Shown here: positions 1 through 64,000 of the stretch, piece by piece
Layout of the letters: the number at the start of each line of letters is the position of its first letter
Numbering within the stretch: the stretch's first letter is position 1
Assembly: GCA_946554335.1 (NCBI GenBank)
Contig: CAMNSA010000013.1
Location: forward strand, 1 to 64,000
DNA length: 64,000 nucleotides
Reading direction: 5' to 3'
DNA from: an uncultured Neglectibacter sp.
GTDB taxonomy: Bacteria; Bacillota; Clostridia; Oscillospirales; Acutalibacteraceae
Program-made: the position numbers and the translations under genes
The notes under the pieces: generated by a model
What the model saw: the letters and a program-made list of their open reading frames with translations, nothing else
Databases searched by the model: none
Told to the model about the DNA's origin: nothing

Positions 1-3000
1 TTGTTCCCCACCGTCAGCTTCAACGGCATACTATCCGGATCATTACTATCATACAGCGTGAAGGAGACCTCGGCGTAGTGATAAGCTTCCGGATCCATGG
101 AGAGGCCTTCCTCAGAGAGGTAATCCACACAGGCGGCCAAGCGGACGCGGCCGGAATTCGCGGGGTCAGAGAAGAGTGCGCTTACCAGCTCGTTCTTCTC
201 CTCATCGGTCATTCCGTCTGTGAAGGCGGGAACAAAGTTGCCGCTTTCATCCATCTGCTCCAGGCGCCAGCCGGCAAAGGCGTTGGCATCTGCCGTGTAG
301 CCGGAAAGGGCCTCAGGCGTGATGATGGGAAGCTCTTTCTCACCCTCGCCTACTACCGCGGTGGCCGTGGTGACCTCACCCAGCAGAGCCATAAGGCCCT
401 CTTCAGAGGTAACCGCCCCTGTTGTCAGGTGCAGGTGCTTCACGGGCTTTACCTCTGTGATGGCGGCGCCTCCTGCGGAAGCGCGCTCCGCCACGAAAAA
501 GTAAGCCTTGTAAGAAGCGCCGTCAGGCTGGGAAATAATCGCCTTTCCTGTGCCGTCCGTGATATTCGGGAGTGCGATTTCGAGCTTTTTCACACCCGCT
601 TCGACCTTCTTTTCATTATAGGAATCGCTCCACTGTTTGTCAAGGTATTCCTCGGTAATTTCCTGAGAAGTTCCGTCTACGAACCAGCCCTTGCCGGGTT
701 CAATGACCAGGGTCCTTCCCAGGGAGCTGACTACCGTGATAGAGGACGGGATGACGCCCGCGGCCTTCAGGTCTTCAAAGGTGGCTTCGGGAGCATATTC
801 CAGAGGATTCTGCTCGGTGGAGCCGGGCCCTTCCGTATACGCCGGGTAGTCTCTCGTGTAGGTCTGAGGCTCGCTGTCAAACACCAGATCTCTTCCGGCG
901 GGCCAGGGCTCGCTTTCCATTCCGCCGTCCGCACTCTGGCGGGTGATATAGGCCACGCCGCCCTCGGCGGGAAGATCTTCGGCGAAGTCGCGGGAGTTGT
1001 TGCTCTCGCTGTAGATGAACTCGTCGCCGGAAACCTTCACCTCGTGGAATCTGGTTTCGTTATGGCCCTTGACATACACCCGGATGGTGTCGCCGTTTTG
1101 CAGCTCGCCGCCGGTCTGGAGGATGGTGATGCTGTCGCTGCCCAGCGCCTCGCCGGTGGGAGACCAGTTGACCCGGTTGGTAAGCACTACCTGAAGCGTG
1201 CCGCTTTCGGGAATGGAGGCGCTGCGGTAACCGATCTTACCCACAGCCTCATGGCCCAGGCCGTCATTGACCGCCACTGCCGTGCTCTTCTCCCCGTTCA
1301 TATGGACGGTGACCGTCTTTCCGGCGGGATCGATCGTTGTGCCGTCAGTCGACTGCTTCGTCCAGTTGAGGGCCGTTTCAGCCGGGACGCCTGCCGTGGT
1401 CTCGTCGCCGTACTGATCTACAAACAGGGCGGTGAGAGTCCCTTCCGTCTCGCCGGGCTCCAGAATGACATCCTCCACCTTTAAAAAGGTATAGGTGAGG
1501 CTGTCATTTTCGGTGCGCTCCACAGTGAGCGTGTAGACGCCCTCTTTGCCGGAGATGGTCTTAGCGGTGACGATATACCGGCCCTGCTGAGCCTCGCTTG
1601 AGAGGGTCAGCATACCGTTTCTGCCCTGAGACCGGATTGAGATCCCCTCCGGGTCGCCCTGGACGGACCAAAGCACGCTTTCCGTCATCTCGTTTCCGAA
1701 CTGATCGTAAACCGCGGCCTTAAATTCCGCCGCGACCGTATCCGGTGTGGCTCCGTCCTTCATGGTGGGGACCGCCATCTTTCCATCGGTCACTCCGGAC
1801 ACCGGCGTGACGATAACGGTATCCGCCTCGCTGGGTGTATTCTCCGGCAGAACCTTAAAGCTCTGGGTCATGCTCATGCCCTCCGCCTCGGCGGTGATCT
1901 CGGCCGTTTCCAGACCGCCCAGGGTCAGGATAGAGCTGGTAAATGCCGGGGTGGCAGTGCTGGGCGTGAAGCCTTCGCCGATGGTGTAGGTCGCGTTTGT
2001 CGTTCTGACGACGCTGCCGTTGGAGTCTACCACATAGGCAGTAAACTCTACGGAATCGACAGGAGTGCCGTCGTCCTTCTTCTCCTTTACGGCCTTGGGC
2101 AGGATGATAATCCCCGCCTCGGCCTTGTATTCCTTACCGGTCACGGTGATATTGAGGCTTCCGGTCTTGCCTTCCGCCTGGGCCGTGACTGCTGCCGTTC
2201 CGTTTTCCGCGGTGGGATAGACGGTCACAAGGCCGTTCTGGTCTACCGCCACGCCGGTGAGATAGGGGCTGATGCTCCAGGAAACGAGCTTCCCGGACAT
2301 CACGGCGCCGAACTGATCCTTCACCACGGCGGTAAACTGAGCGGTGATATTGTCTTCCCCGGCGGTAAAGCTGAGGCTCGCGCCGTCTACGCGCTCCACG
2401 GTGACACTGTTTACCTTGGGCGCTTCATCGGACACGGTAACGGTCTTGACTGCGCTCGTCACGCCGTCACAGGAGGCCTGGACGGTGAACTGGGTCGTGC
2501 TGGGATCCAGCACGATGACGCCGTTCTCCGCCACCTGGGTATTTCCGGCCGGAGCCGCCAGCTGCCACTTGACAGCCGCCCCGGTGAGGAGATCGTCATA
2601 CTGGTCGCGGACCTCCGCGTTCAGGCGAGGCGCCGCGGTGGACACCGTATCGGTAGTGACGGTGACGCTTGCCGCGCGGGAAACCTGTCTGGCGGCGGCA
2701 ATTTCCACTTCGCCGGTCCTGGTCACCGTACCCCGAGTGCCGTCAGCCTTGACCGTATAGGTCCCGGCCGGGGCCTTCGCCGGGATGGTGAACATTCCGG
2801 TATTGTCAATGGAGGCGGTGGTCCCGTCCACGCTCCAGGTAAGGCTTTCGAGAGCAGCAGTCATGTCTGTTCCGAACTCGCCTTCGGCGTGAGCGTACAC
2901 CTGCACCTTGCTGTCGCTATCCGGCAGGATGGTCATCGGGCTCTGAGCAGTGAGCGTCAGCTTGCTGAGCTGCTCTTCACTCTGCGCTCTGCCGCTTACG

Positions 3001-6000
3001 GTGATGGTCTCCTGGGTGGTAAGGTCGTCACACTGGGCCTTCAGAACAAAGGTATCGTCCTCATTGGCATCGGTAAGACTCAGCTTGCCGTCAGCGGTGA
3101 GGGTGATTTTCTCGTCGCTGAGCGTGCCGGACGCCTTGCTCCAGGTGATGGTCTTCCCGGCGGGAGCGGCCATCGTATCGCCGTACTGATCTATAAACTC
3201 CGCCTTCATGGGAAGGGCTGTGCTGTCATAGGGCACCGTCAGGGGGCTGATGCGCAGGGAAGCGGCCTTTGAGGGCGCTTTCACCGTTTCAATCAGGACG
3301 AAGTCGGCGGTCTGCGTATCGGTATCCACAGCCTTGACTTTGATATTGGGCATGGCCTGCGCGGAGGGATCCACGGAGAGCACGCCGGTCAGGCTGTTGA
3401 TGGCAACTCCCGCGGGAGCATTCTCCAGGCCCCACAGAAGCTTGCCGGCCTGGGGTGTGAACACCTGTCCCAACTGGTCGCGCACTTCCGCGAGGAAGAT
3501 GACCGTCGTGGTCCCGGAGGCCGGGATCGTGATGGCGTCGTTGGAGCCGTCGGCCCTGGTCACCTTGATGGAGGCGGCATAGGGCTCCTCCTCAGAGGAG
3601 GTCACAGGCAGCACCTTCTGGGTGGACTTGCCGTCCGCCTCATAACGAACGGTAACGGTCTTTTCGCTGCCCGGCGTCACTGTGCCGGTGACAGCATTGA
3701 TCTGAGCGGTTCCGGGATTCACAAGACTCCAGGTGTACTCCCAGGGCTCGTAATCGGAAAGCTCTTGATGGTACTGGTTATAGAACACCGGCGTCAGCGT
3801 GGTGGAAACCCCGCTTGCGACAGCGGACTCCAGAATGGAGACGCCACCCAGGTTCTTGGCCCCTTCTTCCTGACACATCAGCGTCAGGGAGGCGGAACCG
3901 CCGATATTCTTGTCGTAATCCTTAAAGCTGACAGTCGCCGTCTTTTCCTCGGCCTGAGAGGTCACAGTCACGAGGCCGGACGCGTCTACCGACACGCCCT
4001 GAGACACGCCGGACACGGTCCACACGCCGCTTGCGGGCAGCGCCATCGCCTGGTTATACTGATCCTTGGCCTGGGCGGTGAACTGTACGGTCACATCGTC
4101 CGCACCCGGCAGGGGGATCTGGGCTGTGCTGTCCTTCTCCACCGTGATGGACGCGAGGCGAGGCTCTTCCTCTCCCCTTGTGATCGTCACGGTCTTGGTA
4201 TAGGTCTCCACGGGATCCGTGGGAAGCGTTACCGTAACCGTAAAGGACAGAGACTGGGCTTCGGGAGCGATGCCGGTCACCTTGCCGTTCGAGTAGGTGG
4301 GAGCAGCTGTGCCCTCGGGCAGCACCGTCACCTGTCCAATGGAGATGGAGGCGCCCTCAGGCAGCTCTTTCTCCTCCAGATACTGGTCTACTCCCTTGAC
4401 CTCCAGATCGAATTCCGTGGCGTTCGGCGCAAACTGCTCGGGCTTCACAACGATGTCCGTAAGCTTGCTTTCCTCTCTGACCACGGAGAACTCCATGGTT
4501 CCAAAGATGCCCGTGCCCTCGTCCAGAGCGGTGATGGTCACCGTCTCGGCTGCCCCGGCGTTCTTTGCCACCGTGACAAGGCCCGTGCTCTCGTCCACCG
4601 TCACGCCCTCAGGCGCTCCCGTAAGGAACCACTTGATAGCAGGCGTGTCAATGTTCTTCGTCTGGGCGGTAAACTGTCTCGTCTCCGCCTCATCTCCCAC
4701 AGGCACGGGGATCACAGCGCTCTGACCCGCCTGCAGGGATACGGCCACACTCTTCTCCAGGCTGGGCTTTGCGTCCTCAGCCTTGAAGATCTCAGAGGCT
4801 TCCTTCCCACCGGCCTGGACCGTCACATGGACCTCCACCGCGTCGTGGAAAATCAGGTCGTCGTTCTCGTCGATTTCACTGGACACAGGCGCAGCCGCGC
4901 TGCCCAGCTGTTCCTCGGTAATGGTAAACACGGGAACCACGCCGTCAGGCTTCTCCATCTCGGTGGAGTACTGATCATAATAGGTCACCTTCAGGGGGAT
5001 CACGCCTTCGTCAGCGTCTCCGGCCGTCAGGGTGATATGATCCAGCACAGAGGCCGCTCTCATCAGAGTGACCGCAGTCTCTCCGGAGATGCCGCCAACT
5101 GTCTCTGCGATCACCTTCATGTCCTTCTGGGCCTGGGCCTTGTTGGAAACCGTCAGCACGCCGCTTTGAGCGTCTATTCTGGTTCCTGGCACCGCGGGAG
5201 AGGTGGAGAAGGAAACCGCCGCTTCCATTTCATTGCCGTCCTGATCGTAAACCACAGCCTCGAAAGGATGCAGCTCTGACCCGGTGAAGGGGATCAGGAT
5301 GGGGCCTTCTCCGGCAGTGCGCAGCACCGCCACCTCACTGGCGATCTGAGACTCGGACTCGCCTCTCAGAATCTGCTTACTCACCGTGAGTCCGCCCGCT
5401 TCTATCTGCACTTCCACACCGGCCACATCGTTGGGCACGGTAATCTCGCCCTTGGCACTGTCCGTAAACTGAGCGGTCAGAGGATCTGCCACCCAGTTTT
5501 CTCCGTCAGTGGTCTGTCTGAGCAGTGTCCACTGAGCGTCCTCGGGGGCGGTCATCAGGTTATCAAACTGGTCGAAGTACTTGACGCCCAGCGTCACGCG
5601 ATCTTCTCTCTCTCCAGCCTTGGGAAGCGCGGAGGAAACGATCTCGACCTTGGAGAGCTTCAAAGTCTCCGGAGTGATCGTGACCTCTTTCTCGCCATCC
5701 AGCACCTGGTCCAGTCCAAGAGACAGCGTGGCCTTCGCCTTGAAGGAGGGTTCCCTGGTCCCGGCGGGGACGGTCAGTCTCGCCTGAGACAGGTATCCGC
5801 TTCCGCTTTCGGCCGGCGCCGCTGTGAAGCTGTCGTCTCCGAAGGGTGCGAAGGACCAAACCACCGCTCCTCCGGCAGCCGGGAAAGGCTCGCCGTACTG
5901 ATCCTTCACCGCCACAGAATAGGTGGCAAAGGCAGCAGCCGTGCTGCTTGCGTTAACGCTGTCAGGTCCGGTGATCTCCAGATAATCCGCCTTGGGAGCC

Positions 6001-9000
6001 TGGGTTCCTACCTGCACGGTCTTTTCTGTGCTCAGCACCCTTGTACTGCCCTGAGCAGTGTACTGGGCGGAGATGTTGATCTCCTTGGCGTCTCCGGAGT
6101 GGAGCACCTCAAGGCTCTCCTCGTCCATAAAGGGCGTCGTACCGCCTTCAACGCGCATCACATAGCTCTCAACCGCCCAAATGACCTCGCCATCCGGCAG
6201 CTCCATCTTCTGCCCGTACTGGTCAACGCCGGTCAGCCGCAAAGTGGTCTCGGCGTTAGGCGCCACCGTATCGTTTACGACCTCAATGCCGCGAAGCTGA
6301 GCAGGGCTGCGTTCCAGAGTAAGCGTCTTTCCGTCTGTCTTGCCGCTTTCCTTTTCCGTAGCGTAAACGGTAATAGCGCCGCTGTCCGCCGCCTCGGTCA
6401 CTGTGACGATACCATTTGTCTTATCCAGAGAAACGCCGGTGGTATCACCTTCCATTCTCCAGGATACCGTCTTGTCTGTCATAATATTTTCAAACTGATC
6501 GAAGACCTGAGCCTGATAGACTGCCGTCTGATCTCCCTCAGAAGCCAGCGGGATCTGAATGGTATTCTGCTCGCTGTCCACACGGGTCACTTCAACCCGC
6601 TTGACCCTCTGAGGCTCCGCCGTGACCTCCAGCTCCTTCTGGTCGAACACCGTCCCGCAGCTGACGCTTACCGTCACCTGTTTGGCAGTTCCCGGCACCA
6701 GAATTCCGCTTGCGGTCATATAGGCTCCGGAGCCTTCCGGATCCTGAGAGACCAGCGTCCACTGAGCGTTTGCGGGGGCGGGGATCTTCTGCTCGTACTG
6801 ATCCGTAAAGACTGCGGAAAGCTGTGTGGAAGTTCCCTGAGGAACCTTCTCGCTGGTGATCTCAATAGAGGCAACCTCACTGAGCTCTTTTGTAAAGTAC
6901 ACGCTCTCCGTGTCGCTCATGGACAGGCCGGAACGGGTGACAGAGGCCGTGGCCCCTACCGTGTCCTCCTGCGCGCTTCTGGAAGCGGAGATCACGCCCT
7001 CGGAAATACTGTAGCCCTGAGTCTCTGTCCGGTCGATGGACCAGCCAAAGCTCTCGTCAGCATCCAAAGCGATCTCCTGGCGGTACTGGTCAAGACCCAC
7101 CGCCTTGAACTTCGCTTCGCTCTTCTCCTCTCCGGCCTTGGGCAGGTACACCTGCTCGGCGCTGAGACGGAGCACATCTACATAGGTCAGCTTGCTCTCG
7201 TGATCCGGGCTCTCCTTGTCGATCACTTCCAGATCCGCCGTCGCGGTGATGCCGCCGTAGGCCAGCTCCACGGAAACCGCCGTAGCGTTTTCCGAGAGGG
7301 TCAGCCGCCCGTCGGTAGTCACCTGGGCGTCGTCCGCAGCGGGCGACGCGCTCACAACAGACCAGATCGCGTTATCGGGAGCAGACAGAGGACTTCCATA
7401 CTGATCCAGATACTCCGCGGTGAGCTGTATGGTTCCGCCCTGCGGGGCTTTTTCTGTCAGGATATGAATCTCTTTCAAATAGCTGACCGCATACTCCAGC
7501 GAAAGCTCCAGGATCCCGAACACGCCGGTACCGGCTTCCGCGGCCTTGACGCGCACTGTTCCGGCCGCCGCATTGGCCCCCACTGTCACAAGCCCCTGCT
7601 GGGAAACGGAAACTCCCGCAGGCGAACCCTCCAAAGTCCAGACAAGGGTGGTATCCTTTGTGATATCTCTTGCGTACTGATCGTAAACCACAGCCTCCAG
7701 CACCACAGTTTCCGTGCCGCGGGTGGGGATCTTCACAGAGCTGTTCACATCGGGGATCCGCTTGATGGAGATGGTCTCAGGCCTGGATTCTCCGGCGGCG
7801 CTTCCCGTGATGCGCACGATGGTGGAAAACTCCTTGCCCTGTGCTGTCACAGTCGCCTTTACATCCGCGTAGCCGCTGCCGTTGAGATTCAGCGTACCGG
7901 TGCCTTCCTGGAAGAAGGGCGCGGGATCCGCCGGCCCCTCCACGCTCCAGGTGACCTGGGCGTCAGCGGGGGCATCCATCTCTTTTGCGTACTGGTCATA
8001 GTAGACAACGGACAGGTCTCCCGTGCCGCTCTCCACAGCGCGGGGCGTAACGCCGATCGTGGTCAGAACTCTCTGTCCCACCGTGACCTTAACTGCAGCC
8101 TCACCCTTCAAATAGGTTCCGGCCTGGGTCAGGGAAACCTTGACCTCTTCCACGCTCTGTGCGCCGGGCGCCACCTTCAGCACTGCAGTGTCTCCGCTCT
8201 CTTCCAGAGTGAAGCCGCTTCCCGCACCGGACATGGCCCAGTAGCTATTGGTAATTGTCGTCTTTTCTCCATACTGATCCAGACCCTCGGCGGTGAAGTT
8301 CACCTGAGCGTCGCTCTCGCCTTCTCCGGGAATCTCTACAGAATTCTGATCAGCCGTCACTGTCAGGGAGTGGAGCTTGGGCGCGTCGCCTCTGAGCAGT
8401 GTCTTTTCCACGATATATCCGCCGAGAGACACTTCCAGGACGACCTTCTCCGTCTGGCTCTGATAGCTGAGAACGCCATCCGACACCGTCACGGAACCGT
8501 CTGTGGGCTCCAGCACTGTAAACATCGGATTGCCCAGACCGGAAACGGCCTCACCGTACTGGTCGATGGGCGTAACCTTCAGGGTCATGCTGGTCTTCTC
8601 GGGATTGAGCGCCGTGGGACTTAACAGAATCCCGGAGAGTCTGGGCATATCGTGCACCAGCTTCAGCTGGGCCTCTCCGCTCTTCACTGTGGCGGTATCG
8701 TACACCACTACCTGGTAATCGCCCGCCTTGGCGCTGCTCTCGATGGACACCACGCCGTTCTGGTTGGCCGCAATGCCTACAGGGCTTCCCTTTACGCTCC
8801 ACAGAGGAGTGATGGGATAAGTAAATCCATATTGGTCGTAGCCTTCCGCGGTAAAGTTCGCCACGGTGCTGCTGACAGAGGGGATCACCACCGCGGCGGT
8901 TCCACCCTCCTGCCGGACCTCAATGCGGTCCAGAGCGCTTTCGCCCAGATCCTTTACCGTCACCATGCCGAAGCCGGTCTTTCCGGCGGCTGTGATCTTG

Positions 9001-12000
9001 ATCTGGAGCTGCGTATCCTCCGCCACACTCTCGGACACCCACAAAACGCCGCTTTCAGAGCAGGTAGCCAAGTCGCCCACCTCAACAGGGGCGGAGTTGA
9101 TAACCCACTTGGACTCGCCTGTGAAGCTCATCGCCTGACCGTACTGGTCATAGTACTGAGCAGTCAGCTGATGGGTGGAGCCGGGAGCTACCGTGACATC
9201 TCCCAAAGCGATCTCGGAGAGCACGCTTTCCTGGCGGCGGGTGGCAAAGGCCGTTTCGCCGTAGATATTTTCCTCTCCCGTGATAGAAGCGCGGACCTTG
9301 ATCACATTCTGTACAGGGGCCTTGCTGGTAACGGTAACGCGTCCGGCGTTATCCACCGTAATGCCGCCCGCCTCATCCAGGACATCCTCGATGCTCCAGG
9401 TGCAGGCTGCGCCCTCGTACATAGATCCGTACTGGTCGTATACAACAGCGTTGAAATCTACAAAGGTACTCTGGCCGCTGGCGGGAATATCCACCACAGC
9501 GAGGCCTGAGGTTCTTTCCACCTCTACCCTTGCGGGCCGCTTCTCGCCCAGATTCCGCACATTGAGGACTGTGCGTCCGGAGAGCATACTGCCCTCCTCC
9601 GTAGCGATGACCTCTACAGAATCCAAAGTGTTCCCGTAGGTGAGCACGCCCGTCTGAGGATCAATGGAGGCCGAAGCACTAGTGGGGTGGACCTCGCCCA
9701 GAGACCAGGTAAAGGAGTAGCCCTCCATTTCCTGATTGTATTGATCCAGCGCCACCGCAGTCATCTGCTCCGTAGCCGTGCTGTCCGTGGTGGGCAAAGC
9801 TGTATTCCGGATGGCAATGGAGGAAAGCTTGCTGGCCTCTCTGCGCACCGTAAGGGATTCGGAGCCGGATGCGCCCGTCTCCTCTACTGCGGCCGTCACC
9901 CGAATATTCAGGGCAGTCTCCGCGCCGGGCAGGACTGTGACCTTGCCGTCCCGGTCGATGGAGACGCCGGCTCCCGCTCCGTTCAAGGACCAGAAGAACT
10001 CAGGCTGTTCCTCCATCAATGCGCCGAACTGGTTATATGCCTGCGCGGTAAAGGTGGCGTAAACCGGGATTTCAGAACCGGTCTGAGGAACGATCAGGTC
10101 CTCGGCCGCTCCCACGCGGCTGACCTCTACCTTCGCCACATAGGGGTCGCTCTCCACTGTCAGCTTCTTTCTGGGAGACTGGAGCCCTCCGTCCTCCACG
10201 GACACCGTCACAGAGGTGGTCGTCCTTCTCAGGCTCAAAGTCCCGCTTGCCGGGTCAATGACAGAGAGATCTCCTTCGGGCTCTGACTCATGCAGCGTCC
10301 ACTTGGGCTTGCCAATGGTATAGCGCATGGGAGAGCGGTACTGGTCGATATATTTGACGGTCAGAACGGGATACCGGTCGCCCTTGGGCAAGGCATCCTG
10401 CTCCACCTCAATGGCTGTCAGACGGGAGGCGGTGCGCTGGGTGCGGAAATAGGCCTCGCCGAAGGCGCCTGTTTTGGCGTCGGTGGCTGTCACACGAACC
10501 CTGTCATAGGCCTGCGCGCTGGACACCACCGTAACGATGCCGTCTTCTACGGTAATGCCGGGATAATCGCCGTCCACCTTCCAGACCAGCTGGGCGTCCT
10601 CGCCGCTTACTTCTCTTCCGTACTGATCCAGGAAGGTCACGCCAAAGCTGAACAGGAATTCCTTCTCCACGCCGTCGATGGGCTCGGGCACATGCACCGT
10701 GTCGCCCTCCGGCGTCTTCTGCAGCTTCAGGGAGGTGAGAACACCTTCCACGCTTCCGCCGAAGAACACCTGCTCAGAGGCTGTGTCACTGCCCTGGGTG
10801 ATGGTGATCCTGGCGTTCTGAACCGGGTTCTCAGAACCGGGGCCATAGCCCTCGTTTACGGTGAGCGTACCCGTGCCAGGTTCCGCTGCCGCCGTCACAG
10901 CGACAGAGTTCATAGGCGCCGCCTGGGCAATGCTCCAGGTGCAGGAGGCGGGAACCTCTCCCTCCAGGATCTCTCCGTACTGGTCGCGGTAGACCGCGTG
11001 GATCTCCTGGCTGATGGGAGGCAGGGTCTCCCCCGCTTCTCTTAGGGAGAGATAAGTCTTCTTGGAAAGCTCACGGCGGGTCGTGAACTCAGCCTGGGCC
11101 TCGATCTCCGGAGCGTTCTTCGCCTGTACGCACAGGATGATCCCGCTGCGGGCTGGAGCCTCGCTGGTCACCGTCACCTCACCGGTGGAGGCATTGACCG
11201 AAACGCCGTCCACAATGGACTTCAGGCTCCAGACATACTCCACGCCGGTATCCGCGAACTCGTTCTTATACTGATCCAAAGCCTTCACGGAAAGCTGATA
11301 GGTGCTGCTTCCGTCTATATAGCTGCCCCCATTCTTCACCTTGCCGGGCACATCCAACTGCCGGTCACCCACGATCTCCAGAGAATCCAGCCTGGGCTCA
11401 GAGCCCCGTTTCAGGGAGGTGATGTCGGAAGACACGCTGCCGATGGTCACACGCACCCACACCTCATCCGTCGTCTTCGCGGGCAGCAGCCATCCGGTGG
11501 AGCTGTTGAGAGTCGCGCCGGAATGTGGGATCTCCTCGTCGATCAGATCCCACACAGCCCCTGCGGGTGTGGGCATTACAGAATTGTACTGGTCATAGCA
11601 CACCGCCTTGAGCTGCGTGCCCTGATCCTCTACAGGAGAGAATTCAAACTGGGCGGGCTCAATGACGATCTTCTGCAATACGGAAGTGTCGCGCACGGTA
11701 TTCATGGTGGCAAGTCCGGCCTTTCCGGTAGCCTGATGCATGGCCATCACACGGATGTCATTGACTGCCGGGGCCTCAGAGGTCACTACCACCACGCCGT
11801 TTTGATCGATCTCCAGACCCGCGTAATGGTCGGGCATCTGCCAAAGCAGCGGCGTGCCCGTCATCACGGTGCCATACTGGCTGCGCACCTGGGCGGAGAA
11901 GATCGCGGTGGCCCTGCCGGAGCCGGAGGGCACCAGAACATCCTCTGCCTCGCCGGTACGGCGCACAATTACTTCTTTCACCTCAGCGGGATCGCCGCTC

Positions 12001-15000
12001 AGGACCAGCTCGGCCGTGTCTGTCTTGGCCTCGGAAACGCCTTCCTGGACCGGGACCTCCAGCTGCACGGTGATTTTTCCGTCCACCTGGGCCCCATCCG
12101 TCAGGGTCAGGACGCCCTTGGCGGCATGGATGGTTCCCATCTCGCTGCCGGAAACCACGCTCCAGTTAATCGTTCCGGGCGCGGTCATTTCCTGACCGTA
12201 CTGATCCAGATATTTGGCGGGAAGAGTGATCCCGGTATCGCCGGTCTCCATGGGGATCCGATAGACCCCTTCGCTGTCCGGCGTCAGGTCGATCTTCACC
12301 TGCTGAAGCGTGCTCTGCTCTCTCTGGGTATCGAAGGAGGCGGAGGCTTCCGCTACTCTGCTCTGACTGTCAGCAGCCTTCACCGTGACCGTAGTGGCCG
12401 GTGCGGCGTTGGTCACTGTGATCTGCGCGGTATTGTCTCCCAGGGAAACCAGGGAAACACCGGGCACGCTCTGGGCCAGCGCATAGCGGAAGGAAACGCT
12501 CTCGCCCTCCATGTCCCTTCCGTACTGATCCAGGGGCTTGGCGGAGGCGATAACCGTCTTGCTCTCCTCGTTCTGAGGCACCTGTACTGTCTCCCTCTCG
12601 TCAGGCAGAGTGAGGGTAAGTCCGATGGAGGAGAATACCGGAGCTTCACCGAGGCTCAGGATCTTTGTGGCCTCTGCCGCTGCCTCTTCGCCCTTCAGGA
12701 CCTGCACCTTTACCGTGATTGTCTGGGCGTTTTCCACCGTCAGAACACCGTCTTCGGTGACGGAAGGGGCTGTCCCTGTCTCAGGAGTATAGCTCTCTAC
12801 CGTCCAGCTCAGCTTCTGGTCTGAAGCAAGCTCGATGGGATCGCCGTTCTGATCTTCATATTCTGCCGTCAGCTGCAGTTCTCCCGTGGGAGGCAGCTCG
12901 TCGTTTGTGATCTTTACCGTCTTGAGGTAAGGCGCCTCAGGAGGCAGCTCGTTGCGCTCGATCTCAAAGGAGGCCGTAGCGGAAAGGCCAGTGGTGCGTC
13001 CTACCGCCTTCACGGTAACAGTGCCGTTCTGGGCCTGGGTGGTGATCTGCACCATGCCGCTTTCGCTGATGGTAACGCCTTCCGGCGTGCCCCTCTCCAA
13101 GCTCCAGATATAGTCCTCGTTGAGCTGCTTTACATTGTACTGGTTATAGGTGACCGCCTTCATACCCACGCTCTTAGGCTCTTTTGTGGGCACCTTTACG
13201 ATATCGGAGGCGTCGTCGCTTCTGGTGACAAGGATATGGTGCGGCTCAGCGTCGTCTCCGGCTGTGATCTCCGAAGAAGTCGTGAGCGTTTTTTCCTCAG
13301 ACTGTCCCTCCGGCGTGTAAACGACAGCAGCCGTCACTGTCACGCTTTCCGCGCCGTTAAAGTTGAGATAGCCTTCCGAGTTCACCGTCGCGGAAGATCC
13401 TTCAGGCACGCTCCAGGTCACCTTTGCTCCATAGGGAGCAGTGGTAACGCGGTCATACTGATCCTTATAGGTAAGGGTCAGCTGCCCGCCTCCCTGTCCC
13501 TTGGGGAAGCCGGTCTCGTTGATGGACACAGAGGAGGCCCTGGACGCTTCATAGATGGTCTGCGCCAGCAGCGTCTTCTCAATGGTCCCGCTCTTGGCGG
13601 AGATCACAATAGCCGCACCCTCAGGAGAATCCTTGGGCACAGTGAGCTTGCCCCTCTGACCCCCCGCGGATTCGATTCCCGCCGTGGGGATATAGCGGCT
13701 GTCCACCGACCAGGTGACGGTGAAGGGGTCCTTCCAGACACGGTCATACTGGTCATAGCCGGTAGCGGTATAGTATTTTACAGTCTGGTCGATATCCGGG
13801 TTAATGAGAACGCCGCTGTTGCCCAGCACCTCGATCTCCGTATCGCCGGAGATCTCCAGGTAGGTAAGCTCAGCCTTCCCGGACTTGTCAATGCGCTGCG
13901 GCTCAGACTCCACGCCGTCCACAGACATCTTCACGACCACATAGTCGGCCTCGCCGATGGTGAGCTTGCCGTCCTTGGTGAGAACAGCGCTCTCGTCTCC
14001 CGCCTCCTCAAGCTCCCAGCGGGGTTCCTGCTGGGGAACATACTCAAAGGCGCTTCCATACTGGTCGATGGCCTCATAGCGCAGCTGATACTCAGAACTG
14101 AGCTCCGGCACCTGAGTGTCGGTGATCTGCACTTTTTTCAGCAGGGAAGCCTCCCGGCTCAGATTGACAATATCGTAATCCGTCATGCCGGTGGTATTTT
14201 CTGTCACCGTGACCCGGATCGATGTGCTGTCGGGAGCTCTGCTGTCCACCGTCAGAACACCGGCGCGGTTCAGGGTGACGCCCTCTACCTCTTCGGGCTC
14301 CATCTGCCAGTTGACCTCTCTTCTGAGAAGGTCTCCGTACTGATTGGTGATCTTTACCTGATAGGCAACGCTGACATACTGCAGCTCGCCGTCTGAAGAG
14401 GGGACGGGAACCATGACAGGATCCTCGCCTCTGACCCGCTCCAGCTCGATCTTATAGGGCCGCTCCTCCTCACCGAAGGTGATGGCATGGTTCTGGATCG
14501 TAAGCGGGCTGGACCCTGCTTCCACAGGCTGATAGGTGAGGTTGACAAAAGCCTTTTCCTGCTGTCCGGAAAGGCGCAGCCGGCCCCGATTCTTATTTGA
14601 AAACTCTGCGGGGATGTCCACAGAATTATCAGGCACGCTGCTCTGAAGCGACCAGGCATAGCTTCCGCCGCCGGGCTCGCTCATCTGCTCCTGATACTGG
14701 TTGTAGAACACCGGCGTCAGGTCCATGGTGCCCTGGATCTGTCTCATATACTTTTCCTGGATCCCGATGGAGCTGGGAACGGAGGGATAGTGCACAAGAC
14801 TTACATACCGGGACGCACTCAAGGTCTTTTCCGCACGGCCGGAAACCGAATCCGCAGGCACTCTCAGAGTGACGTTGACCTTGATATTGTCCTTTGCCGC
14901 CGTACCGGGATCCACCGTGATGCCGTTGGTCTTGCCATTGGCGCTGTAATTCTCCAGGCGCAGTCCGGCGATACCGTTGGAAATGCTCCAGTTGTAGTTG

Positions 15001-18000
15001 CTGGGGAATACATCCGCCCACTCCTGGCTTCCGGTCACCTTACGGTTGTACTGGTCATAAGCCACCACCTGGAAGCTCTCTCTGGCCTGGGCTCCTCCCT
15101 GCGTCTCGATGAGCAGGGAAACATCCTGGTTGGAAAGGGTCTCTCCCTCTACCGTACACAGCTCGATCCGGCTGAGCTCCGGCGCCCCGGAAAGGCGGAT
15201 CGTGGTGGGGACGGAGACCTTGGAAACGCCGTTATAAGTGGCGTGCAGGCGTACCACGATCACATCGTCCAGCTCCATCCCGGTGTAGTTCAGCGTGACG
15301 CCGTCTACCGCGAACCCGGGCTCCACACTGGTCTTGGTAGTGTATTCCAGCACAGACCACTGCAGCTGGGTATCTTCGCGCTCGGGCAGGGGCTGGCCGT
15401 ACTGGTCATACAGCGTATACTCCGGTCGGAAGCTGCCCTCGTTCACCGGCACCGTCTTGGTGTCGATGCGCACGCCGGTGAAGATCCCGTTTTGCGCGTG
15501 AATACTCTTGAGCTCCGCATACCCGGACACGCCGCTTGTGCGATCACTGGCCATGATCTTTACGGTAATGCCGTCCAGCGCCTCGCTGGTGACGGTCACC
15601 GCTCCGCTCTGGCTCAGAGAGAAGCCGGTGCGGACCTTATCCATCTCCCAGATAAAGCTGCCCTGCATGGGATAGCCGTATTGATCCAGCGCCTGGGCCG
15701 CGTAGGGCAGTACGACCTTTTGGACCACAGCACCCTGATAGGGCGGCACCTCCACCTCGTTGGAACCGTTCATGGGCTTTACCTCGATGCTGGTAAGCAC
15801 CTGATAATCCCCTACCCGGAAGGTCTTGGGCTCGGAGACGATCCCATTTGCCGAGGCGGTCACTGTAAAGGTATTGGTCAGATCGGAAACGGTCAGGAGA
15901 CCCTCCTTAGTGAGGGTCGTTCCGCCGTCCGCGGGCTCCTGAGAAACCAGCTCCCAGGTAACCGTTCCGCCGTAATACATCTCGCTTCCATACTGATCCT
16001 TAAACACGGCGGACATGGGCAGATCCTTGGCGTCCGCCGCCACAACGCCCTGTTCTCCATCCGGCTTGACCGCAATCTCCTTCAGGACGCTGGGCTCTCT
16101 GAGCACCTGCACCTTCTGAGAAGCGCTGGCCGCGCCGCAGGAAGCCGTGACGGTCACCTCTGCCGTGCTGGCAAGCTTCTGGGCCGCGTCGCCGGAAATA
16201 GTGAGCACGCCAGTGGTTTGGCCGAAGGAGATCGCTCCTTCCACCAGACCCTCTGCCGTCATCTGGACCGGCTGTGTGGAAACCGTGCCGTCAGCCTGAT
16301 AGGCTGTGGCGGTATAGGTCTCTTCCCGGGCGTCGCTGCCCACATTGGGTACATAGACACGCTGGGCGCCCAGCAGCGTCACCAGGGTGACATCCGTATT
16401 TTCCGCCTCGCCCACAGTGATCTGCTGCACCTGAGAGACGATCCCCTGCGCGCTTACTGTGACGAAGGCCGCCTTAGCCTCGCTGCCGATAGTCAGATAT
16501 CCGCCCTCTGTCAGGGTCACGCCCTGCTCTACCTGGCCCACCAGGCGCCAGGCGGAAATGCCGCCGTACGCCATGGGAGCTCCGTACTGGTCAAGATACT
16601 GGGCAACAAGCTGACCGGACCTGCTCTTGGGCAGCTCTTTTGTCAGCACCCGGACAGCGCTCAGCCTGCTCTCCTCCCGGCGCAGGTCGAGATAAATCGT
16701 GCCGGAGAGGCCGCTCATGGCGTCCAAAGCGATCACTTCAACCGTGCCTCCGGCAGCCGCCGAGGTCACTGTCACCACGCCGCCGTCAGATACCGTCACG
16801 CCTTCCGGATTTCCGCTGACGGACCAGAAGAAGCGGCTGGAAAGCTCCTTATCGTACTGGTCATATACTGTGGCCTGCAGATTCACAAAGACAGATTCGT
16901 TCACTCCCGGAACCACAACAGCGCCGTCCGCGCCCTTGCGCTCCACGGCAACTCTTGCCGCCTTGGAGGGATCTGCCCCTACCGGCAGGGTAACAGGGCC
17001 GGAGGTTACATCGCTTGCGGAAACCGCCACCGTAATGCTGGTAAGCTCATTTCTGCGCTCCGGCTTGAAGGTGAACACATCTCCGGAAAGCTCCGCTGAA
17101 TCCTGAGGCTTGCTTCCCACAAGCTCCCAGGAAACAGGGCCTGTATACTCCATCTCTTCCCCGTACTGGTCAAAGAACACCGGCGTAAGCCTGGTGGATT
17201 CCAGTCCGGCGGGGATCCCGGTCTCCCGGATGCTAATGGAGGAAAGCACCGGCGTATCGTGGAGAATCTGGAGAGTGGTCTCTCCCAGGATCCCCGTGCT
17301 GTGCCGGGCTGTGATCTTTACATTCTTTCTTTCCTCTGTGCCTGCCGGGATCTGCAAAACGCCGTTATTTCTCCCGATGGTCACACCTTCGGGGGCGTCC
17401 TCCAGAGACCAGGTGACGGCGGAGGACACATTCATCTCCTTGTCATACTGGTCGTAGCCGGTAGCCGTGTATCTTTCAATGGTCAAGAGGGAATCGGAAA
17501 CTCTTACGATCTTTCTTCCCTCTGTATTCTTTACCACGATGCGCTGCAGGGCTCTGGCTTCCCCTACCCGAAGGGTCTTCTGGGTGGTATAGGCGCCGAT
17601 GGTCAGCTTGACCGTGACCTCCTTGGCCCCGTCCGCAGGGCGCACCGCGCCGCCTGAGGTAAGGGTGCCGGAAGCCGCGCCGGAGATCAACTCCCACTGG
17701 GGCGTCTCCGCAAATCCCATGGGCTCCTCATACTGGTCCAGAAGCTGCGCGGTAAGCTGCGTTTCCACGCCCGGCTCCAAAGCGTCTTCCTTGATGTTGG
17801 CTCTCGAGGCCTGAGGCACATTGTGGACCAGATCCACTATGTACTCGCCCTCTACGCCGGAAAGCTTATCCACCGCGATTACACGCACGCCGGAGGTTTC
17901 CTTCGCATAGCTGTTCACCGTGAGGATCCCGTTTTGGGTGATGGTGACGCCCTGCTCCGGGCCGTCCTCCACATACCAGCCGAACTCTCCGTTCACCTGG

Positions 18001-21000
18001 GCCCCGAACTGGTCAAAGGCCTGAGCGGTAAACAGGAAGCTCACGCTCTGCGCCACTCCGCTTACCACGGAGGGAACTGTGATCACTCTGCCGCCGCGAT
18101 CCTTCTGGACGCGCACAGTCTCTGTCTGAGAAGTGCCGCCCAGCACGATCTCACAAGTGGGAGACATTTTTCCCTGGGCAGATGCGCGCACCTGCACCAG
18201 CTCCACGCCCTCGGGGATGATCAGCAGACCCCTGTCCGCAAAATACGCGGGATCGGCAGTTTCAGGCAAGGTACCGATGGCATGCCATTCCGTCTTGCCC
18301 TGGTAATCCATCTCCGTGCCGTACTGGTCATAATAGATCCCGTGCAGCTGTGCCGCCGTGGTTCCGGCGGGCAGAGCCCGTTCCCGAACATCCACGGAGG
18401 TGAGCACGCTGTCGCTGCGGTCCACAGAAAGCACCGCTCTGCCGGACACCGTGCCCGCGCTGTTGGACGCCACCACCTGCAGGTCAGACTTGGTGGAGTT
18501 CGCCGGCACCGTAACCACACCGTCTCGGACAAATACGCCGTTGGGCGCGCCTCGCAGGCTCCACAAGGGAGTGAAGTCCGTGATGGGCTGCAAATACTGG
18601 TCGATGGCCGAGGCCTCAAACTGAGCAGTGACCGCAGCTCTGCTGGAAATATACAAGGGTCCATAGCCGTCTGTACGCTTGACCTTGATCTCCTTGAGCT
18701 CAGGGGTCTCGCGGCTAAGCCGGATCACCTTCTGGGCTGTTTTAGGCCCGATCTCGCCCACAGTGACTTCCACCTTCACCTCGACTTGGGTCAAAGTGGA
18801 GGAATAGTTCAGGGTACCGAAGAGACTGTCGGAGAACGAGGCAGTACCGGTCCCGGTGGTACCCACCAGCGTCCACTGTGCCTTGTCGTATCCTTCCATC
18901 TCCTGGCCATACTGATCCAAGGCTACCGCGGTAAGCTTCACGGAGCCCTGATCTGCAGGGAGCAGGTCGTTCTTGATCATAACCGATTCAAACCGCGGCT
19001 GCTGCTTCCTCACCACCAGAGTAGCCGTGCCGGATTTTCCGGAATTCTCTTCCCGCACCACGATCTGCACTTCGCTGTTCAAGGCGCTGGGAAGCACCGT
19101 CACCTTGCCGGTCTGGTCCACGGAAACGCCAATGGCCGCTCCCTCCAGCTCCCAACGAAGGCTGAGCTTGTCGTGGTCGATCTCGTCTCCGTACTGGTTA
19201 TAGACCTGTGCCGTGTACACCAAAGACTCGCTGCCGGCCACCGGCACGGTAACCGCTCCGGTCTCCTCGCGGGTGACCGTCACCTTATCCACATATTCCG
19301 CTCCCGCGCGGCTGAGCAGGGCCGTGGCCGTCTTGCCGCGGGAATAAGCTCTTACCGCCACCTGGCTGGTGCTGGGATCCAGATTGATCTCGCCGCGGTA
19401 ATCGTCCCGCTTTTCTTCCGCCGCTCCGGGCTCGGACAGCAGCAGATTGTTGACGGTGGTCTGATAGCCATCCGTCCCCTCCTCGATCATGGACCACTTC
19501 ACCGTGCCCTGGGTGGGCATCTCTTCCCGGTACTGGTCGAGCCAAACAGCGTCCAGCACCATATGGTCTCCCTCGGTAAGGGCCGTCTGCCGGATCCCCA
19601 GAGAGGTGTATTCCGCAGGCTCCCGCATGATGTCCACATCCAGAGAGCCGTAAATGCCGGAATTGCTGTCCTGGGCATATACCGTGATTCGCAGCTGGGG
19701 CGCCTCGCTGGTCACCGTCATGGTGCCGTCCTGAGAAATGCTGACGCCCTTTACTTTGTCACTCAAGGACCAGACCAGGCTGGCTTCCATCTCCATCCCG
19801 TACTGGTCATAGGCTATCGCCTGGAAGCTTTCCGCGGAAGAACTCACATCTCCGTCCAGGTATCCGGGTACATCCACAGCGCCCTGGGCAATACGGGACA
19901 CATCGATCCTGGAAATATGACGCTCCTCGCCCAGATAGATCTCTGTGCTGCCAGTTTGAGAAACGCCGTTATGAGTAGCCGTCACTGTCACCGTGGCCCG
20001 AGAGGTCCCGGCGTTAAAGTTCAGCTGCGCGCTGGCGTCAGAAGCATTGGGCGCCAAAGTCCCGCTTCCTTCGGAGGGCCAGGCAACATTCCACAACGCG
20101 TTTACCTGAGACGCGGGGATCTCCATTTCGTCTCCGTACTGGTCAAAGTACTTTAAGGTGAGCTTTCCGCCTCGCTCCTCTGCCGGGAAGCCGGTGGGCA
20201 CAATCGCCACACGGCTGTAAGCCCTGGCCTGATGCACGATGGCGAAGGTGTCGTAGCCCGTCACCTGCTTGCTCTGTCCGGAAACCGGGCAGGAGGCGAT
20301 AACCCGTACATTACTGGAGGCCTTTGCCGTGGGAGAAACAGTAACTACACCGTTTTGATCAATGGATACCTCATCCTGAGAGGCGCCCATGATAGACCAC
20401 TGAATCACCGGCTCTTCTACACCCTCCGGCGCCGCATAGGGCTGGCCGTACTGGTCGGAGATCGCTGCCTGGAACTTCAAGGTGCTTTCCGGATGGCCCT
20501 CACCGTCTGCCCGTACCGGGGTAGTGCCCTCAATCCTGCTCACGGTGATAGCCGTGGGAATGGGCCAGTCGTCCGATACCGGGATCTCGATCTGGCCGGA
20601 GCTGATCCCAGCCGCTTCCACGCTTAAAGTGACGCTTTCCGTGCCTACAGAAGCGGTCAGGTCGATCTGGTTGCCTTCCAGAGTAGGCTTTGTGACCTGT
20701 CCGGGCTTCCAGCCGTGCATCTGCCAGGTTTCAGCGCCTCTGGGGAAGGTGACGCTGCCGTACTGATCGTAATAAATGGCAGTCAGGGTCGTCTTGCTGG
20801 CAGGCAGCAGCTTCCTCTGCTCAATGTCGATGGCGCTGAACACAGGCTCTTCCTTGGTAAGCATCAGCTCGTATACCCCGAACTTCTTCGTTACGGGGTC
20901 AGAGGCCGCCACAGTCACCTTGCCTTCTTCTGCCTGGCTGGTGACCGTGAGCACGCCGTTTTCATTGATGGAGATCCCCTTGGAGGACTCGCCGTACACC

Positions 21001-24000
21001 TGCCACTGGGCGTTCTCCATAGGCAGGTTCCCATTGATGTTCAGGCCGTACTGATCCACACCGTACGCTTCAAAGGCGACGGAGGTCTCCTGCACCGCCC
21101 CATTTCTCATCACCGGGATAGCTACCGGCCCGGCGCTGAGCTTCCGGCGGACGACTACCTTCTCAATTTGAGAGGCAGGTTGATTCCTCACCAGGATCTT
21201 TTCATCATCCAGATGGAAGCCGTCTCGGTCATAATCCACCTTTACCTGGATCTGTCCGGTATAGGAACCAAACTCAATAAAGCCCGTCTTATCATTGATC
21301 GTAGGACGGTTAGAGCCGCTGGTGGGGTCCGTAACAGACCAGGTCATATACTCTGTCAGGCCGGGCACCTCTGCCCCATACTGGTCATAGGCTACCGCCT
21401 CCAGATAGGCGCTGGAAGTCCCTGCGGGGAACTGAGTGGTGACAATTTCCACCCGCACCGGATTAAAGGCAGCTCCCTCCCTGGTGATATTGAAGAAGGC
21501 TTTGCCCAAAATCTTATAGTTATGATCCTGCGCCACCACTGCAACCTGCTCCGTGGCAGCCGCGGTAATGGGAATATCGACCAGACCCTGCTGGCTTACC
21601 GTAACGCCTTCCGGTGCGCCGACCAGACTCCACACCAGGTCAATGTCCGCCGTATTGGTGATCACCCTTTCGTACTGGTCATAGGGGGTCGCCGTAAACT
21701 GGATCGTATTTCCAGCCTGTGCGGAGGCGGCGTTTCCGGTCACCTGCAAAGAGGTAAACTTACTTTCGCCTGCCTCATACAGGGTTTTTGTCACAGTTTG
21801 CCCGCCGCCGGAAAGCTGCACTGTCACCGACTTCGTTCCGGAGGGAGTCACCAGGGTGCTGTCGTAGCCCTCCTGGAACACCGCTCCGCTGTTGGCCGGA
21901 TACTCGTCGAGAATATTCCAGGTAAGCTCTGTGGTATAATCCGGCATCTCATTGTGGTTCTGATCCAGATAGACCGGCGTCAGCGTGGTCCGGGCAGCCT
22001 GCCCCGCGGGGACGGGAAGGAAGTAGCTTTCCTTAATCTCCAGGGAACTGAACTGGCTCACTTCCTGATCGGCAATCACAGAGAACACCGTATCCATGCT
22101 CTTGCTGCTCACACGGTCTACTACTGTAAGGCGTACATTCGGCGCCTGCTTGGCGCCGCTTGCCACGGTCACCACGCCGTCAGATACGGTGATTCCCTTC
22201 AGCTCTGTCGTGCAGCTCAGGTTCCAGTCAAAGGTGGCGTCCATCACATTGCCGTACTGATCGTACAGCTCTGCGGAATAGGTCACCTGCGCTTTGCCTG
22301 TTCTGGGCACAAAGACCGGCGTTGTGCCGTTTTCCTTCTGAAGCTCTATGTGGTCTGCCACAGGGGCTTCCTTGCTGATCTGAATCTTTTTCTGTACTCC
22401 GCCCTTTGCGATCAGGGCTTCTACCGCAGTTCTATCCTCCGCACTGATCTCGCTTTCCGAAACCACCTGGGGGATCACTTTCACCGTGACGCTGCGGGTA
22501 TCGTCTCCCAATACCAAATGGTCGCCATTCTCCAGATAGGCGGAACGGTCCCCATTTTCTTCGCTGCTTTCGATCGACCACACCGCGCCCGCGCCGGGAA
22601 TGGATTCGATGGCGGAACCGTACTGATCTAAGAACCGATAGATCAGAGCCACCGGCTCTGCCGTAGCTGCCATGCTGCTCCCGTTGGCGATCTCAATCCC
22701 TTGAAGCTGGGAGGGTTCCCGTGCGATCGTTACAGTGGTGAGCGCCGTTACCGTAGCGCCGTCCGCCAGCGGCGTCACTTCCGCCCGCAGAGTGACCGGT
22801 CCGGCCGGCGTGGTGCTGTTGGCGGAAAAGCTTGCCCAGGGTGTATTCTGAGAGCTTGTGATGCTCGTTCCCTGAGGCGCGTCCACCATGCTCCAGGTAA
22901 TACGGTTATCCACCTCGCCCGCAGCGGTAAAGGTGGTGATCTTGTCACCATACTGATCGTATGCCACAGGTGTTACACGGATGGTAGTGGTTCTGGGTGC
23001 GCCCGTTGACGTCTGGGGCAGCACCGTAATAGAAGTGCTGGCAGGCAGGATCACCAGACGGTCCACCCGGGGAGCGTCTGCGCTCATGACCACCTGGTGC
23101 CGTCCGCTTGTAATATCGTCTATTTTTGCGCTGACATAGCAGAATACCGCGTCGCTGTCATAGGTGAGAAGTCCGGTGGCGGAAAGCCGCGTATTGGCGT
23201 TTCCGCCGTCATCCTCCAGCGTCCAGAGCGGCGCTTCGGAAGGAGTCATCTGTTTTCCGTACTGATCCCAAAACGCGGCGGAAAGCTGAGACTGGCCCTT
23301 GGTTCTGCTCACCATTCGCTGCTGTACAGTGATGGAGGAAAGCTTCTGAATCTCGTAAACCGTGGACAGGACATAGCTGGCAGAAAGCCCGGTGGCAGGA
23401 TCTGTCACGATCACCTGAGCCTGCCCCGCCTGCGTCAGGTTGTTGATGAGCACAACGCCGTTTTCATTTACAGTCATGCCTGTAGGCTCATCCTGTAAGG
23501 ACCACCGGAAGGAGTCAGAAACCTCCGCCGGCATCCTCTCGCCAAACTGGTCGTAAGCCGCCGCCCGGAAGATCGCGGTACGCTGAACGATCCCGCCCGC
23601 TCTGGGAGAGGGGATCAGCATAGTATGTCCTGTTTCCCGCTCCCTCAGAATCTCCACGCGGGAGAGCTTGGAAAGCTCTGCGCTGATGGGGAGAGTCTTC
23701 CTTGCGGAAAGGGAGAGAGACTCTGCGGAGGCCTCCACGGTGACCTGGCCAACCGTGCCCTCCATAACCGTAAGCTCGTTTCCGGACAGGCTGACGCCCG
23801 CCGGTACCTCTCCTACCAGCGTCCAGGTAATCCGGTTCCCGCCGGAACCGGTATATTCATCTCCCAAATGATCCAGGATCCTGGCGGAAAGCTCTGTCAC
23901 CTCTCCCGGCTTCGCCCTGCCGGTAAGAATCTCCAGGCTTTCGGGCTCCCGCACACTGGCGTCATAGGAAAGCGCGAGATCCAGGCGCCCGAAAATATCC

Positions 24001-27000
24001 GTTACCGTGTTGGTTTCCGGATCGATATAGTGAGCTGTGACCTGTACCTTGCCCGGCTGCGCTCCAGGGGCCACAGAGAGGGAGGCGTCCTTCCCGCTGC
24101 CCGGCGTCAGGGTCACGCCAGTCAAATCTGCACCGGAAATATCCCAGCTGATGTCTCCGGCCGCGCTGGAGGTGATATCGGCGCCGAACTGATTATATAC
24201 CAGGGCGCTGAGCGCAGAGGAAACTGCCTGCGCGCCCTCAGTGGGAATAGTGATCTCATTTCCCAGCGCGCTGGAAAGCTCCAGATAAGAGGGCGTGGTG
24301 CTACTCACACTGTAGATCGTCTTCTTCGTGCTGTGCTGGCTGTCGGAATAGGTGACATCCAACGAGATGTTTGCTTTAAAAGGCGTTACTCGACCATTTG
24401 CAGACCTCCGCCAGTCATTTGCGTCCGTTCCCGCAAAAGTAAAAGTTCTGGAAGAGGGCGTAATGTTCATTTCCTTCCCGTACTGATCGTAATAGACCGT
24501 GGTCAGGGCAACTTGCTGGTTCAAAGGGATCATGGTCTGCAGGATCTCCACGGAGGTGTAGATCGGCTGGGTACCTTCCGCATAGTTCACATGGAGCAGA
24601 GCGGTTCCCCACACACCGGATCTCGGCTCTACCGCGAGGACGGTGTAGGTGCTGCCGGCGATCGCTTCGCTTTCCACTGTGACAACGCCGTTCTCATCGA
24701 TGGAAACGCCGGGATGCTCCTCCTCCCGGATATCCCACAGGATCCCCTCGCTGCCCAGAGCGATGCCGTCCGCGTCCCGCAGACTTGCGGTAAAGGCCGT
24801 GGTGGCGGAAGGCTCTTCCAATGTGGGGATCGTCACGGTCCCCTCTTCCGGGAAGATCTCGATCGCCGCAGCCTTTCCGGGATTCTTCACTTCAATGACC
24901 TGGGGTTCGCTCTCCTTGGTGACAGAGCCGTAGGTGCCCGAGACCTTCACCGTCACCCGCTGCGTGTAGATGGTGGTAGTCAAGATACCGGTCTCGGTAA
25001 GCGCCACTCGTTCACCGGAAGGCACTACATCGCTGGAGATATTGATATTGCCCCAGTTCGGCGTAATATTGGACAGCAGTCCGCCATACTGATCGTGGAA
25101 CTGGGCCGTCAAGGCGGTAGATTCTCCGCGGGCCACGGCCTTTTCCTTCACATCTACCCAATCCAGGACCGGGGTCTCCTTGCGTAAAGTCAGCGTAAGC
25201 GTGTTGGAGATCAGAGGGTTTTTCCGGCTCTTTACCTGAACCGTCACTGCCGTGGTCTCCGCCGCGGGCTCGATCTTCAGCACCGCCTGATTTCTTTCAC
25301 TGCCGGACCCGGGCTCCAGCGTCACGCCGGGATAGGAAGCGGAAAGGCTCCAATCCAAGGCGTCGTTCACAGCGGCCATATCCCAGGGCTCCTCATACTG
25401 ATCCAAAGGCTGAGCCAAAATGGGAATGGAGAGCTCGCCCTCCTTCTCCTTGGGCACATCATATACGGTTTTCTCCGCGGACAGATCAATGGTGGTGAGC
25501 GCCGCGATAGTTCCGATATCCAGGGTTTTATCCTGGGGCTCAAAGGCCGCGCCCTGATAAGTTCCCTCCAAATGCACCCGGATCTTTCCCTTGGTGTCAA
25601 TGATGCCCTGGGTCAGAGTCAAGATCCCATTGTCGGAAATCGTATAATCGCTGGTGGTCTCCCCTGCAGACCAGTGAAGCACCAGGTCGCTCTCTGCGGC
25701 CTCAAAGGGCGAACCATACTGATCCACCGCCTGATACCTGAGAGGGATCCCCGTAGTGACAGGAGGCACCTGGTTATTCTTGATCTGTACTCCGGCAAAT
25801 TTCCCCTCTTCCCGAACGACCCGAAGCGTCTTTTTCCCAGGAATCATGGCGCCGTCCAGCGTGACCTCACACTGAAGCTCCATTTCCCCTTCCGGGGTCG
25901 TGCTGTTGAGACGAAGCAGCATGCCGCTTTTCACAGAGAGGTTCACACTGGAATTGATCCCGGCTCCGGCCAGATTTTCCGGCACATAGCTCCAGGAGAA
26001 TTCCGGAGCTCCATCGGTGATCTCCTTGTGATACTGGTCATAAAGACGGGCACGGAAAAAGGACTGCGTAGCCAGCGGGGTTCCCTCGTCCAGAGGGGCT
26101 ACCTCGATCTCGTCTCCCTCCTGTACCTGGGTAAAAGTCGGATCCGTATAGCGCTCCAGCTCTACGGAAGCGAATTGCGCCGCCTGCTTTGTCACATTCA
26201 CTTCATAGGACCCTGCCAGATTTCCCAAATTGGGGCCTGCCTGGGCCTTGATCGTGATCTTTCCGGGCTCCACATCGGCAGGACCCTTGTCAGGAGCAAA
26301 GGTCAGATTCACCAGGATCCGGTCGTCCTCTACCTGAGTGCTGTCCGGACTCCATTGGACCGCGGCAGGCGTTACGGTAAAACAAGAGGCCAGCGCTGCA
26401 TCCGTTCCCTCTACCGACAGGGAGATCTCCCCCTGGAAGGCAGAAGTTCGGATAGGATAATCGTACTGGTCCGCTACGCTGACCCAGTAATTCTCGCCCT
26501 TAGTGGGAAATTCCGAATCCGTGCCGTAAATGCTGACCTGTCCGGAGCCTGTCTTGTCCTCTTTGTCCTCGATCTTCAAAGTGGAAGGCTCCAGCGACTC
26601 TGTCCGCAGCACAAAAGACACGGTAAGCCCTGCCTCAAATCCGCAGACGGCTCCGCCCACATCCTCTTCCATGGGATGCAGGTTCTTAAAAGCGGTCAGA
26701 TAAATGGTCTTGGTGTTCAGATTGTCAAAGGTATTTCGGGACGCTTCCGGCGTAATCTCCAGCTGTCCGGTGGTGCGCTCTACCTTGGTGTCGCCCAGAG
26801 TCACCTCCTGGGTAATCAGCTTGACGCCCAAAGGATAGTCCTCCGGGTCCAGCGGGTTGCCATCCGCGTCGCTGAATTGCCAGTTCAGGTCACTCGCGCT
26901 TAGAAGCTCCTGACCTGCACCGGGAGCAGAAGAATAGACTTGTCCTGTAGAATCCTGGCCCCAGATCTGATATTGAAATGCCGTTTTCAGCGCTTCCTTT

Positions 27001-27923
27001 TTGGGGATCTGGACCTCCTGCCCATTATCTTCCATCGCTACAAAGAGCTTGGTAAAGGCCGGAACATCATAATTGGGATAATAGATCCCTACATTCCACT
27101 TGTCATAATCGTCCCCTGCATTGTTCACCATGCGCCTGTCCACATTGTAGGCCACGGCTGTGTTGGCGTTGGCGGGGGGCAGTAGAGCCTCCGGAGCAGA
27201 GGTGTCCGGGACATAGTAATACCCCAGCTCCGCTCCGGCGATCTGCTGCTCATAATACTCGATGGCGGCCGCCGTGTAAGCGACCTCGCCGGAAATCTGG
27301 CAGTTTCCCGCATCATAGCTGCCGTCTTTTAAGCCGATGTCCTCCGCTGTTCCCATCAGAAAGCTGTCTTCTGTGAGATTGTCCAGGTTATTCCCGGTAA
27401 CCTGGAAGAACAGAGAACCGGCAGCCAGCTGTTCACCCTGTGTACCGGCAGCCAGGGACTGGAAGGTAAACTCATAGTAAAGGTACCAGCGGGGCTTCCC
27501 CTCCTGGTCTGCTCCCTTTACCACTATATACTGAGACTCGCTCTCCGAAACACGGGGAGTAGAGGGCAGCTTTACGGCGTCGGCAACTGTCCCATAGCTA
27601 TGTACCGTATTGCCGTACCCGCCTACAAGACCCTTCTCCTCCGCTGCCTGCAAAGGTGTTTTTCCATCCGGGGTATAGGGCGTCAAAACACCGGCGTCCG
27701 CCGAAAACAGGATACGCCCTGAATGGATCCCCTTTCCCGAGAGACCGTTAGCCAGCACATCCATCTGCAGGATTCCGGTGGCCGTATCGTAGTCTCCCTT
27801 CTCGATCCGTATACTTGGAGAATTATCGTGAGGCGACCGAGCCGCCGCAGGTGTTGACAGGCTGCCAACCACCAGGCTCAAGGCCAACACAAAAGATAAT
27901 CCCTTTTTCCACAGTTTACCCAT
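1..27923 (-). CDS. Giant secreted Ig-like repeat surface protein, >9,307 aa, C-terminus beyond left edge
   Basis: One frame stays open from the ATG at 27923 to the left edge: 9,307 codons, roughly 1 MDa. I translated both ends and many internal stretches in the same frame and met no stop. An AAGGAG at 27934-27939 lies 10 nt before the ATG. The protein starts with a Sec signal peptide (MGKLWKKGLSFVLALSLVVG, then cleavage near AAA-RS, residue ~28). Residues ~33-220 form a beta-rich domain with a YDTATGILQMDV motif, resembling the N-terminus of the SLH protein at 48059. From residue ~480 to ~8,840 come about 80 tandem Ig-like (BIG_2-type) domains, each marked by a (V/A)YDQYG motif. The last ~470 residues in the window (positions 1-1400) are not repetitive, so the array ends here and a terminal domain, perhaps SLH, should follow. 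Likely role: a very long extracellular fibre or S-layer-associated adhesin. Ligand unknown. Confidence 0.93.
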   Translation of the reverse strand, partial: MGKLWKKGLSFVLALSLVVGSLSTPAAARSPHDNSPSIRIEKGDYDTATGILQMDVLANGLSGKGIHSGRILFSADAGVLTPYTPDGKTPLQAAEEKGLVGGYGNTVHSYGTVADAVKLPSTPRVSESESQYIVVKGADQEGKPRWYLYYEFTFQSLAAGTQGEQLAAGSLFFQVTGNNLDNLTEDSFLMGTAEDIGLKDGSYDAGNCQISGEVAYTAAAIEYYEQQIAGAELGYYYVPDTSAPEALLPPANANTAVAYNVDRRMVNNAGDDYDKWNVGIYYPNYDVPAFTKLFVAMEDNGQEVQIPKKEALKTAFQYQIWGQDSTGQVYSSAPGAGQELLSASDLNWQFSDADGNPLDPEDYPLGVKLITQEVTLGDTKVERTTGQLEITPEASRNTFDNLNTKTIYLTAFKNLHPMEEDVGGAVCGFEAGLTVSFVLRTESLEPSTLKIEDKEDKTGSGQVSIYGTDSEFPTKGENYWVSVADQYDYPIRTSAFQGEISLSVEGTDAALASCFTVTPAAVQWSPDSTQVEDDRILVNLTFAPDKGPADVEPGKITIKAQAGPNLGNLAGSYEVNVTKQAAQFASVELERYTDPTFTQVQEGDEIEVAPLDEGTPLATQSFFRARLYDQYHKEITDGAPEFSWSYVPENLAGAGINSSVNLSVKSGMLLRLNSTTPEGEMELQCEVTLDGAMIPGKKTLRVVREEGKFAGVQIKNNQVPPVTTGIPLRYQAVDQYGSPFEAAESDLVLHWSAGETTSDYTISDNGILTLTQGIIDTKGKIRVHLEGTYQGAAFEPQDKTLDIGTIAALTTIDLSAEKTVYDVPKEKEGELSIPILAQPLDQYEEPWDMAAVNDALDWSLSASYPGVTLEPGSGSERNQAVLKIEPAAETTAVTVQVKSRKNPLISNTLTLTLRKETPVLDWVDVKEKAVARGESTALTAQFHDQYGGLLSNITPNWGNINISSDVVPSGERVALTETGILTTTIYTQRVTVKVSGTYGSVTKESEPQVIEVKNPGKAAAIEIFPEEGTVTIPTLEEPSATTAFTASLRDADGIALGSEGILWDIREEEHPGVSIDENGVVTVESEAIAGSTYTVLAVEPRSGVWGTALLHVNYAEGTQPIYTSVEILQTMIPLNQQVALTTVYYDQYGKEMNITPSSRTFTFAGTDANDWRRSANGRVTPFKANISLDVTYSDSQHSTKKTIYSVSSTTPSYLELSSALGNEITIPTEGAQAVSSALSALVYNQFGADITSSAAGDISWDISGADLTGVTLTPGSGKDASLSVAPGAQPGKVQVTAHYIDPETNTVTDIFGRLDLALSYDASVREPESLEILTGRAKPGEVTELSARILDHLGDEYTGSGGNRITWTLVGEVPAGVSLSGNELTVMEGTVGQVTVEASAESLSLSARKTLPISAELSKLSRVEILRERETGHTMLIPSPRAGGIVQRTAIFRAAAYDQFGERMPAEVSDSFRWSLQDEPTGMTVNENGVVLINNLTQAGQAQVIVTDPATGLSASYVLSTVYEIQKLSSITVQQRMVSRTKGQSQLSAAFWDQYGKQMTPSEAPLWTLEDDGGNANTRLSATGLLTYDSDAVFCYVSAKIDDITSGRHQVVMSADAPRVDRLVILPASTSITVLPQTSTGAPRTTTIRVTPVAYDQYGDKITTFTAAGEVDNRITWSMVDAPQGTSITSSQNTPWASFSANSTTPAGPVTLRAEVTPLADGATVTALTTVTIAREPSQLQGIEIANGSSMAATAEPVALIYRFLDQYGSAIESIPGAGAVWSIESSEENGDRSAYLENGDHLVLGDDTRSVTVKVIPQVVSESEISAEDRTAVEALIAKGGVQKKIQISKEAPVADHIELQKENGTTPVFVPRTGKAQVTYSAELYDQYGNVMDATFDWNLSCTTELKGITVSDGVVTVASGAKQAPNVRLTVVDRVSSKSMDTVFSVIADQEVSQFSSLEIKESYFLPVPAGQAARTTLTPVYLDQNHNEMPDYTTELTWNILDEYPANSGAVFQEGYDSTLVTPSGTKSVTVQLSGGGQTVTKTLYEAGESKFTSLQVTGNAASAQAGNTIQFTATPYDQYERVITNTADIDLVWSLVGAPEGVTVSQQGLVDIPITAAATEQVAVVAQDHNYKILGKAFFNITREGAAFNPVRVEIVTTQFPAGTSSAYLEAVAYDQYGAEVPGLTEYMTWSVTDPTSGSNRPTINDKTGFIEFGSYTGQIQVKVDYDRDGFHLDDEKILVRNQPASQIEKVVVRRKLSAGPVAIPVMRNGAVQETSVAFEAYGVDQYGLNINGNLPMENAQWQVYGESSKGISINENGVLTVTSQAEEGKVTVAASDPVTKKFGVYELMLTKEEPVFSAIDIEQRKLLPASKTTLTAIYYDQYGSVTFPRGAETWQMHGWKPGQVTKPTLEGNQIDLTASVGTESVTLSVEAAGISSGQIEIPVSDDWPIPTAITVSRIEGTTPVRADGEGHPESTLKFQAAISDQYGQPYAAPEGVEEPVIQWSIMGASQDEVSIDQNGVVTVSPTAKASSNVRVIASCPVSGQSKQVTGYDTFAIVHQARAYSRVAIVPTGFPAEERGGKLTLKYFDQYGDEMEIPASQVNALWNVAWPSEGSGTLAPNASDASAQLNFNAGTSRATVTVTATHNGVSQTGSTEIYLGEERHISRIDVSRIAQGAVDVPGYLDGDVSSSAESFQAIAYDQYGMEMEASLVWSLSDKVKGVSISQDGTMTVTSEAPQLRITVYAQDSNSGIYGSLDVDIMREPAEYTSLGIRQTALTEGDHMVLDAVWLDQYREEMPTQGTVKWSMIEEGTDGYQTTVNNLLLSEPGAAEEKRDDYRGEINLDPSTSQVAVRAYSRGKTATALLSRAGAEYVDKVTVTREETGAVTVPVAGSESLVYTAQVYNQYGDEIDHDKLSLRWELEGAAIGVSVDQTGKVTVLPSALNSEVQIVVREENSGKSGTATLVVRKQQPRFESVMIKNDLLPADQGSVKLTAVALDQYGQEMEGYDKAQWTLVGTTGTGTASFSDSLFGTLNYSSTLTQVEVKVEVTVGEIGPKTAQKVIRLSRETPELKEIKVKRTDGYGPLYISSRAAVTAQFEASAIDQYLQPITDFTPLWSLRGAPNGVFVRDGVVTVPANSTKSDLQVVASNSAGTVSGRAVLSVDRSDSVLTSVDVRERALPAGTTAAQLHGIYYDQYGTEMDYQGKTEWHAIGTLPETADPAYFADRGLLIIPEGVELVQVRASAQGKMSPTCEIVLGGTSQTETVRVQKDRGGRVITVPSVVSGVAQSVSFLFTAQAFDQFGAQVNGEFGWYVEDGPEQGVTITQNGILTVNSYAKETSGVRVIAVDKLSGVEGEYIVDLVHNVPQASRANIKEDALEPGVETQLTAQLLDQYEEPMGFAETPQWELISGAASGTLTSGGAVRPADGAKEVTVKLTIGAYTTQKTLRVGEARALQRIVVKNTEGRKIVRVSDSLLTIERYTATGYDQYDKEMNVSSAVTWSLEDAPEGVTIGRNNGVLQIPAGTEERKNVKITARHSTGILGETTLQILHDTPVLSSISIRETGIPAGLESTRLTPVFFDQYGEEMEYTGPVSWELVGSKPQDSAELSGDVFTFKPERRNELTSITVAVSASDVTSGPVTLPVGADPSKAARVAVERKGADGAVVVPGVNESVFVNLQATVYDQYDKELSSRFFWSVSGNPEGVTVSDGGVVTVTSAAAGGTVEVIALDAMSGLSGTIYLDLRREESRLSAVRVLTKELPKSRSGQLVAQYLDQYGAPMAYGGISAWRLVGQVEQGVTLTEGGYLTIGSEAKAAFVTVSAQGIVSQVQQITVGEAENTDVTLVTLLGAQRVYVPNVGSDAREETYTATAYQADGTVSTQPVQMTAEGLVEGAISFGQTTGVLTISGDAAQKLASTAEVTVTASCGAASASQKVQVLREPSVLKEIAVKPDGEQGVVAADAKDLPMSAVFKDQYGSEMYYGGTVTWELVSQEPADGGTTLTKEGLLTVSDLTNTFTVTASANGIVSEPKTFRVGDYQVLTSIEVKPMNGSNEVEVPPYQGAVVQKVVLPYAAQALDQYGYPMQGSFIWEMDKVRTGFSLSQSGAVTVTSEALDGITVKIMASDRTSGVSGYAELKSIHAQNGIFTGVRIDTKTVPVNEGSFRPEYTLYDQYGQPLPEREDTQLQWSVLEYTTKTSVEPGFAVDGVTLNYTGMELDDVIVVRLHATYNGVSKVSVPTTIRLSGAPELSRIELCTVEGETLSNQDVSLLIETQGGAQARESFQVVAYDQYNRKVTGSQEWADVFPSNYNWSISNGIAGLRLENYSANGKTNGITVDPGTAAKDNIKVNVTLRVPADSVSGRAEKTLSASRYVSLVHYPSVPSSIGIQEKYMRQIQGTMDLTPVFYNQYQEQMSEPGGGSYAWSLQSSVPDNSVDIPAEFSNKNRGRLRLSGQQEKAFVNLTYQPVEAGSSPLTIQNHAITFGEEERPYKIELERVRGEDPVMVPVPSSDGELQYVSVAYQVKITNQYGDLLRREVNWQMEPEEVEGVTLNRAGVLTVDSRAPDSTSIRVTVTENTTGMTDYDIVNLSREASLLKKVQITDTQVPELSSEYQLRYEAIDQYGSAFEYVPQQEPRWELEEAGDESAVLTKDGKLTIGEADYVVVKMSVDGVESEPQRIDKSGKAELTYLEISGDTEIEVLGNSGVLINPDIDQTVKYYTATGYDQYDRVWKDPFTVTWSVDSRYIPTAGIESAGGQRGKLTVPKDSPEGAAIVISAKSGTIEKTLLAQTIYEASRASSVSINETGFPKGQGGGQLTLTYKDQYDRVTTAPYGAKVTWSVPEGSSATVNSEGYLNFNGAESVTVTAAVVYTPEGQSEEKTLTTSSEITAGDDAEPHHILVTRSDDASDIVKVPTKEPKSVGMKAVTYNQYNVKQLNEDYIWSLERGTPEGVTISESGMVQITTQAQNGTVTVKAVGRTTGLSATASFEIERNELPPEAPYLKTVKITNDELPPTGELQLTAEYEDQNGDPIELASDQKLSWTVESYTPETGTAPSVTEDGVLTVENAQTITVKVQVLKGEEAAAEATKILSLGEAPVFSSIGLTLTLPDERETVQVPQNEESKTVIASAKPLDQYGRDMEGESVSFRYALAQSVPGVSLVSLGDNTAQITVTNAAPATTVTVKAADSQSRVAEASASFDTQREQSTLQQVKIDLTPDSEGVYRIPMETGDTGITLPAKYLDQYGQEMTAPGTINWSVVSGSEMGTIHAAKGVLTLTDGAQVDGKITVQLEVPVQEGVSEAKTDTAELVLSGDPAEVKEVIVRRTGEAEDVLVPSGSGRATAIFSAQVRSQYGTVMTGTPLLWQMPDHYAGLEIDQNGVVVVTSEAPAVNDIRVMAMHQATGKAGLATMNTVRDTSVLQKIVIEPAQFEFSPVEDQGTQLKAVCYDQYNSVMPTPAGAVWDLIDEEIPHSGATLNSSTGWLLPAKTTDEVWVRVTIGSVSSDITSLKRGSEPRLDSLEIVGDRQLDVPGKVKNGGSYIDGSSTYQLSVKALDQYKNEFADTGVEYVWSLKSIVDGVSVNASTGEVTVTSEAPARSGIILCVQAKNAPEIEAQAEFTTRRELSKKTYLSLREAGETLPPISQEIHAVYRDQYGEILEGEVPASCTWSIAQAAPMNSVAVTAAAEPGTGTLTVNEGYGPGSENPVQNARITITQGSDTASEQVFFGGSVEGVLTSLKLQKTPEGDTVHVPEPIDGVEKEFLFSFGVTFLDQYGREVSGEDAQLVWKVDGDYPGITVEDGIVTVVSSAQAYDRVRVTATDAKTGAFGEAYFRTQRTASRLTAIEVEQDALPKGDRYPVLTVKYIDQYRSPMRYTIGKPKWTLHESEPEGDLSVIDPASGTLSLRRTTTSVTVSVEDGGLQSPRKKLTVESDPYVAKVEVSRVGAAEDLIVPQTGSEIPVYATFTAQAYNQFGALMEEQPEFFWSLNGAGAGVSIDRDGKVTVLPGAETALNIRVTAAVEETGASGSESLTVRREASKLSSIAIRNTALPTTDSTATEQMTAVALDQYNQEMEGYSFTWSLGEVHPTSASASIDPQTGVLTYGNTLDSVEVIATEEGSMLSGRTVLNVRNLGEKRPARVEVERTSGLAVVDIPASGQSTFVDFNAVVYDQYGSMYEGAACTWSIEDVLDEAGGITVDNAGRVTVTSKAPVQNVIKVRASITGEENIYGETAFATRRQESVLSEIALGDVTVAPGSTHQLTAQYYDQYGQAMSFTGESKWVINSAPVEVGDLATCSESGVLWVSESVAEDTQLQIKITAAGKTGFGMVTVKDLGESALDRIEVRQEGGTAAVVIPSVSSTVANFTAEGYDQYGFTYPITPLWSVKGSPVGIAANQNGVVSIESSAKAGDYQVVVYDTATVKSGEAQLKLVHDMPRLSGILLSPTALNPEKTSMTLKVTPIDQYGEAVSGLGNPMFTVLEPTDGSVTVSDGVLSYQSQTEKVVLEVSLGGYIVEKTLLRGDAPKLHSLTVTADQNSVEIPGEGESDAQVNFTAEGLDQYGEKTTITNSYWAMSGAGSGFTLEESGDTAVLKVAPGAQSVEEVKVSLTQAGTYLKGEAAVKVTVGQRVLTTIGVTPRAVESGTGDLSVVYYDQYAKEMDAPADAQVTWSVEGPADPAPFFQEGTGTLNLNGSGYADVKATVTAQGKEFSTIVRITGSAAGESRPETISIKRIPDVNSSVKIPTRGTETVVLEAVVYDQYARDITKDTTLVWTLEGSPAGVSVSQQGLVTVGANAAAGTVRVKAAEAGTGVFGILELSLEYAVSYLKEIHILTEKAPQGGTIQLTAEYLDQYGSPLSAPDNAIWSVVSASPAADDAQVTTDGRLTLSENATAVSVELAYGGITATADLEVIDKESPDHESKLTYVDVLRLSAEQVYLPKAGEEKSEAKFKAVGLDQYRQEIALDADESFGWSIDRTETQGYSISEGVISASRSAQEDTVGATASVTRSGLSMSDTESVYFTKELSEVASIEITSEKVPQGTSTQLSAVFTDQYEQKIPAPANAQWTLVSQDPEGSGAYMTASGILVPGTAKQVTVSVSCGTVFDQKELEVTAEPQRVKRVEVTRVDSEQNTIQIPLASEGDQTAVYQAQVFDQFENIMTDKTVSWRMEGDTTGVSLDKTNGIVTVTEAADSGAITVYATEKESGKTDGKTLTLERSPAQLRGIEVVNDTVAPNAETTLRLTGVDQYGQKMELPDGEVIWAVESYVMRVEGGTTPFMDEESLEVLHSGDAKEINISAQYTAQGSTRVLSTEKTVQVGTQAPKADYLEITGPDSVNASSTAAAFATYSVAVKDQYGEPFPAAGGAVVWSFAPFGDDSFTAAPAESGSGYLSQARLTVPAGTREPSFKAKATLSLGLDQVLDGEKEVTITPETLKLSKVEIVSSALPKAGEREDRVTLGVKYFDQFDNLMTAPEDAQWTLLRQTTDGENWVADPLTAQFTDSAKGEITVPNDVAGVEVQIEAGGLTVSKQILRGESESQIASEVAVLRTAGEGPILIPFTGSELHPFEAVVYDQDGNEMEAAVSFSTSPAVPGTRIDAQSGVLTVSNKAQAQKDMKVIAETVGGISGETAVTLMRAASVLDHITLTAGDADEGVIPLKVTYYDQYSTEMEKPDGVVPVFTITEEQLGSAAAPVSSEIDENDDLIFHDAVEVHVTVQAGGKEASEIFKAEDAKPSLEKSVAVSLQAGQSAVIPVPVGDEAETRQFTAQTKNIDTPAIKWFLTGAPEGVTVDESTGLVTVAKNAGAAETVTITALDEGTGIFGTMEFSVVREESKLTDIVVKPEQFAPNATEFDLEVKGVDQYLEEKELPEGASISIGQVTVLPEGTAAPTYSNGKVTGIAPEAQSLSFTVTVTLPTDPVETYTKTVTITRGEEEPRLASITVEKDSTAQIPLPGADDVTVQFTAQAKDQYNQAMALPASGVWTVSGVSQGVSVDASGLVTVTSQAEEKTATVSFKDYDKNIGGSASLTLMCQEEGAKNLGGVSILESAVASGVSTTLTPVFYNQYHQELSDYEPWEYTWSLVNPGTAQINAVTGTVTPGSEKTVTVRYEADGKSTQKVLPVTSSEEEPYAASIKVTRADGSNDAITIPASGTTTVIFLAEVRDQLGQVFTPQAGKLLWGLENAPAGVAINSLTGVLSVDPSAQAMPNIKVKAVDTDTQTADFVLIETVKAPSKAASLRISPLTVPYDSTALPMKAEFIDQYGDTMAAPAGKTITWSKASGTLSDEKITLTADGKLSLTDANEDDTFVLKAQCDDLTTQETITVSGRAQSEEQLSKLTLTAQSPMTILPDSDSKVQVYAHAEGEFGTDMTAALESLTWSVDGTTASIDNTGMFTIPAKAPAGTYTVKADGTRGTVTRTGEVEIAAARQVSRAASVTVTTDTVSTAAPRLNAEVRDQYDDLLTGAAVKWQLAAPAGNTQVAENGVIVLDPSTTQFTVQASCDGVTSAVKTVTVSDEAPKVNSVTVERVDGASLSFTAGEDNITAQFTAVVKDQFGAVMSGKLVSWSISPYLTGVAVDQNGLVTVYPTAENGTAAVTAQAEGKTGSLNITVTGKEYKAEAGIIILPKAVKEKKDDGTPVDSVEFTAYVVDSNGSVVRTTNATYTIGEGFTPSTATPAFTSSILTLGGLETAEITAEAEGMSMTQSFKVLPENTPSEADTVIVTPVSGVTDGKMAVPTMKDGATPDTVAAEFKAAVYDQFGNEMTESVLWSVQGDPEGISIRSQGRNGMLTLSSEAQQGRYIVTAKTISGKEGVYTLTVERTENDSLTYTFLKVEDVILEPGETEGTLTALFVDQYGDETTAGVPAETALNWTKQSTDGTTIDPAGKTVTVHMNGEKSTAVAVNDGLGHEAVGKIGYRSASIPESGTLQVVLTNRVNWSPTGEALGSDSITILQTGGELQNGDTIRVYVKGHNETRFHEVKVSGDEFIYSESNNSRDFAEDLPAEGGVAYITRQSADGGMESEPWPAGRDLVFDSEPQTYTRDYPAYTEGPGSTEQNPLEYAPEATFEDLKAAGVIPSSITVVSSLGRTLVIEPGKGWFVDGTSQEITEEYLDKQWSDSYNEKKVEAGVKKLEIALPNITDGTGKAIISQPDGASYKAYFFVAERASAGGAAITEVKPVKHLHLTTGAVTSEEGLMALLGEVTTATAVVGEGEKELPIITPEALSGYTADANAFAGWRLEQMDESGNFVPAFTDGMTDEEKNELVSALFSDPANSGRVRLAACVDYLSEEGLSMDPEAYHYAEVSFTLYDSNDPDSMPLKLTVGN
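1400..26500 (-). repeat. Array of about 80 tandem Ig-like domains with DQYG motif
   Basis: Inside the giant gene, codons for YDQYG or a close variant (ADQYD, YNQYN, KDQYG, YDQFG) recur about every 260-365 bp, from ~26465 down to ~1409. Each unit has the motif, then a W-containing strand, a G-V-T/S-V stretch, a T-V-T-V-T-A strand and a linker often ending R-E-x-x-L/R-V. These features fit bacterial Ig-like BIG_2-type domains. The copies differ widely at DNA and protein level, so this is an old, diversified array, not recent slippage or an assembly artefact. My count comes from reading motif sites by eye and may be off by a few. Confidence 0.88.
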
Positions 27924-28167
27924 GAGATCCACTCTCCTTTTTGTGGCGGCAAACAGCCGGGAAGCTCTCAGCCGCCGGACCCGTCCGAAAACAGGACTTC
28001 TTTATCTTCATTATTTTGTTAATTGCTTTTTACACTGTCCTGAGGGCAGGAAAGAGAATGAGACCTCTTCCCTGCCCTCAAAACAATAAGTTTTTTATTG
28101 TTTTGAGAAGCGTTTCTCCCCGTGGGGAAAACCCCACGGGGAAACCCGCTGTTTCGCTCCTTACATC
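27924..28167 (-). promoter_or_regulatory. 244-bp spacer between two giant genes with three consecutive inverted repeats
   Basis: Three hairpins stand in series. The first, 28118-28141, is a perfect 10-bp stem (ccccgtgggg) with an AAAA loop. The second, 28077-28107, is a perfect 13-bp stem (ctcaaaacaataa) with a 5-nt loop. The third, 28041-28056 with 28065-28080, is a 16-bp stem with one mismatch. None is followed by a clear U-tract in the direction of transcription, so a simple intrinsic terminator is not obvious. They may set mRNA stability or partial read-through between the dockerin gene and the giant gene. The RBS of the giant gene is at 27934-27939. I see no convincing separate promoter. 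Confidence 0.55.
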
Positions 28168-31100
28168 TTAACTGACTTTCTCCGGTTTTACAACACCGTA
28201 AGAGTTGCCAGTTTTTGTCAGATTCTTCTGAAGGACCTGGCGGTCCAGAGCATTGACGATTCCGTTGTAATTATAGTCGCAGCGCAGCAGCGCCTTATAG
28301 GCGTCTACCTCCTCCTTGGTCGCGTGGGCGAGGTCTGCGTTGATATTGTAGGCCTGGTTGAAGTACTTTACAAATTCTGCCATGTCCTGCTGATTGACGC
28401 GGCCGTCGTTGTTCACATCGCCGCCGATCAGCTGTAAGGAGAATTCATAGGTTGCGCTGTCCGCAGTCAACTGAAGCTGACTTCCGATCTTTTCCAGACC
28501 ATTGTACATCACATACCCGTCTCGCTGCACCACGATATAGTACCGGCCATCGCTGCCGCTCACACCGCGGTTGAGGATGTTGGGAATCTCGAAGGTTCCG
28601 CCGTATTCATCCGTTGTCGTGGTGTAGAGGGGAGGCTTGTTGAGGCTGGGAGAGGTAGAACCGCTGTAAAGGCTTACCGTCGCCTTGCCCACTCTCTCAT
28701 AGTCTGTAGGCTCATAGGAGGTGGTGTAGATCCGCCCTCTCAGCGTAGACTGTCCGATGACCTGCGTCACCTTCAGCCAAACCTCGTCCTGCGTGTTCAC
28801 ATTGTCAGCGCCGAAGCAGATCCAGCCCTCATAGACGCCGTCCTCCAGATTGGATTCCGCCGTGACCACCACACTGCCGGTCGCGCCCTCCACCGTATCC
28901 TTGGTGGGCAGGTATGCGCCCTCGATTCCCACAATGCGGAAATCTGTGGACTCCTCGCTCTTATCGCCGCGCTTCTTGTAGATCTTCGCGTTGATATTGC
29001 TCAGCTCGCCGTTTCCGGTATTCTCATAATAGAAGGTGGTTTCGCCTCCGGTAAAGCCTACCTGAGCTCCGGGGAACTGATACTCGTAGTAGAAGATTCC
29101 TCCGGCTGCGTTGGGCACCTCGGTCAGCTGCTTCTCTCCGTCGATCTCGGGATTGATGATCCCCAGACGGAACGCGGTGACCTCGTCTTCGTCATCCTGC
29201 AGGAATACATCCATAGTCTCGCCGCTCTGGCTGATATAGTTGTAGCCCTGGGTTTCAGCGGCCGTGCGGTCTACCTCCAGCGTAAGCCGCAGGATCATGT
29301 GGCCCTGCTTCTTGGAGTTTCCTGTGATCGTCAGGCCGATGGTGCGGTCCGTATCCGAGTTGCTCTTTGTGAACACCACGGAAGCGGAGTCGCCGCCCAT
29401 GAAGTTCATGGCTTCCTTGGCCAAGGTCACATTCTCCACCGGAATGGGATTCCCGTCTTCATCCAGCAGGAGATTCCCAAACTGATCCGCCTTATAGTAG
29501 ACGCCTGTCACATTGAGCTTCGCGGCAGTTTCCGAGATGTCGCCCTGCCGGACGATGTGCACCACGATATTCTGCTGCGCGCCTTCTTCCACATCCAACT
29601 CCTTGTAGCTTTCCTGCTTCTGGTCAAACCCGAAGTAGGAGGCGCTGTAGGTGTGGTTGGTGGTAACTGTGACATACTGCTTGGAATAATAGGTCTTGTT
29701 CGTTCCGTTCTCGTTGAGGATATAGCCGGTCCAGAGGAAGTAGGTCTGGTTGGGCGTCAGGTTGTTCAGACGGAAGTTGTAGTAACCGCTGGGAATGGTC
29801 TGGCGGTTGCCGCTGGTGATGGTAACCTCTATCTGCTCGCCGGGCGTCTGCTCATCCACCGCGGGATCAAAGGCTTCCGTGGTAGAGGCGATCACGAAGG
29901 ATCTTTCCACACGGCTGTAAGCGCCGGTATTCAGCTCAACGGTGCCTACAATGGTCTTGTTGTACACATCCACCTGGCTGTCCAGGAGACGGAAGGTCTG
30001 ATACTCCTCCACCTCTCTGCCGTCGCCTTCCAGCTCTTCCATGGAAAGGCTGTACCAATCCGGATCATCCTTAAAGCGCACACGGTAGGCGGGCTGATCC
30101 TTCACGGTATCAAAGTCCTCTACGGGAGGCACATCGTTTCCGGTGGCCGCCGCAAAGACCTCTCCGATCGTCTCCTGCTCGTTGGCATAGACCTCATATT
30201 CCTCAGAAGGACGGTTCACATCCCAGGTCCAGTATTTGTTGGAATGAACCTTCATGAAGGAGGGCTCTACCACCTTGAAGTAGATCGTGGAGGAGGAAAC
30301 ATTTCCGCCAAAGGCCGCTGTCAGCTTCACCGGGAAGGGATTTCTCGGGTCGTCCAGCACATTGTTCACCGTGACGCCCTCTGCCGTTCTGGTGAGCCAC
30401 AGGCACAAATTGTTCGCTAAGGCGTACTCGGTCTCTACCCAGTAGTTCACAGTGCCGTTGATGAGCGTATCCGTGCTCACCTTGTCGGGATTTGCAGCGA
30501 GAACGCTGTCGTACACATCCTTCTCCACCTTGAAGTAGCTCGTGATGGGAGGCGCTACGCTGTCGATGACTGTTCCCGCGTCCGCGGCAGACAGTCCGCC
30601 GCCGGTCACTCTGTGAGCGTTGACCCACTCAAGGCCCATCACTTTGATGGCGCCGTTCATAATGTCGAGAGACCCGTTCACCATGCCGTTGAGAATGGCG
30701 TTGTAGTCGTCCGTACCGAAGTAGGACTTGAACACATCTCCCAGTACCAGAGTGCGTACCTGCCTGAGGCTGGCCCCATCTCCGGAGCCCAGATTGACCT
30801 GGGCGGACACGGACACGGTCTTTTCAGGATAGGTCTTGCCCTCTTCCATCAGGCGGGTGCTGTTGCCTCCGTCCACCGTGATGCTGGGATAACCCTGGTT
30901 CACCACGATGCGCAGGCCCGTAAGGACGACCTCCTTACCCACCTCGCCGTCGGTCACCTTCATAGTCACCCGATCGTACACGCCGGTCTTCATCCGGGAG
31001 GCGTCAAACACGACCTGGTAATAGCTGCCCGCAGCCTCGCTCTCTGTGGCAGGCAGGGAGGTGAGCTTTCCTGCGGAGCCGCTCACACCGGACATTTCGC

Positions 31101-34100
31101 CGGTGATGGAGGGCGTCTTGCCTGCGGGAGAACCGTCGGTATCCCACGCCATCACATTGATGCGGAACTTGCTGTCGCTTCCGCTGCGGTCAACCAGGAG
31201 GTAAGGCTTACCGGATGAGTCGGTCAGCACTCTGTTTCCGGGTACATTGTAAGCGTCTGCTCCCGCGGGAAGCTTGATGTCAGGGCTTCTGTTGAAGGTG
31301 ATATACTCGTTGTTGTCGGCGTCTCTGAGCGCGGTGTCCCAATGATATCTGGCCGCCGCGGCGTCATGGCCGGTCCAGGAGGCGGACAGAGTGTTGAGCT
31401 TCTGTACATCCGCGCTGGTGCTGGAGTAGCCATAGGAGAAGCCGCTTGCCGATACGGTGTAGCTCTTTCCTAAGCTTCTCTCCAAGCCCGCCTCGGTGCT
31501 GCCGTCATAGCCGCCCGTGCTGGTCTTGGGTCCGGTGGAGGAAATGGATTTGACCTTCACCTGATACACCATATCGCTGTTGAGCCCCGTCCAGGAGACA
31601 AATGCGCCGTTTCTGGTATTGGCCTGAGCCAGCTTTTCAGTGGCGGCCTTGTTGAAGGTATCGTCCCGCACATAGGTCTTGGCGCCGTCCGCCGCGGTGA
31701 CCACATTGTAGGCCTCCAGATACAGAACATACTTCTGAGACCGGGAGGTGGTGGTACTGTCCGTATTCACAAACAGGTCGATTCTGCCGGTGTTGATGGT
31801 AGAACCCATGACGCTGTGCATGGAAACGGTGATCCCGGTAGGCCAGGCGGGATAGGTCATGGCCTGCTCGTAAAGTCCCTGACAGGCCGTGGCCGTGATC
31901 AGGCTCTGCATGGCGGCAAGCTTCGCTTCTGCCTGTGTCAGGGCGCTGCCGGTAGCGGTAGTGCCTGTGGCGGGGTCGATCTTGTTGACCGCCTGATAAT
32001 ACTCTTCCGTGACCGCTCTCCGGCGGGAGCCGGTGCCGGCCGTATTCACATAGGCATAGCTGTAATCATAGATGCTGTCGCCTCTCAAAGTGCTTCCCGG
32101 ATTCCCCACGCCCAGATCCGTATAGCTGTTGGTACCCTGCGGCACGCTGGTCAGATAGGTGCCGTCACGGTAGATCTGCACGCTGGTAACGTCGCTGGGA
32201 GGATCCATCCAGTAGAGGACGATATCGCCGCCGGGCTCCTGCTGCTCCTTGAACCAGAAGGAGTTTTCGGGGGGCGCGCTGGGGCTGATCTGGATATCCA
32301 GAACATTCTCCAGGTTGATGGCCGTCTCCTGTCCGGACGCGTTTCTCGCCATGATCTGGAAGTAGTAGTGCGTGCCGGCCTCCAGCCCATGCACGGCGAA
32401 CTGGTCCATATCGTCCAGCTTCGCCCAGCCGTTCGCACCGTTGTCCTCATTGGCGGGACGGGCGCCCTGCATGTTGTCATAGGTGGAGTAGTAAACCAGA
32501 TACTCGGTGTTGTCCGGGAGATTGCCTCTGCCGTCCACTCTGATCTGTACGGTCTTGGTGGTGACGTCAGCGCCGCCGTCCTCCTCGTACAGGCCCAGCA
32601 TCACAGGCACATTGGCCTTGGTGTATGCCGTGGAGGAGCTTACGCCGTAGTTTCCGGAAGCGTCATAGGCTCTCACGGTCACCGTGTACTGGCGGTTGGG
32701 CTCCAGCGGGATCGCCTCGCTGCCGTCGGCGGGCTGAATCTCATAGAAGGTGTAGTTGACTTCCTTCTGTCTGGGTGTAAAGGCGCTGGTATGCACGCCG
32801 TCGCTGATCTGGAACTGATAGGGCTTCTCTGCCAGCACATCGTTATCGCTGACGTTGTTAGCCGTCACTTCCAGGCGGTGAGTGGTGACCTCCTCGCCCT
32901 TGACGCGCTCAGCAAAGCGCACCTGCAGGCTGTGAGAACCCACGATATCCCGGAAGGTGTAAGAGGACACCTTGCCGATCTCAGCGCCGTCCACCGTGAC
33001 GGAGCGGATCTCAAAGCCGTCCACCGGCACGATCTCGTAGGTGACGGTAGCCCCCTCCGGGATCACGCCGTAGCCGTCCGTGCGGCGGATCATGCCGCCT
33101 CTGCCGGGCGTGGCAATGGTTTCCACCTGGGCGACCTTCAGTTTATAGCTGACGGAAATACCGCAGCCGTCCGCTGTGATATACGCTTTGATGCTGTAGC
33201 TGCCGTTGCCCAGGTCGGTAAGCTCGGTGTCAATGTCCACGGGGCGGGAAGTAATTCCTCTGCTCTCCTCGTACATCGTGACCGTGTCGATCTCATAGCC
33301 GGGATCCGGCGTCAGGACGAATTCGATCTCGTCGCCCTGCATTACCATCGTGCCATCCTCCGGGGTGATGCTGCCGTGGCCCTGCCCGTCGCTTCCGGGC
33401 TCTACCACTGCGGAAAGCTCGGCAGCCGCGCTCTCGTCGATGATCGTAAAGCCTACCGTGACCTCGAAGTCCTTCTCAGGCGCCACAAACTGATAGGTGG
33501 CAGGCGCTCCGTCCAGATTCTCCGTCACGCCGTCCACTGTGACCTTCGCGGCCTTGTAGTTGGTGCTGGGGCTGAACAGCAGCAGCGCCTTTTCTCCGCC
33601 GTACAGCAGATAGGTGCCGTCCGGGTTCTTCCCCGCATAAGCGTCAGAGGAGGGGTCGATCTGAGCGGTCGAGCCCTGAGAGCCTGTGGTCCTCACCGTG
33701 ACGGTATAGGCGGTAAGCTGCTTCCAGGAGAGGTTCACCTCCGTGTCCTCCGTCACATTGCTTACCGTATAGTGGTAAGCGCCGCTTGCGAAGGTCGCGG
33801 TGAGCTCAGCCGTGATGTCCTGGGCCTCGCTCTCACCTCTCTGGATCGTCGCCGAGTCTACCCGGTATCCCGGGAAGGGAGTGATCGTCAGGGTGGCGCT
33901 TTCGCCGTCCGTGATCGCGCCCGCGCCGGTGATCGTACCGGCCATGTCGTTGTCGGTGATCACTCTCAGACGATGGGTCCCGTCTGACTGGGCAGCCGCC
34001 TTTCTCACGCTGCTTCTCGCGCTGGCAGCTCTCATGCCGGTGGCTCCTGCCAGAGCGCTCTTCATGGAGACCTCCCGAAGAACGGCCTGAGGCTCGCTTG

Positions 34101-37100
34101 CGGGTTCGACCTCCGTATTCTCTTTCTGGAACTGGACGGTGAGCAGAGCGTCCGTCTGCACCTTGTTGACCGTCAGCCCGAAGCTGCCGTCCCCGTTGTC
34201 CGTCAGGGCGTCAAGGCCGATCTCGCTCTGTCCGTAGGTGATGCTGCCGATGACCCAGCCCTTCTCCGGGGTGATGAGGAAGCTCTTATCCTCTCCCAGA
34301 GGCACTGCGATCACAGTATCGGCGGTGTTGGGGCCGCTGTTGTCCACTGCGTACAGCGTTCCCTCTCCCTTGGTGAAGAGTCCGATGAGATAGGTCTCGT
34401 AAGGTGTATCGTCGCTGATCTTCGCCTCCACGCTGGGTGCGGGCACCACAGGATTGGTGGCGTCGATCTGAATGGTGGTCGTCACCTCTTCGCTGGTATT
34501 CCCGGCCTTATCCATAGCCCGGATGCGCACATTATAGGTGCCGGTCTTGTCAAGCACCATCTGATGGGCGCTGAGGTCTTTGGTAGGAGTATCCAGCTCA
34601 TGCCAGGAAGCGCCGTTGTCATAGGTCCAGGAGTAATAGGCGCCGTCCATATAGTTATCGGTGGAATCCGCCACGCGGATATTCACCTGCTGGGTCCTGG
34701 TGCCCACACGGTAGCTGGTACCGGTGGTGTTGTCGGTAAAGGTGACGTTGGGCTTCGTGGGAGGCTCCAGGTCAAGCTCGAATTCCACGGTTCTCTGGGC
34801 GCTCACCGCTCCCGCGCCGTTGATAACGGCCGCGGTAACGCGGTAATAATTGGTCTCATTCAGGGTGATGGTGCTGCCGGGAGCCATCTCACGGTTCTCC
34901 AGCGTCACACTGTTTCCGGCCTGCGTCAGAGTATAGGGAAGCCAGCTGGAACCGCTGCGGTAATACACGCTGTAGCGGATATTTGCCGAGTTGGTCATGT
35001 CCGCCGCGCGGTAGATATCCTCGTAATAGAGCTTTCCGGTAGAGGAATCTGCCGGGTCGTATCCGCCGCTGGAGTTCTGCTTAAAGTAGTTCTGCCTGGG
35101 CCCGAACTTCACCGTCACGGCGGAGTTCGCCGCATAGTTGAGGCCGTCGGGAGACGACTGCTTGTCGGTGTCGCGGTTCGCGCCCTGATCATAGAAGCCC
35201 GTCTCGTTGGAGATATAGGCCACTTTCGCGCCACTGCCGTTGCTTACCGTGATCTCAGGCGGCATGGGCTGGGAGGTGGTAAACTTGATATCTTCGATCT
35301 TGGTGGGCTTTGTCTCGTTTGCGCCTGTAATAGCCGCCGTGTTGTCCGTGCGGTTATCATAGGCCCAGATGGCGATGCTGATGGAAAGGCTGGATTGCCC
35401 GGCCTTCAAAACGGACTTGCTGAGGTTGATGGTGGTCTCGTTGTCCGTCCCGGTAAGCTGGGTATCCGGCACCTTCACCGTTGCGCTCTTGGCGTCCGCC
35501 ACCTGTGTCAGCGTCCCGTTAGTTTCCAGCTTATAATACTTATCCGGGTTTCCGCTGACGTTCTTCGTATAGAGGTAATAGGCATAGCCCGCAAGCTTGC
35601 CCTCGGAGTCCTTGGAGCCGCTGACTGTCATGCGGATGGACCTTGAGCCGTCCGTCACGTCCAGATACTTGCTGGCCTCATAGTCGCTGAGGGTCTCTGT
35701 TCCGTCAGAAGCCTTGGTCACCGTGTTGGTCACCACGATTTGAGGCACAGGGGCATAGGTATCCGCCGAGAAGTAGATGGCGCGGGCGGAGGCGTCTGTA
35801 ATGGCTTCCGCTTTTGTAGAACTTGCGGTAGCATATCCCCAGGCCGTCTCGGTGACCTGCAGCACCATATTGGAGTCCTTGGGTACAAACTTGCTGATAA
35901 AGTCATAGGAAATGGTCCACACACCGCCGGTAGAGGTAGGCCCGACACCCGTGATGGTGCCGCCGGTAAGGGTGGGCTTCGTCACACAGGTGAGCACTGT
36001 ATAGGTTTTGGCTGTCGTCTCACCCGGAGCCGTCAGGCTGACCGTATAGTTCTCGGTAGCCGCGTCACGGGTCAGAGGAATATAGTTATCGTTCCTGCTG
36101 GCAAGCTTGTAGCTTGCTCCCAGGTCGATGGCCCAGGACACGGCAAAGTTCTTGCCCTGAGGCTGGCTGCTTTCCCGGGTCACCTCAATGCGCTTGTTCA
36201 CCTCTCGAGAGGCGGCGATGGCCGTGTCGTACATGAACACCTTGTCAAGGGTGATGGCGGAAAGAGGCGGGTTGGTCACTGGCTGGCTCTTCTCCGTGAT
36301 ATTCCTCTGGCAGATATCGCTCACATGGTTTGCGCACTGTTCATAGGTGTAGCCGATGACGGAGCCATCGCCTCCGTAAAGGGCCTTGCGCCTTGCCACC
36401 ACATCGGTGACTCTCTCGTAGACGGTGAGCACCATATTGGCTGCAAGCTTCGTGTACTTTCCGCCGGTCAGAGTGGAGATAGAGGCGCCGTTGACATCAT
36501 TGGTGCTCCAGTCCGTGGAGACGATCTTCACCAGCTCGCCGCTGGAATTGGTGGTCAGCACCTCATAGCGCCACTCACGCTTCACAATACCTGCGATCTG
36601 CACGCCGTTCTCCGTCACGATCCCGCCCGGTTCTTTCCTGCTGTCCGGATCATAGGAGGAGTCCGTAATGGAGAGCACATCCTCTCCGGAGGACCCCTGG
36701 GCGATGGTGCCGTTGAACAGGGCCACCGGCTTCTGGTTCACCACGAAGTCGAAGATGGCGTCCTCCGGGTCAAGCTGGCCGTTCAGGACCGCGTCTCTGT
36801 CCGGAGCGAAATAGATGGTATAGCGGCCGGGCAGGGTGATGTTGAATTCCAAAGCGTCGGAATAGCTGCCGTTTCTGATATCCAGCTCATTTCCTGCGCC
36901 CAGGGCGTCATGCACCATGTACCAGCGCCCCGCAGGATAGTCCGGGTTCGCGGAGGAGGTGAGATACTTCTCCGGCGTCACCTCGAACTTCATGCTGCCG
37001 ATATCGTCCATGGTGAACACCGTGCCCTTGCCGGACACCATATTCTTTACCGGTGTGCTGCCCGTGGCGTCATAGCCGAAAGCGTCAAAATACTGGGTGG

Positions 37101-40100
37101 TAATATAGGTGGCCACCTCGTCGATCTGCTGGGCATCCGAGTTGCTGGTCTTCTCATACATGCCCACACGGGCGATCTCCGCTGCCGTGGCGTTCTCACC
37201 GGCAATGCGCTTTAAGAAGGCTATGGTCTCCGGCTCGTTTGAGGCAACACCCCAGCCGATATACCGGGCCTTGTCGTTGTTTAAGCGCCACTGGATCTGA
37301 GAGGTCAGGGCTGGGTCCTTAAAGTCCTCCACCGCGCTATTGGAGATGTTGGCGATGAACTTGGCCTTACCGCTGCCCCACTGAGGCTCCGTAACCACCT
37401 GGGCCAGCGTTCTGGTGGCGGTGACCACCATAGAGATGTCCGAGAACGTGACACGGGTCTCGCGCTGGCAGCTGTGGCTCCCGTAGCCTACATAGGGGCC
37501 GAAGCCGTAGCAGTTGGTGTCTGTGACCTGGCTTCCGCCCACGGTGGGACGGGGAACGTGCACCTGCTGCATCAGGAACTGGCCCTGGTTCTCAAAGGCG
37601 GCCTCGGTGCAGTTACCCTTGCCGTTGGTGTATTCCACATCCACATACTCGCCGTCCATAGTGAGGCGGAAGTTTTTCACCTTTTGAGCGGTATCCGGGA
37701 AAGCCACTGCATCCACTTTCGTGTACGCATGTGTTCCGCCGCTCTGTACCTCAGAGGCAACATCCACATCCGCGAACTTTTCTATGGCCACGGAAAGGTT
37801 GGCAGTCTGCGTTCCCGTAACGTCTGTCACGGTGTTTCCGGGCGTCTGCCCCTTGGTAATGGCCAATCGATAACCGGACATTACCCAGGTGCTGCCGTTC
37901 TGGCGGATGGTGGTGTTAAACAGGAAGCCGGACTGATAGTAGGTATGGAAATTGGCTTTTCCCGTGTCCATGGAGAACATGATGACCTTTTTCGCCTGGT
38001 TGTCAAAGGGCAGGTACAGCCAGTTGGTCATAGCGATGTTGGCATGGCCCACAAAGAGGATCTCCTGGAAAGCGCCTTTATCCGCCTTGTCCGCAGCGCT
38101 AGTCATATCAATGATGTGATGGGGTCGCCACAAGCAGGAACCGGTTTTTCCGTCGGAATACGCAACGAATTCGCCGGGAGTGCTCTCATATCTTCCCAGG
38201 CCACTAGTGTCTGCGTTTTGATAGATATAGCCGTCTGCATCAGGTCCGCTGGAAGAATTACTGCTCACATCGTAGAACTTCCAGGCCGAGGTGTCCTGCT
38301 GGGCGGAGGCTGACTTCATGCCCTGGATGTTCACCTGCTCCGGCTTATAGATGGAGTATTCGCTTGCGTACTTTTCATAGGGGCAGTTCTGGTCATGACA
38401 GCGCCCGGAGCAGCTGATGTCGCTGGCAAAAGAGGTGCCGTCTGTCCAGCTTGCGAAGCCCCAGTGACAGGTGTGATCCTTCACCAGCAGATAGGGGTTG
38501 AAGTTATCCGCGCCGGGAGTGGCGGAGCCGCCCGTGCCGAAATATTTCTCGTTGATCTTCTTGGCCGCCGCGTTCTTCAGCTGAGGGGTCAGATCGGCCG
38601 TCTTCATATTGGAGTTTCCAACGGCCAGGGCCACCTCGATGCCCACATGCTGGATCTCCGCCACCGCCTGGGGGGTCTTGCCCACGGTACGCATGATCAC
38701 CGGGTCAGAGGAGAGGGACACATTTCTCATATTGTCCACTGCCCGCACCAGAATGGTCTGGTAGTCGTCATAGGCCGCGCTCAGGTCAAAGGCCACGTCA
38801 TACTGGAAGGTCTCCGTGTTGGTATAGGAGCCGGGCTGATACACCAGCACCGCCCCGTCCGTATCGGTATAGCTCGTCTGGCTCTTGAAGGAAAGCCAGG
38901 TAAGGCCGCCGTCTGTGGAGAATTCATAGCCTGCCAGCTTCTTGCCCGTTACCGGGTTGGATTTGGCAAAGATCCACACCTTGTCGTTGGTATAGGTACG
39001 GTTGTCATAGGGGCCATAGCCCCCGTCCATTACCCTCGCAAGGCGCACCTGGGGTGTTTCGGGCACAGAAAGGTCCACTCTCAGGTAGAAGGAGGTCACA
39101 CCGGAAACGCGGTCCGCCTGGTCCACCGCCGTGGCGTCTACCCGATAGTAGCCGTCCTTGGCCACCGTAAAGGTGCCCATGCCGTCTTCCCCGATAGCCA
39201 CGCCGGTATCGCTGACAAAGGTGGCCGTCCCATGGTCTCTCTGGGTGAAGTTGGCCATCTGTGCGTATACCTGGGGAATGGTATTGCCGTAAACCACCGC
39301 GTCGCGGGTGGTGAGATGGTACATGGTATAGGAGTATTCCTTCAGTCCGCTGCCCGTCTCCACAGAGCCGGAAATGCGGATCTTCACACTGCCGCCTGCG
39401 CCGCCCACAGGCTCGTCAGTGTCGGTTACGACCTCTTCCACCGGGTTCCCGTCAGAATCGGTCACAAGGTTTCCTTCCTCGTCCAGCTTGGCCGCCAGCG
39501 CTTCTACCACAGGCGCGCTGGGAGGAGTGGAGTCCACAGAGAAGGAATCGGAGAACCGATAGACGCTGTAGCCGGAAATCAGGTCTGTCAGCACCAGCTT
39601 ATAGGCGCATTGGGCGCTGTCCAGCAGGGTATTTCCGGAGGGATCCGCCGGGTCGGCGGTAAGGGTATAGCGGGTGGAAAGCTCAATGTTTCGGGAGATC
39701 TCCCCCGTTTCCGCGTCCAGCAGGTTCCGGGTATTGCTCCAGATCTCCGTCCACTGGCTCTCGTCGTGCTCTCCGTCCGAGCTGATCTGCCGGTGAGAGG
39801 TAAAGTACAGCGTGGCCTTTACCCGGGGGCCTGTGACCTCTCCCAGATCCTCCGCTGTCGTCACCGTTTCGTCGTAGCCGGTATAGTTATAGGTGCTCAG
39901 CAGGGAGATATTCATGGTCTCTCCGTCCGCTCCGCCCTTATAGCTCTTGGTCACATTGCCCACGCCGAAGGTGTTGATCACCGGCTTGTCGTAGCTAATG
40001 GTGATGGGGTCGGTGGTGGTGTAGCTGGCGTTCTTTCCATCAGTGATGAACACGCCGCGCACCTCATAGGTTGTGCCCGCGTCAAAGCCTGTCACCGTAA

Positions 40101-41061
40101 CGGGAAGATCCGCAAACTTTTCGTCCTTGGAAAGCTCGCTGCCAAGCTCGCCCACCTTCACGATCTTCGTGGAGGAGGACCACTGCTCAGAGGACTTCTT
40201 GAGCTGATAGCCGTATTCCACGCCGTCCTGGATCTCGTCGCTGTAGTCCGTAACGCGCATGACGAAGGAAGCCTCGCCGCCGTTTTTGTCCTGAGGCTCA
40301 AGAAGAGTGTCGTCTTCGCCCTGATAGGTGATCTGCACGGTGTCCGGGTCGATCTCGCCGGTTGCGTAGCTGTAGAACTTCACCGTACAGCTGTACTCGT
40401 TTACCGTGCGGTAACGCCTGTCATTGGGCGCAAAGCTGCTCCAGCGCCCCGGCACTGCCTCCAGATTAAAGCCCATGGCTTGCTTGTCGCCGTTGGTGGT
40501 GTTATAGGCCTTGATGACCAGCTTCACGGAAGCGTCTGTCGCCCCCTTGGTTTTATCAAAGCTCAGAGACAGCTTTCTCATCATGCTGTTAAAGTCGCTG
40601 TAAGAAATGCCGTTCTTGTTCTGATAGCTGATCGTCGTCTGAGAAGCGCTTACCGCGGGATCCTTCCAGTTCTTATCAGTTCCCGCGTCCACCTTGAACT
40701 GCACAGGGCTGTTTTGGTTGACGCCCACCGCGGCGATGTCCATGCGCTTGATTCCCTGGAAATTATAGCGCGCCGCATACTCCGCGTAAAAGATGTCGTC
40801 GTTATAGAAATTCACCTGTGCATCCGTGGAAAAGGTCGCGTATCCTTCCACACGGCTGTCGTCCTCATTGCCCTCCTCATCCACTGCGTACTTCTCATTG
40901 ATGGTGTGGATGTGGTAGTAAGAGGTGGTGGTAGTACCGCCGTCTCCCGGCGCCGCCCAGGCAGGAAGGGCGATCAGCAGTGCTGCCAGAAAGGCAACCG
41001 CTGCAAGCCCTAAGTGCCGGACTCGGCGAAATGTGACTTTCTTTCCGTTACATTTTTTCAT
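28168..41061 (-). CDS. Secreted 4,297-aa multidomain surface protein with C-terminal dockerin
   Basis: The ATG at 41061 has AGGAGG at 41072-41077 (10-nt spacing) and lies 32 bp after the SLH gene stop, so the two are co-transcribed. Residues 1-36 are a Sec signal peptide ending AWA-A. Fn3/Ig-like domains follow. At residues ~855-900 is a Cys/His-rich patch (HTCHW, CSGRCHDQNC). A PKD-like stretch near 1,400-1,450 comes before more Ig-like domains. Four InlB-like divergent repeats lie at ~2,200-2,720, then several Fn3 domains. A carboxypeptidase-regulatory-like beta domain (~4,100-4,210) ends the rigid part. Residues ~4,213-4,285 form a dockerin: two calcium-loop halves (DVNNDGRVNQQD and DYNYNGIVNALD), each with its helix. 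Dockerins bind cohesins, so this protein is probably docked onto another surface protein. It has no SLH or sortase signal of its own. No enzyme domain is recognisable. Confidence 0.92.
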   Translation of the reverse strand: MKKCNGKKVTFRRVRHLGLAAVAFLAALLIALPAWAAPGDGGTTTTSYYHIHTINEKYAVDEEGNEDDSRVEGYATFSTDAQVNFYNDDIFYAEYAARYNFQGIKRMDIAAVGVNQNSPVQFKVDAGTDKNWKDPAVSASQTTISYQNKNGISYSDFNSMMRKLSLSFDKTKGATDASVKLVIKAYNTTNGDKQAMGFNLEAVPGRWSSFAPNDRRYRTVNEYSCTVKFYSYATGEIDPDTVQITYQGEDDTLLEPQDKNGGEASFVMRVTDYSDEIQDGVEYGYQLKKSSEQWSSSTKIVKVGELGSELSKDEKFADLPVTVTGFDAGTTYEVRGVFITDGKNASYTTTDPITISYDKPVINTFGVGNVTKSYKGGADGETMNISLLSTYNYTGYDETVTTAEDLGEVTGPRVKATLYFTSHRQISSDGEHDESQWTEIWSNTRNLLDAETGEISRNIELSTRYTLTADPADPSGNTLLDSAQCAYKLVLTDLISGYSVYRFSDSFSVDSTPPSAPVVEALAAKLDEEGNLVTDSDGNPVEEVVTDTDEPVGGAGGSVKIRISGSVETGSGLKEYSYTMYHLTTRDAVVYGNTIPQVYAQMANFTQRDHGTATFVSDTGVAIGEDGMGTFTVAKDGYYRVDATAVDQADRVSGVTSFYLRVDLSVPETPQVRLARVMDGGYGPYDNRTYTNDKVWIFAKSNPVTGKKLAGYEFSTDGGLTWLSFKSQTSYTDTDGAVLVYQPGSYTNTETFQYDVAFDLSAAYDDYQTILVRAVDNMRNVSLSSDPVIMRTVGKTPQAVAEIQHVGIEVALAVGNSNMKTADLTPQLKNAAAKKINEKYFGTGGSATPGADNFNPYLLVKDHTCHWGFASWTDGTSFASDISCSGRCHDQNCPYEKYASEYSIYKPEQVNIQGMKSASAQQDTSAWKFYDVSSNSSSGPDADGYIYQNADTSGLGRYESTPGEFVAYSDGKTGSCLWRPHHIIDMTSAADKADKGAFQEILFVGHANIAMTNWLYLPFDNQAKKVIMFSMDTGKANFHTYYQSGFLFNTTIRQNGSTWVMSGYRLAITKGQTPGNTVTDVTGTQTANLSVAIEKFADVDVASEVQSGGTHAYTKVDAVAFPDTAQKVKNFRLTMDGEYVDVEYTNGKGNCTEAAFENQGQFLMQQVHVPRPTVGGSQVTDTNCYGFGPYVGYGSHSCQRETRVTFSDISMVVTATRTLAQVVTEPQWGSGKAKFIANISNSAVEDFKDPALTSQIQWRLNNDKARYIGWGVASNEPETIAFLKRIAGENATAAEIARVGMYEKTSNSDAQQIDEVATYITTQYFDAFGYDATGSTPVKNMVSGKGTVFTMDDIGSMKFEVTPEKYLTSSANPDYPAGRWYMVHDALGAGNELDIRNGSYSDALEFNITLPGRYTIYFAPDRDAVLNGQLDPEDAIFDFVVNQKPVALFNGTIAQGSSGEDVLSITDSSYDPDSRKEPGGIVTENGVQIAGIVKREWRYEVLTTNSSGELVKIVSTDWSTNDVNGASISTLTGGKYTKLAANMVLTVYERVTDVVARRKALYGGDGSVIGYTYEQCANHVSDICQRNITEKSQPVTNPPLSAITLDKVFMYDTAIAASREVNKRIEVTRESSQPQGKNFAVSWAIDLGASYKLASRNDNYIPLTRDAATENYTVSLTAPGETTAKTYTVLTCVTKPTLTGGTITGVGPTSTGGVWTISYDFISKFVPKDSNMVLQVTETAWGYATASSTKAEAITDASARAIYFSADTYAPVPQIVVTNTVTKASDGTETLSDYEASKYLDVTDGSRSIRMTVSGSKDSEGKLAGYAYYLYTKNVSGNPDKYYKLETNGTLTQVADAKSATVKVPDTQLTGTDNETTINLSKSVLKAGQSSLSISIAIWAYDNRTDNTAAITGANETKPTKIEDIKFTTSQPMPPEITVSNGSGAKVAYISNETGFYDQGANRDTDKQSSPDGLNYAANSAVTVKFGPRQNYFKQNSSGGYDPADSSTGKLYYEDIYRAADMTNSANIRYSVYYRSGSSWLPYTLTQAGNSVTLENREMAPGSTITLNETNYYRVTAAVINGAGAVSAQRTVEFELDLEPPTKPNVTFTDNTTGTSYRVGTRTQQVNIRVADSTDNYMDGAYYSWTYDNGASWHELDTPTKDLSAHQMVLDKTGTYNVRIRAMDKAGNTSEEVTTTIQIDATNPVVPAPSVEAKISDDTPYETYLIGLFTKGEGTLYAVDNSGPNTADTVIAVPLGEDKSFLITPEKGWVIGSITYGQSEIGLDALTDNGDGSFGLTVNKVQTDALLTVQFQKENTEVEPASEPQAVLREVSMKSALAGATGMRAASARSSVRKAAAQSDGTHRLRVITDNDMAGTITGAGAITDGESATLTITPFPGYRVDSATIQRGESEAQDITAELTATFASGAYHYTVSNVTEDTEVNLSWKQLTAYTVTVRTTGSQGSTAQIDPSSDAYAGKNPDGTYLLYGGEKALLLFSPSTNYKAAKVTVDGVTENLDGAPATYQFVAPEKDFEVTVGFTIIDESAAAELSAVVEPGSDGQGHGSITPEDGTMVMQGDEIEFVLTPDPGYEIDTVTMYEESRGITSRPVDIDTELTDLGNGSYSIKAYITADGCGISVSYKLKVAQVETIATPGRGGMIRRTDGYGVIPEGATVTYEIVPVDGFEIRSVTVDGAEIGKVSSYTFRDIVGSHSLQVRFAERVKGEEVTTHRLEVTANNVSDNDVLAEKPYQFQISDGVHTSAFTPRQKEVNYTFYEIQPADGSEAIPLEPNRQYTVTVRAYDASGNYGVSSSTAYTKANVPVMLGLYEEDGGADVTTKTVQIRVDGRGNLPDNTEYLVYYSTYDNMQGARPANEDNGANGWAKLDDMDQFAVHGLEAGTHYYFQIMARNASGQETAINLENVLDIQISPSAPPENSFWFKEQQEPGGDIVLYWMDPPSDVTSVQIYRDGTYLTSVPQGTNSYTDLGVGNPGSTLRGDSIYDYSYAYVNTAGTGSRRRAVTEEYYQAVNKIDPATGTTATGSALTQAEAKLAAMQSLITATACQGLYEQAMTYPAWPTGITVSMHSVMGSTINTGRIDLFVNTDSTTTSRSQKYVLYLEAYNVVTAADGAKTYVRDDTFNKAATEKLAQANTRNGAFVSWTGLNSDMVYQVKVKSISSTGPKTSTGGYDGSTEAGLERSLGKSYTVSASGFSYGYSSTSADVQKLNTLSASWTGHDAAAARYHWDTALRDADNNEYITFNRSPDIKLPAGADAYNVPGNRVLTDSSGKPYLLVDRSGSDSKFRINVMAWDTDGSPAGKTPSITGEMSGVSGSAGKLTSLPATESEAAGSYYQVVFDASRMKTGVYDRVTMKVTDGEVGKEVVLTGLRIVVNQGYPSITVDGGNSTRLMEEGKTYPEKTVSVSAQVNLGSGDGASLRQVRTLVLGDVFKSYFGTDDYNAILNGMVNGSLDIMNGAIKVMGLEWVNAHRVTGGGLSAADAGTVIDSVAPPITSYFKVEKDVYDSVLAANPDKVSTDTLINGTVNYWVETEYALANNLCLWLTRTAEGVTVNNVLDDPRNPFPVKLTAAFGGNVSSSTIYFKVVEPSFMKVHSNKYWTWDVNRPSEEYEVYANEQETIGEVFAAATGNDVPPVEDFDTVKDQPAYRVRFKDDPDWYSLSMEELEGDGREVEEYQTFRLLDSQVDVYNKTIVGTVELNTGAYSRVERSFVIASTTEAFDPAVDEQTPGEQIEVTITSGNRQTIPSGYYNFRLNNLTPNQTYFLWTGYILNENGTNKTYYSKQYVTVTTNHTYSASYFGFDQKQESYKELDVEEGAQQNIVVHIVRQGDISETAAKLNVTGVYYKADQFGNLLLDEDGNPIPVENVTLAKEAMNFMGGDSASVVFTKSNSDTDRTIGLTITGNSKKQGHMILRLTLEVDRTAAETQGYNYISQSGETMDVFLQDDEDEVTAFRLGIINPEIDGEKQLTEVPNAAGGIFYYEYQFPGAQVGFTGGETTFYYENTGNGELSNINAKIYKKRGDKSEESTDFRIVGIEGAYLPTKDTVEGATGSVVVTAESNLEDGVYEGWICFGADNVNTQDEVWLKVTQVIGQSTLRGRIYTTSYEPTDYERVGKATVSLYSGSTSPSLNKPPLYTTTTDEYGGTFEIPNILNRGVSGSDGRYYIVVQRDGYVMYNGLEKIGSQLQLTADSATYEFSLQLIGGDVNNDGRVNQQDMAEFVKYFNQAYNINADLAHATKEEVDAYKALLRCDYNYNGIVNALDRQVLQKNLTKTGNSYGVVKPEKVS

Positions 41062-41093
41062 GAAAACCCAACCTCCTTGTTTTCATTACTTGC

Positions 41094-44000
41094 CTACGCG
41101 ATCCCCGCGGCGCGGAGAATATAAGCGTATGCCCAGTGGTTCTTTTTGATATCAATAAACGGACAGTATCCGTAATTCTGAAGATTTTCAAGCTCCAAGC
41201 CTCTCGGAGCGTTCTTCGTGATCAAAATGATCATCTTGATGGCCTCGGCCCGGCTGATGTTTCGATTCGGCCTGTAGGTGCCGTCCTCGTAGCCATCCAC
41301 CACGCTGTATTGCTCTAACAGGGTGATGTAATCGGTGTACCATGCGCCGGGCTTGACATCCGGGAAGGCCCGTTCCCGAATGGGTCTCTCAGGAATTTTC
41401 AGGGCCAGCGCGATCATCTTCGCCGCCTCCGCTCTGGTGATGGAGCGCTCCGGACGGAAGCTTCCGTCCTCATAGCCCTCCAGGATTCCCGCCTGCTTGG
41501 CAAAGGCCACGTTATTCGCGTACCATGCGCCGGGCTTGACGTCCTTAAAGGATTCGCCGTAGTCCTGCTCTCCGTCATAGCCGCCCATGGCCTCGGTGAG
41601 CATCTTCACAAACTCGGCTCTGGTCACCTTCCGGTTAGGACGGATCGTGCCGTTTTCATATCCGTCCAGGAACCTGGTCTCGGTGATATCCTTATACACC
41701 GCGGTGAAAACGGTGCTTCGCCAGATGGACAGCTCCGCCGGGTTCACCAGCGTTTCGCCGTCGATGGTCCAGCCCAGGAAGCCGTACCCTTCCAGTGTCT
41801 TGACGCCGGGGACCTCGGTAATGTCGGCTCCCGCCGTCATGCCGTATTCTGACTTGCCTACCAGCTCGCCGTAGTCGCCGGCGGAGTAGTAAAGGGTGAT
41901 GTAGCCTCCGGTTCCGCCCCTGGAGGGCTGCTTGACCTCCACCAGGTTCATCTGGGAAACGCCCCAGCTGGCGCCGGTGGGCTTCGTCAGCTTCACCTGT
42001 ACCAGCGCCGCCCTGGCCTCTTCATAGTTCTGGGGCCGAAGGGTCAGAAGGGAGGTGCGGCTGGAGGTATCGGAAAGACTGATGAGACTTTCCGAGGGGA
42101 ACTTCTCCGCCCCCTCTTGAGTATATTCCACATAGCTAAGATAGTTTCCGGAGTCTCCCTCCACCGGCTTGCCGGTGGTGTCGGTTTCAAGCAAGGCCCA
42201 GCGGGCCCTCACATCCGCCTTGGTATAGACCTCGCCGTACTGGTCATAGACCACCGAATTCAAGGGCTCCTGCAAGGTCCCTGTCTCCGCGTCCAGATCC
42301 TCTCCGATATAATAGGGGCCGTCGTGAGCGCTTACGATCTCCACAGAGCCGGGCACCCGTTCCTCAGCCGCGATCTGCACCACGGCCGGCTTCGTCACAT
42401 TCAGGGTGGGACAGGAGGCTCTCACCTCCACCGTCTCATAGGGGAAAGTGCTCTCTATTTTCAAAATTCCGGTGATCAGGCTCAATTCACCCACCTGAAC
42501 GCCTTCGCTGTTTTTGATAAGATAGCCCGTGACCTCTCCCGCGTGTTCCTTGTCAGAGCTGGGGGCCACAACCTCTTCGATCACCGCGCCCTGTTCCTCC
42601 AGAGCCTCTTTCCGGAAGGTGAGGGTCACCGGCGTCTCTTCCTCCATGGGAACTCCGTACTGGTCATAGACGGTGGGCATCAGCTTGATCTCTTTTGTGC
42701 CCGCCTGCTCATAGGGCCGGTCGATATTGATATAGCCGTTTTCGTCCACCCCGTCGAAATAGAGATAAGCGGGGGAAGCGGCGTCTCGTTTCAGAATGAC
42801 CCGCAGAGTCTTCCGGAAGGCCTCGTTCGTGCTGGTTCCGTTATATCCTACCGGGATCTCCACGGTTTTCGTCAGGGTGTCCGCCCCAAGCGCCGTGCTG
42901 CTCACCCGGAAATAGGCCTGATTCGGGTCGGCCGTACTGCTGGCGCCGGTGGACCCGGTAACGGACATCCTGCTGCTGTCGAACTCCATTCCCTCGATCC
43001 CGGAGAAGGTCCACAGGGGATAGTAGCCGCTGAAAACGGTTCCATACTGATCCTGCACTTCTCCCGTGGCCTCGAAGTCGCCCCAGGTTTCCCCGGAGGG
43101 CTCGTTTGCCATGGGGTCGCTGTCCCACAGGGGCAATTCAAACACCGGGCTTGCAACCGGCAGCACCAGCTCGTAGGGATAGCCGCTGCCGCGGCTCAAG
43201 GCCGTCTGCCAGATGCTGTTATCCGGGTCGAAGCCGTCGGGGGCGTTGACGGGAGCTGCCCGCACGCTTACGCTGAATTCAGACACATTGGATTCTACAG
43301 ACAAAACGCCTGTGCTGTTCGCAGCGTCCGTCATGGCGAAGGACGCGCCTCGGATATTCCGGGATTCCAGGGCGATGACCGCCTGTTCTCCCGGCATCTC
43401 TTCCCGATACTGGGAATAGACCGTGGCCTTTAACTGGATCTGCAAGGAGGGGGTATCCCGTTCGGGAATGGCGGGCCTGCCCTCGTAAGAATCTCCCCGG
43501 ATGATCTTGGATTCCGTCACCTGGGCATAGGCAGGCACGCTTGCCGCTTTTTCAAAGCGGATCACCTGCTCTGCGAAAACGCCGGGGTCGCTCACCGCCG
43601 CGGCCCGCACGGTGATGGAAGCGCCGCTTGCCTTCATCTCTTCGGAATACTGGATCATGATCCTTCCGGTGCTCGCATTGGTTACAGTGGCGTTCACGCC
43701 GGGAGTGCAGGCGGAGATCTGCCACTGCACCGCCGCGCCCAGAGGCACCTCGAACTGGTCCAGCGCCTGAACTCTCAGGGTATAATACTCGCCGCTGGAA
43801 AGCGCGGAGGGGATGGGCAGGACGGGGTCTGTCTCAGAATTTTCAATGTCCCGGATCCCGTTGAACCTGAGGGACGCCAGAGTGGCGTTTGCCCTGTGCA
43901 GAGGGATGGGGATCGGCTCTGTGATCTCTTCGCCGGAATCGGTGACGAACACCGCTTCCAGGTCTGCCGTTCCGCCCAGCGCCTGAGAGGTGACCACCAC

Positions 44001-47000
44001 CTGGTTCCCATTGATGGAAACGCCCTGGGGCTGCTCTCCCGCGAAGCGCAGGAAGATCCGGCTGCTCTCTTCGTAGAGGTACAGGCCGTACTGACTTCTC
44101 ACATAGGAGACCACCGTCAGGCTGTTAGTCTTCCCGGAGTCCGGCACCTGGATCCCGGCGATATAATCGTTGGCCACTAAAATGTCATAGGGCCGCACAT
44201 CCGGCATCTCCACCGTGATCTTCTTCTGAGGAGATTCCTTCAAATTATAGGTGGCGGTAGTCTGGAAGGACTGTACCACCTGATTGTCGTCCGCAACCTG
44301 CGTAAAGCGGAGAACGCCGTCTATGGAAAGGGAGAATCCGTTTATCTCATACCGGTTCTGCGTCCGGTTGTAGGTGATCTCCCCGGTGGGCTTTCGGTTG
44401 GGATCAGAGGCGTCGTCGTAATAGTTGAGCACCGTCCCGTCCTTCAGCGTCACGGAGTAGAGCATCCAGGAAAGGCCGCTGGTGATGGTCTCCGGCTCGT
44501 CTCCGTACTGGCTGTAGCCGACGGCTGTCAGTTGGATGGGGCCCGCAGCCGCCTGGTCTCTGGAGGGGTATTCCACGGAATCCTCCACCACTATGGCTTC
44601 GTCGATCTGCCTTCCGGCCCTTCTGACTTCCAGATCAAAGGTGCGCTCGATCCGCTTAATGCCCTTTTGAGAGATCACGACCTTCACGGTGAACTTCGCG
44701 TTGGGAGCGCAGGACTTTACCGTGACAATGCCGGAACTCTTGTCCAGAGAAATCAGACCGTCCGCCTGCGGGGCGTTTACAAAGGACCAGGTCGCATTGT
44801 AATCCGCGGGAGCCACCAAAGAGTTGTACTGGTCCCGCACCTCCACGGTGGGAGTCATCAGATACTGGGCGTCCGGGGCGTTCTTATCCGGCGGCGCCAC
44901 CAGTGTGCGGTCATAACGGGCGATCAGCGCCTTGGCGACAGGCTCTGCCCGAAGCACGGAAACCGTGGCCTGCGGGGCGCTTACGCCCACATAGTTGGCG
45001 GAAAGCTGAATGTCTGTATTCGTAGCCTGAGAGGTGATCTCCAGCACAGAGCTGTGGTCTCCCGTCAGGCGGATACCGCTTAGGTTGCTTCCTGTCAGGG
45101 TCATAGTCCAGGGGGCCGGATTCAGGTGACCGTAAGTATATTCGGCCGCCGCCCAGCTCCAGGGGTCGCCGTACTGGTCATAGGGCATGGCGTTGAGCTG
45201 ATAGGTCCTGGTCCCCTCCGCCGCGTCCGGCACGCCTACGGAAGCGGGCGTCTTCATGATGATGTGATCCAGCCGGGAAGCCTCTCTGTGAAACTGGAGG
45301 CGATAAGTCTTCTCCACCACTGCGGGAGTGCTGCTTTCCGGATACAGGGTAGCTCGGATCGTATACATCATTACTGTACCGTCCGCCGTGGTGCTGTCAA
45401 AGCGGATCACACCCTCCTCCAAAGAGGTGATGTCCACGCCCACCTTCTGATACTCGGGGGCGTTCTCCGGAAAGGAGGCTTCAAACTCCACGCTGATGTC
45501 GCTGTTTTGCTTGATCTTATTCAAATCGAAGTTCAGCGGGTTCGCGTCAGAGCGCAGATCGGGAACGATATCATAAATAGAAAGATCCTCCAGCGGGTCC
45601 GCAGGGTCTCTCCACTGGTTGGCAAGCTCTCTGAGGTAAGTGACCAGTTCGGCCTGGCCCAGCGCCTTGGTGTTCGCGTCCAAAGCCGGAACGGAAAGGT
45701 CCACGGTCACAACGCCGTCGCTGCTCGTTCCCTGCACGGTGCCGCCGTAAAGAACAGCGTCCAGATAAGCCAGGTAATCCGGCTTCTTGACTACCAGCAG
45801 CTCCACGGGCTCCGGATTCTTATCCCGGCCCTTTATCTTCAGCTCGTAAACGCCGGGAACAACATCCTTAACATCCTTATTGTCCTTATATATAATGGTA
45901 TACTCGTTTTCGGCCCCGTCCTCCTTGGGCTCCACCAGGAAGGGGGACTCGGAAAAGGCTGCCGCGTAAATGGCCGCAGCCACGCTGCCCTCCTTGGGCT
46001 CCAGCACGATCTCGCTCCTCACATCCATGGGGAAGCCGTACTGATCATAGGCGCTGGAAAGCACCGGCAGCCCTTCCATATAGATCTTATCCTGCTTGTT
46101 GGACGCGCCCTCCCGATAGGGGATGCCCACAGCAAAGCCGTTTGTGGTCTCCTCCCCCTCCGGAGTGACCCGCAGGGAGGAAGCGTCCAGATCGGCCTTC
46201 GTGGACTGAGAGGACTGCTTCACAAGGCGAATATGGTCGGGAGAGCTGGCTGTAAAGCTCAGCCCCTTTTCATCATTGATATAAGTGGCCCGCAGGTACA
46301 GATCGCCTGTAGTGAGGATATCTTCCGCTTCCTTCCACAGATAGCTGTCCGGGTTCGCCGCCTCGTTGGTCACATAAAGCTGCGGCATGGGGCGCTGCTC
46401 TTCTTTCTCCTCCACCGCGCCGGCAGCGTCCGCGCCGTAATAGTGCACAGTCGTTTCCGGATCCATGTCAATGATCACGCCCAGCGGCGCCGCCATCACG
46501 AACTCTTCCTTCCCGCTGCTGGTACGATACAGCCGCTGGAACTTGTATCCGTCATAATAGCCGCCGTCGAAAATCGCTTCCTTGGAAAGCAGGGTCTCGC
46601 TACCCCGCTCGGTGAAACATTCCACCTCGCTCTGTGCGCCGGTGAAAAGATAGTCGCAGTCCTTGAGGGCCGTCTGCCCGTCCGGCATCAGCAGGTCCCA
46701 GGAAATGCACTCAAAGAACCGCTCGGCATCCTCCCGCTCCGGTGTGGTGAGAGAATTCCCGCTGACGCCGGAGGAGGTGGTGTATCTCAGCCGGATCATC
46801 TTGCCTTCGTCCAGCTGATTCTCATTATACCTCGCGGGGATCCGCTCTCCCCGTTCTTCCTTTTCCGCGCTTTCCGCTTCCGTGGGCACCGCGTAGCGGG
46901 CGATCTGATATTTGGTGGACTGTCCGGAGGGCGTCAGGAAATCCGGATCCTCCACGGGCTTTTCCGTGCCGTCTTCGGCCTCATAGGTATCTCCCGTAAA

Positions 47001-48059
47001 GGTGTTGGTGATACCCATATAGAATGCCTGCATCACATAGCGGTCGTCCATATGCTCGTAGTAGTAGCCGGGGGCCGCCGCCGTGTCGTTGCTCTCGTCC
47101 AGCAGCGCGCCGGACCAGTTGTCCGCGCTCTTGAAGGGCGTGGTCTTTGGGGTCTCAAAATACCACCAGTCAGACCCTGCCGTAGCCTTCTGCCGGTTAT
47201 TGGACAGGATAGAGCCCTTCTTCTCCCGATAGGCCGCGCCGCCCATCACAAGAGAGGCGGAGGAGGCGCTGCCCCGCTCGCTGTAAAGCCGGGAGGCGAT
47301 AGCGTTGGCCTCTTCCACGGTCTGAGGCACGCGGATGGAGTTGATGAACAGTGCGTCCGCGCTTTTCGCCGGCTGGGTCCCGTTCTCGGTCGCGGTATAG
47401 CACTGGAAGTAAAGATCCACCACCGTCACATAGCCGTCCGCTTCCGGCATCAGCCAGGCTCTGTTCCAATCCAGAGAGAAGTCCAGATAGCAGTTCAGGG
47501 TTTCGCCGTCGATCTCTACGAAATAGGCCGTCTCATATTCGCTGAACCGGTTGTCTGCGCACCCCAGCGCCTCGTTCACGGAGATTCCGGCGTTCGCCTG
47601 ACGGCCCCTGCCCTGGGAGAAGCTGTACAAAAAGGTGTTGTTGCGCTCGTCCGGCGCCCCCACAAAGCCCACAAAGTCTCCGTAGGAAACGATGCTTTGT
47701 CCGTTCTTCATCACGGGGGAGATGGATTCGCTGTCCGTCTGGAAGGCAAAATATCCGTCGCTTATGAAGGTTCCGGTAAAGAGCCCCGGAGAAGCTTCGA
47801 CAGCGTCGCTCTCGCTGGGTTTTACTTTTAAGGACATGGTGAGAATTCCGGTTTCACTGTCAAAACCGGTCTGCTCGAATTTGATTCTGGTGTCGGGGGC
47901 AGTCTCACTGAGAAAAGCTTCCTGTGCCTGGAAGGTGGGGCTGCTCTCTGTGTCTTTGGCCGCGGCGCCGCTCATCGGCTGCGCGCCCACAGGGGTCATC
48001 CCAGACAGAAAAACAGCTGTCGCGAGCATCCATGACAACACTCTTTCTCTCTTTCTCAT
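41094..48059 (-). CDS. SLH-anchored surface protein with DQYG Ig-like repeats, 2,321 aa
   Basis: I chose the ATG at 48059, not the in-frame ATG 45 codons upstream: AGGAGG lies 9 nt before it (48069-48074) and the protein then opens with a signal peptide (MRKRERVLSWMLATAVFLSG, cleavage near VGA-Q). Residues ~50-257 are a beta-rich domain with FDSETGILTMSL, matching the start of the giant protein. A ~400-aa unique region follows. About ten Ig-like repeats with DQYG-type motifs lie at residues ~670-1,950 (YDQYGFP, YDQYGDP, YSQYGDE, VYDQYGV, VYDQYGE). An InlB-like repeat (GYGFLGWTIDG) is at ~2,050-2,120. Three SLH domains fill residues ~2,124-2,321, with GYENGTIRPNRKVTRAEF, GYEDGSFRPERSITRAEA and GYEDGTYRPNRNISRAEA motifs. 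SLH domains bind pyruvylated secondary wall polymer, so this is the wall anchor of the gene set and the first gene of the operon. Confidence 0.93.
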   Translation of the reverse strand: MRKRERVLSWMLATAVFLSGMTPVGAQPMSGAAAKDTESSPTFQAQEAFLSETAPDTRIKFEQTGFDSETGILTMSLKVKPSESDAVEASPGLFTGTFISDGYFAFQTDSESISPVMKNGQSIVSYGDFVGFVGAPDERNNTFLYSFSQGRGRQANAGISVNEALGCADNRFSEYETAYFVEIDGETLNCYLDFSLDWNRAWLMPEADGYVTVVDLYFQCYTATENGTQPAKSADALFINSIRVPQTVEEANAIASRLYSERGSASSASLVMGGAAYREKKGSILSNNRQKATAGSDWWYFETPKTTPFKSADNWSGALLDESNDTAAAPGYYYEHMDDRYVMQAFYMGITNTFTGDTYEAEDGTEKPVEDPDFLTPSGQSTKYQIARYAVPTEAESAEKEERGERIPARYNENQLDEGKMIRLRYTTSSGVSGNSLTTPEREDAERFFECISWDLLMPDGQTALKDCDYLFTGAQSEVECFTERGSETLLSKEAIFDGGYYDGYKFQRLYRTSSGKEEFVMAAPLGVIIDMDPETTVHYYGADAAGAVEEKEEQRPMPQLYVTNEAANPDSYLWKEAEDILTTGDLYLRATYINDEKGLSFTASSPDHIRLVKQSSQSTKADLDASSLRVTPEGEETTNGFAVGIPYREGASNKQDKIYMEGLPVLSSAYDQYGFPMDVRSEIVLEPKEGSVAAAIYAAAFSESPFLVEPKEDGAENEYTIIYKDNKDVKDVVPGVYELKIKGRDKNPEPVELLVVKKPDYLAYLDAVLYGGTVQGTSSDGVVTVDLSVPALDANTKALGQAELVTYLRELANQWRDPADPLEDLSIYDIVPDLRSDANPLNFDLNKIKQNSDISVEFEASFPENAPEYQKVGVDITSLEEGVIRFDSTTADGTVMMYTIRATLYPESSTPAVVEKTYRLQFHREASRLDHIIMKTPASVGVPDAAEGTRTYQLNAMPYDQYGDPWSWAAAEYTYGHLNPAPWTMTLTGSNLSGIRLTGDHSSVLEITSQATNTDIQLSANYVGVSAPQATVSVLRAEPVAKALIARYDRTLVAPPDKNAPDAQYLMTPTVEVRDQYNSLVAPADYNATWSFVNAPQADGLISLDKSSGIVTVKSCAPNAKFTVKVVISQKGIKRIERTFDLEVRRAGRQIDEAIVVEDSVEYPSRDQAAAGPIQLTAVGYSQYGDEPETITSGLSWMLYSVTLKDGTVLNYYDDASDPNRKPTGEITYNRTQNRYEINGFSLSIDGVLRFTQVADDNQVVQSFQTTATYNLKESPQKKITVEMPDVRPYDILVANDYIAGIQVPDSGKTNSLTVVSYVRSQYGLYLYEESSRIFLRFAGEQPQGVSINGNQVVVTSQALGGTADLEAVFVTDSGEEITEPIPIPLHRANATLASLRFNGIRDIENSETDPVLPIPSALSSGEYYTLRVQALDQFEVPLGAAVQWQISACTPGVNATVTNASTGRIMIQYSEEMKASGASITVRAAAVSDPGVFAEQVIRFEKAASVPAYAQVTESKIIRGDSYEGRPAIPERDTPSLQIQLKATVYSQYREEMPGEQAVIALESRNIRGASFAMTDAANSTGVLSVESNVSEFSVSVRAAPVNAPDGFDPDNSIWQTALSRGSGYPYELVLPVASPVFELPLWDSDPMANEPSGETWGDFEATGEVQDQYGTVFSGYYPLWTFSGIEGMEFDSSRMSVTGSTGASSTADPNQAYFRVSSTALGADTLTKTVEIPVGYNGTSTNEAFRKTLRVILKRDAASPAYLYFDGVDENGYINIDRPYEQAGTKEIKLMPTVYDQYGVPMEEETPVTLTFRKEALEEQGAVIEEVVAPSSDKEHAGEVTGYLIKNSEGVQVGELSLITGILKIESTFPYETVEVRASCPTLNVTKPAVVQIAAEERVPGSVEIVSAHDGPYYIGEDLDAETGTLQEPLNSVVYDQYGEVYTKADVRARWALLETDTTGKPVEGDSGNYLSYVEYTQEGAEKFPSESLISLSDTSSRTSLLTLRPQNYEEARAALVQVKLTKPTGASWGVSQMNLVEVKQPSRGGTGGYITLYYSAGDYGELVGKSEYGMTAGADITEVPGVKTLEGYGFLGWTIDGETLVNPAELSIWRSTVFTAVYKDITETRFLDGYENGTIRPNRKVTRAEFVKMLTEAMGGYDGEQDYGESFKDVKPGAWYANNVAFAKQAGILEGYEDGSFRPERSITRAEAAKMIALALKIPERPIRERAFPDVKPGAWYTDYITLLEQYSVVDGYEDGTYRPNRNISRAEAIKMIILITKNAPRGLELENLQNYGYCPFIDIKKNHWAYAYILRAAGIA
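42200..46080 (-). repeat. About ten DQYG-type Ig-like repeats in the SLH protein
   Basis: Motif sites lie near 46040, 45170, 44825, 44510, 44090, 43750, 43410, 43045, 42660 and 42235. Spacing is 320-430 bp apart from one ~870-bp gap between the first two. The motif and surrounding beta-strand pattern match the array in the giant gene, so both arrays belong to one domain family. Confidence 0.82.
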
Positions 48060-48263
48060 GTTTGCGTTCCTCCTAATGCCCTTGCTGATTTTTCCGCCTC
48101 CCGCAAAAAAGGGGTCAAAACCGTCCCTCAGGTCCTTATAGCGCCGGCCCTGCCGGCCAAAGAAGGAACCACAATATCTTGAGGCGAAAAACACGATATC
48201 TACAAAGCTCAGTGGTGGAATTTCCTAAAAAAGAGCGCAGTACCCCACGCTTCATTTTCATCC
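48060..48263 (-). promoter_or_regulatory. About 200-nt 5' leader of the giant surface-protein operon
   Basis: From the predicted start near 48263 to the ATG at 48059 the mRNA would carry about 204 nt of leader. It contains a GC-rich hairpin near 48142-48159 (two GCCGGC blocks), then a run of six T (minus strand) after GACCCC near 48109-48116, and the AGGAGG at 48069-48074. Such length leaves room for a regulatory RNA. It does not match a riboswitch class I know. Confidence 0.4.
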
Positions 48264-48269
48264 TATTAT

Positions 48270-48297
48270 ATTATAGCGGATTTTCCGAAAACTTCAA
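48270..48297 (-). promoter_or_regulatory. Promoter of the surface-protein operon
   Basis: On the minus strand TTGAAG (48292-48297) and a perfect TATAAT (48270-48275) are separated by 16 nt. The stretch just upstream is A/T-rich (48300-48350) and could act as an UP element. It faces the SLH gene and is the only strong promoter seen for the three giant genes. Confidence 0.7.
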
Positions 48298-48532
48298 CCT
48301 CTTTTTGCCAAAAAAGCAAAATTGAACGAATAATTTTTCTTTCTGAAAAATGTGCTGATTCTACAAATTTCCCCCTTTTTCGCGAGCCCCGCAAAGCCCT
48401 CTTTTCCCGAAAGCTCCCTCTGCGTCCCGGAGGCTCGACAAGAACGATTTTTCTGCCTTCTCGCCCACGGGAAACGGTCGGTCAAAAACGACCCGTCGGG
48501 ACCGGTTGTTATGAAAAAATCCTCCGGCGGCG

Positions 48533-48561
48533 TTGACAACCGAAACTCCTCCCTCTATAAT
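48533..48561 (+). promoter_or_regulatory. Consensus promoter of the small SLH protein
   Basis: TTGACA (48533-48538) and TATAAT (48556-48561) are both perfect matches with a 17-nt spacer, an ideal vegetative sigma promoter. The leader to the ATG at 48680 is about 110 nt. Between this and the divergent promoter (48298-48532) I see only A/T-rich spacer and no convincing gene. Confidence 0.85.
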
Positions 48562-48679
48562 GAGAGTGGGTTCTTTTATCCGCTGGGAGGATAGAACAGC
48601 AGAACAGGGCTGCCGGAAACCGGTTCGCCCCGTTTATGACGGCCCGTTTCACAAAAACATAGACAGGAGGCTGCTGTTT

Positions 48680-49408
48680 ATGAGTACGAAAAAATTTACA
48701 AATGCGCCTGCTTTTCTCCGCGCCTTGCTCTGCGCGGCGCTGGCATTTCTGATTCTGGTCTGCGCCCTTTCGCCCCAATGCCTTGCGGCCGACGACGCGC
48801 CCTCGCTCCGGCGGGCGAACAGCCCGTTTATGACGGGCTACTCCGGCGGCATCATGGCCCCGGAAAGAACCATCACCCGGGCAGAGTTTCTGAAAATGCT
48901 GATGGTCGCGCTGCTGGATTACAGCGACACCCTGAATTACGGCGCTCCCTCCTTTTCCGATATCGCCATCCGGAAATGGTACACCGGCTACATCGCCTAT
49001 GCGGAGCAGCTGGGGATCGTGGAAGGGTATGAAGACGGCACCTTCCACCCCGACGAGCCCATCACCCGGAGCGAGGCCGCCAAGCTTCTTGCACTCTCTC
49101 TGCCGGAGCTCACCATCAAGGCCGGGGAAGAAAGCCGGTTTTCGGATGTGAGCGGCTGGGCGGTTCCCTATGTGAACGCTTTGGCGGAAAAGGGGATCGT
49201 GTCCGGCTATCAGAATAACCTGTTCCGGCCCAACCGGAACATCACCCGAGGGGAAGCCGCCAAGCTGGTCTGTGTGAGCCAGGGCTTTTCTCCCAGTAAG
49301 GAGGAGCTTGCTCTGCTTACCTCCTCTCTCTGGAACCCCTTCTCCGATGTGTCGGAGGGCAAGTGGTATTACGGCTACCTTCTGTACGCGGCAGGCTATC
49401 TCTCCTGA
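48680..49408 (+). CDS. Small SLH-domain-only secreted protein, 242 aa
   Basis: The start at 48680 has AGGAGG 9 nt before it (48665-48670). It opens with a signal peptide, STKKFTNAPAFLRALLCAAL then a hydrophobic run ending CLA-AD near residue 36. The mature part is essentially three SLH domains: a degenerate first one (FMTGYSGGIMAPERTITRAEF), a second with GYEDGTFHPDEPITRSEA, and a third with GYQNNLFRPNRNITRGEA, ending in W-Y-Y-G-Y-L-L-Y-A-A-G. No cargo domain is attached. It is transcribed divergently from the giant operon, from a perfect consensus promoter. It may be an abundant wall-coating protein or a competitor or spacer for SLH binding sites on the wall polymer. That role is inference. 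Confidence 0.9.
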   Translation: MSTKKFTNAPAFLRALLCAALAFLILVCALSPQCLAADDAPSLRRANSPFMTGYSGGIMAPERTITRAEFLKMLMVALLDYSDTLNYGAPSFSDIAIRKWYTGYIAYAEQLGIVEGYEDGTFHPDEPITRSEAAKLLALSLPELTIKAGEESRFSDVSGWAVPYVNALAEKGIVSGYQNNLFRPNRNITRGEAAKLVCVSQGFSPSKEELALLTSSLWNPFSDVSEGKWYYGYLLYAAGYLS

Positions 49409-49447
49409 TTTCCGTCAGAGGAGAGCCTGGCTTTCAGACGCTTTTCA

Positions 49448-49480
49448 GGGGATCCCTCCCGCCGGGGGATCTCCTTTTTT
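49448..49480 (+). terminator. Intrinsic terminator after the small SLH gene
   Basis: A 9-bp stem (49448-49456 with 49466-49474, one G-U pair) with a 9-nt loop is followed by six T. Confidence 0.75.
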
Positions 49481-49564
49481 CTATGTCCCAACAGGGTGTA
49501 TCGGGGGACGCCGCGGAAAAGCCCCCGCTGAAAAAGCTGCGGATCGGTTCCAGTCCAAAATGCG

Positions 49565-49593
49565 TTGCAATCTCCCGGAAAAAATGCTAGAAT
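49565..49593 (+). promoter_or_regulatory. Promoter of glyQS
   Basis: TTGCAA (49565-49570) and TAGAAT (49588-49593) are separated by 17 nt. The predicted start near 49600 leaves a leader of only about 36 nt, too short for a T-box. Confidence 0.65.
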
Positions 49594-49635
49594 AAGGCTT
49601 ACACTGGAAAATGACGAGAAAGGCGGCTTCACATC

Positions 49636-51015
49636 ATGGATCCCTCTCAAAAGACAATGGAAAAAATCGTGGCCCTGTGCAAAAACAGAGGCTTTATCTT
49701 CCCCGGCAGCGAAATTTACGGCGGACTTGCCAACACCTGGGATTACGGCCCGCTGGGCGCGCGGCTGAAAAATAACGTAAAGGACACCTGGCGCAAGCGC
49801 TTCATTCAGGAGCGGAAAAACAGCTTCGAGGTGGACGCCGATATCCTCATGCACCCCAGAGTCTGGGAGGCCAGCGGCCATGTGGCCTCCTTCTCCGATC
49901 CCCTGCTGGACTGCAAGGAGTGCAAAATGCGCCACCGGGCGGACAATCTCATCGATAATTTTGACCCCGAGGCCCACGCCGACGGCATGACGAAGGAAGA
50001 GATGTTCCAGTACATCAAGGATCATCATATCCCCTGCCCCAACTGCGGAAAGCACAACTTCACCGATATCCGGGAGTTCAACCTGATGTTCCAGACCTAC
50101 CGGGGCGTCACAAACGACAGCAAGAGCGTGATCTATCTGCGCCCGGAAAACGCCCAGGGCGAATATGTAAATTTCCTGAGCGTCCAGCGCACCATGCGGG
50201 CGAAGCTCCCCTTCTCCATCGGGCAGATCGGCAAGGCCTTCCGCAATGAGATCACCCCAGGCAACTTCACCTTCCGCACCATTGAGTTCGAGCAGATGGA
50301 GTTTCAGACCTTCTGCAAGGAGGGCAGCGACGAGGAGCTTTACGACTACTTCAAGGCCTACGGAAAGCAGTACTTTGAAGACCTGGGTCTGCCTGCCGAC
50401 CATCTGCGCTTCCACGACCACGAAAAGCTGGCCCATTACGCCAAGGCCGCCTGTGATATCGAGTTCCTCTTCCCCTTCGGCTGGGGAGAGATCAACGGCA
50501 CCCACAACCGCACCAACTTCGATCTGAGCCGTCATCAGGAATACAGCGGCCAGAAGCAGGATTATCTGGACCCCGAAACCAACGAGAGATATATCCCCTT
50601 CATCGTGGAGTCCACCTACGGGCTGGACCGCACCGTACTGGCCCTGCTGTGCGAGGCCTATGACGAGGAGGTGCTGGACGCGGAGAAGAACGATATCCGC
50701 GTAGTGCTGCACCTGAACCCCGCCGTTGCCCCCTACAAGGCGGCTGTCCTGCCCCTTTCCAAGAAGCTGGGAGAAAAGGCCCAGGAGGTCCACACCCTGC
50801 TTTCCAAGCACTTTATGACCGATTACGACGAGACCGGCTCCATCGGAAAGCGGTATCGCCGGGAGGACGAGATCGGCACTCCCTTCTGCATCACCTATGA
50901 TTTCGACAGTGAGACGGATGGCTGTGTCACCGTTCGGGAACGGGATTCCATGGAGCAGGTTCGCCTGCCCATCGACCAGCTGGTCTCCTACCTTCAGGAA
51001 AAAGTCATTTTCTGA
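49636..51015 (+). CDS. glyQS: Glycine--tRNA ligase, single-chain type
   Basis: A 459-aa protein of the homodimeric class II glycyl-tRNA synthetase family, which charges tRNA-Gly with glycine using ATP. The N-terminus has the family signature IYGGLANTWDYGPLGA, followed by the motif 1 region with MHPRVWEASGHV. A zinc-ribbon-like insertion shows Cys pairs (LDCKECKMRH and PCPNCGKHNF). Motif 2 is in FRNEITPGNFTFRTIEFEQM and motif 3 in STYGLDRTVLALL. The C-terminal ~100 residues are the anticodon-binding domain (VAPYKAAVLPLSKK onward). Length is normal for the family. It is monocistronic, with its own promoter and a perfect 17-bp terminator. Confidence 0.97.
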   Translation: MDPSQKTMEKIVALCKNRGFIFPGSEIYGGLANTWDYGPLGARLKNNVKDTWRKRFIQERKNSFEVDADILMHPRVWEASGHVASFSDPLLDCKECKMRHRADNLIDNFDPEAHADGMTKEEMFQYIKDHHIPCPNCGKHNFTDIREFNLMFQTYRGVTNDSKSVIYLRPENAQGEYVNFLSVQRTMRAKLPFSIGQIGKAFRNEITPGNFTFRTIEFEQMEFQTFCKEGSDEELYDYFKAYGKQYFEDLGLPADHLRFHDHEKLAHYAKAACDIEFLFPFGWGEINGTHNRTNFDLSRHQEYSGQKQDYLDPETNERYIPFIVESTYGLDRTVLALLCEAYDEEVLDAEKNDIRVVLHLNPAVAPYKAAVLPLSKKLGEKAQEVHTLLSKHFMTDYDETGSIGKRYRREDEIGTPFCITYDFDSETDGCVTVRERDSMEQVRLPIDQLVSYLQEKVIF

Positions 51016-51032
51016 CATGAGCTTTGTCCCAA

Positions 51033-51075
51033 AGGGAACGGGCCCGCAGAATCTGCGGGCCCGTTCCCTGTTTTT
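51033..51075 (+). terminator. Terminator of glyQS
   Basis: A perfect 17-bp stem (51033-51049 with 51053-51069), loop AAT, is followed after one G by five T (51071-51075). Confidence 0.92.
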
Positions 51076-51187
51076 CGCGTAAAAAGCGAAGCTTCTCTTT
51101 CCCTTTCACCGGTCTCGGCAAAGGCCTCTTCCGGGGAAAAGCCTTCCGCCTTTACATCAAAAAAGAAACGGAAAATTTTCCGGAAAC

Positions 51188-51220
51188 AAAAAACCGTCTG
51201 GAATTTCCAGACGGTTTTTT
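51188..51220 (-). terminator. Terminator of the 5S rRNA gene
   Basis: The stem CCGTCTGG/CCAGACGG is flanked by six A and six T on either side, giving a U-tract in the minus direction directly after the 5S 3' end. The sequence is near-symmetrical and could also stop plus-strand transcription. Confidence 0.88.
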
Positions 51221-51223
51221 CTG

Positions 51224-51341
<118 letters not shown>

Positions 51342-51369
51342 TTTCGCTGCCTTTCCTGACAGCTTTATT

Positions 51370-51398
51370 ATCTTATCACAGGCCTTTTGAAAAGGCAA
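51370..51398 (-). promoter_or_regulatory. Promoter of the solitary 5S gene
   Basis: On the minus strand TTGCCT (51393-51398) and TAAGAT (51370-51375) are separated by 17 nt, within an A/T-rich stretch. Transcription would start near 51363, about 22 nt before the mature 5S 5' end. Confidence 0.6.
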
Positions 51399-51503
51399 GC
51401 CCTTTTTTGAAAAATTTTTTCTTTTCTCAGGAAACCCCAAGGGATAGGGGCCATTTCCAAGCAAAACACCATATTTTAGCCCCTTTTTCCAAAAAAGCTT
51501 TCC

Positions 51504-52214
51504 TTACCAGCCGTCGATCCCCCCGCGCTGCAGGGCCCCCACCAGCTTGGTCCTCAGGTCCGGAAACTCCCGCTCCAGGGAGGAGATCAGCCTTTGTGTG
51601 TCCCTCCGCGCGGTGTTTCCGTCCGCCGGACAGCCGCTTTTCACAACGGGGAATCCCCGTTTGGAGGCTTCCTTTTTGATCTCCCTTTCCTCGCAGAAGA
51701 TCAGGGGACGAATCAGGGTGAGGTCCTTCCGGGAAAGGTAGCTTTTGGGGGAAAAACAGCCGATGGATCCCCCGTAAAACAGGTTCATGAGAAAGGTCTG
51801 GGCGGCGTCGTCAAAATGGTGCCCCAAAGCGATCTTGTTGAAGCCCCGCTCCACGCAGATATTGTGCAGGATCCCCCTGCGCATCTTGGCGCAGAGGCCG
51901 CAGGGGTTCTTCTCCCTGCGCTCCTCGAAAATGATGGGACCCAGGTTTGTCCGCCGAATGAGATACGGGACGGAAAGCTCCCGGCAAAAGGCCTCGATCC
52001 CGGAAAAATCCGTCTCTTTCCCGCCGAAGCAGGGGTCGGCTGTGACGGCCAGGAGACTGAATTTTTTCGGGTAGTAGCGGGCAAGCTGAGCCATAGACCA
52101 CAAGAGAAAGAGGGAGTCTTTTCCCCCGGAAACGCCCACCGCGATCCGGTCTCCCTCGTCGATGAGCTGATAGTGCTCCACCGCGGCCCGCACCTTGCCT
52201 GCCAGATCTTTCAT
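51504..52214 (-). CDS. TtcA-like tRNA thiolation ATPase (PP-loop family), 236 aa
   Basis: This belongs to the adenine-nucleotide alpha-hydrolase/PP-loop family of tRNA-modifying enzymes. The ATP-binding SGGKDS is at residues 29-34. Cys105 and Cys108 (PCGLCAKMRRG) plus Cys195 (SGCPADGN) match the three-cysteine Fe-S pattern of the TtcA family, which 2-thiolates cytidine 32 of some tRNAs. GHHFDDAAQTF matches the family's second nucleotide-site motif. The length is shorter than E. coli TtcA (about 310 aa), as is usual for Gram-positive homologues, so the exact target base is uncertain. AGGAGG at 52222-52227 lies 7 nt before the ATG. The gene runs toward the 5S gene on the same strand. Confidence 0.87.
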   Translation of the reverse strand: MKDLAGKVRAAVEHYQLIDEGDRIAVGVSGGKDSLFLLWSMAQLARYYPKKFSLLAVTADPCFGGKETDFSGIEAFCRELSVPYLIRRTNLGPIIFEERREKNPCGLCAKMRRGILHNICVERGFNKIALGHHFDDAAQTFLMNLFYGGSIGCFSPKSYLSRKDLTLIRPLIFCEEREIKKEASKRGFPVVKSGCPADGNTARRDTQRLISSLEREFPDLRTKLVGALQRGGIDGW

Positions 52215-52272
52215 CCAAAAACCTCCTCAAAGGAAGCGAAAATGGATCGCCTCCCAAGCCAGATCCTTCCGT

Positions 52273-52310
52273 AAAAGGCGGGTGCAAAATCAAGAGTTTT
52301 GCACCCGCCT
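52273..52310 (-). terminator. Terminator between the FGGY kinase and TtcA-like genes
   Basis: A perfect 14-bp stem (52276-52289 with 52297-52310, loop of 7) is followed on the minus strand by a short T run (52273-52276). It sits just downstream of the kinase stop. Confidence 0.75.
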
Positions 52311-52318
52311 CCCCTGTG

Positions 52319-53845
52319 TTACGGCAAATTTTTCAAAAGCCGGAACTCGTCCTTCAACGCGGGATACAGCGTGCGGTAAACCTGATAGAGCTGCTCGTAG
52401 CGGGGCACATTCTCCGCGATAGGCTCCTGGGGCGGATTTGTCTTGATCATGGCGTCGCAGGCCTGCTGTACCGAGGGGTACAGCCCCGCGCCCACGCCGG
52501 CCAGAATGGCCGCGCCCAGCGCCGGACCCTCCTTGGAGATCACGGTCTTCACCGGGCAGTTATAGGTGTCGGACAGCATCTGCCTCCAAAGCGGAGAGCT
52601 TCCGCCGCCTCCGCAGGCCAGCATCTCGGAAAGGGATACGCCCATCTCCTTTAGGATCTCCACGCTGTCCCGCAGGGAGAAGGAAACGCCCTCCATCACG
52701 GCCCGCAGCATATCGTATTTGGTGTGGATCGCGGAAAGGCCGAAGAATACGCCCCGGCAGTCCGGATCCAGATGGGGCGTTCTCTCCCCCATCAGATAGG
52801 GCAGATAGAGCAGCCGGTTACAGCCGATGGGGACTCTTCCCGCCGCTTTGTCTATCAAGTAATAGGGGTCCACGCCCATGCCCTCGGCCGTGCGCTTTTC
52901 TTCCAGGCAGAAATTGTCCCGGAACCACTTCAGGGAAAGCCCCGCCCCCTGGGTGACGCCCATTACATGCCAGGCGCCGGGCACGGCGCAGCAAAAGGTG
53001 TGCACCCTGCCCTTGGGGTCGATGGAGATCTTGTCCGTGTGGGCGAACACCACGCCGGAGGTGCCGATGGTGGTGAAGGCCTTGCCGTCCCGGACCACTC
53101 CGGTACCCACGGCGGCCGCGGCGTTGTCTCCTGCTCCGCCCACCACCGGGGTACCCTCCTTGAGGCCGGTGAGGGCGGCCGCCTCCTTCGTCACCGTTCC
53201 GGTGATCTCCGGGGATTCATAGACCTTCCCCAATAAGCTTTCGTCGATCTCCAACTTTTCGAGAACCTCCTTGCTCCAGCAGCGGTTCGGCACATCCAAA
53301 AGCTGCATACCGGAGGCGTCGGAGACCTCCGTGGCGAATTCTCCTGTGAGCATGTAGCGGACATAATCCTTTGGCAAAAGAATATGCGCGCATTTCTCGT
53401 AAAGCTCCGGCTCATGATTTCTCACCCAGAGGATCTTGGAGGCGGTAAAGCCCGTCAATGCGGGGTTGGCCGTGATCTCGATCAGCCGCCTCTCCCCTAC
53501 CCGGCGGTTGATCTCCTCACACTCCTCTGCGGTGCGCTGGTCGCACCAGATGATGGAGCGGCGCAGCACCTCCCCCTCTTTGTCCAGCATCACAAGGCCG
53601 TGCATCTGGCCGGAGATCCCCACCCCCTTGATGTCACGGGGCGGGACGCCGCTTTTTTGGATCACGGCGGAAAGGGTACTTACCGCTGCGTTCCACCAGT
53701 CCTTCGGCTCCTGCTCTGCCCAGCCGTTTTTCTCCTGGTACATGGGGTATTCTACGGCAGCGCTTTCCACCACCTCGCCGGTCCTGTCAAACAGCACGGT
53801 TTTGGTGCCGCTGGTCCCCAGATCAATGCCAATGAGATATTCCAT
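52319..53845 (-). CDS. xylB: Xylulokinase-like FGGY carbohydrate kinase, 508 aa
   Basis: An FGGY-family sugar kinase. The N-terminal phosphate loop is GIDLGTSGTKTVLFD (residues 6-20). GISGQMHG (76-83) is the sugar-contact motif typical of xylulokinases, and GGAGDN near residue 235 supplies the catalytic aspartate. The C-terminal ATP-binding half has ACGGGGSSPLWRQML. Xylulokinase converts D-xylulose to D-xylulose 5-phosphate for the pentose phosphate pathway. I chose the ATG at 53845, with AGGAG 7 nt upstream, over an in-frame GTG seven codons earlier. No xylose isomerase or transporter lies nearby. The divergent neighbours are GlpA-like oxidoreductase genes, which often accompany glycerol kinases of this superfamily, so a different polyol or sugar substrate is possible. 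Confidence 0.9.
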   Translation of the reverse strand: MEYLIGIDLGTSGTKTVLFDRTGEVVESAAVEYPMYQEKNGWAEQEPKDWWNAAVSTLSAVIQKSGVPPRDIKGVGISGQMHGLVMLDKEGEVLRRSIIWCDQRTAEECEEINRRVGERRLIEITANPALTGFTASKILWVRNHEPELYEKCAHILLPKDYVRYMLTGEFATEVSDASGMQLLDVPNRCWSKEVLEKLEIDESLLGKVYESPEITGTVTKEAAALTGLKEGTPVVGGAGDNAAAAVGTGVVRDGKAFTTIGTSGVVFAHTDKISIDPKGRVHTFCCAVPGAWHVMGVTQGAGLSLKWFRDNFCLEEKRTAEGMGVDPYYLIDKAAGRVPIGCNRLLYLPYLMGERTPHLDPDCRGVFFGLSAIHTKYDMLRAVMEGVSFSLRDSVEILKEMGVSLSEMLACGGGGSSPLWRQMLSDTYNCPVKTVISKEGPALGAAILAGVGAGLYPSVQQACDAMIKTNPPQEPIAENVPRYEQLYQVYRTLYPALKDEFRLLKNLP

Positions 53846-53885
53846 GATGACGCTCCTCTCTTTCACGGACGGATTCTCTTTCCTC

Positions 53886-53915
53886 TATTTTGGTCGATGG
53901 AACCCATTCTGTCAA
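53886..53915 (-). promoter_or_regulatory. Candidate promoter of the FGGY kinase gene
   Basis: On the minus strand a perfect TTGACA (53910-53915) and a weak AAAATA (53886-53891) are separated by 18 nt, about 40 nt before the ATG. Confidence 0.5.
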
Positions 53916-53935
53916 GAAAAAATCGAGATTTTTTC
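53916..53935. promoter_or_regulatory. 20-bp perfect palindrome, candidate operator
   Basis: gaaaaaatc-ga-gattttttc is a perfect 9-bp inverted repeat with a 2-nt centre. It abuts the kinase -35 box and lies 12 bp upstream of the divergent -35 box, a natural place for a regulator controlling both directions. Confidence 0.5.
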
Positions 53936-53947
53936 TCCCTTCTTCTC

Positions 53948-53982
53948 TTGCGGCTTTGCCCTCTTTGTGATACTCTAGTATC
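53948..53982 (+). promoter_or_regulatory. Candidate promoter of the GlpA-like operon with overlapping palindrome
   Basis: TTGCGG (53948-53953) and TACTCT (53971-53976) are separated by 17 nt. The -10 box lies inside a short palindrome, gatac-tcta-gtatc (53969-53982), which could be a repressor site. Confidence 0.5.
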
Positions 53983-54034
53983 GTGTGGAAAAGTCTCCGG
54001 AATGCTTCCCGGGGACAAAGAGGGAGGTACACAG

Positions 54035-55468
54035 ATGAAAGAATATGATATCGTGGTGGCGGGCGCCGGTGTGATCGGCTGTGCCACGGCGAGAGAGCTT
54101 TCCCGATATACGGGCAGCGTGGCGGTGCTGGAGAAAAACGCGGATGTCTGCGAAGGCACCAGTAAGGCGAATTCCGCCATTATCCACGCGGGGTTCGACG
54201 CAGAGCCGGGAACCCTGAAGGCAAAAATGAATGTGCGGGGCAATCAGATGATGGACCAGCTTTCCAAAGAGCTGGATATTCCCTTTTCCCGGTGCGGCGC
54301 CTTTGTGGTGTGCCTGAGAGAAGAGGAGCTTCCCAAGCTCAGAGAGCTTTATGAAAGAGGGCTGAAAAACGGAGTGGAGGGCCTTTCCCTGCTCTCCGGC
54401 GAGGAAGCCCGCCGCCTGGAGCCCAATTTGACAAAAGAGGTGTGCGGGGCCCTGTATGCAAAGACCTCCGGCATTGTCTGCCCCTTTGAGCTGACCCTGG
54501 GCCTGGCGGAAAGCGCGGCCATCAACGGGGTGCGGTTCTATTTTGAGACCCCTGTGCTCTCTCTTGAGAGACAGGGCGAAAAATGGCTGGTACATACCCC
54601 GAAGGAAGATTTCCTGGCGAAAGCCGTGGTAAACTGCGCAGGAGTCCATTCCGATGAGCTGCACAATATGGTCAGCGAAAAGAAGCTGAAGATTCAGGTG
54701 AGAAAAGGCGAATACTGCCTGCTGGACAAGTCGGCGGGCAAGCATGTGGGGCGCACCATTTTCCAGCTCCCCGGAAAGTACGGAAAGGGCGTGCTGGTCA
54801 GCCCCACCATTCACGGAAACCTGCTGTTAGGCCCCACGGCGGAGGATGTGGAGGACCGGGAGAATGTGCGGACTACCGCCTCCGGCCTTCAAGACGTGCT
54901 GGAGAAATCCGCCCTGGGAGTTAAGGATGTCCCCACAAGACAGGTGATCACCTCCTTTACCGGGCTGAGAGCCCACGAGCTGGGAGATGACTTTGTGCTG
55001 GGAGAAGCCGCGCCCGGCTTCTTCGACGCCGCCGGGATCGAATCTCCCGGGCTTTCCAGCGCGGCGGCCATCGGCGAATCGCTGGCGGCTGAGATCGCAC
55101 AAAAGCTCGCTCTCGGGAAGAAGGAGCATTTTGACCCCATCCGCCGCGGCGTTCCCAAGCTCAAGGAAATGTCCCTGGCTGAGCGCAGGAAAATGATCGA
55201 AAAGAATCCCGCTTACGGCAATATTATCTGCCGGTGCGAGGAGATCTCCGAGGGGGAGATCCTGGATGCGATCCACGGAGTGCTGGGAGCGAAGACGCTG
55301 GACGGCGTCAAGCGCCGCACCAGAGCGGGCATGGGCCGCTGCCAAAGCGGATTCTGCTCTCCCAGGGTGATGGAGATCCTGTCCAGAGAGCTCTCCTTGG
55401 AGCTTTCCCAGATCAGAAAGAATCAGGACGGATCCCAGATCGTTCTCACCCGTACCAGAGGAGAATAA
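54035..55468 (+). CDS. GlpA-like FAD-dependent oxidoreductase with C-terminal BFD-type [2Fe-2S] domain
   Basis: A 477-aa protein starting at the ATG at 54035 (AGGGAGG at 54021-54027). The N-terminus has a dinucleotide-binding fold (VVAGAGVIGCATARELSRY), followed by the DAO-family oxidoreductase region typical of anaerobic glycerol-3-phosphate dehydrogenase subunit A and L-2-hydroxyglutarate oxidases. From residue ~397, NIICRCEEIS and GMGRCQSGFC supply the CxC and CxxxxC cysteines of a bacterioferritin-associated-ferredoxin-like [2Fe-2S] domain. It is the first gene of a three-gene operon with a second FAD/NAD oxidoreductase and a DUF1667 protein. In Bacillota this trio is commonly found with glycerol utilisation. 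Substrate is probably glycerol 3-phosphate or a related 2-hydroxy compound. Confidence 0.88.
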   Translation: MKEYDIVVAGAGVIGCATARELSRYTGSVAVLEKNADVCEGTSKANSAIIHAGFDAEPGTLKAKMNVRGNQMMDQLSKELDIPFSRCGAFVVCLREEELPKLRELYERGLKNGVEGLSLLSGEEARRLEPNLTKEVCGALYAKTSGIVCPFELTLGLAESAAINGVRFYFETPVLSLERQGEKWLVHTPKEDFLAKAVVNCAGVHSDELHNMVSEKKLKIQVRKGEYCLLDKSAGKHVGRTIFQLPGKYGKGVLVSPTIHGNLLLGPTAEDVEDRENVRTTASGLQDVLEKSALGVKDVPTRQVITSFTGLRAHELGDDFVLGEAAPGFFDAAGIESPGLSSAAAIGESLAAEIAQKLALGKKEHFDPIRRGVPKLKEMSLAERRKMIEKNPAYGNIICRCEEISEGEILDAIHGVLGAKTLDGVKRRTRAGMGRCQSGFCSPRVMEILSRELSLELSQIRKNQDGSQIVLTRTRGE

Positions 55469-55498
55469 AAAATAATCCGGTGAAAGGAAGCCATAGGC

Positions 55499-56755
55499 AT
55501 GAAATATGATGTGATCGTGATCGGAGGAGGTCCTGCCGGACTGGCCGCCGCTTTGGCGGCCAAAGAAAACGGCGCGCAGGAGATCCTGATCCTGGAAAGA
55601 GAAAAAGAGCTGGGCGGTATTCTGAACCAGTGCATCCATAACGGCTTTGGCCTGCACACCTTTAAGGAAGAGCTGACCGGCCCGGAATACGCGGCCCGGT
55701 TCATCGATCGGGTCAAGGAAGAGAACATCCCCTATCTGCTGAGCACCACCGTCATCGACCTCGCCAGACAGGAAAACGGCGTGACGGTGACGGCTGTGAG
55801 CAGAGAAAACGGCCTGATGACCCTGGAGGGGAGCGCGGCCGTGCTGGCCATGGGCTGCCGGGAGCGGCCCCGGGGCGCTTTAAACATCCCCGGCACCCGT
55901 CCCGCCGGGATCTTTTCCGCGGGCACAGCCCAGCGTCTTGTGAACCTGGAGGGGTATCTTCCCGGCCGTGAGGTGGTGATCCTGGGCAGCGGAGACATCG
56001 GGCTCATCATGGCCCGGCGCATGACGCTGGAGGGCGCGAAGGTAAAATGCGTGGCAGAGATCATGCCCTACTCCGGCGGCCTGAAGCGCAATATCGTCCA
56101 GTGCCTGAACGACTACGGGATCCCCCTGAAGCTGTCCCATACGGTGGTGGATATCCGCGGAAAGGAGCGGGTAGAGGGCGTCACCATCGCCCAGGTGGAC
56201 GAGCACAACAAGCCCATTCCCGGCACAGAGGAGGACTACAGCTGCGATACACTGCTGCTCTCCGTGGGCCTGATCCCCGAAAATGAGCTTTCCCGCGGGA
56301 TCGGCGTGGAGCTCTCCCCCGTCACCAACGGCCCAAAGGTCAACGAAAGCCTGGGCACCAATATCCCCGGCGTGTTTGCCTGCGGCAATGTGCTCCATGT
56401 ACACGACCTGGTGGACTATGTGTCCGAAGAGGCCGCAGAGGCGGGGAAAAACGCCGCCAGGTATGCCGCGGGCTCCGGCACGCAGGAAGGAGTGGAGATC
56501 CCTGTGGAAACCGGAGGCGCCGTGCGCTACACCGTTCCCTCCCGGATCTGCCCTGATCGCATGGAGGAGGAGCTTGTGGTCCGGTTCCGGGTGGGAAAGA
56601 ATATGCGCAACGCCTGGGTTTGCGTCTATGCCGGCGAGAAGGAGCTTCTGCGCCGCAAGCGTCCGGTCATGGCGCCCGGAGAAATGGAACAGGTAAAGCT
56701 GAAAAAAGAGGACCTGAAGGATGCCTTGAGTCTGCGGGTCTGCACGGAAGAATAA
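55499..56755 (+). CDS. NAD(P)/FAD-dependent oxidoreductase, partner of the GlpA-like protein
   Basis: A 418-aa pyridine-nucleotide-disulfide oxidoreductase-type flavoprotein. GGGPAG at residues 9-14 binds FAD and VVILGSGDIGL near residue 160 is the second nucleotide-binding fold. The segment GGILNQCIHNGFGL is typical of the family that pairs with GlpA-like proteins. The late motif (NIPGVFACGNVLHVHDLVDY) is the usual FAD-contact GxxxAxGD-like site. It starts 30 bp after the GlpA-like gene, and DUF1667 follows 24 bp later. It likely passes electrons from the substrate-oxidising subunit to NAD(P) or another carrier, as inferred from context. Confidence 0.87.
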   Translation: MKYDVIVIGGGPAGLAAALAAKENGAQEILILEREKELGGILNQCIHNGFGLHTFKEELTGPEYAARFIDRVKEENIPYLLSTTVIDLARQENGVTVTAVSRENGLMTLEGSAAVLAMGCRERPRGALNIPGTRPAGIFSAGTAQRLVNLEGYLPGREVVILGSGDIGLIMARRMTLEGAKVKCVAEIMPYSGGLKRNIVQCLNDYGIPLKLSHTVVDIRGKERVEGVTIAQVDEHNKPIPGTEEDYSCDTLLLSVGLIPENELSRGIGVELSPVTNGPKVNESLGTNIPGVFACGNVLHVHDLVDYVSEEAAEAGKNAARYAAGSGTQEGVEIPVETGGAVRYTVPSRICPDRMEEELVVRFRVGKNMRNAWVCVYAGEKELLRRKRPVMAPGEMEQVKLKKEDLKDALSLRVCTEE

Positions 56756-56779
56756 ACCGTTTGAGAAAGGATCTTACCT

Positions 56780-57151
56780 ATGCCGATCATTGAATTGACT
56801 TGTATCAGCTGCCCTTTGGGCTGCCCCTTAAAGGTAGAGACAGACGAGACGGGCAATGTAAAGGGCGTTACGGGAAATACCTGTAAGCGGGGAGAGGAAT
56901 ACGGAAAGAAGGAGGTCAGCGCTCCGGTGCGCACGGTCACCTCCACCGTGCGGCTCACAGGCGGCGCGGCTCCGGTAGTTTCCGTGCGGACGAAAACAGA
57001 TATTCCCAAGGAGAAGATCTTCGCCTGCATGGCGGAGATCCGGAAGGCGAGCGCCGCAGCGCCGGTCCATATCGGCGATGTGATCTTAGACAATATTGCA
57101 GACACCGGCGTGGCGCTGGTGGCTACGGCAAATGTGGAAAAGAGGGCGTAA
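56780..57151 (+). CDS. DUF1667 cysteine-motif protein, third gene of the oxidoreductase operon
   Basis: A 123-aa protein with Cys8, Cys11, Cys15 and Cys35 (CISCPLGC then GNTCKRG), the arrangement typical of DUF1667. This family nearly always follows the GlpA-like and NAD/FAD oxidoreductase pair. The four cysteines resemble a metal or Fe-S site, suggesting an electron-transfer or assembly subunit, but no activity is established from sequence. The stop codon TAA forms the loop of the following terminator hairpin. Confidence 0.88.
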   Translation: MPIIELTCISCPLGCPLKVETDETGNVKGVTGNTCKRGEEYGKKEVSAPVRTVTSTVRLTGGAAPVVSVRTKTDIPKEKIFACMAEIRKASAAAPVHIGDVILDNIADTGVALVATANVEKRA

Positions 57152-57164
57152 CGCCCTCTTTTTT
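57141..57164 (+). terminator. Terminator whose loop is the DUF1667 stop codon
   Basis: The stem agagggcg/cgccctct (57141-57148 with 57152-57159) encloses the triplet TAA (57149-57151), which is the stop codon, and is followed by five T. It ends the oxidoreductase operon, yet the HAD RBS lies only about 7 nt further on, so some read-through is plausible. Confidence 0.8.
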
Positions 57165-57182
57165 CTCAAAAAGGAGGCTATC

Positions 57183-57908
57183 ATGAAGGATTTTCTCAAG
57201 GGGAAAAGCACCGTGCTTTTCGATCTGGACGGCACGCTGCTTCCTATGAATCTGGAGGAATTCACAAACACTTATTTTGCTTTGATCGGCAAAAGGGGGG
57301 AAGCTCTGGGCTATGACCCGAAAGAACTTGTGAACGCTGTCTGGCAGGGAACAAAGGCAATGATGAAAAACGACGGCTCCATGACAAACCACGACCGTTT
57401 CTGGCAGATGTTTTCCCATCAGCTGGGGGAAAAAGCCCTCGCGCTGGAGCCCTGCTTCGACGAGTTTTACGAGAACGAATTTCACAAGGCCAAGGCGGTA
57501 ACAAGGGAAAATCCCCTGGCAAAGCGGGCGGTGGAGGCCTTACGGCAAAAGGGGATCACCCTGGTCCTGGCCACCAACCCCCTGTTCCCCCTGACCGGGA
57601 TCGCCTCCCGGCTTTCCTGGCTGGGACTGAAAAAGGAGGATTTTTCCTATATCACCACCTACGAGGCCTCCTCCTACTGCAAGCCGGATCCCCGGTATTT
57701 TGAGGAGATCCTGAAAGCCGTCAAAAAGCAGCCCGAGGAGTGTTTGATGATCGGCAACGACGCCGAGGAGGATCTGGCCGCCCAAAAGGCGGGGATCGAG
57801 GTCTATCTTGTCACCGACTGCCTGATCAATTCCCGGGAAAAGGATCTCTCCCAGGTGCCTAAGGGAAGCTTTTCTGAGCTTTTAAAGGTTCTGGAAAGCA
57901 AAATCTGA
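57183..57908 (+). CDS. HAD-superfamily hydrolase, 241 aa
   Basis: The ATG at 57183 has AGGAGG (57172-57177) just upstream. The haloacid dehalogenase motifs are all present: FDLDGTLLP with nucleophile Asp14 and Asp16, motif II in LVLATNPLFP, the lysine of motif III in SSYCKPDPRYF, and motif IV in MIGNDAEEDLAAQKAG. An all-alpha cap domain of about 70 residues lies between motifs I and II. Members dephosphorylate small phosphorylated metabolites; the substrate cannot be read from sequence. Being next to the GlpA-like operon, a phosphoglycolate or glycerol-phosphate-type substrate is possible but unproven. Confidence 0.9.
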   Translation: MKDFLKGKSTVLFDLDGTLLPMNLEEFTNTYFALIGKRGEALGYDPKELVNAVWQGTKAMMKNDGSMTNHDRFWQMFSHQLGEKALALEPCFDEFYENEFHKAKAVTRENPLAKRAVEALRQKGITLVLATNPLFPLTGIASRLSWLGLKKEDFSYITTYEASSYCKPDPRYFEEILKAVKKQPEECLMIGNDAEEDLAAQKAGIEVYLVTDCLINSREKDLSQVPKGSFSELLKVLESKI

Positions 57909-57998
57909 AAAAATTTCAAAAATGTGCTTTTTGCAACAATAAATTCCCTCTGTTTTGGGATAGACTAAAGAAAAAGAACAGCGAAAGGAAGGAATCAA

Positions 57999-58310
57999 AT
58001 GGCGGTATTGACTATCACAAAAGACAATTTCCAGAAAGAGGTGCTGGAATCTGCCCAGCCGGTGCTTCTGGATTTCTGGGCCAGCTGGTGCGGCCCCTGC
58101 AAAATGTTTTCCCCCATCGTGGATGAGTTCGCCGAGGAGCGGGAAGGCGAGGTAAAGGTGGGCAAGGTGAACATCGACGAAGAGCCGGAGCTTGCCAACC
58201 AGTTCGGGATCATGAGCATCCCCACCGCCCTCGTGTTCAAAAACGGCCAGGCTGTGGAGAGCGCTGTAGGCGTTCAGCCCAAGGAACGGCTTTGGGACAT
58301 GACGAAATAA
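57999..58310 (+). CDS. trxA: Thioredoxin
   Basis: A 103-aa protein with the thioredoxin fold and active site WCGPC (Cys31 and Cys34), a cis-proline segment (SIPTALVF) and the usual C-terminal helix. It reduces cytosolic disulfides and is itself reduced by thioredoxin reductase, which is encoded about 110 bp downstream on the same strand. AAGGAAGG lies a few nt before the ATG. A -10-like TAGACT is at 57961-57966, but no good -35 box is seen. Confidence 0.95.
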   Translation: MAVLTITKDNFQKEVLESAQPVLLDFWASWCGPCKMFSPIVDEFAEEREGEVKVGKVNIDEEPELANQFGIMSIPTALVFKNGQAVESAVGVQPKERLWDMTK

Positions 58311-58332
58311 GCGGATCAGCAGATTTGCCGGG

Positions 58333-58369
58333 AGAGAGCCTGTCATTAGCGAACGGCGGGCTCTCTTTC
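58333..58369 (+). terminator. Weak hairpin between trxA and trxB
   Basis: The stem agagagcc/ggctctct (58333-58340 with 58359-58366) has an 18-nt loop and only three T after it. It may be an attenuator or partial terminator. Confidence 0.5.
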
Positions 58370-58422
58370 ACAGTATTTTGAGGGGATCGCCCTCAAACAG
58401 ATCCGGAAAAGAGGTCAGAACT

Positions 58423-59343
58423 ATGGAGCCATTGTATGATATGATCGTCATCGGCGGCGGCCCGGGAGGATATTCCGCCGCCCTTTACGCCGCCCGGGCA
58501 GGCCTTCAGGTGCTTTTGCTGGAACAGCTTTCTCCCGGCGGCCAGATGGGCCTGACAGATACCATTGACAACTACCCCGGCTTTCCCCAGGGGGTCAGCG
58601 GCTTTGAGCTGGCTCAGAAAATGAAGGAGGGCGCCGAGCGGTTTCACGCGGTCACCAAGCTTACGAAAGTGGTGAGAGTACGGCTATCCCAGGAAGAGAA
58701 AGAGGTGGTCACCGCCCAGGGCGTCTACCGCGGGAAAACCGTGGTGCTGGCCTGCGGAGCCCGCCCCAGAACGCTGGAGCTGCCAAAGGAGGACCGGCTC
58801 ACCGGCCGGGGCGTCTCCTACTGCGCAACCTGCGACGGTATGTTCTACCGGAGAAAGACGGTGGCCGTTGTAGGAGGCGGCAACACTGCGGCAGCGGACG
58901 CGCTGTATCTGAAAAACCTTTGCGAAAAGGTCTATCTCATTCACCGCAGGGATTCTCTCCGGGCAAGCCGGGTCTATTGGGAACCCCTCCGTAAAGCGGA
59001 GAACCTGGAGATGATCTGGGACAGCCAGGTCACTGCACTTTTCGGCGAGGAAAAGCTTTCGGGGATCGCCATTAAAAATAAGAAAACGGGAAAGGAAGCG
59101 TCACTTTCCTGCGATGGGCTCTTTGTCGCCATAGGCACGCTTCCCAATACAGAGCTTGTCAGGGAACAGCTGAAGCTGGATGAGGCGGGATATATTCCGG
59201 CCGACGAGACCACCAGAACGGAGATCCCCGGGGTGTTCGCCGTGGGGGATCTGCGCAGAAAGCCCCTGCGGCAGGTGGTCACCGCCGCCTCCGACGGCGC
59301 CGTGGCAGCCCATTTCGCGGAAGAGTATCTTGCCACTCGATAA
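58423..59343 (+). CDS. trxB: Thioredoxin reductase
   Basis: A 306-aa low-molecular-weight thioredoxin reductase, a homodimeric flavoenzyme that reduces thioredoxin with NADPH. I chose the ATG at 58423 because translation from it begins directly at the FAD fold (MIVIGGGPGGYSAALYAAR). The redox-active pair is Cys134/Cys137 in YCATCDGMF. The NADPH fold follows (VVGGGNTAAADALYL), and the C-terminal FAD motif is GVFAVGDL. Length is slightly short but normal for the family. It forms a functional pair with the upstream thioredoxin. Confidence 0.94.
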   Translation: MEPLYDMIVIGGGPGGYSAALYAARAGLQVLLLEQLSPGGQMGLTDTIDNYPGFPQGVSGFELAQKMKEGAERFHAVTKLTKVVRVRLSQEEKEVVTAQGVYRGKTVVLACGARPRTLELPKEDRLTGRGVSYCATCDGMFYRRKTVAVVGGGNTAAADALYLKNLCEKVYLIHRRDSLRASRVYWEPLRKAENLEMIWDSQVTALFGEEKLSGIAIKNKKTGKEASLSCDGLFVAIGTLPNTELVREQLKLDEAGYIPADETTRTEIPGVFAVGDLRRKPLRQVVTAASDGAVAAHFAEEYLATR

Positions 59344-59373
59344 GGAGAACCCCGTTCTCTTCAAAAGAGGATC

Positions 59374-59416
59374 GGCCTGCCGGAAAAGCCCCATTCCCGG
59401 CAGGCCTTCTGTCTTT
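59374..59416 (+). terminator. Terminator after trxB
   Basis: A perfect 10-bp stem (59374-59383 with 59397-59406), GGCCTGCCGG, is followed by a T-rich tract. Confidence 0.75.
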
Positions 59417-59470
59417 TCGTGGCTGATTTTTTTCCAAAGTGTAAACAATGGATGAACCTCTCCAAAACGC

Positions 59471-59498
59471 TTGACGGCTAGGAAGGGCGTGCTATAAT
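59471..59498 (+). promoter_or_regulatory. Promoter of the ABC exporter operon
   Basis: TTGACG (59471-59476) and a perfect TATAAT (59493-59498) are separated by 16 nt, about 80 nt before the first ABC gene. Confidence 0.75.
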
Positions 59499-59576
59499 GG
59501 CGAGGGGGTCACGGCTTGAATCCTGTGGCCCCTTCCCAAAATCAAAAGAAAACTTGCCAGAAAGGGGAATGTAAAA

Positions 59577-62009
59577 ATGAAGCTTGTCATGAGATATCTC
59601 AAGCCCTTTCTGGGTGTTGTGCTGCTGTGTATCCTCCTGCTGTTTTCTCAGGCCATGTGCGATTTGAGCCTTCCTAATCTGATGAGCGATCTGGTCAATA
59701 TCGGGATCCAGCAGGGCGGCTTGAACCGGGCCGCCCCGGAGGCTCTCTCGGAAAAAGGCCTTATCCTGCTCAAAACCGTAATGCCGGAAAAAGAGCAAGC
59801 GTTTTTGGACGAGGCCTTTTTGACGGTGGAACCCCAAAGCAGCGAGGCTCAGCGCTTCGCGGAAAAATATCCCCTCATCAGGGAGGAGACCCTCTGTATC
59901 CTCCGGGACGACCTGGGAGAAGAGACACGAAAAGAAGCGGAAAAGCTGTACGGACAGGCCTCCTATGCCCTGCTGCTGTATCTCCAAGAAAGCTCACAAA
60001 ACGGCGAGCTCACTGAGCTTGCAGCCCAGGCAAAGGCTTTGCTGCAAAGCAGCCCCGCCCCCGAACAGGAGGAGCCGCTTCCCGGCCTGGGAGACAATCT
60101 ACAGCTGCCGGACCTCTCCGGGGAAACAGAGGAAAAGATCCCCGACGGCGCCCTCTTTTCCCTGCCCGGCGAAGAAAATGAGGAAGGAGAGGAGGATGCT
60201 CCCAAACAGGAGCCCCCCTCTTTCTCCATGGAGGGCGGAATCTCTCGGCTGGAAGCGGGAAGGCTTTACGGGCTGATCCCCCTTTTGCAGATCGCCCCGA
60301 AGGAAAGCCTTTGCGCCGCCTGGAACAAAGCGGGCGAGGCGGATTCCATGATGGGAAGCCAGGTGGGCGTCTCTATGGCGCGGCTGTTCTACCGGGAACT
60401 GGGGATCGATCTGAACCGGATCCAGCGAAGCTTTATTTTCGTCACCAGCCTGAAAATGCTGGGCGTCACCGTTTTAGGCGCTCTGTGCACCATTTTGGTA
60501 GGCTTTTTCTCCTCCCGGGTGGCGGGAAAGGTGGGAAAAAAGCTCCGCCACGACCTGTTTGCGAAGGTGGAAAGCTTTTCCAGCGCGGAATTTGACAAGT
60601 TTACCACAGCCTCGCTCATCACCAGAACCACCAACGATGTGCAGCAGATCCAGATGCTCATTACCATGGGGATTCGGCTGGTGTGCTATGCCCCCATCAT
60701 GGGCATCGGAGGCATTGTGTTCGCCCTGGGAAAAAGCGTCTCCATGAGCTGGATCATTGCGGTGGCGGTAGCAGTGATGATCGGGCTGGTGCTCATTGCC
60801 CTTTCCGTCGCGCTGCCAAAATTCAAAATGCTTCAGAAGCTTATCGACCGGCTGAATCTGGTGAGCAGAGAAAACCTCTCCGGGATGCTGGTGGTGCGCG
60901 CCTTCGGCAACGAGCGCCATGAGGAGGCTCGCTTTGAAAAGGCCAACCGGGAACTGGCTGACACCAACCGGTTTGTCCAACGGGTCATGGCTCTGATGAT
61001 GCCCTCCATGATGTTTATGATGAACCTCACCTCTCTGGTGATCATCTGGGTGGGAGGCCGCGCCATCGCAGCCTCCACCCTGCAGATCGGCGATATGATG
61101 GCGTTTATCCAGTACGCGATGCAGATCATCTCCTCTTTCCTGATGATCGCCGTCATGTTTGTTATGATTCCCAGAGCCAGCGTCTCCGCCGCGCGGATCA
61201 GAGAGGTGCTGGACATGCCCCTGGAGATCCTGGACGATCCCCAAGCGGTCGGGCAGAAGGAAACGGCGGGAAAGCTGGAATTTCGCCATGTGTCCTTCCG
61301 GTATCCCAACGCTCGGGAGGAGGTTCTGCACGACCTGAGCTTTACGGCCCTGCCGGGAGAGACCACCGCCTTTATCGGGGCCACCGGATCGGGAAAATCC
61401 ACCTTGATCAATCTGATCCCCCGGTTTTACGATGTGACCGAAGGGGAGATCCTGTTAGACGGCGTGGACCTTCGGAAGCTGCCTCAGAAAGAGCTGCGGG
61501 AAAAAATCGGGTATGTGCCCCAAAAGAGTGTGCTTTTCTCCGGCTCTATCCGGTCCAATCTGGAATACGGTAAGGAAGAAGCTTCTGAAGAGGAGCTAAA
61601 GGGGGCCGTGGAAACCGCCCAGGCAGCGGACTTTGTCAGCCGCCTGGAGAAAGGCCTGGAAAGCCCCATTGCCCAAGGCGGAGACAATGTTTCCGGCGGG
61701 CAGAAGCAGCGGCTGTCCATCGCCAGAGCTCTCATGAGAAAAGCCCCTATCTATATTTTTGACGACAGCTTCTCCGCCCTGGATTTTAAAACTGACGCGG
61801 TGCTGCGCAGGGCTTTGAAGGAGCGCACCGGGGGATCCACCGTTTTGCTGGTCGCTCAGCGGGTGAGCACCATCCGCGGCGCGGAGCAGATCATCGTTCT
61901 GGACGAGGGAAAAATGGTGGGCAGGGGGACCCACCGGGAACTGATGGAAAATTGCCCCGCCTATCGGGAGATCGCCCAAAGCCAGCTGAGCAAGGAGGAA
62001 TTGGAATGA
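59577..62009 (+). CDS. Heterodimeric ABC exporter, degenerate-site subunit, 810 aa
   Basis: A fused membrane and ATPase half-transporter. The first membrane helix (residues ~5-30) is followed by a large, acidic, apparently extracellular insertion (~40-265, with runs such as EEEPLPGLGDN and EENEEGEEDAPKQE). The remaining helices then span to ~530. The ATPase domain has Walker A GATGSGKST near 601 and an intact signature VSGGQKQRLS near 705. Its Walker B ends FDDSFSALD, with Asp where the catalytic Glu should be, and the switch loop is AQRVST, with Gln instead of His. These changes mark the degenerate partner of a heterodimeric exporter such as TM287/288. It overlaps the second subunit by ATGA. 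Substrate unknown; multidrug or lipid export is common for the family. Confidence 0.93.
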   Translation: MKLVMRYLKPFLGVVLLCILLLFSQAMCDLSLPNLMSDLVNIGIQQGGLNRAAPEALSEKGLILLKTVMPEKEQAFLDEAFLTVEPQSSEAQRFAEKYPLIREETLCILRDDLGEETRKEAEKLYGQASYALLLYLQESSQNGELTELAAQAKALLQSSPAPEQEEPLPGLGDNLQLPDLSGETEEKIPDGALFSLPGEENEEGEEDAPKQEPPSFSMEGGISRLEAGRLYGLIPLLQIAPKESLCAAWNKAGEADSMMGSQVGVSMARLFYRELGIDLNRIQRSFIFVTSLKMLGVTVLGALCTILVGFFSSRVAGKVGKKLRHDLFAKVESFSSAEFDKFTTASLITRTTNDVQQIQMLITMGIRLVCYAPIMGIGGIVFALGKSVSMSWIIAVAVAVMIGLVLIALSVALPKFKMLQKLIDRLNLVSRENLSGMLVVRAFGNERHEEARFEKANRELADTNRFVQRVMALMMPSMMFMMNLTSLVIIWVGGRAIAASTLQIGDMMAFIQYAMQIISSFLMIAVMFVMIPRASVSAARIREVLDMPLEILDDPQAVGQKETAGKLEFRHVSFRYPNAREEVLHDLSFTALPGETTAFIGATGSGKSTLINLIPRFYDVTEGEILLDGVDLRKLPQKELREKIGYVPQKSVLFSGSIRSNLEYGKEEASEEELKGAVETAQAADFVSRLEKGLESPIAQGGDNVSGGQKQRLSIARALMRKAPIYIFDDSFSALDFKTDAVLRRALKERTGGSTVLLVAQRVSTIRGAEQIIVLDEGKMVGRGTHRELMENCPAYREIAQSQLSKEELE

Positions 62010-63844
62010 GCGCAAAACCGGCCCATCCTCATCCCGGCGGCATAAAAGGCCGGGAAAAAGCCAAGAATTTCAAAGGCAGTGCAAAAAAGCTGCTCTCCTA
62101 TTTAAGCGAATACCGTCTTCCCATGATCCTGGTCATGGCCGCGGCTGCCGTTTCCACGGTGTTCAGCATCGCTGGGCCCAAGGTGCTGGCACTGGCCACA
62201 GACGAGCTGGCAGGCGGGATCATGCGCATCGTCACCGGTGCTCAGGGCGGGATCGACTTCGGCTATATCGGCACGATCCTGATTCTGATGGGAGGCATTT
62301 ATCTTTTCAGCGCCGCCTTCTCCTATTTGCAGGGCCATGTGATGGCCGGAATCTCCACAAAGGTCTCCTATCAGCTGAGAAATGCCATTGAAGAGAAGCT
62401 CAATCGCCTGCCCATTTCCTATTTTCACCGGACCAGCCAGGGAGATGTGCTTTCCCGCATCACCAACGATGTGGACACCCTCTCCGGCTCTTTAAGCCAG
62501 AGCGTGACCCAGCTGGTCACCTCTGTCTGCACCCTTTTGGGCGTGCTCATCATGATGCTTTCCATCAGCTGGCAGCTGACTTTGCTGGCGCTTTGCATCG
62601 TCCCCTTGTCCCTTGCCTTCGTGCTGTTGATCGTAAGGCTCTCCCAGAAGTATTTCCGGGGACAGCAGAAGTATCTGGGCGCGGTAAACGGCAGGGTGGA
62701 GGAGATGTACGGAGGTCATTTGATCGTCAAGGCCTTTGGGAGAGAGGAGGAAACGGTCAGGGCCTTTGACAAAGAAAACGAAAAGCTATATACTGCCGGG
62801 TGGAAGGCCCAGTTTCTTTCCGGGCTGATGATGCCGGTGATGAACTTTGTGGGAAATCTGGGATACGCCGTGATCTGTATGGCCGGAGCCGCCATGGCGG
62901 CGGGCGGGACTATGACCATCGGCGGGATCCAGGCCTTTATCCAGTATGTGAGAAGCTTCACCATGCCCATCAATCAGCTTGCCAATCTCTCCAACCAATT
63001 TCAGATGACCGTGGCCGCGGCGGAGCGGATCTTCGAGTTTCTGGAGGAGAAAGAGGAAAGCGGCGAGGAAGGAAAGCTTACGATGGATCAGATGGATATC
63101 CGGGGAGATATCACCTTCGAGCATATCCGCTTTCGCTACGAGGACAGCGAAGAGCCGGTGATCCGCGACTTTTCCGCCCGGATCAAGGCAGGACAGAAGG
63201 TGGCGATCGTAGGGCCTACCGGCGCGGGAAAGACCACCATCGTAAAGCTTTTGATGCGGTTTCACGATCTGGACAGCGGCCGGATCCTCCTGGACGGGCG
63301 CCCCATTACGGATTTCTCCCGCCGGGAGCTGCGCAGGGAGTTCGCCATGGTGCTTCAGGACGCCTGGCTGTATCACGGCTCCATCCTGGAAAACATCCGT
63401 TATGGAAAGCTTACCGCCTCTGAGGAGGAAGTGGTCAACGCGGCAAAGGCCGCAATGGCCCACCACTTTATCCAGACTCTGCCAGAGGGTTATCAGACTC
63501 TCCTCAGCGAAGAGGGCGCCAATGTCTCTCAGGGCCAGAAGCAGCTGCTGACCATCGCCAGAGCGATCCTTTCAGACGCCAGCATCCTGATCCTGGACGA
63601 GGCCACCAGCTCTGTGGATACCCGCACCGAGGTACTGCTGCAGCGGGCGATGGACCGCCTGATGCAGGGACGCACCAGCTTCATCATTGCCCACCGGCTC
63701 TCCACCATCCGGGAGGCGGACCTGATCCTCTGCATGAAGGACGGAGACATTGTGGAGCAGGGCACTCATGAAGAGCTGATGGAGATAAACGGGTTTTACG
63801 CGAGCCTTTATAACAGCCAATTCGAGACGCTTTCAGCTTCTTAG
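62006..63844 (+). CDS. Heterodimeric ABC exporter, catalytic-site subunit, 612 aa
   Basis: I chose the ATG at 62006, which overlaps the upstream stop (ATGA) and has AAGGAGG at 61992-61998. Six membrane helices occupy roughly residues 30-330. The ATPase domain has Walker A GPTGAGKTT near 403 and a canonical Walker B, ILILDEATSSVD, with catalytic Glu. The switch histidine is in IIAHRLST. The signature is VSQGQ, not VSGGQ. The partner has the good signature and bad Walker B, so the dimer forms one working and one degenerate ATP site. Translational coupling through the overlap supports 1:1 assembly. Confidence 0.94.
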   Translation: MSAKPAHPHPGGIKGREKAKNFKGSAKKLLSYLSEYRLPMILVMAAAAVSTVFSIAGPKVLALATDELAGGIMRIVTGAQGGIDFGYIGTILILMGGIYLFSAAFSYLQGHVMAGISTKVSYQLRNAIEEKLNRLPISYFHRTSQGDVLSRITNDVDTLSGSLSQSVTQLVTSVCTLLGVLIMMLSISWQLTLLALCIVPLSLAFVLLIVRLSQKYFRGQQKYLGAVNGRVEEMYGGHLIVKAFGREEETVRAFDKENEKLYTAGWKAQFLSGLMMPVMNFVGNLGYAVICMAGAAMAAGGTMTIGGIQAFIQYVRSFTMPINQLANLSNQFQMTVAAAERIFEFLEEKEESGEEGKLTMDQMDIRGDITFEHIRFRYEDSEEPVIRDFSARIKAGQKVAIVGPTGAGKTTIVKLLMRFHDLDSGRILLDGRPITDFSRRELRREFAMVLQDAWLYHGSILENIRYGKLTASEEEVVNAAKAAMAHHFIQTLPEGYQTLLSEEGANVSQGQKQLLTIARAILSDASILILDEATSSVDTRTEVLLQRAMDRLMQGRTSFIIAHRLSTIREADLILCMKDGDIVEQGTHEELMEINGFYASLYNSQFETLSAS

Positions 63845-63880
63845 AGATAGAAATTTTTCTTTCAGGGAAAGGAAAACAGC

Positions 63881-64000
63881 ATGGAAATTACGGTTTTGGT
63901 AAATCCCTCTGCGGGAAAGCAGACGATTTTAAAAGAAACCCAGGAGATCCAAAGGATCCTGGAAGAGGGCGGAGCCCATGTGCGCATGGTGGAACCCCGG
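63881..64000 (+). CDS. Diacylglycerol/lipid kinase family protein, N-terminal fragment
   Basis: The ATG at 63881 follows GGGAAAGGA and opens a frame that runs off the right edge after 40 codons. The start, MEITVLVNPSAGK, matches the first motif of the diacylglycerol kinase catalytic domain (NPxxG), and the spacing to the following helix fits. The family includes diacylglycerol kinase DgkB and sphingosine or undecaprenol-type lipid kinases. It lies 36 bp after the ABC exporter and is probably in the same operon. Confidence 0.8.
   Translation, partial: MEITVLVNPSAGKQTILKETQEIQRILEEGGAHVRMVEPR

Follow-up and report, generated by a model that had tools for sequence, protein, structure and literature searches.

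We analysed a window of 64,000 nucleotides from the genome of an uncultured Neglectibacter sp., at one edge of which lies a giant ORF on the minus strand (3..27923, with its ATG at 27923). It has at least 9,307 codons and a 3′ end beyond the contig, and its complete orthologue is found in a second genome, G015, discussed below. The first-pass annotation had claimed a minus-strand frame of this length without a stop, and this was borne out: no stop occurs from 27932 (a GTG) or 27923 (the ATG) down to base 3, against 327 expected in 9,307 codons by base composition (P about 1e-145), while the remaining two sense frames of the region hold 440 and 276 stops. G+C by codon position stays steady along the frame, the third position ranging from 0.66 to 0.77 across nine 3-kb blocks. 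Base 1 of the window is also base 1 of the 82,084-base contig C13; thus, it is the assembly itself, and not merely the window, that ends before the frame does. The ribosome-binding site proposed earlier is likewise in place: an AGGAGAG (27932..27938, minus strand) precedes the ATG by 8 bases and is conserved in G015. For the signal peptide proposed with it, about residues 1-29 (27837..27923, minus strand) form a signal-peptide-like N-terminus that looks typical by eye and is similar in G015. With 993 kDa for the 9,307 residues, the mass of about 1 MDa given in the same annotation stood, but it ranks with the largest bacterial proteins only in a loose sense: larger ones have been described, such as an ORF of 39,678 aa mentioned in one account (PMC10066038), and the giant is no size record. 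The antisense frame codon-aligned with the giant has 26 stops in 9,307 codons, and the long plus-strand ORFs of the region look like shadows of it; an automatic caller could mistake these shadow ORFs, antisense to 3-27923, for genes.

Upstream of the giant and on the same strand are two further large genes, with 32 bases between ORF3 and ORF2 and 244 bases between ORF2 and the giant. ORF2 (28168..41061) codes for 4,297 aa and ends in a type I dockerin domain (28219..28422), which scores 38.1 bits when the genome is searched and 32.9 when the protein is scanned, against a cut-off of 22.9; Pfam shows no enzyme domain in it, and its G015 orthologue is 34% identical over 4,435 columns. ORF3 (41094..48194, with a likely ATG at 48059) codes for 2,366 aa, featuring 10 Ig-like units of the same kind as those of the giant and three C-terminal SLH motifs (41238..41666). 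Among the 88 SLH matches in the genome, those on C13 are confined to ORF3 and to a small SLH-bearing ORF of 291 aa (48533-49408, plus strand) that sits beside ORF3 on the opposite strand. The gap between ORF2 and the giant (27924..28167, minus strand) is predicted to fold into very stable hairpins (MFE -109.7 kcal/mol, z -8.05), and a hairpin of 23 bp occupies the corresponding gap of G015 (z -6.91). The terminator scan called nothing in this gap, and its hairpins are possibly a messenger-processing or stability element. A 5S rRNA gene (51224-51340, minus strand) is the sole Rfam family of the window to exceed its gathering score; neither a 16S nor a 23S rRNA gene was called there.

The last 540 residues of the giant matched 3 of 118 related genomes, a profile search of 29 genomes from the genus likewise gave 3, with the own genome included in both counts, and a pattern-based scan of a GTDB-based contig collection returned two loci, namely those of G015 (an uncultured Clostridia bin) and G008 (“Acutalibacter sp. 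isolate HAN004”). A profile of the giant's N-terminus, run on a sample of 398 genomes of the family that evidently lacks G015, gave three matches beyond its own, all confined to the first 40-50 residues. In G015, another species of the same genus, a 63-kb contig carries a complete giant of 9,809 codons, from ATG to stop, which aligns with that of the window over its full length (38% identity, 9,795 columns), which supports the earlier claim of a single very large protein. Over 8,972 aligned codons, the amino-acid identity is 42% and the nucleotide identity by codon position is 0.558, 0.623 and 0.376, which is the pattern of a protein under constraint. The gene order of G015 is also that of the window: matches to ORF3 (a stop-to-stop frame of 2,460 residues, 31%) and to ORF2 (4,365 residues, 34%) are followed by the giant and then by two further large genes. 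In G008, the 3′ part of the giant alone (1,392 residues) is followed by two large genes; its N-terminal 3,000 residues have no match in this genome, an absence that is not interpretable in an assembly of 210 contigs. A frame that runs off its contig, in a draft genome of 37 contigs, might be suspected of being a product of misassembly or misannotation, or a pseudogene in decay. However, we rejected this reading as hardly credible given the complete G015 orthologue and the divergence concentrated at third codon positions, in addition to the lack of any stop in 9,307 codons. An orthologue that matches end to end and repeats the same order of units (below) makes a missed stop or a chimeric assembly very unlikely, and the giant is one real, very large and probably secreted protein.

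Most of the giant is an array of Ig-like units (residues 431-8894; 1242..26633, minus strand), which we delineated with a profile derived from the array itself, using 72 segments of the giant and accepting each unit at an E of up to 1. This detected 81 units, scoring 14 to 75 bits, with two gaps of about unit size, giving about 83 Ig-like domains; the same profile finds 83 units in the G015 giant. Units two apart share 24.0% identity and neighbours 20.0%, pointing to two types, A and B, which take turns along most of the array, although here and there several units of one type follow one another. The units of the window's giant average 22% identity among themselves, and 60 of the 81 have a reciprocal best partner in G015 (43% mean identity, a value raised by the picking of best pairs), all 60 in the same order, where random orders yield at most 17; the other 21 have no reciprocal partner. 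The low mean identity and the 60 colinear reciprocal units imply that the array is old and fixed; on the same grounds, a recent tandem expansion was rejected. A model of one A-B pair (pLDDT 93.8), from an alignment of 53 rows selected by type label (32 window pairs plus 21 of G015), retrieved SbsC, Leptospira LigA and Sap first in Foldseek, with cadherin and Ig domains next. The TM-scores were low (0.24-0.39 of the query in the best 50 rows), which may reflect the two-domain nature of the model. Sequence profiles of the units likewise matched 4uid (SbsC; 4.2e-10) and Sap (9.2e-8). Neither Pfam nor NCBIfam gave anything above cut-off for the whole giant: Pfam Big_1 stayed at 18.7 bits against a cut-off of 34.9 in its C-terminal half and had no match in the N-terminal half. 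Nevertheless, 16 of the 53 A-B pairs reached an E of 0.1 or better against Big_1, the best at 1.9e-6, suggesting that the units are weakly related to this family. The A-B profile itself matches 34 of 345 genomes of the order at E up to 1e-5, own genome included.

Ahead of the array is a head domain (residues 35-250; 27174..27821, minus strand), which a moderate-confidence model predicts to adopt a cohesin-type fold matching the type II cohesins. For this model, cohesin structures take the top 20 rows in Foldseek and the top 33 in VIA, above the CBMs. In a PDB profile search with the head, cohesins account for three of the four matches (E 0.35-0.43). Pfam Cohesin (PF00963) has no match in the window's genome, and hhalign comparisons of the giant and ORF3 heads with 29 cohesins of the order were no better than column shuffles (40 each). 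The N-terminal domain of ORF3 (47091..47900, minus strand) aligns with the giant's head (hhalign probability 60.7, E 8.3e-5) and is probably related to it. A mixed set of N-termini, namely those of the companions encoded downstream in the relatives and of an SLH protein from contig C1 of the window's genome (described below), reached 72.7% over 38 columns in hhalign, with shuffles up to 0.6; subsets of this set dropped to 0.1-27%, making it a weak signal. Searching PDB profiles with these N-termini, and also with the tails, was uninformative.

The opposite end of the giant is a non-repetitive C-terminal region (residues 8895-9307; 3..1241, minus strand) that is cut by the contig end. Its G015 counterpart continues for 268 residues, within which a Dockerin_1 domain scores 23.9 bits against a cut-off of 22.9, whereas the G008 tail fails the Pfam cut-off and displays two calcium-loop motifs of dockerin-like pattern. 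Going by these two relatives, the stop of the window's giant should lie about 245-270 codons past the contig end, and the protein would also end in a dockerin there. No SLH motif is present in the seen part of the giant or in the G015 giant's tail. Within each relative, the giant's tail closely resembles that of the next gene downstream: 90.7% DNA identity over 842 bases in G015 (contig C1 of that genome, L038:13256-14059 and 6970-7773) and 79.2% over 799 bases in G008 (contig C135, L042:3444-4178 and 9838-10575), against 32-33% protein identity between the tails of the two genomes. The docking module thus looks as if it has been homogenised within each genome by gene conversion. The end of the window's contig falls no more than about ten codons from the point at which this near-identical module starts in G015. 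The contig may thus have broken on a repeat, and the window's genome would then be expected to carry a duplicate tail as well. Sequence overlap lends this idea no backing: the first 600 bases of C13 have no exact word of 17 or more bases in common with the contig ends and small contigs covered by the following search. A hunt for the 3′ end that covered 4 kb at both ends of 20 contigs, the 16 small contigs in whole and the far part of C13 did not find it among the end-ORFs listed, and a search of the genome with the G015 companion, which has nearly the same tail as the G015 giant, found nothing. At the start of contig C1 of the window's genome, an SLH protein (L044:1-3468) is cut by the contig start. 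Its N-terminus is weakly cohesin-like (hhalign 22.8% alone), it matches the G015 SLH gene in BLAST at the SLH end alone, and no RlmD-like frame was seen in the 530 bases after it; it is possibly a candidate for the giant's downstream neighbour across the gap.

The window's genome has one Pfam dockerin match, that in ORF2, and no Pfam cohesin; hence, the arrangement that defines a cellulosome, with dockerin-bearing enzymes on a multi-cohesin scaffoldin, was not found in it. Four of the five genus members searched that lack the giant (G022, G019, G012 and G017; L127-L130) contain a single Dockerin_1 match apiece, the frames being 510-562 residues long, and the fifth, G007, has none.

From these sequence parts, their conservation and the predicted folds, we infer a surface location, binding mode, length and function for the giant, to which the first-pass annotation had assigned no function, and lean, with modest confidence, towards a secreted, non-enzymatic, scaffoldin-like surface fibre of ~1 MDa that is attached by cohesin–dockerin coupling to an SLH-anchored partner. 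The dockerin tail of the giant would plug into the head of this partner, which could be ORF3 or an SLH protein like those encoded downstream in the relatives, and such a coupling would hold the fibre at the wall with no need for a sortase. As a spacer would serve the Ig chain; Ig domains are about 4 nm long each, so that the fibre might be perhaps 0.3 micrometre long. At its tip, the cohesin-like head would be presented for accepting dockerin proteins such as ORF2, and the assembly would serve attachment or surface display rather than substrate breakdown. A bolder variant follows from the cohesin-like head at one end and the dockerin, placed by homology, at the other, whereby giants may couple head to tail into micrometre-long, reversible, calcium-controlled surface filaments, a self-assembling and non-enzymatic scaffoldin polymer, or alternate with ORF2 and the dockerin-bearing companion as a variation on such coupling. 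The dockerin tails of neighbouring genes being kept alike within a species would then preserve the coupling, but we regard these filaments as a long shot.

The same parts could also belong to an ordinary giant fibrillar adhesin, whose head binds a host or food ligand and shares its beta-sandwich with cohesins and CBMs by chance. We consider this possible, if on the unlikely side, and judge in the same way its corollary that the dockerin-like tail is a generic calcium-binding end. The ranking of cohesins above CBMs in both structure searches speaks against this rival, as does the gene cluster itself, which encodes both a dockerin protein and an SLH protein. The Ig-like units raise a different possibility, that the giant is a subunit of an S-layer or surface sheath in which they line up laterally to form a sheet, in the manner of SbsC and Sap. 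Among solved structures, these S-layer proteins are indeed the nearest to the units in both profile and fold, and an SLH-bearing neighbour is at hand. However, SbsC and Sap are lattice-forming proteins with far fewer Ig domains, and the giant differs from them in that no SLH was found in its seen part or in the G015 tail. Moreover, S-layer subunits are produced in great excess, which would be costly at 1 MDa, and a fold match by itself is silent on packing; we therefore deem a sheet improbable and retain the coupled surface fibre as the preferred interpretation.

The coupled fibre has partial parallels in several known systems. The type II cohesin/X-dockerin scaffoldins of cellulosomes (e.g., the SdbA cohesin, PDB 2bm3, and the complex 2b59), resemble it in the predicted cohesin head, the dockerin tail of G015 and the SLH protein of the cluster. 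Unlike them, the giant has a megadalton Ig spacer and a head too distant for Pfam Cohesin, and no enzyme partner, CBM or multiple cohesins were found in its cluster. In the Limousia mucinolysome, a wall-anchored N-terminal cohesin is similarly predicted to hold scaffoldins by their C-terminal dockerins, but as described there the anchor uses LPxTG and the system includes enzymes, in contrast to the one Pfam dockerin and absent Pfam cohesin of the window's genome (PMC12997984). The planctosome adaptor of Nemodlikiaceae combines a dockerin, a repeat domain and a cohesin in a proposed non-cellulosomal adaptor; nevertheless, it has the dockerin first and the cohesin last, hyaline repeats, peptidase cargo and a home in another phylum (PMC6461901). 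Long tandem Ig-like arrays in very large surface proteins also link the giant to MpAFP of Marinomonas primoryensis, presented as a 1.5-MDa Ig-repeat adhesin (PMC4083281), and to the 7,651-aa adhesin of Mobiluncus mulieris (PMC10619420). MpAFP is reported to have about 120 identical repeats (PMC4083281), against units averaging 22% identity and two mostly alternating types in the giant. The Mobiluncus adhesin has an LPxTG motif and cross-linked Ig domains (PMC10619420), whereas the tail of the G015 orthologue is a dockerin. Giant1-5 of Apilactobacillus kunkeei are likewise very large secreted proteins with imperfect repeats encoded by adjoining genes, but they have C-terminal DUF5776 and SH3b-like domains, and the terms “Ig-like” and “dockerin” do not appear in the text (PMC12863079). 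Finally, a giant ORF with nine non-cellulosomal dockerins receives mention (PMC10066038), and Dockerin_1 is noted in huge proteins (PMC11573180). Thus, giant Ig-repeat proteins and non-cellulosomal cohesin and dockerin modules are known, and it is their combination here that is new: no Acutalibacter giant or cohesin–Ig–dockerin giant is named in the open-access titles and abstract openings listed by the searches, where other wording could escape. Nor did the papers listed include a single chain that joins a cohesin-like head and a dockerin tail through some 83 Ig units and is encoded next to an SLH protein whose head is related.

If the coupling model is right, a cellulosome-type interaction has been reused for a very long surface fibre that dispenses with both sortase and enzymes. 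It could be tested with small pieces, namely the head, the tail and the head of the partner. Moreover, since the order of the units is fixed across species, with each one retained rather than newly duplicated, the array would allow selection acting domain by domain to be tested on a megadalton scale.
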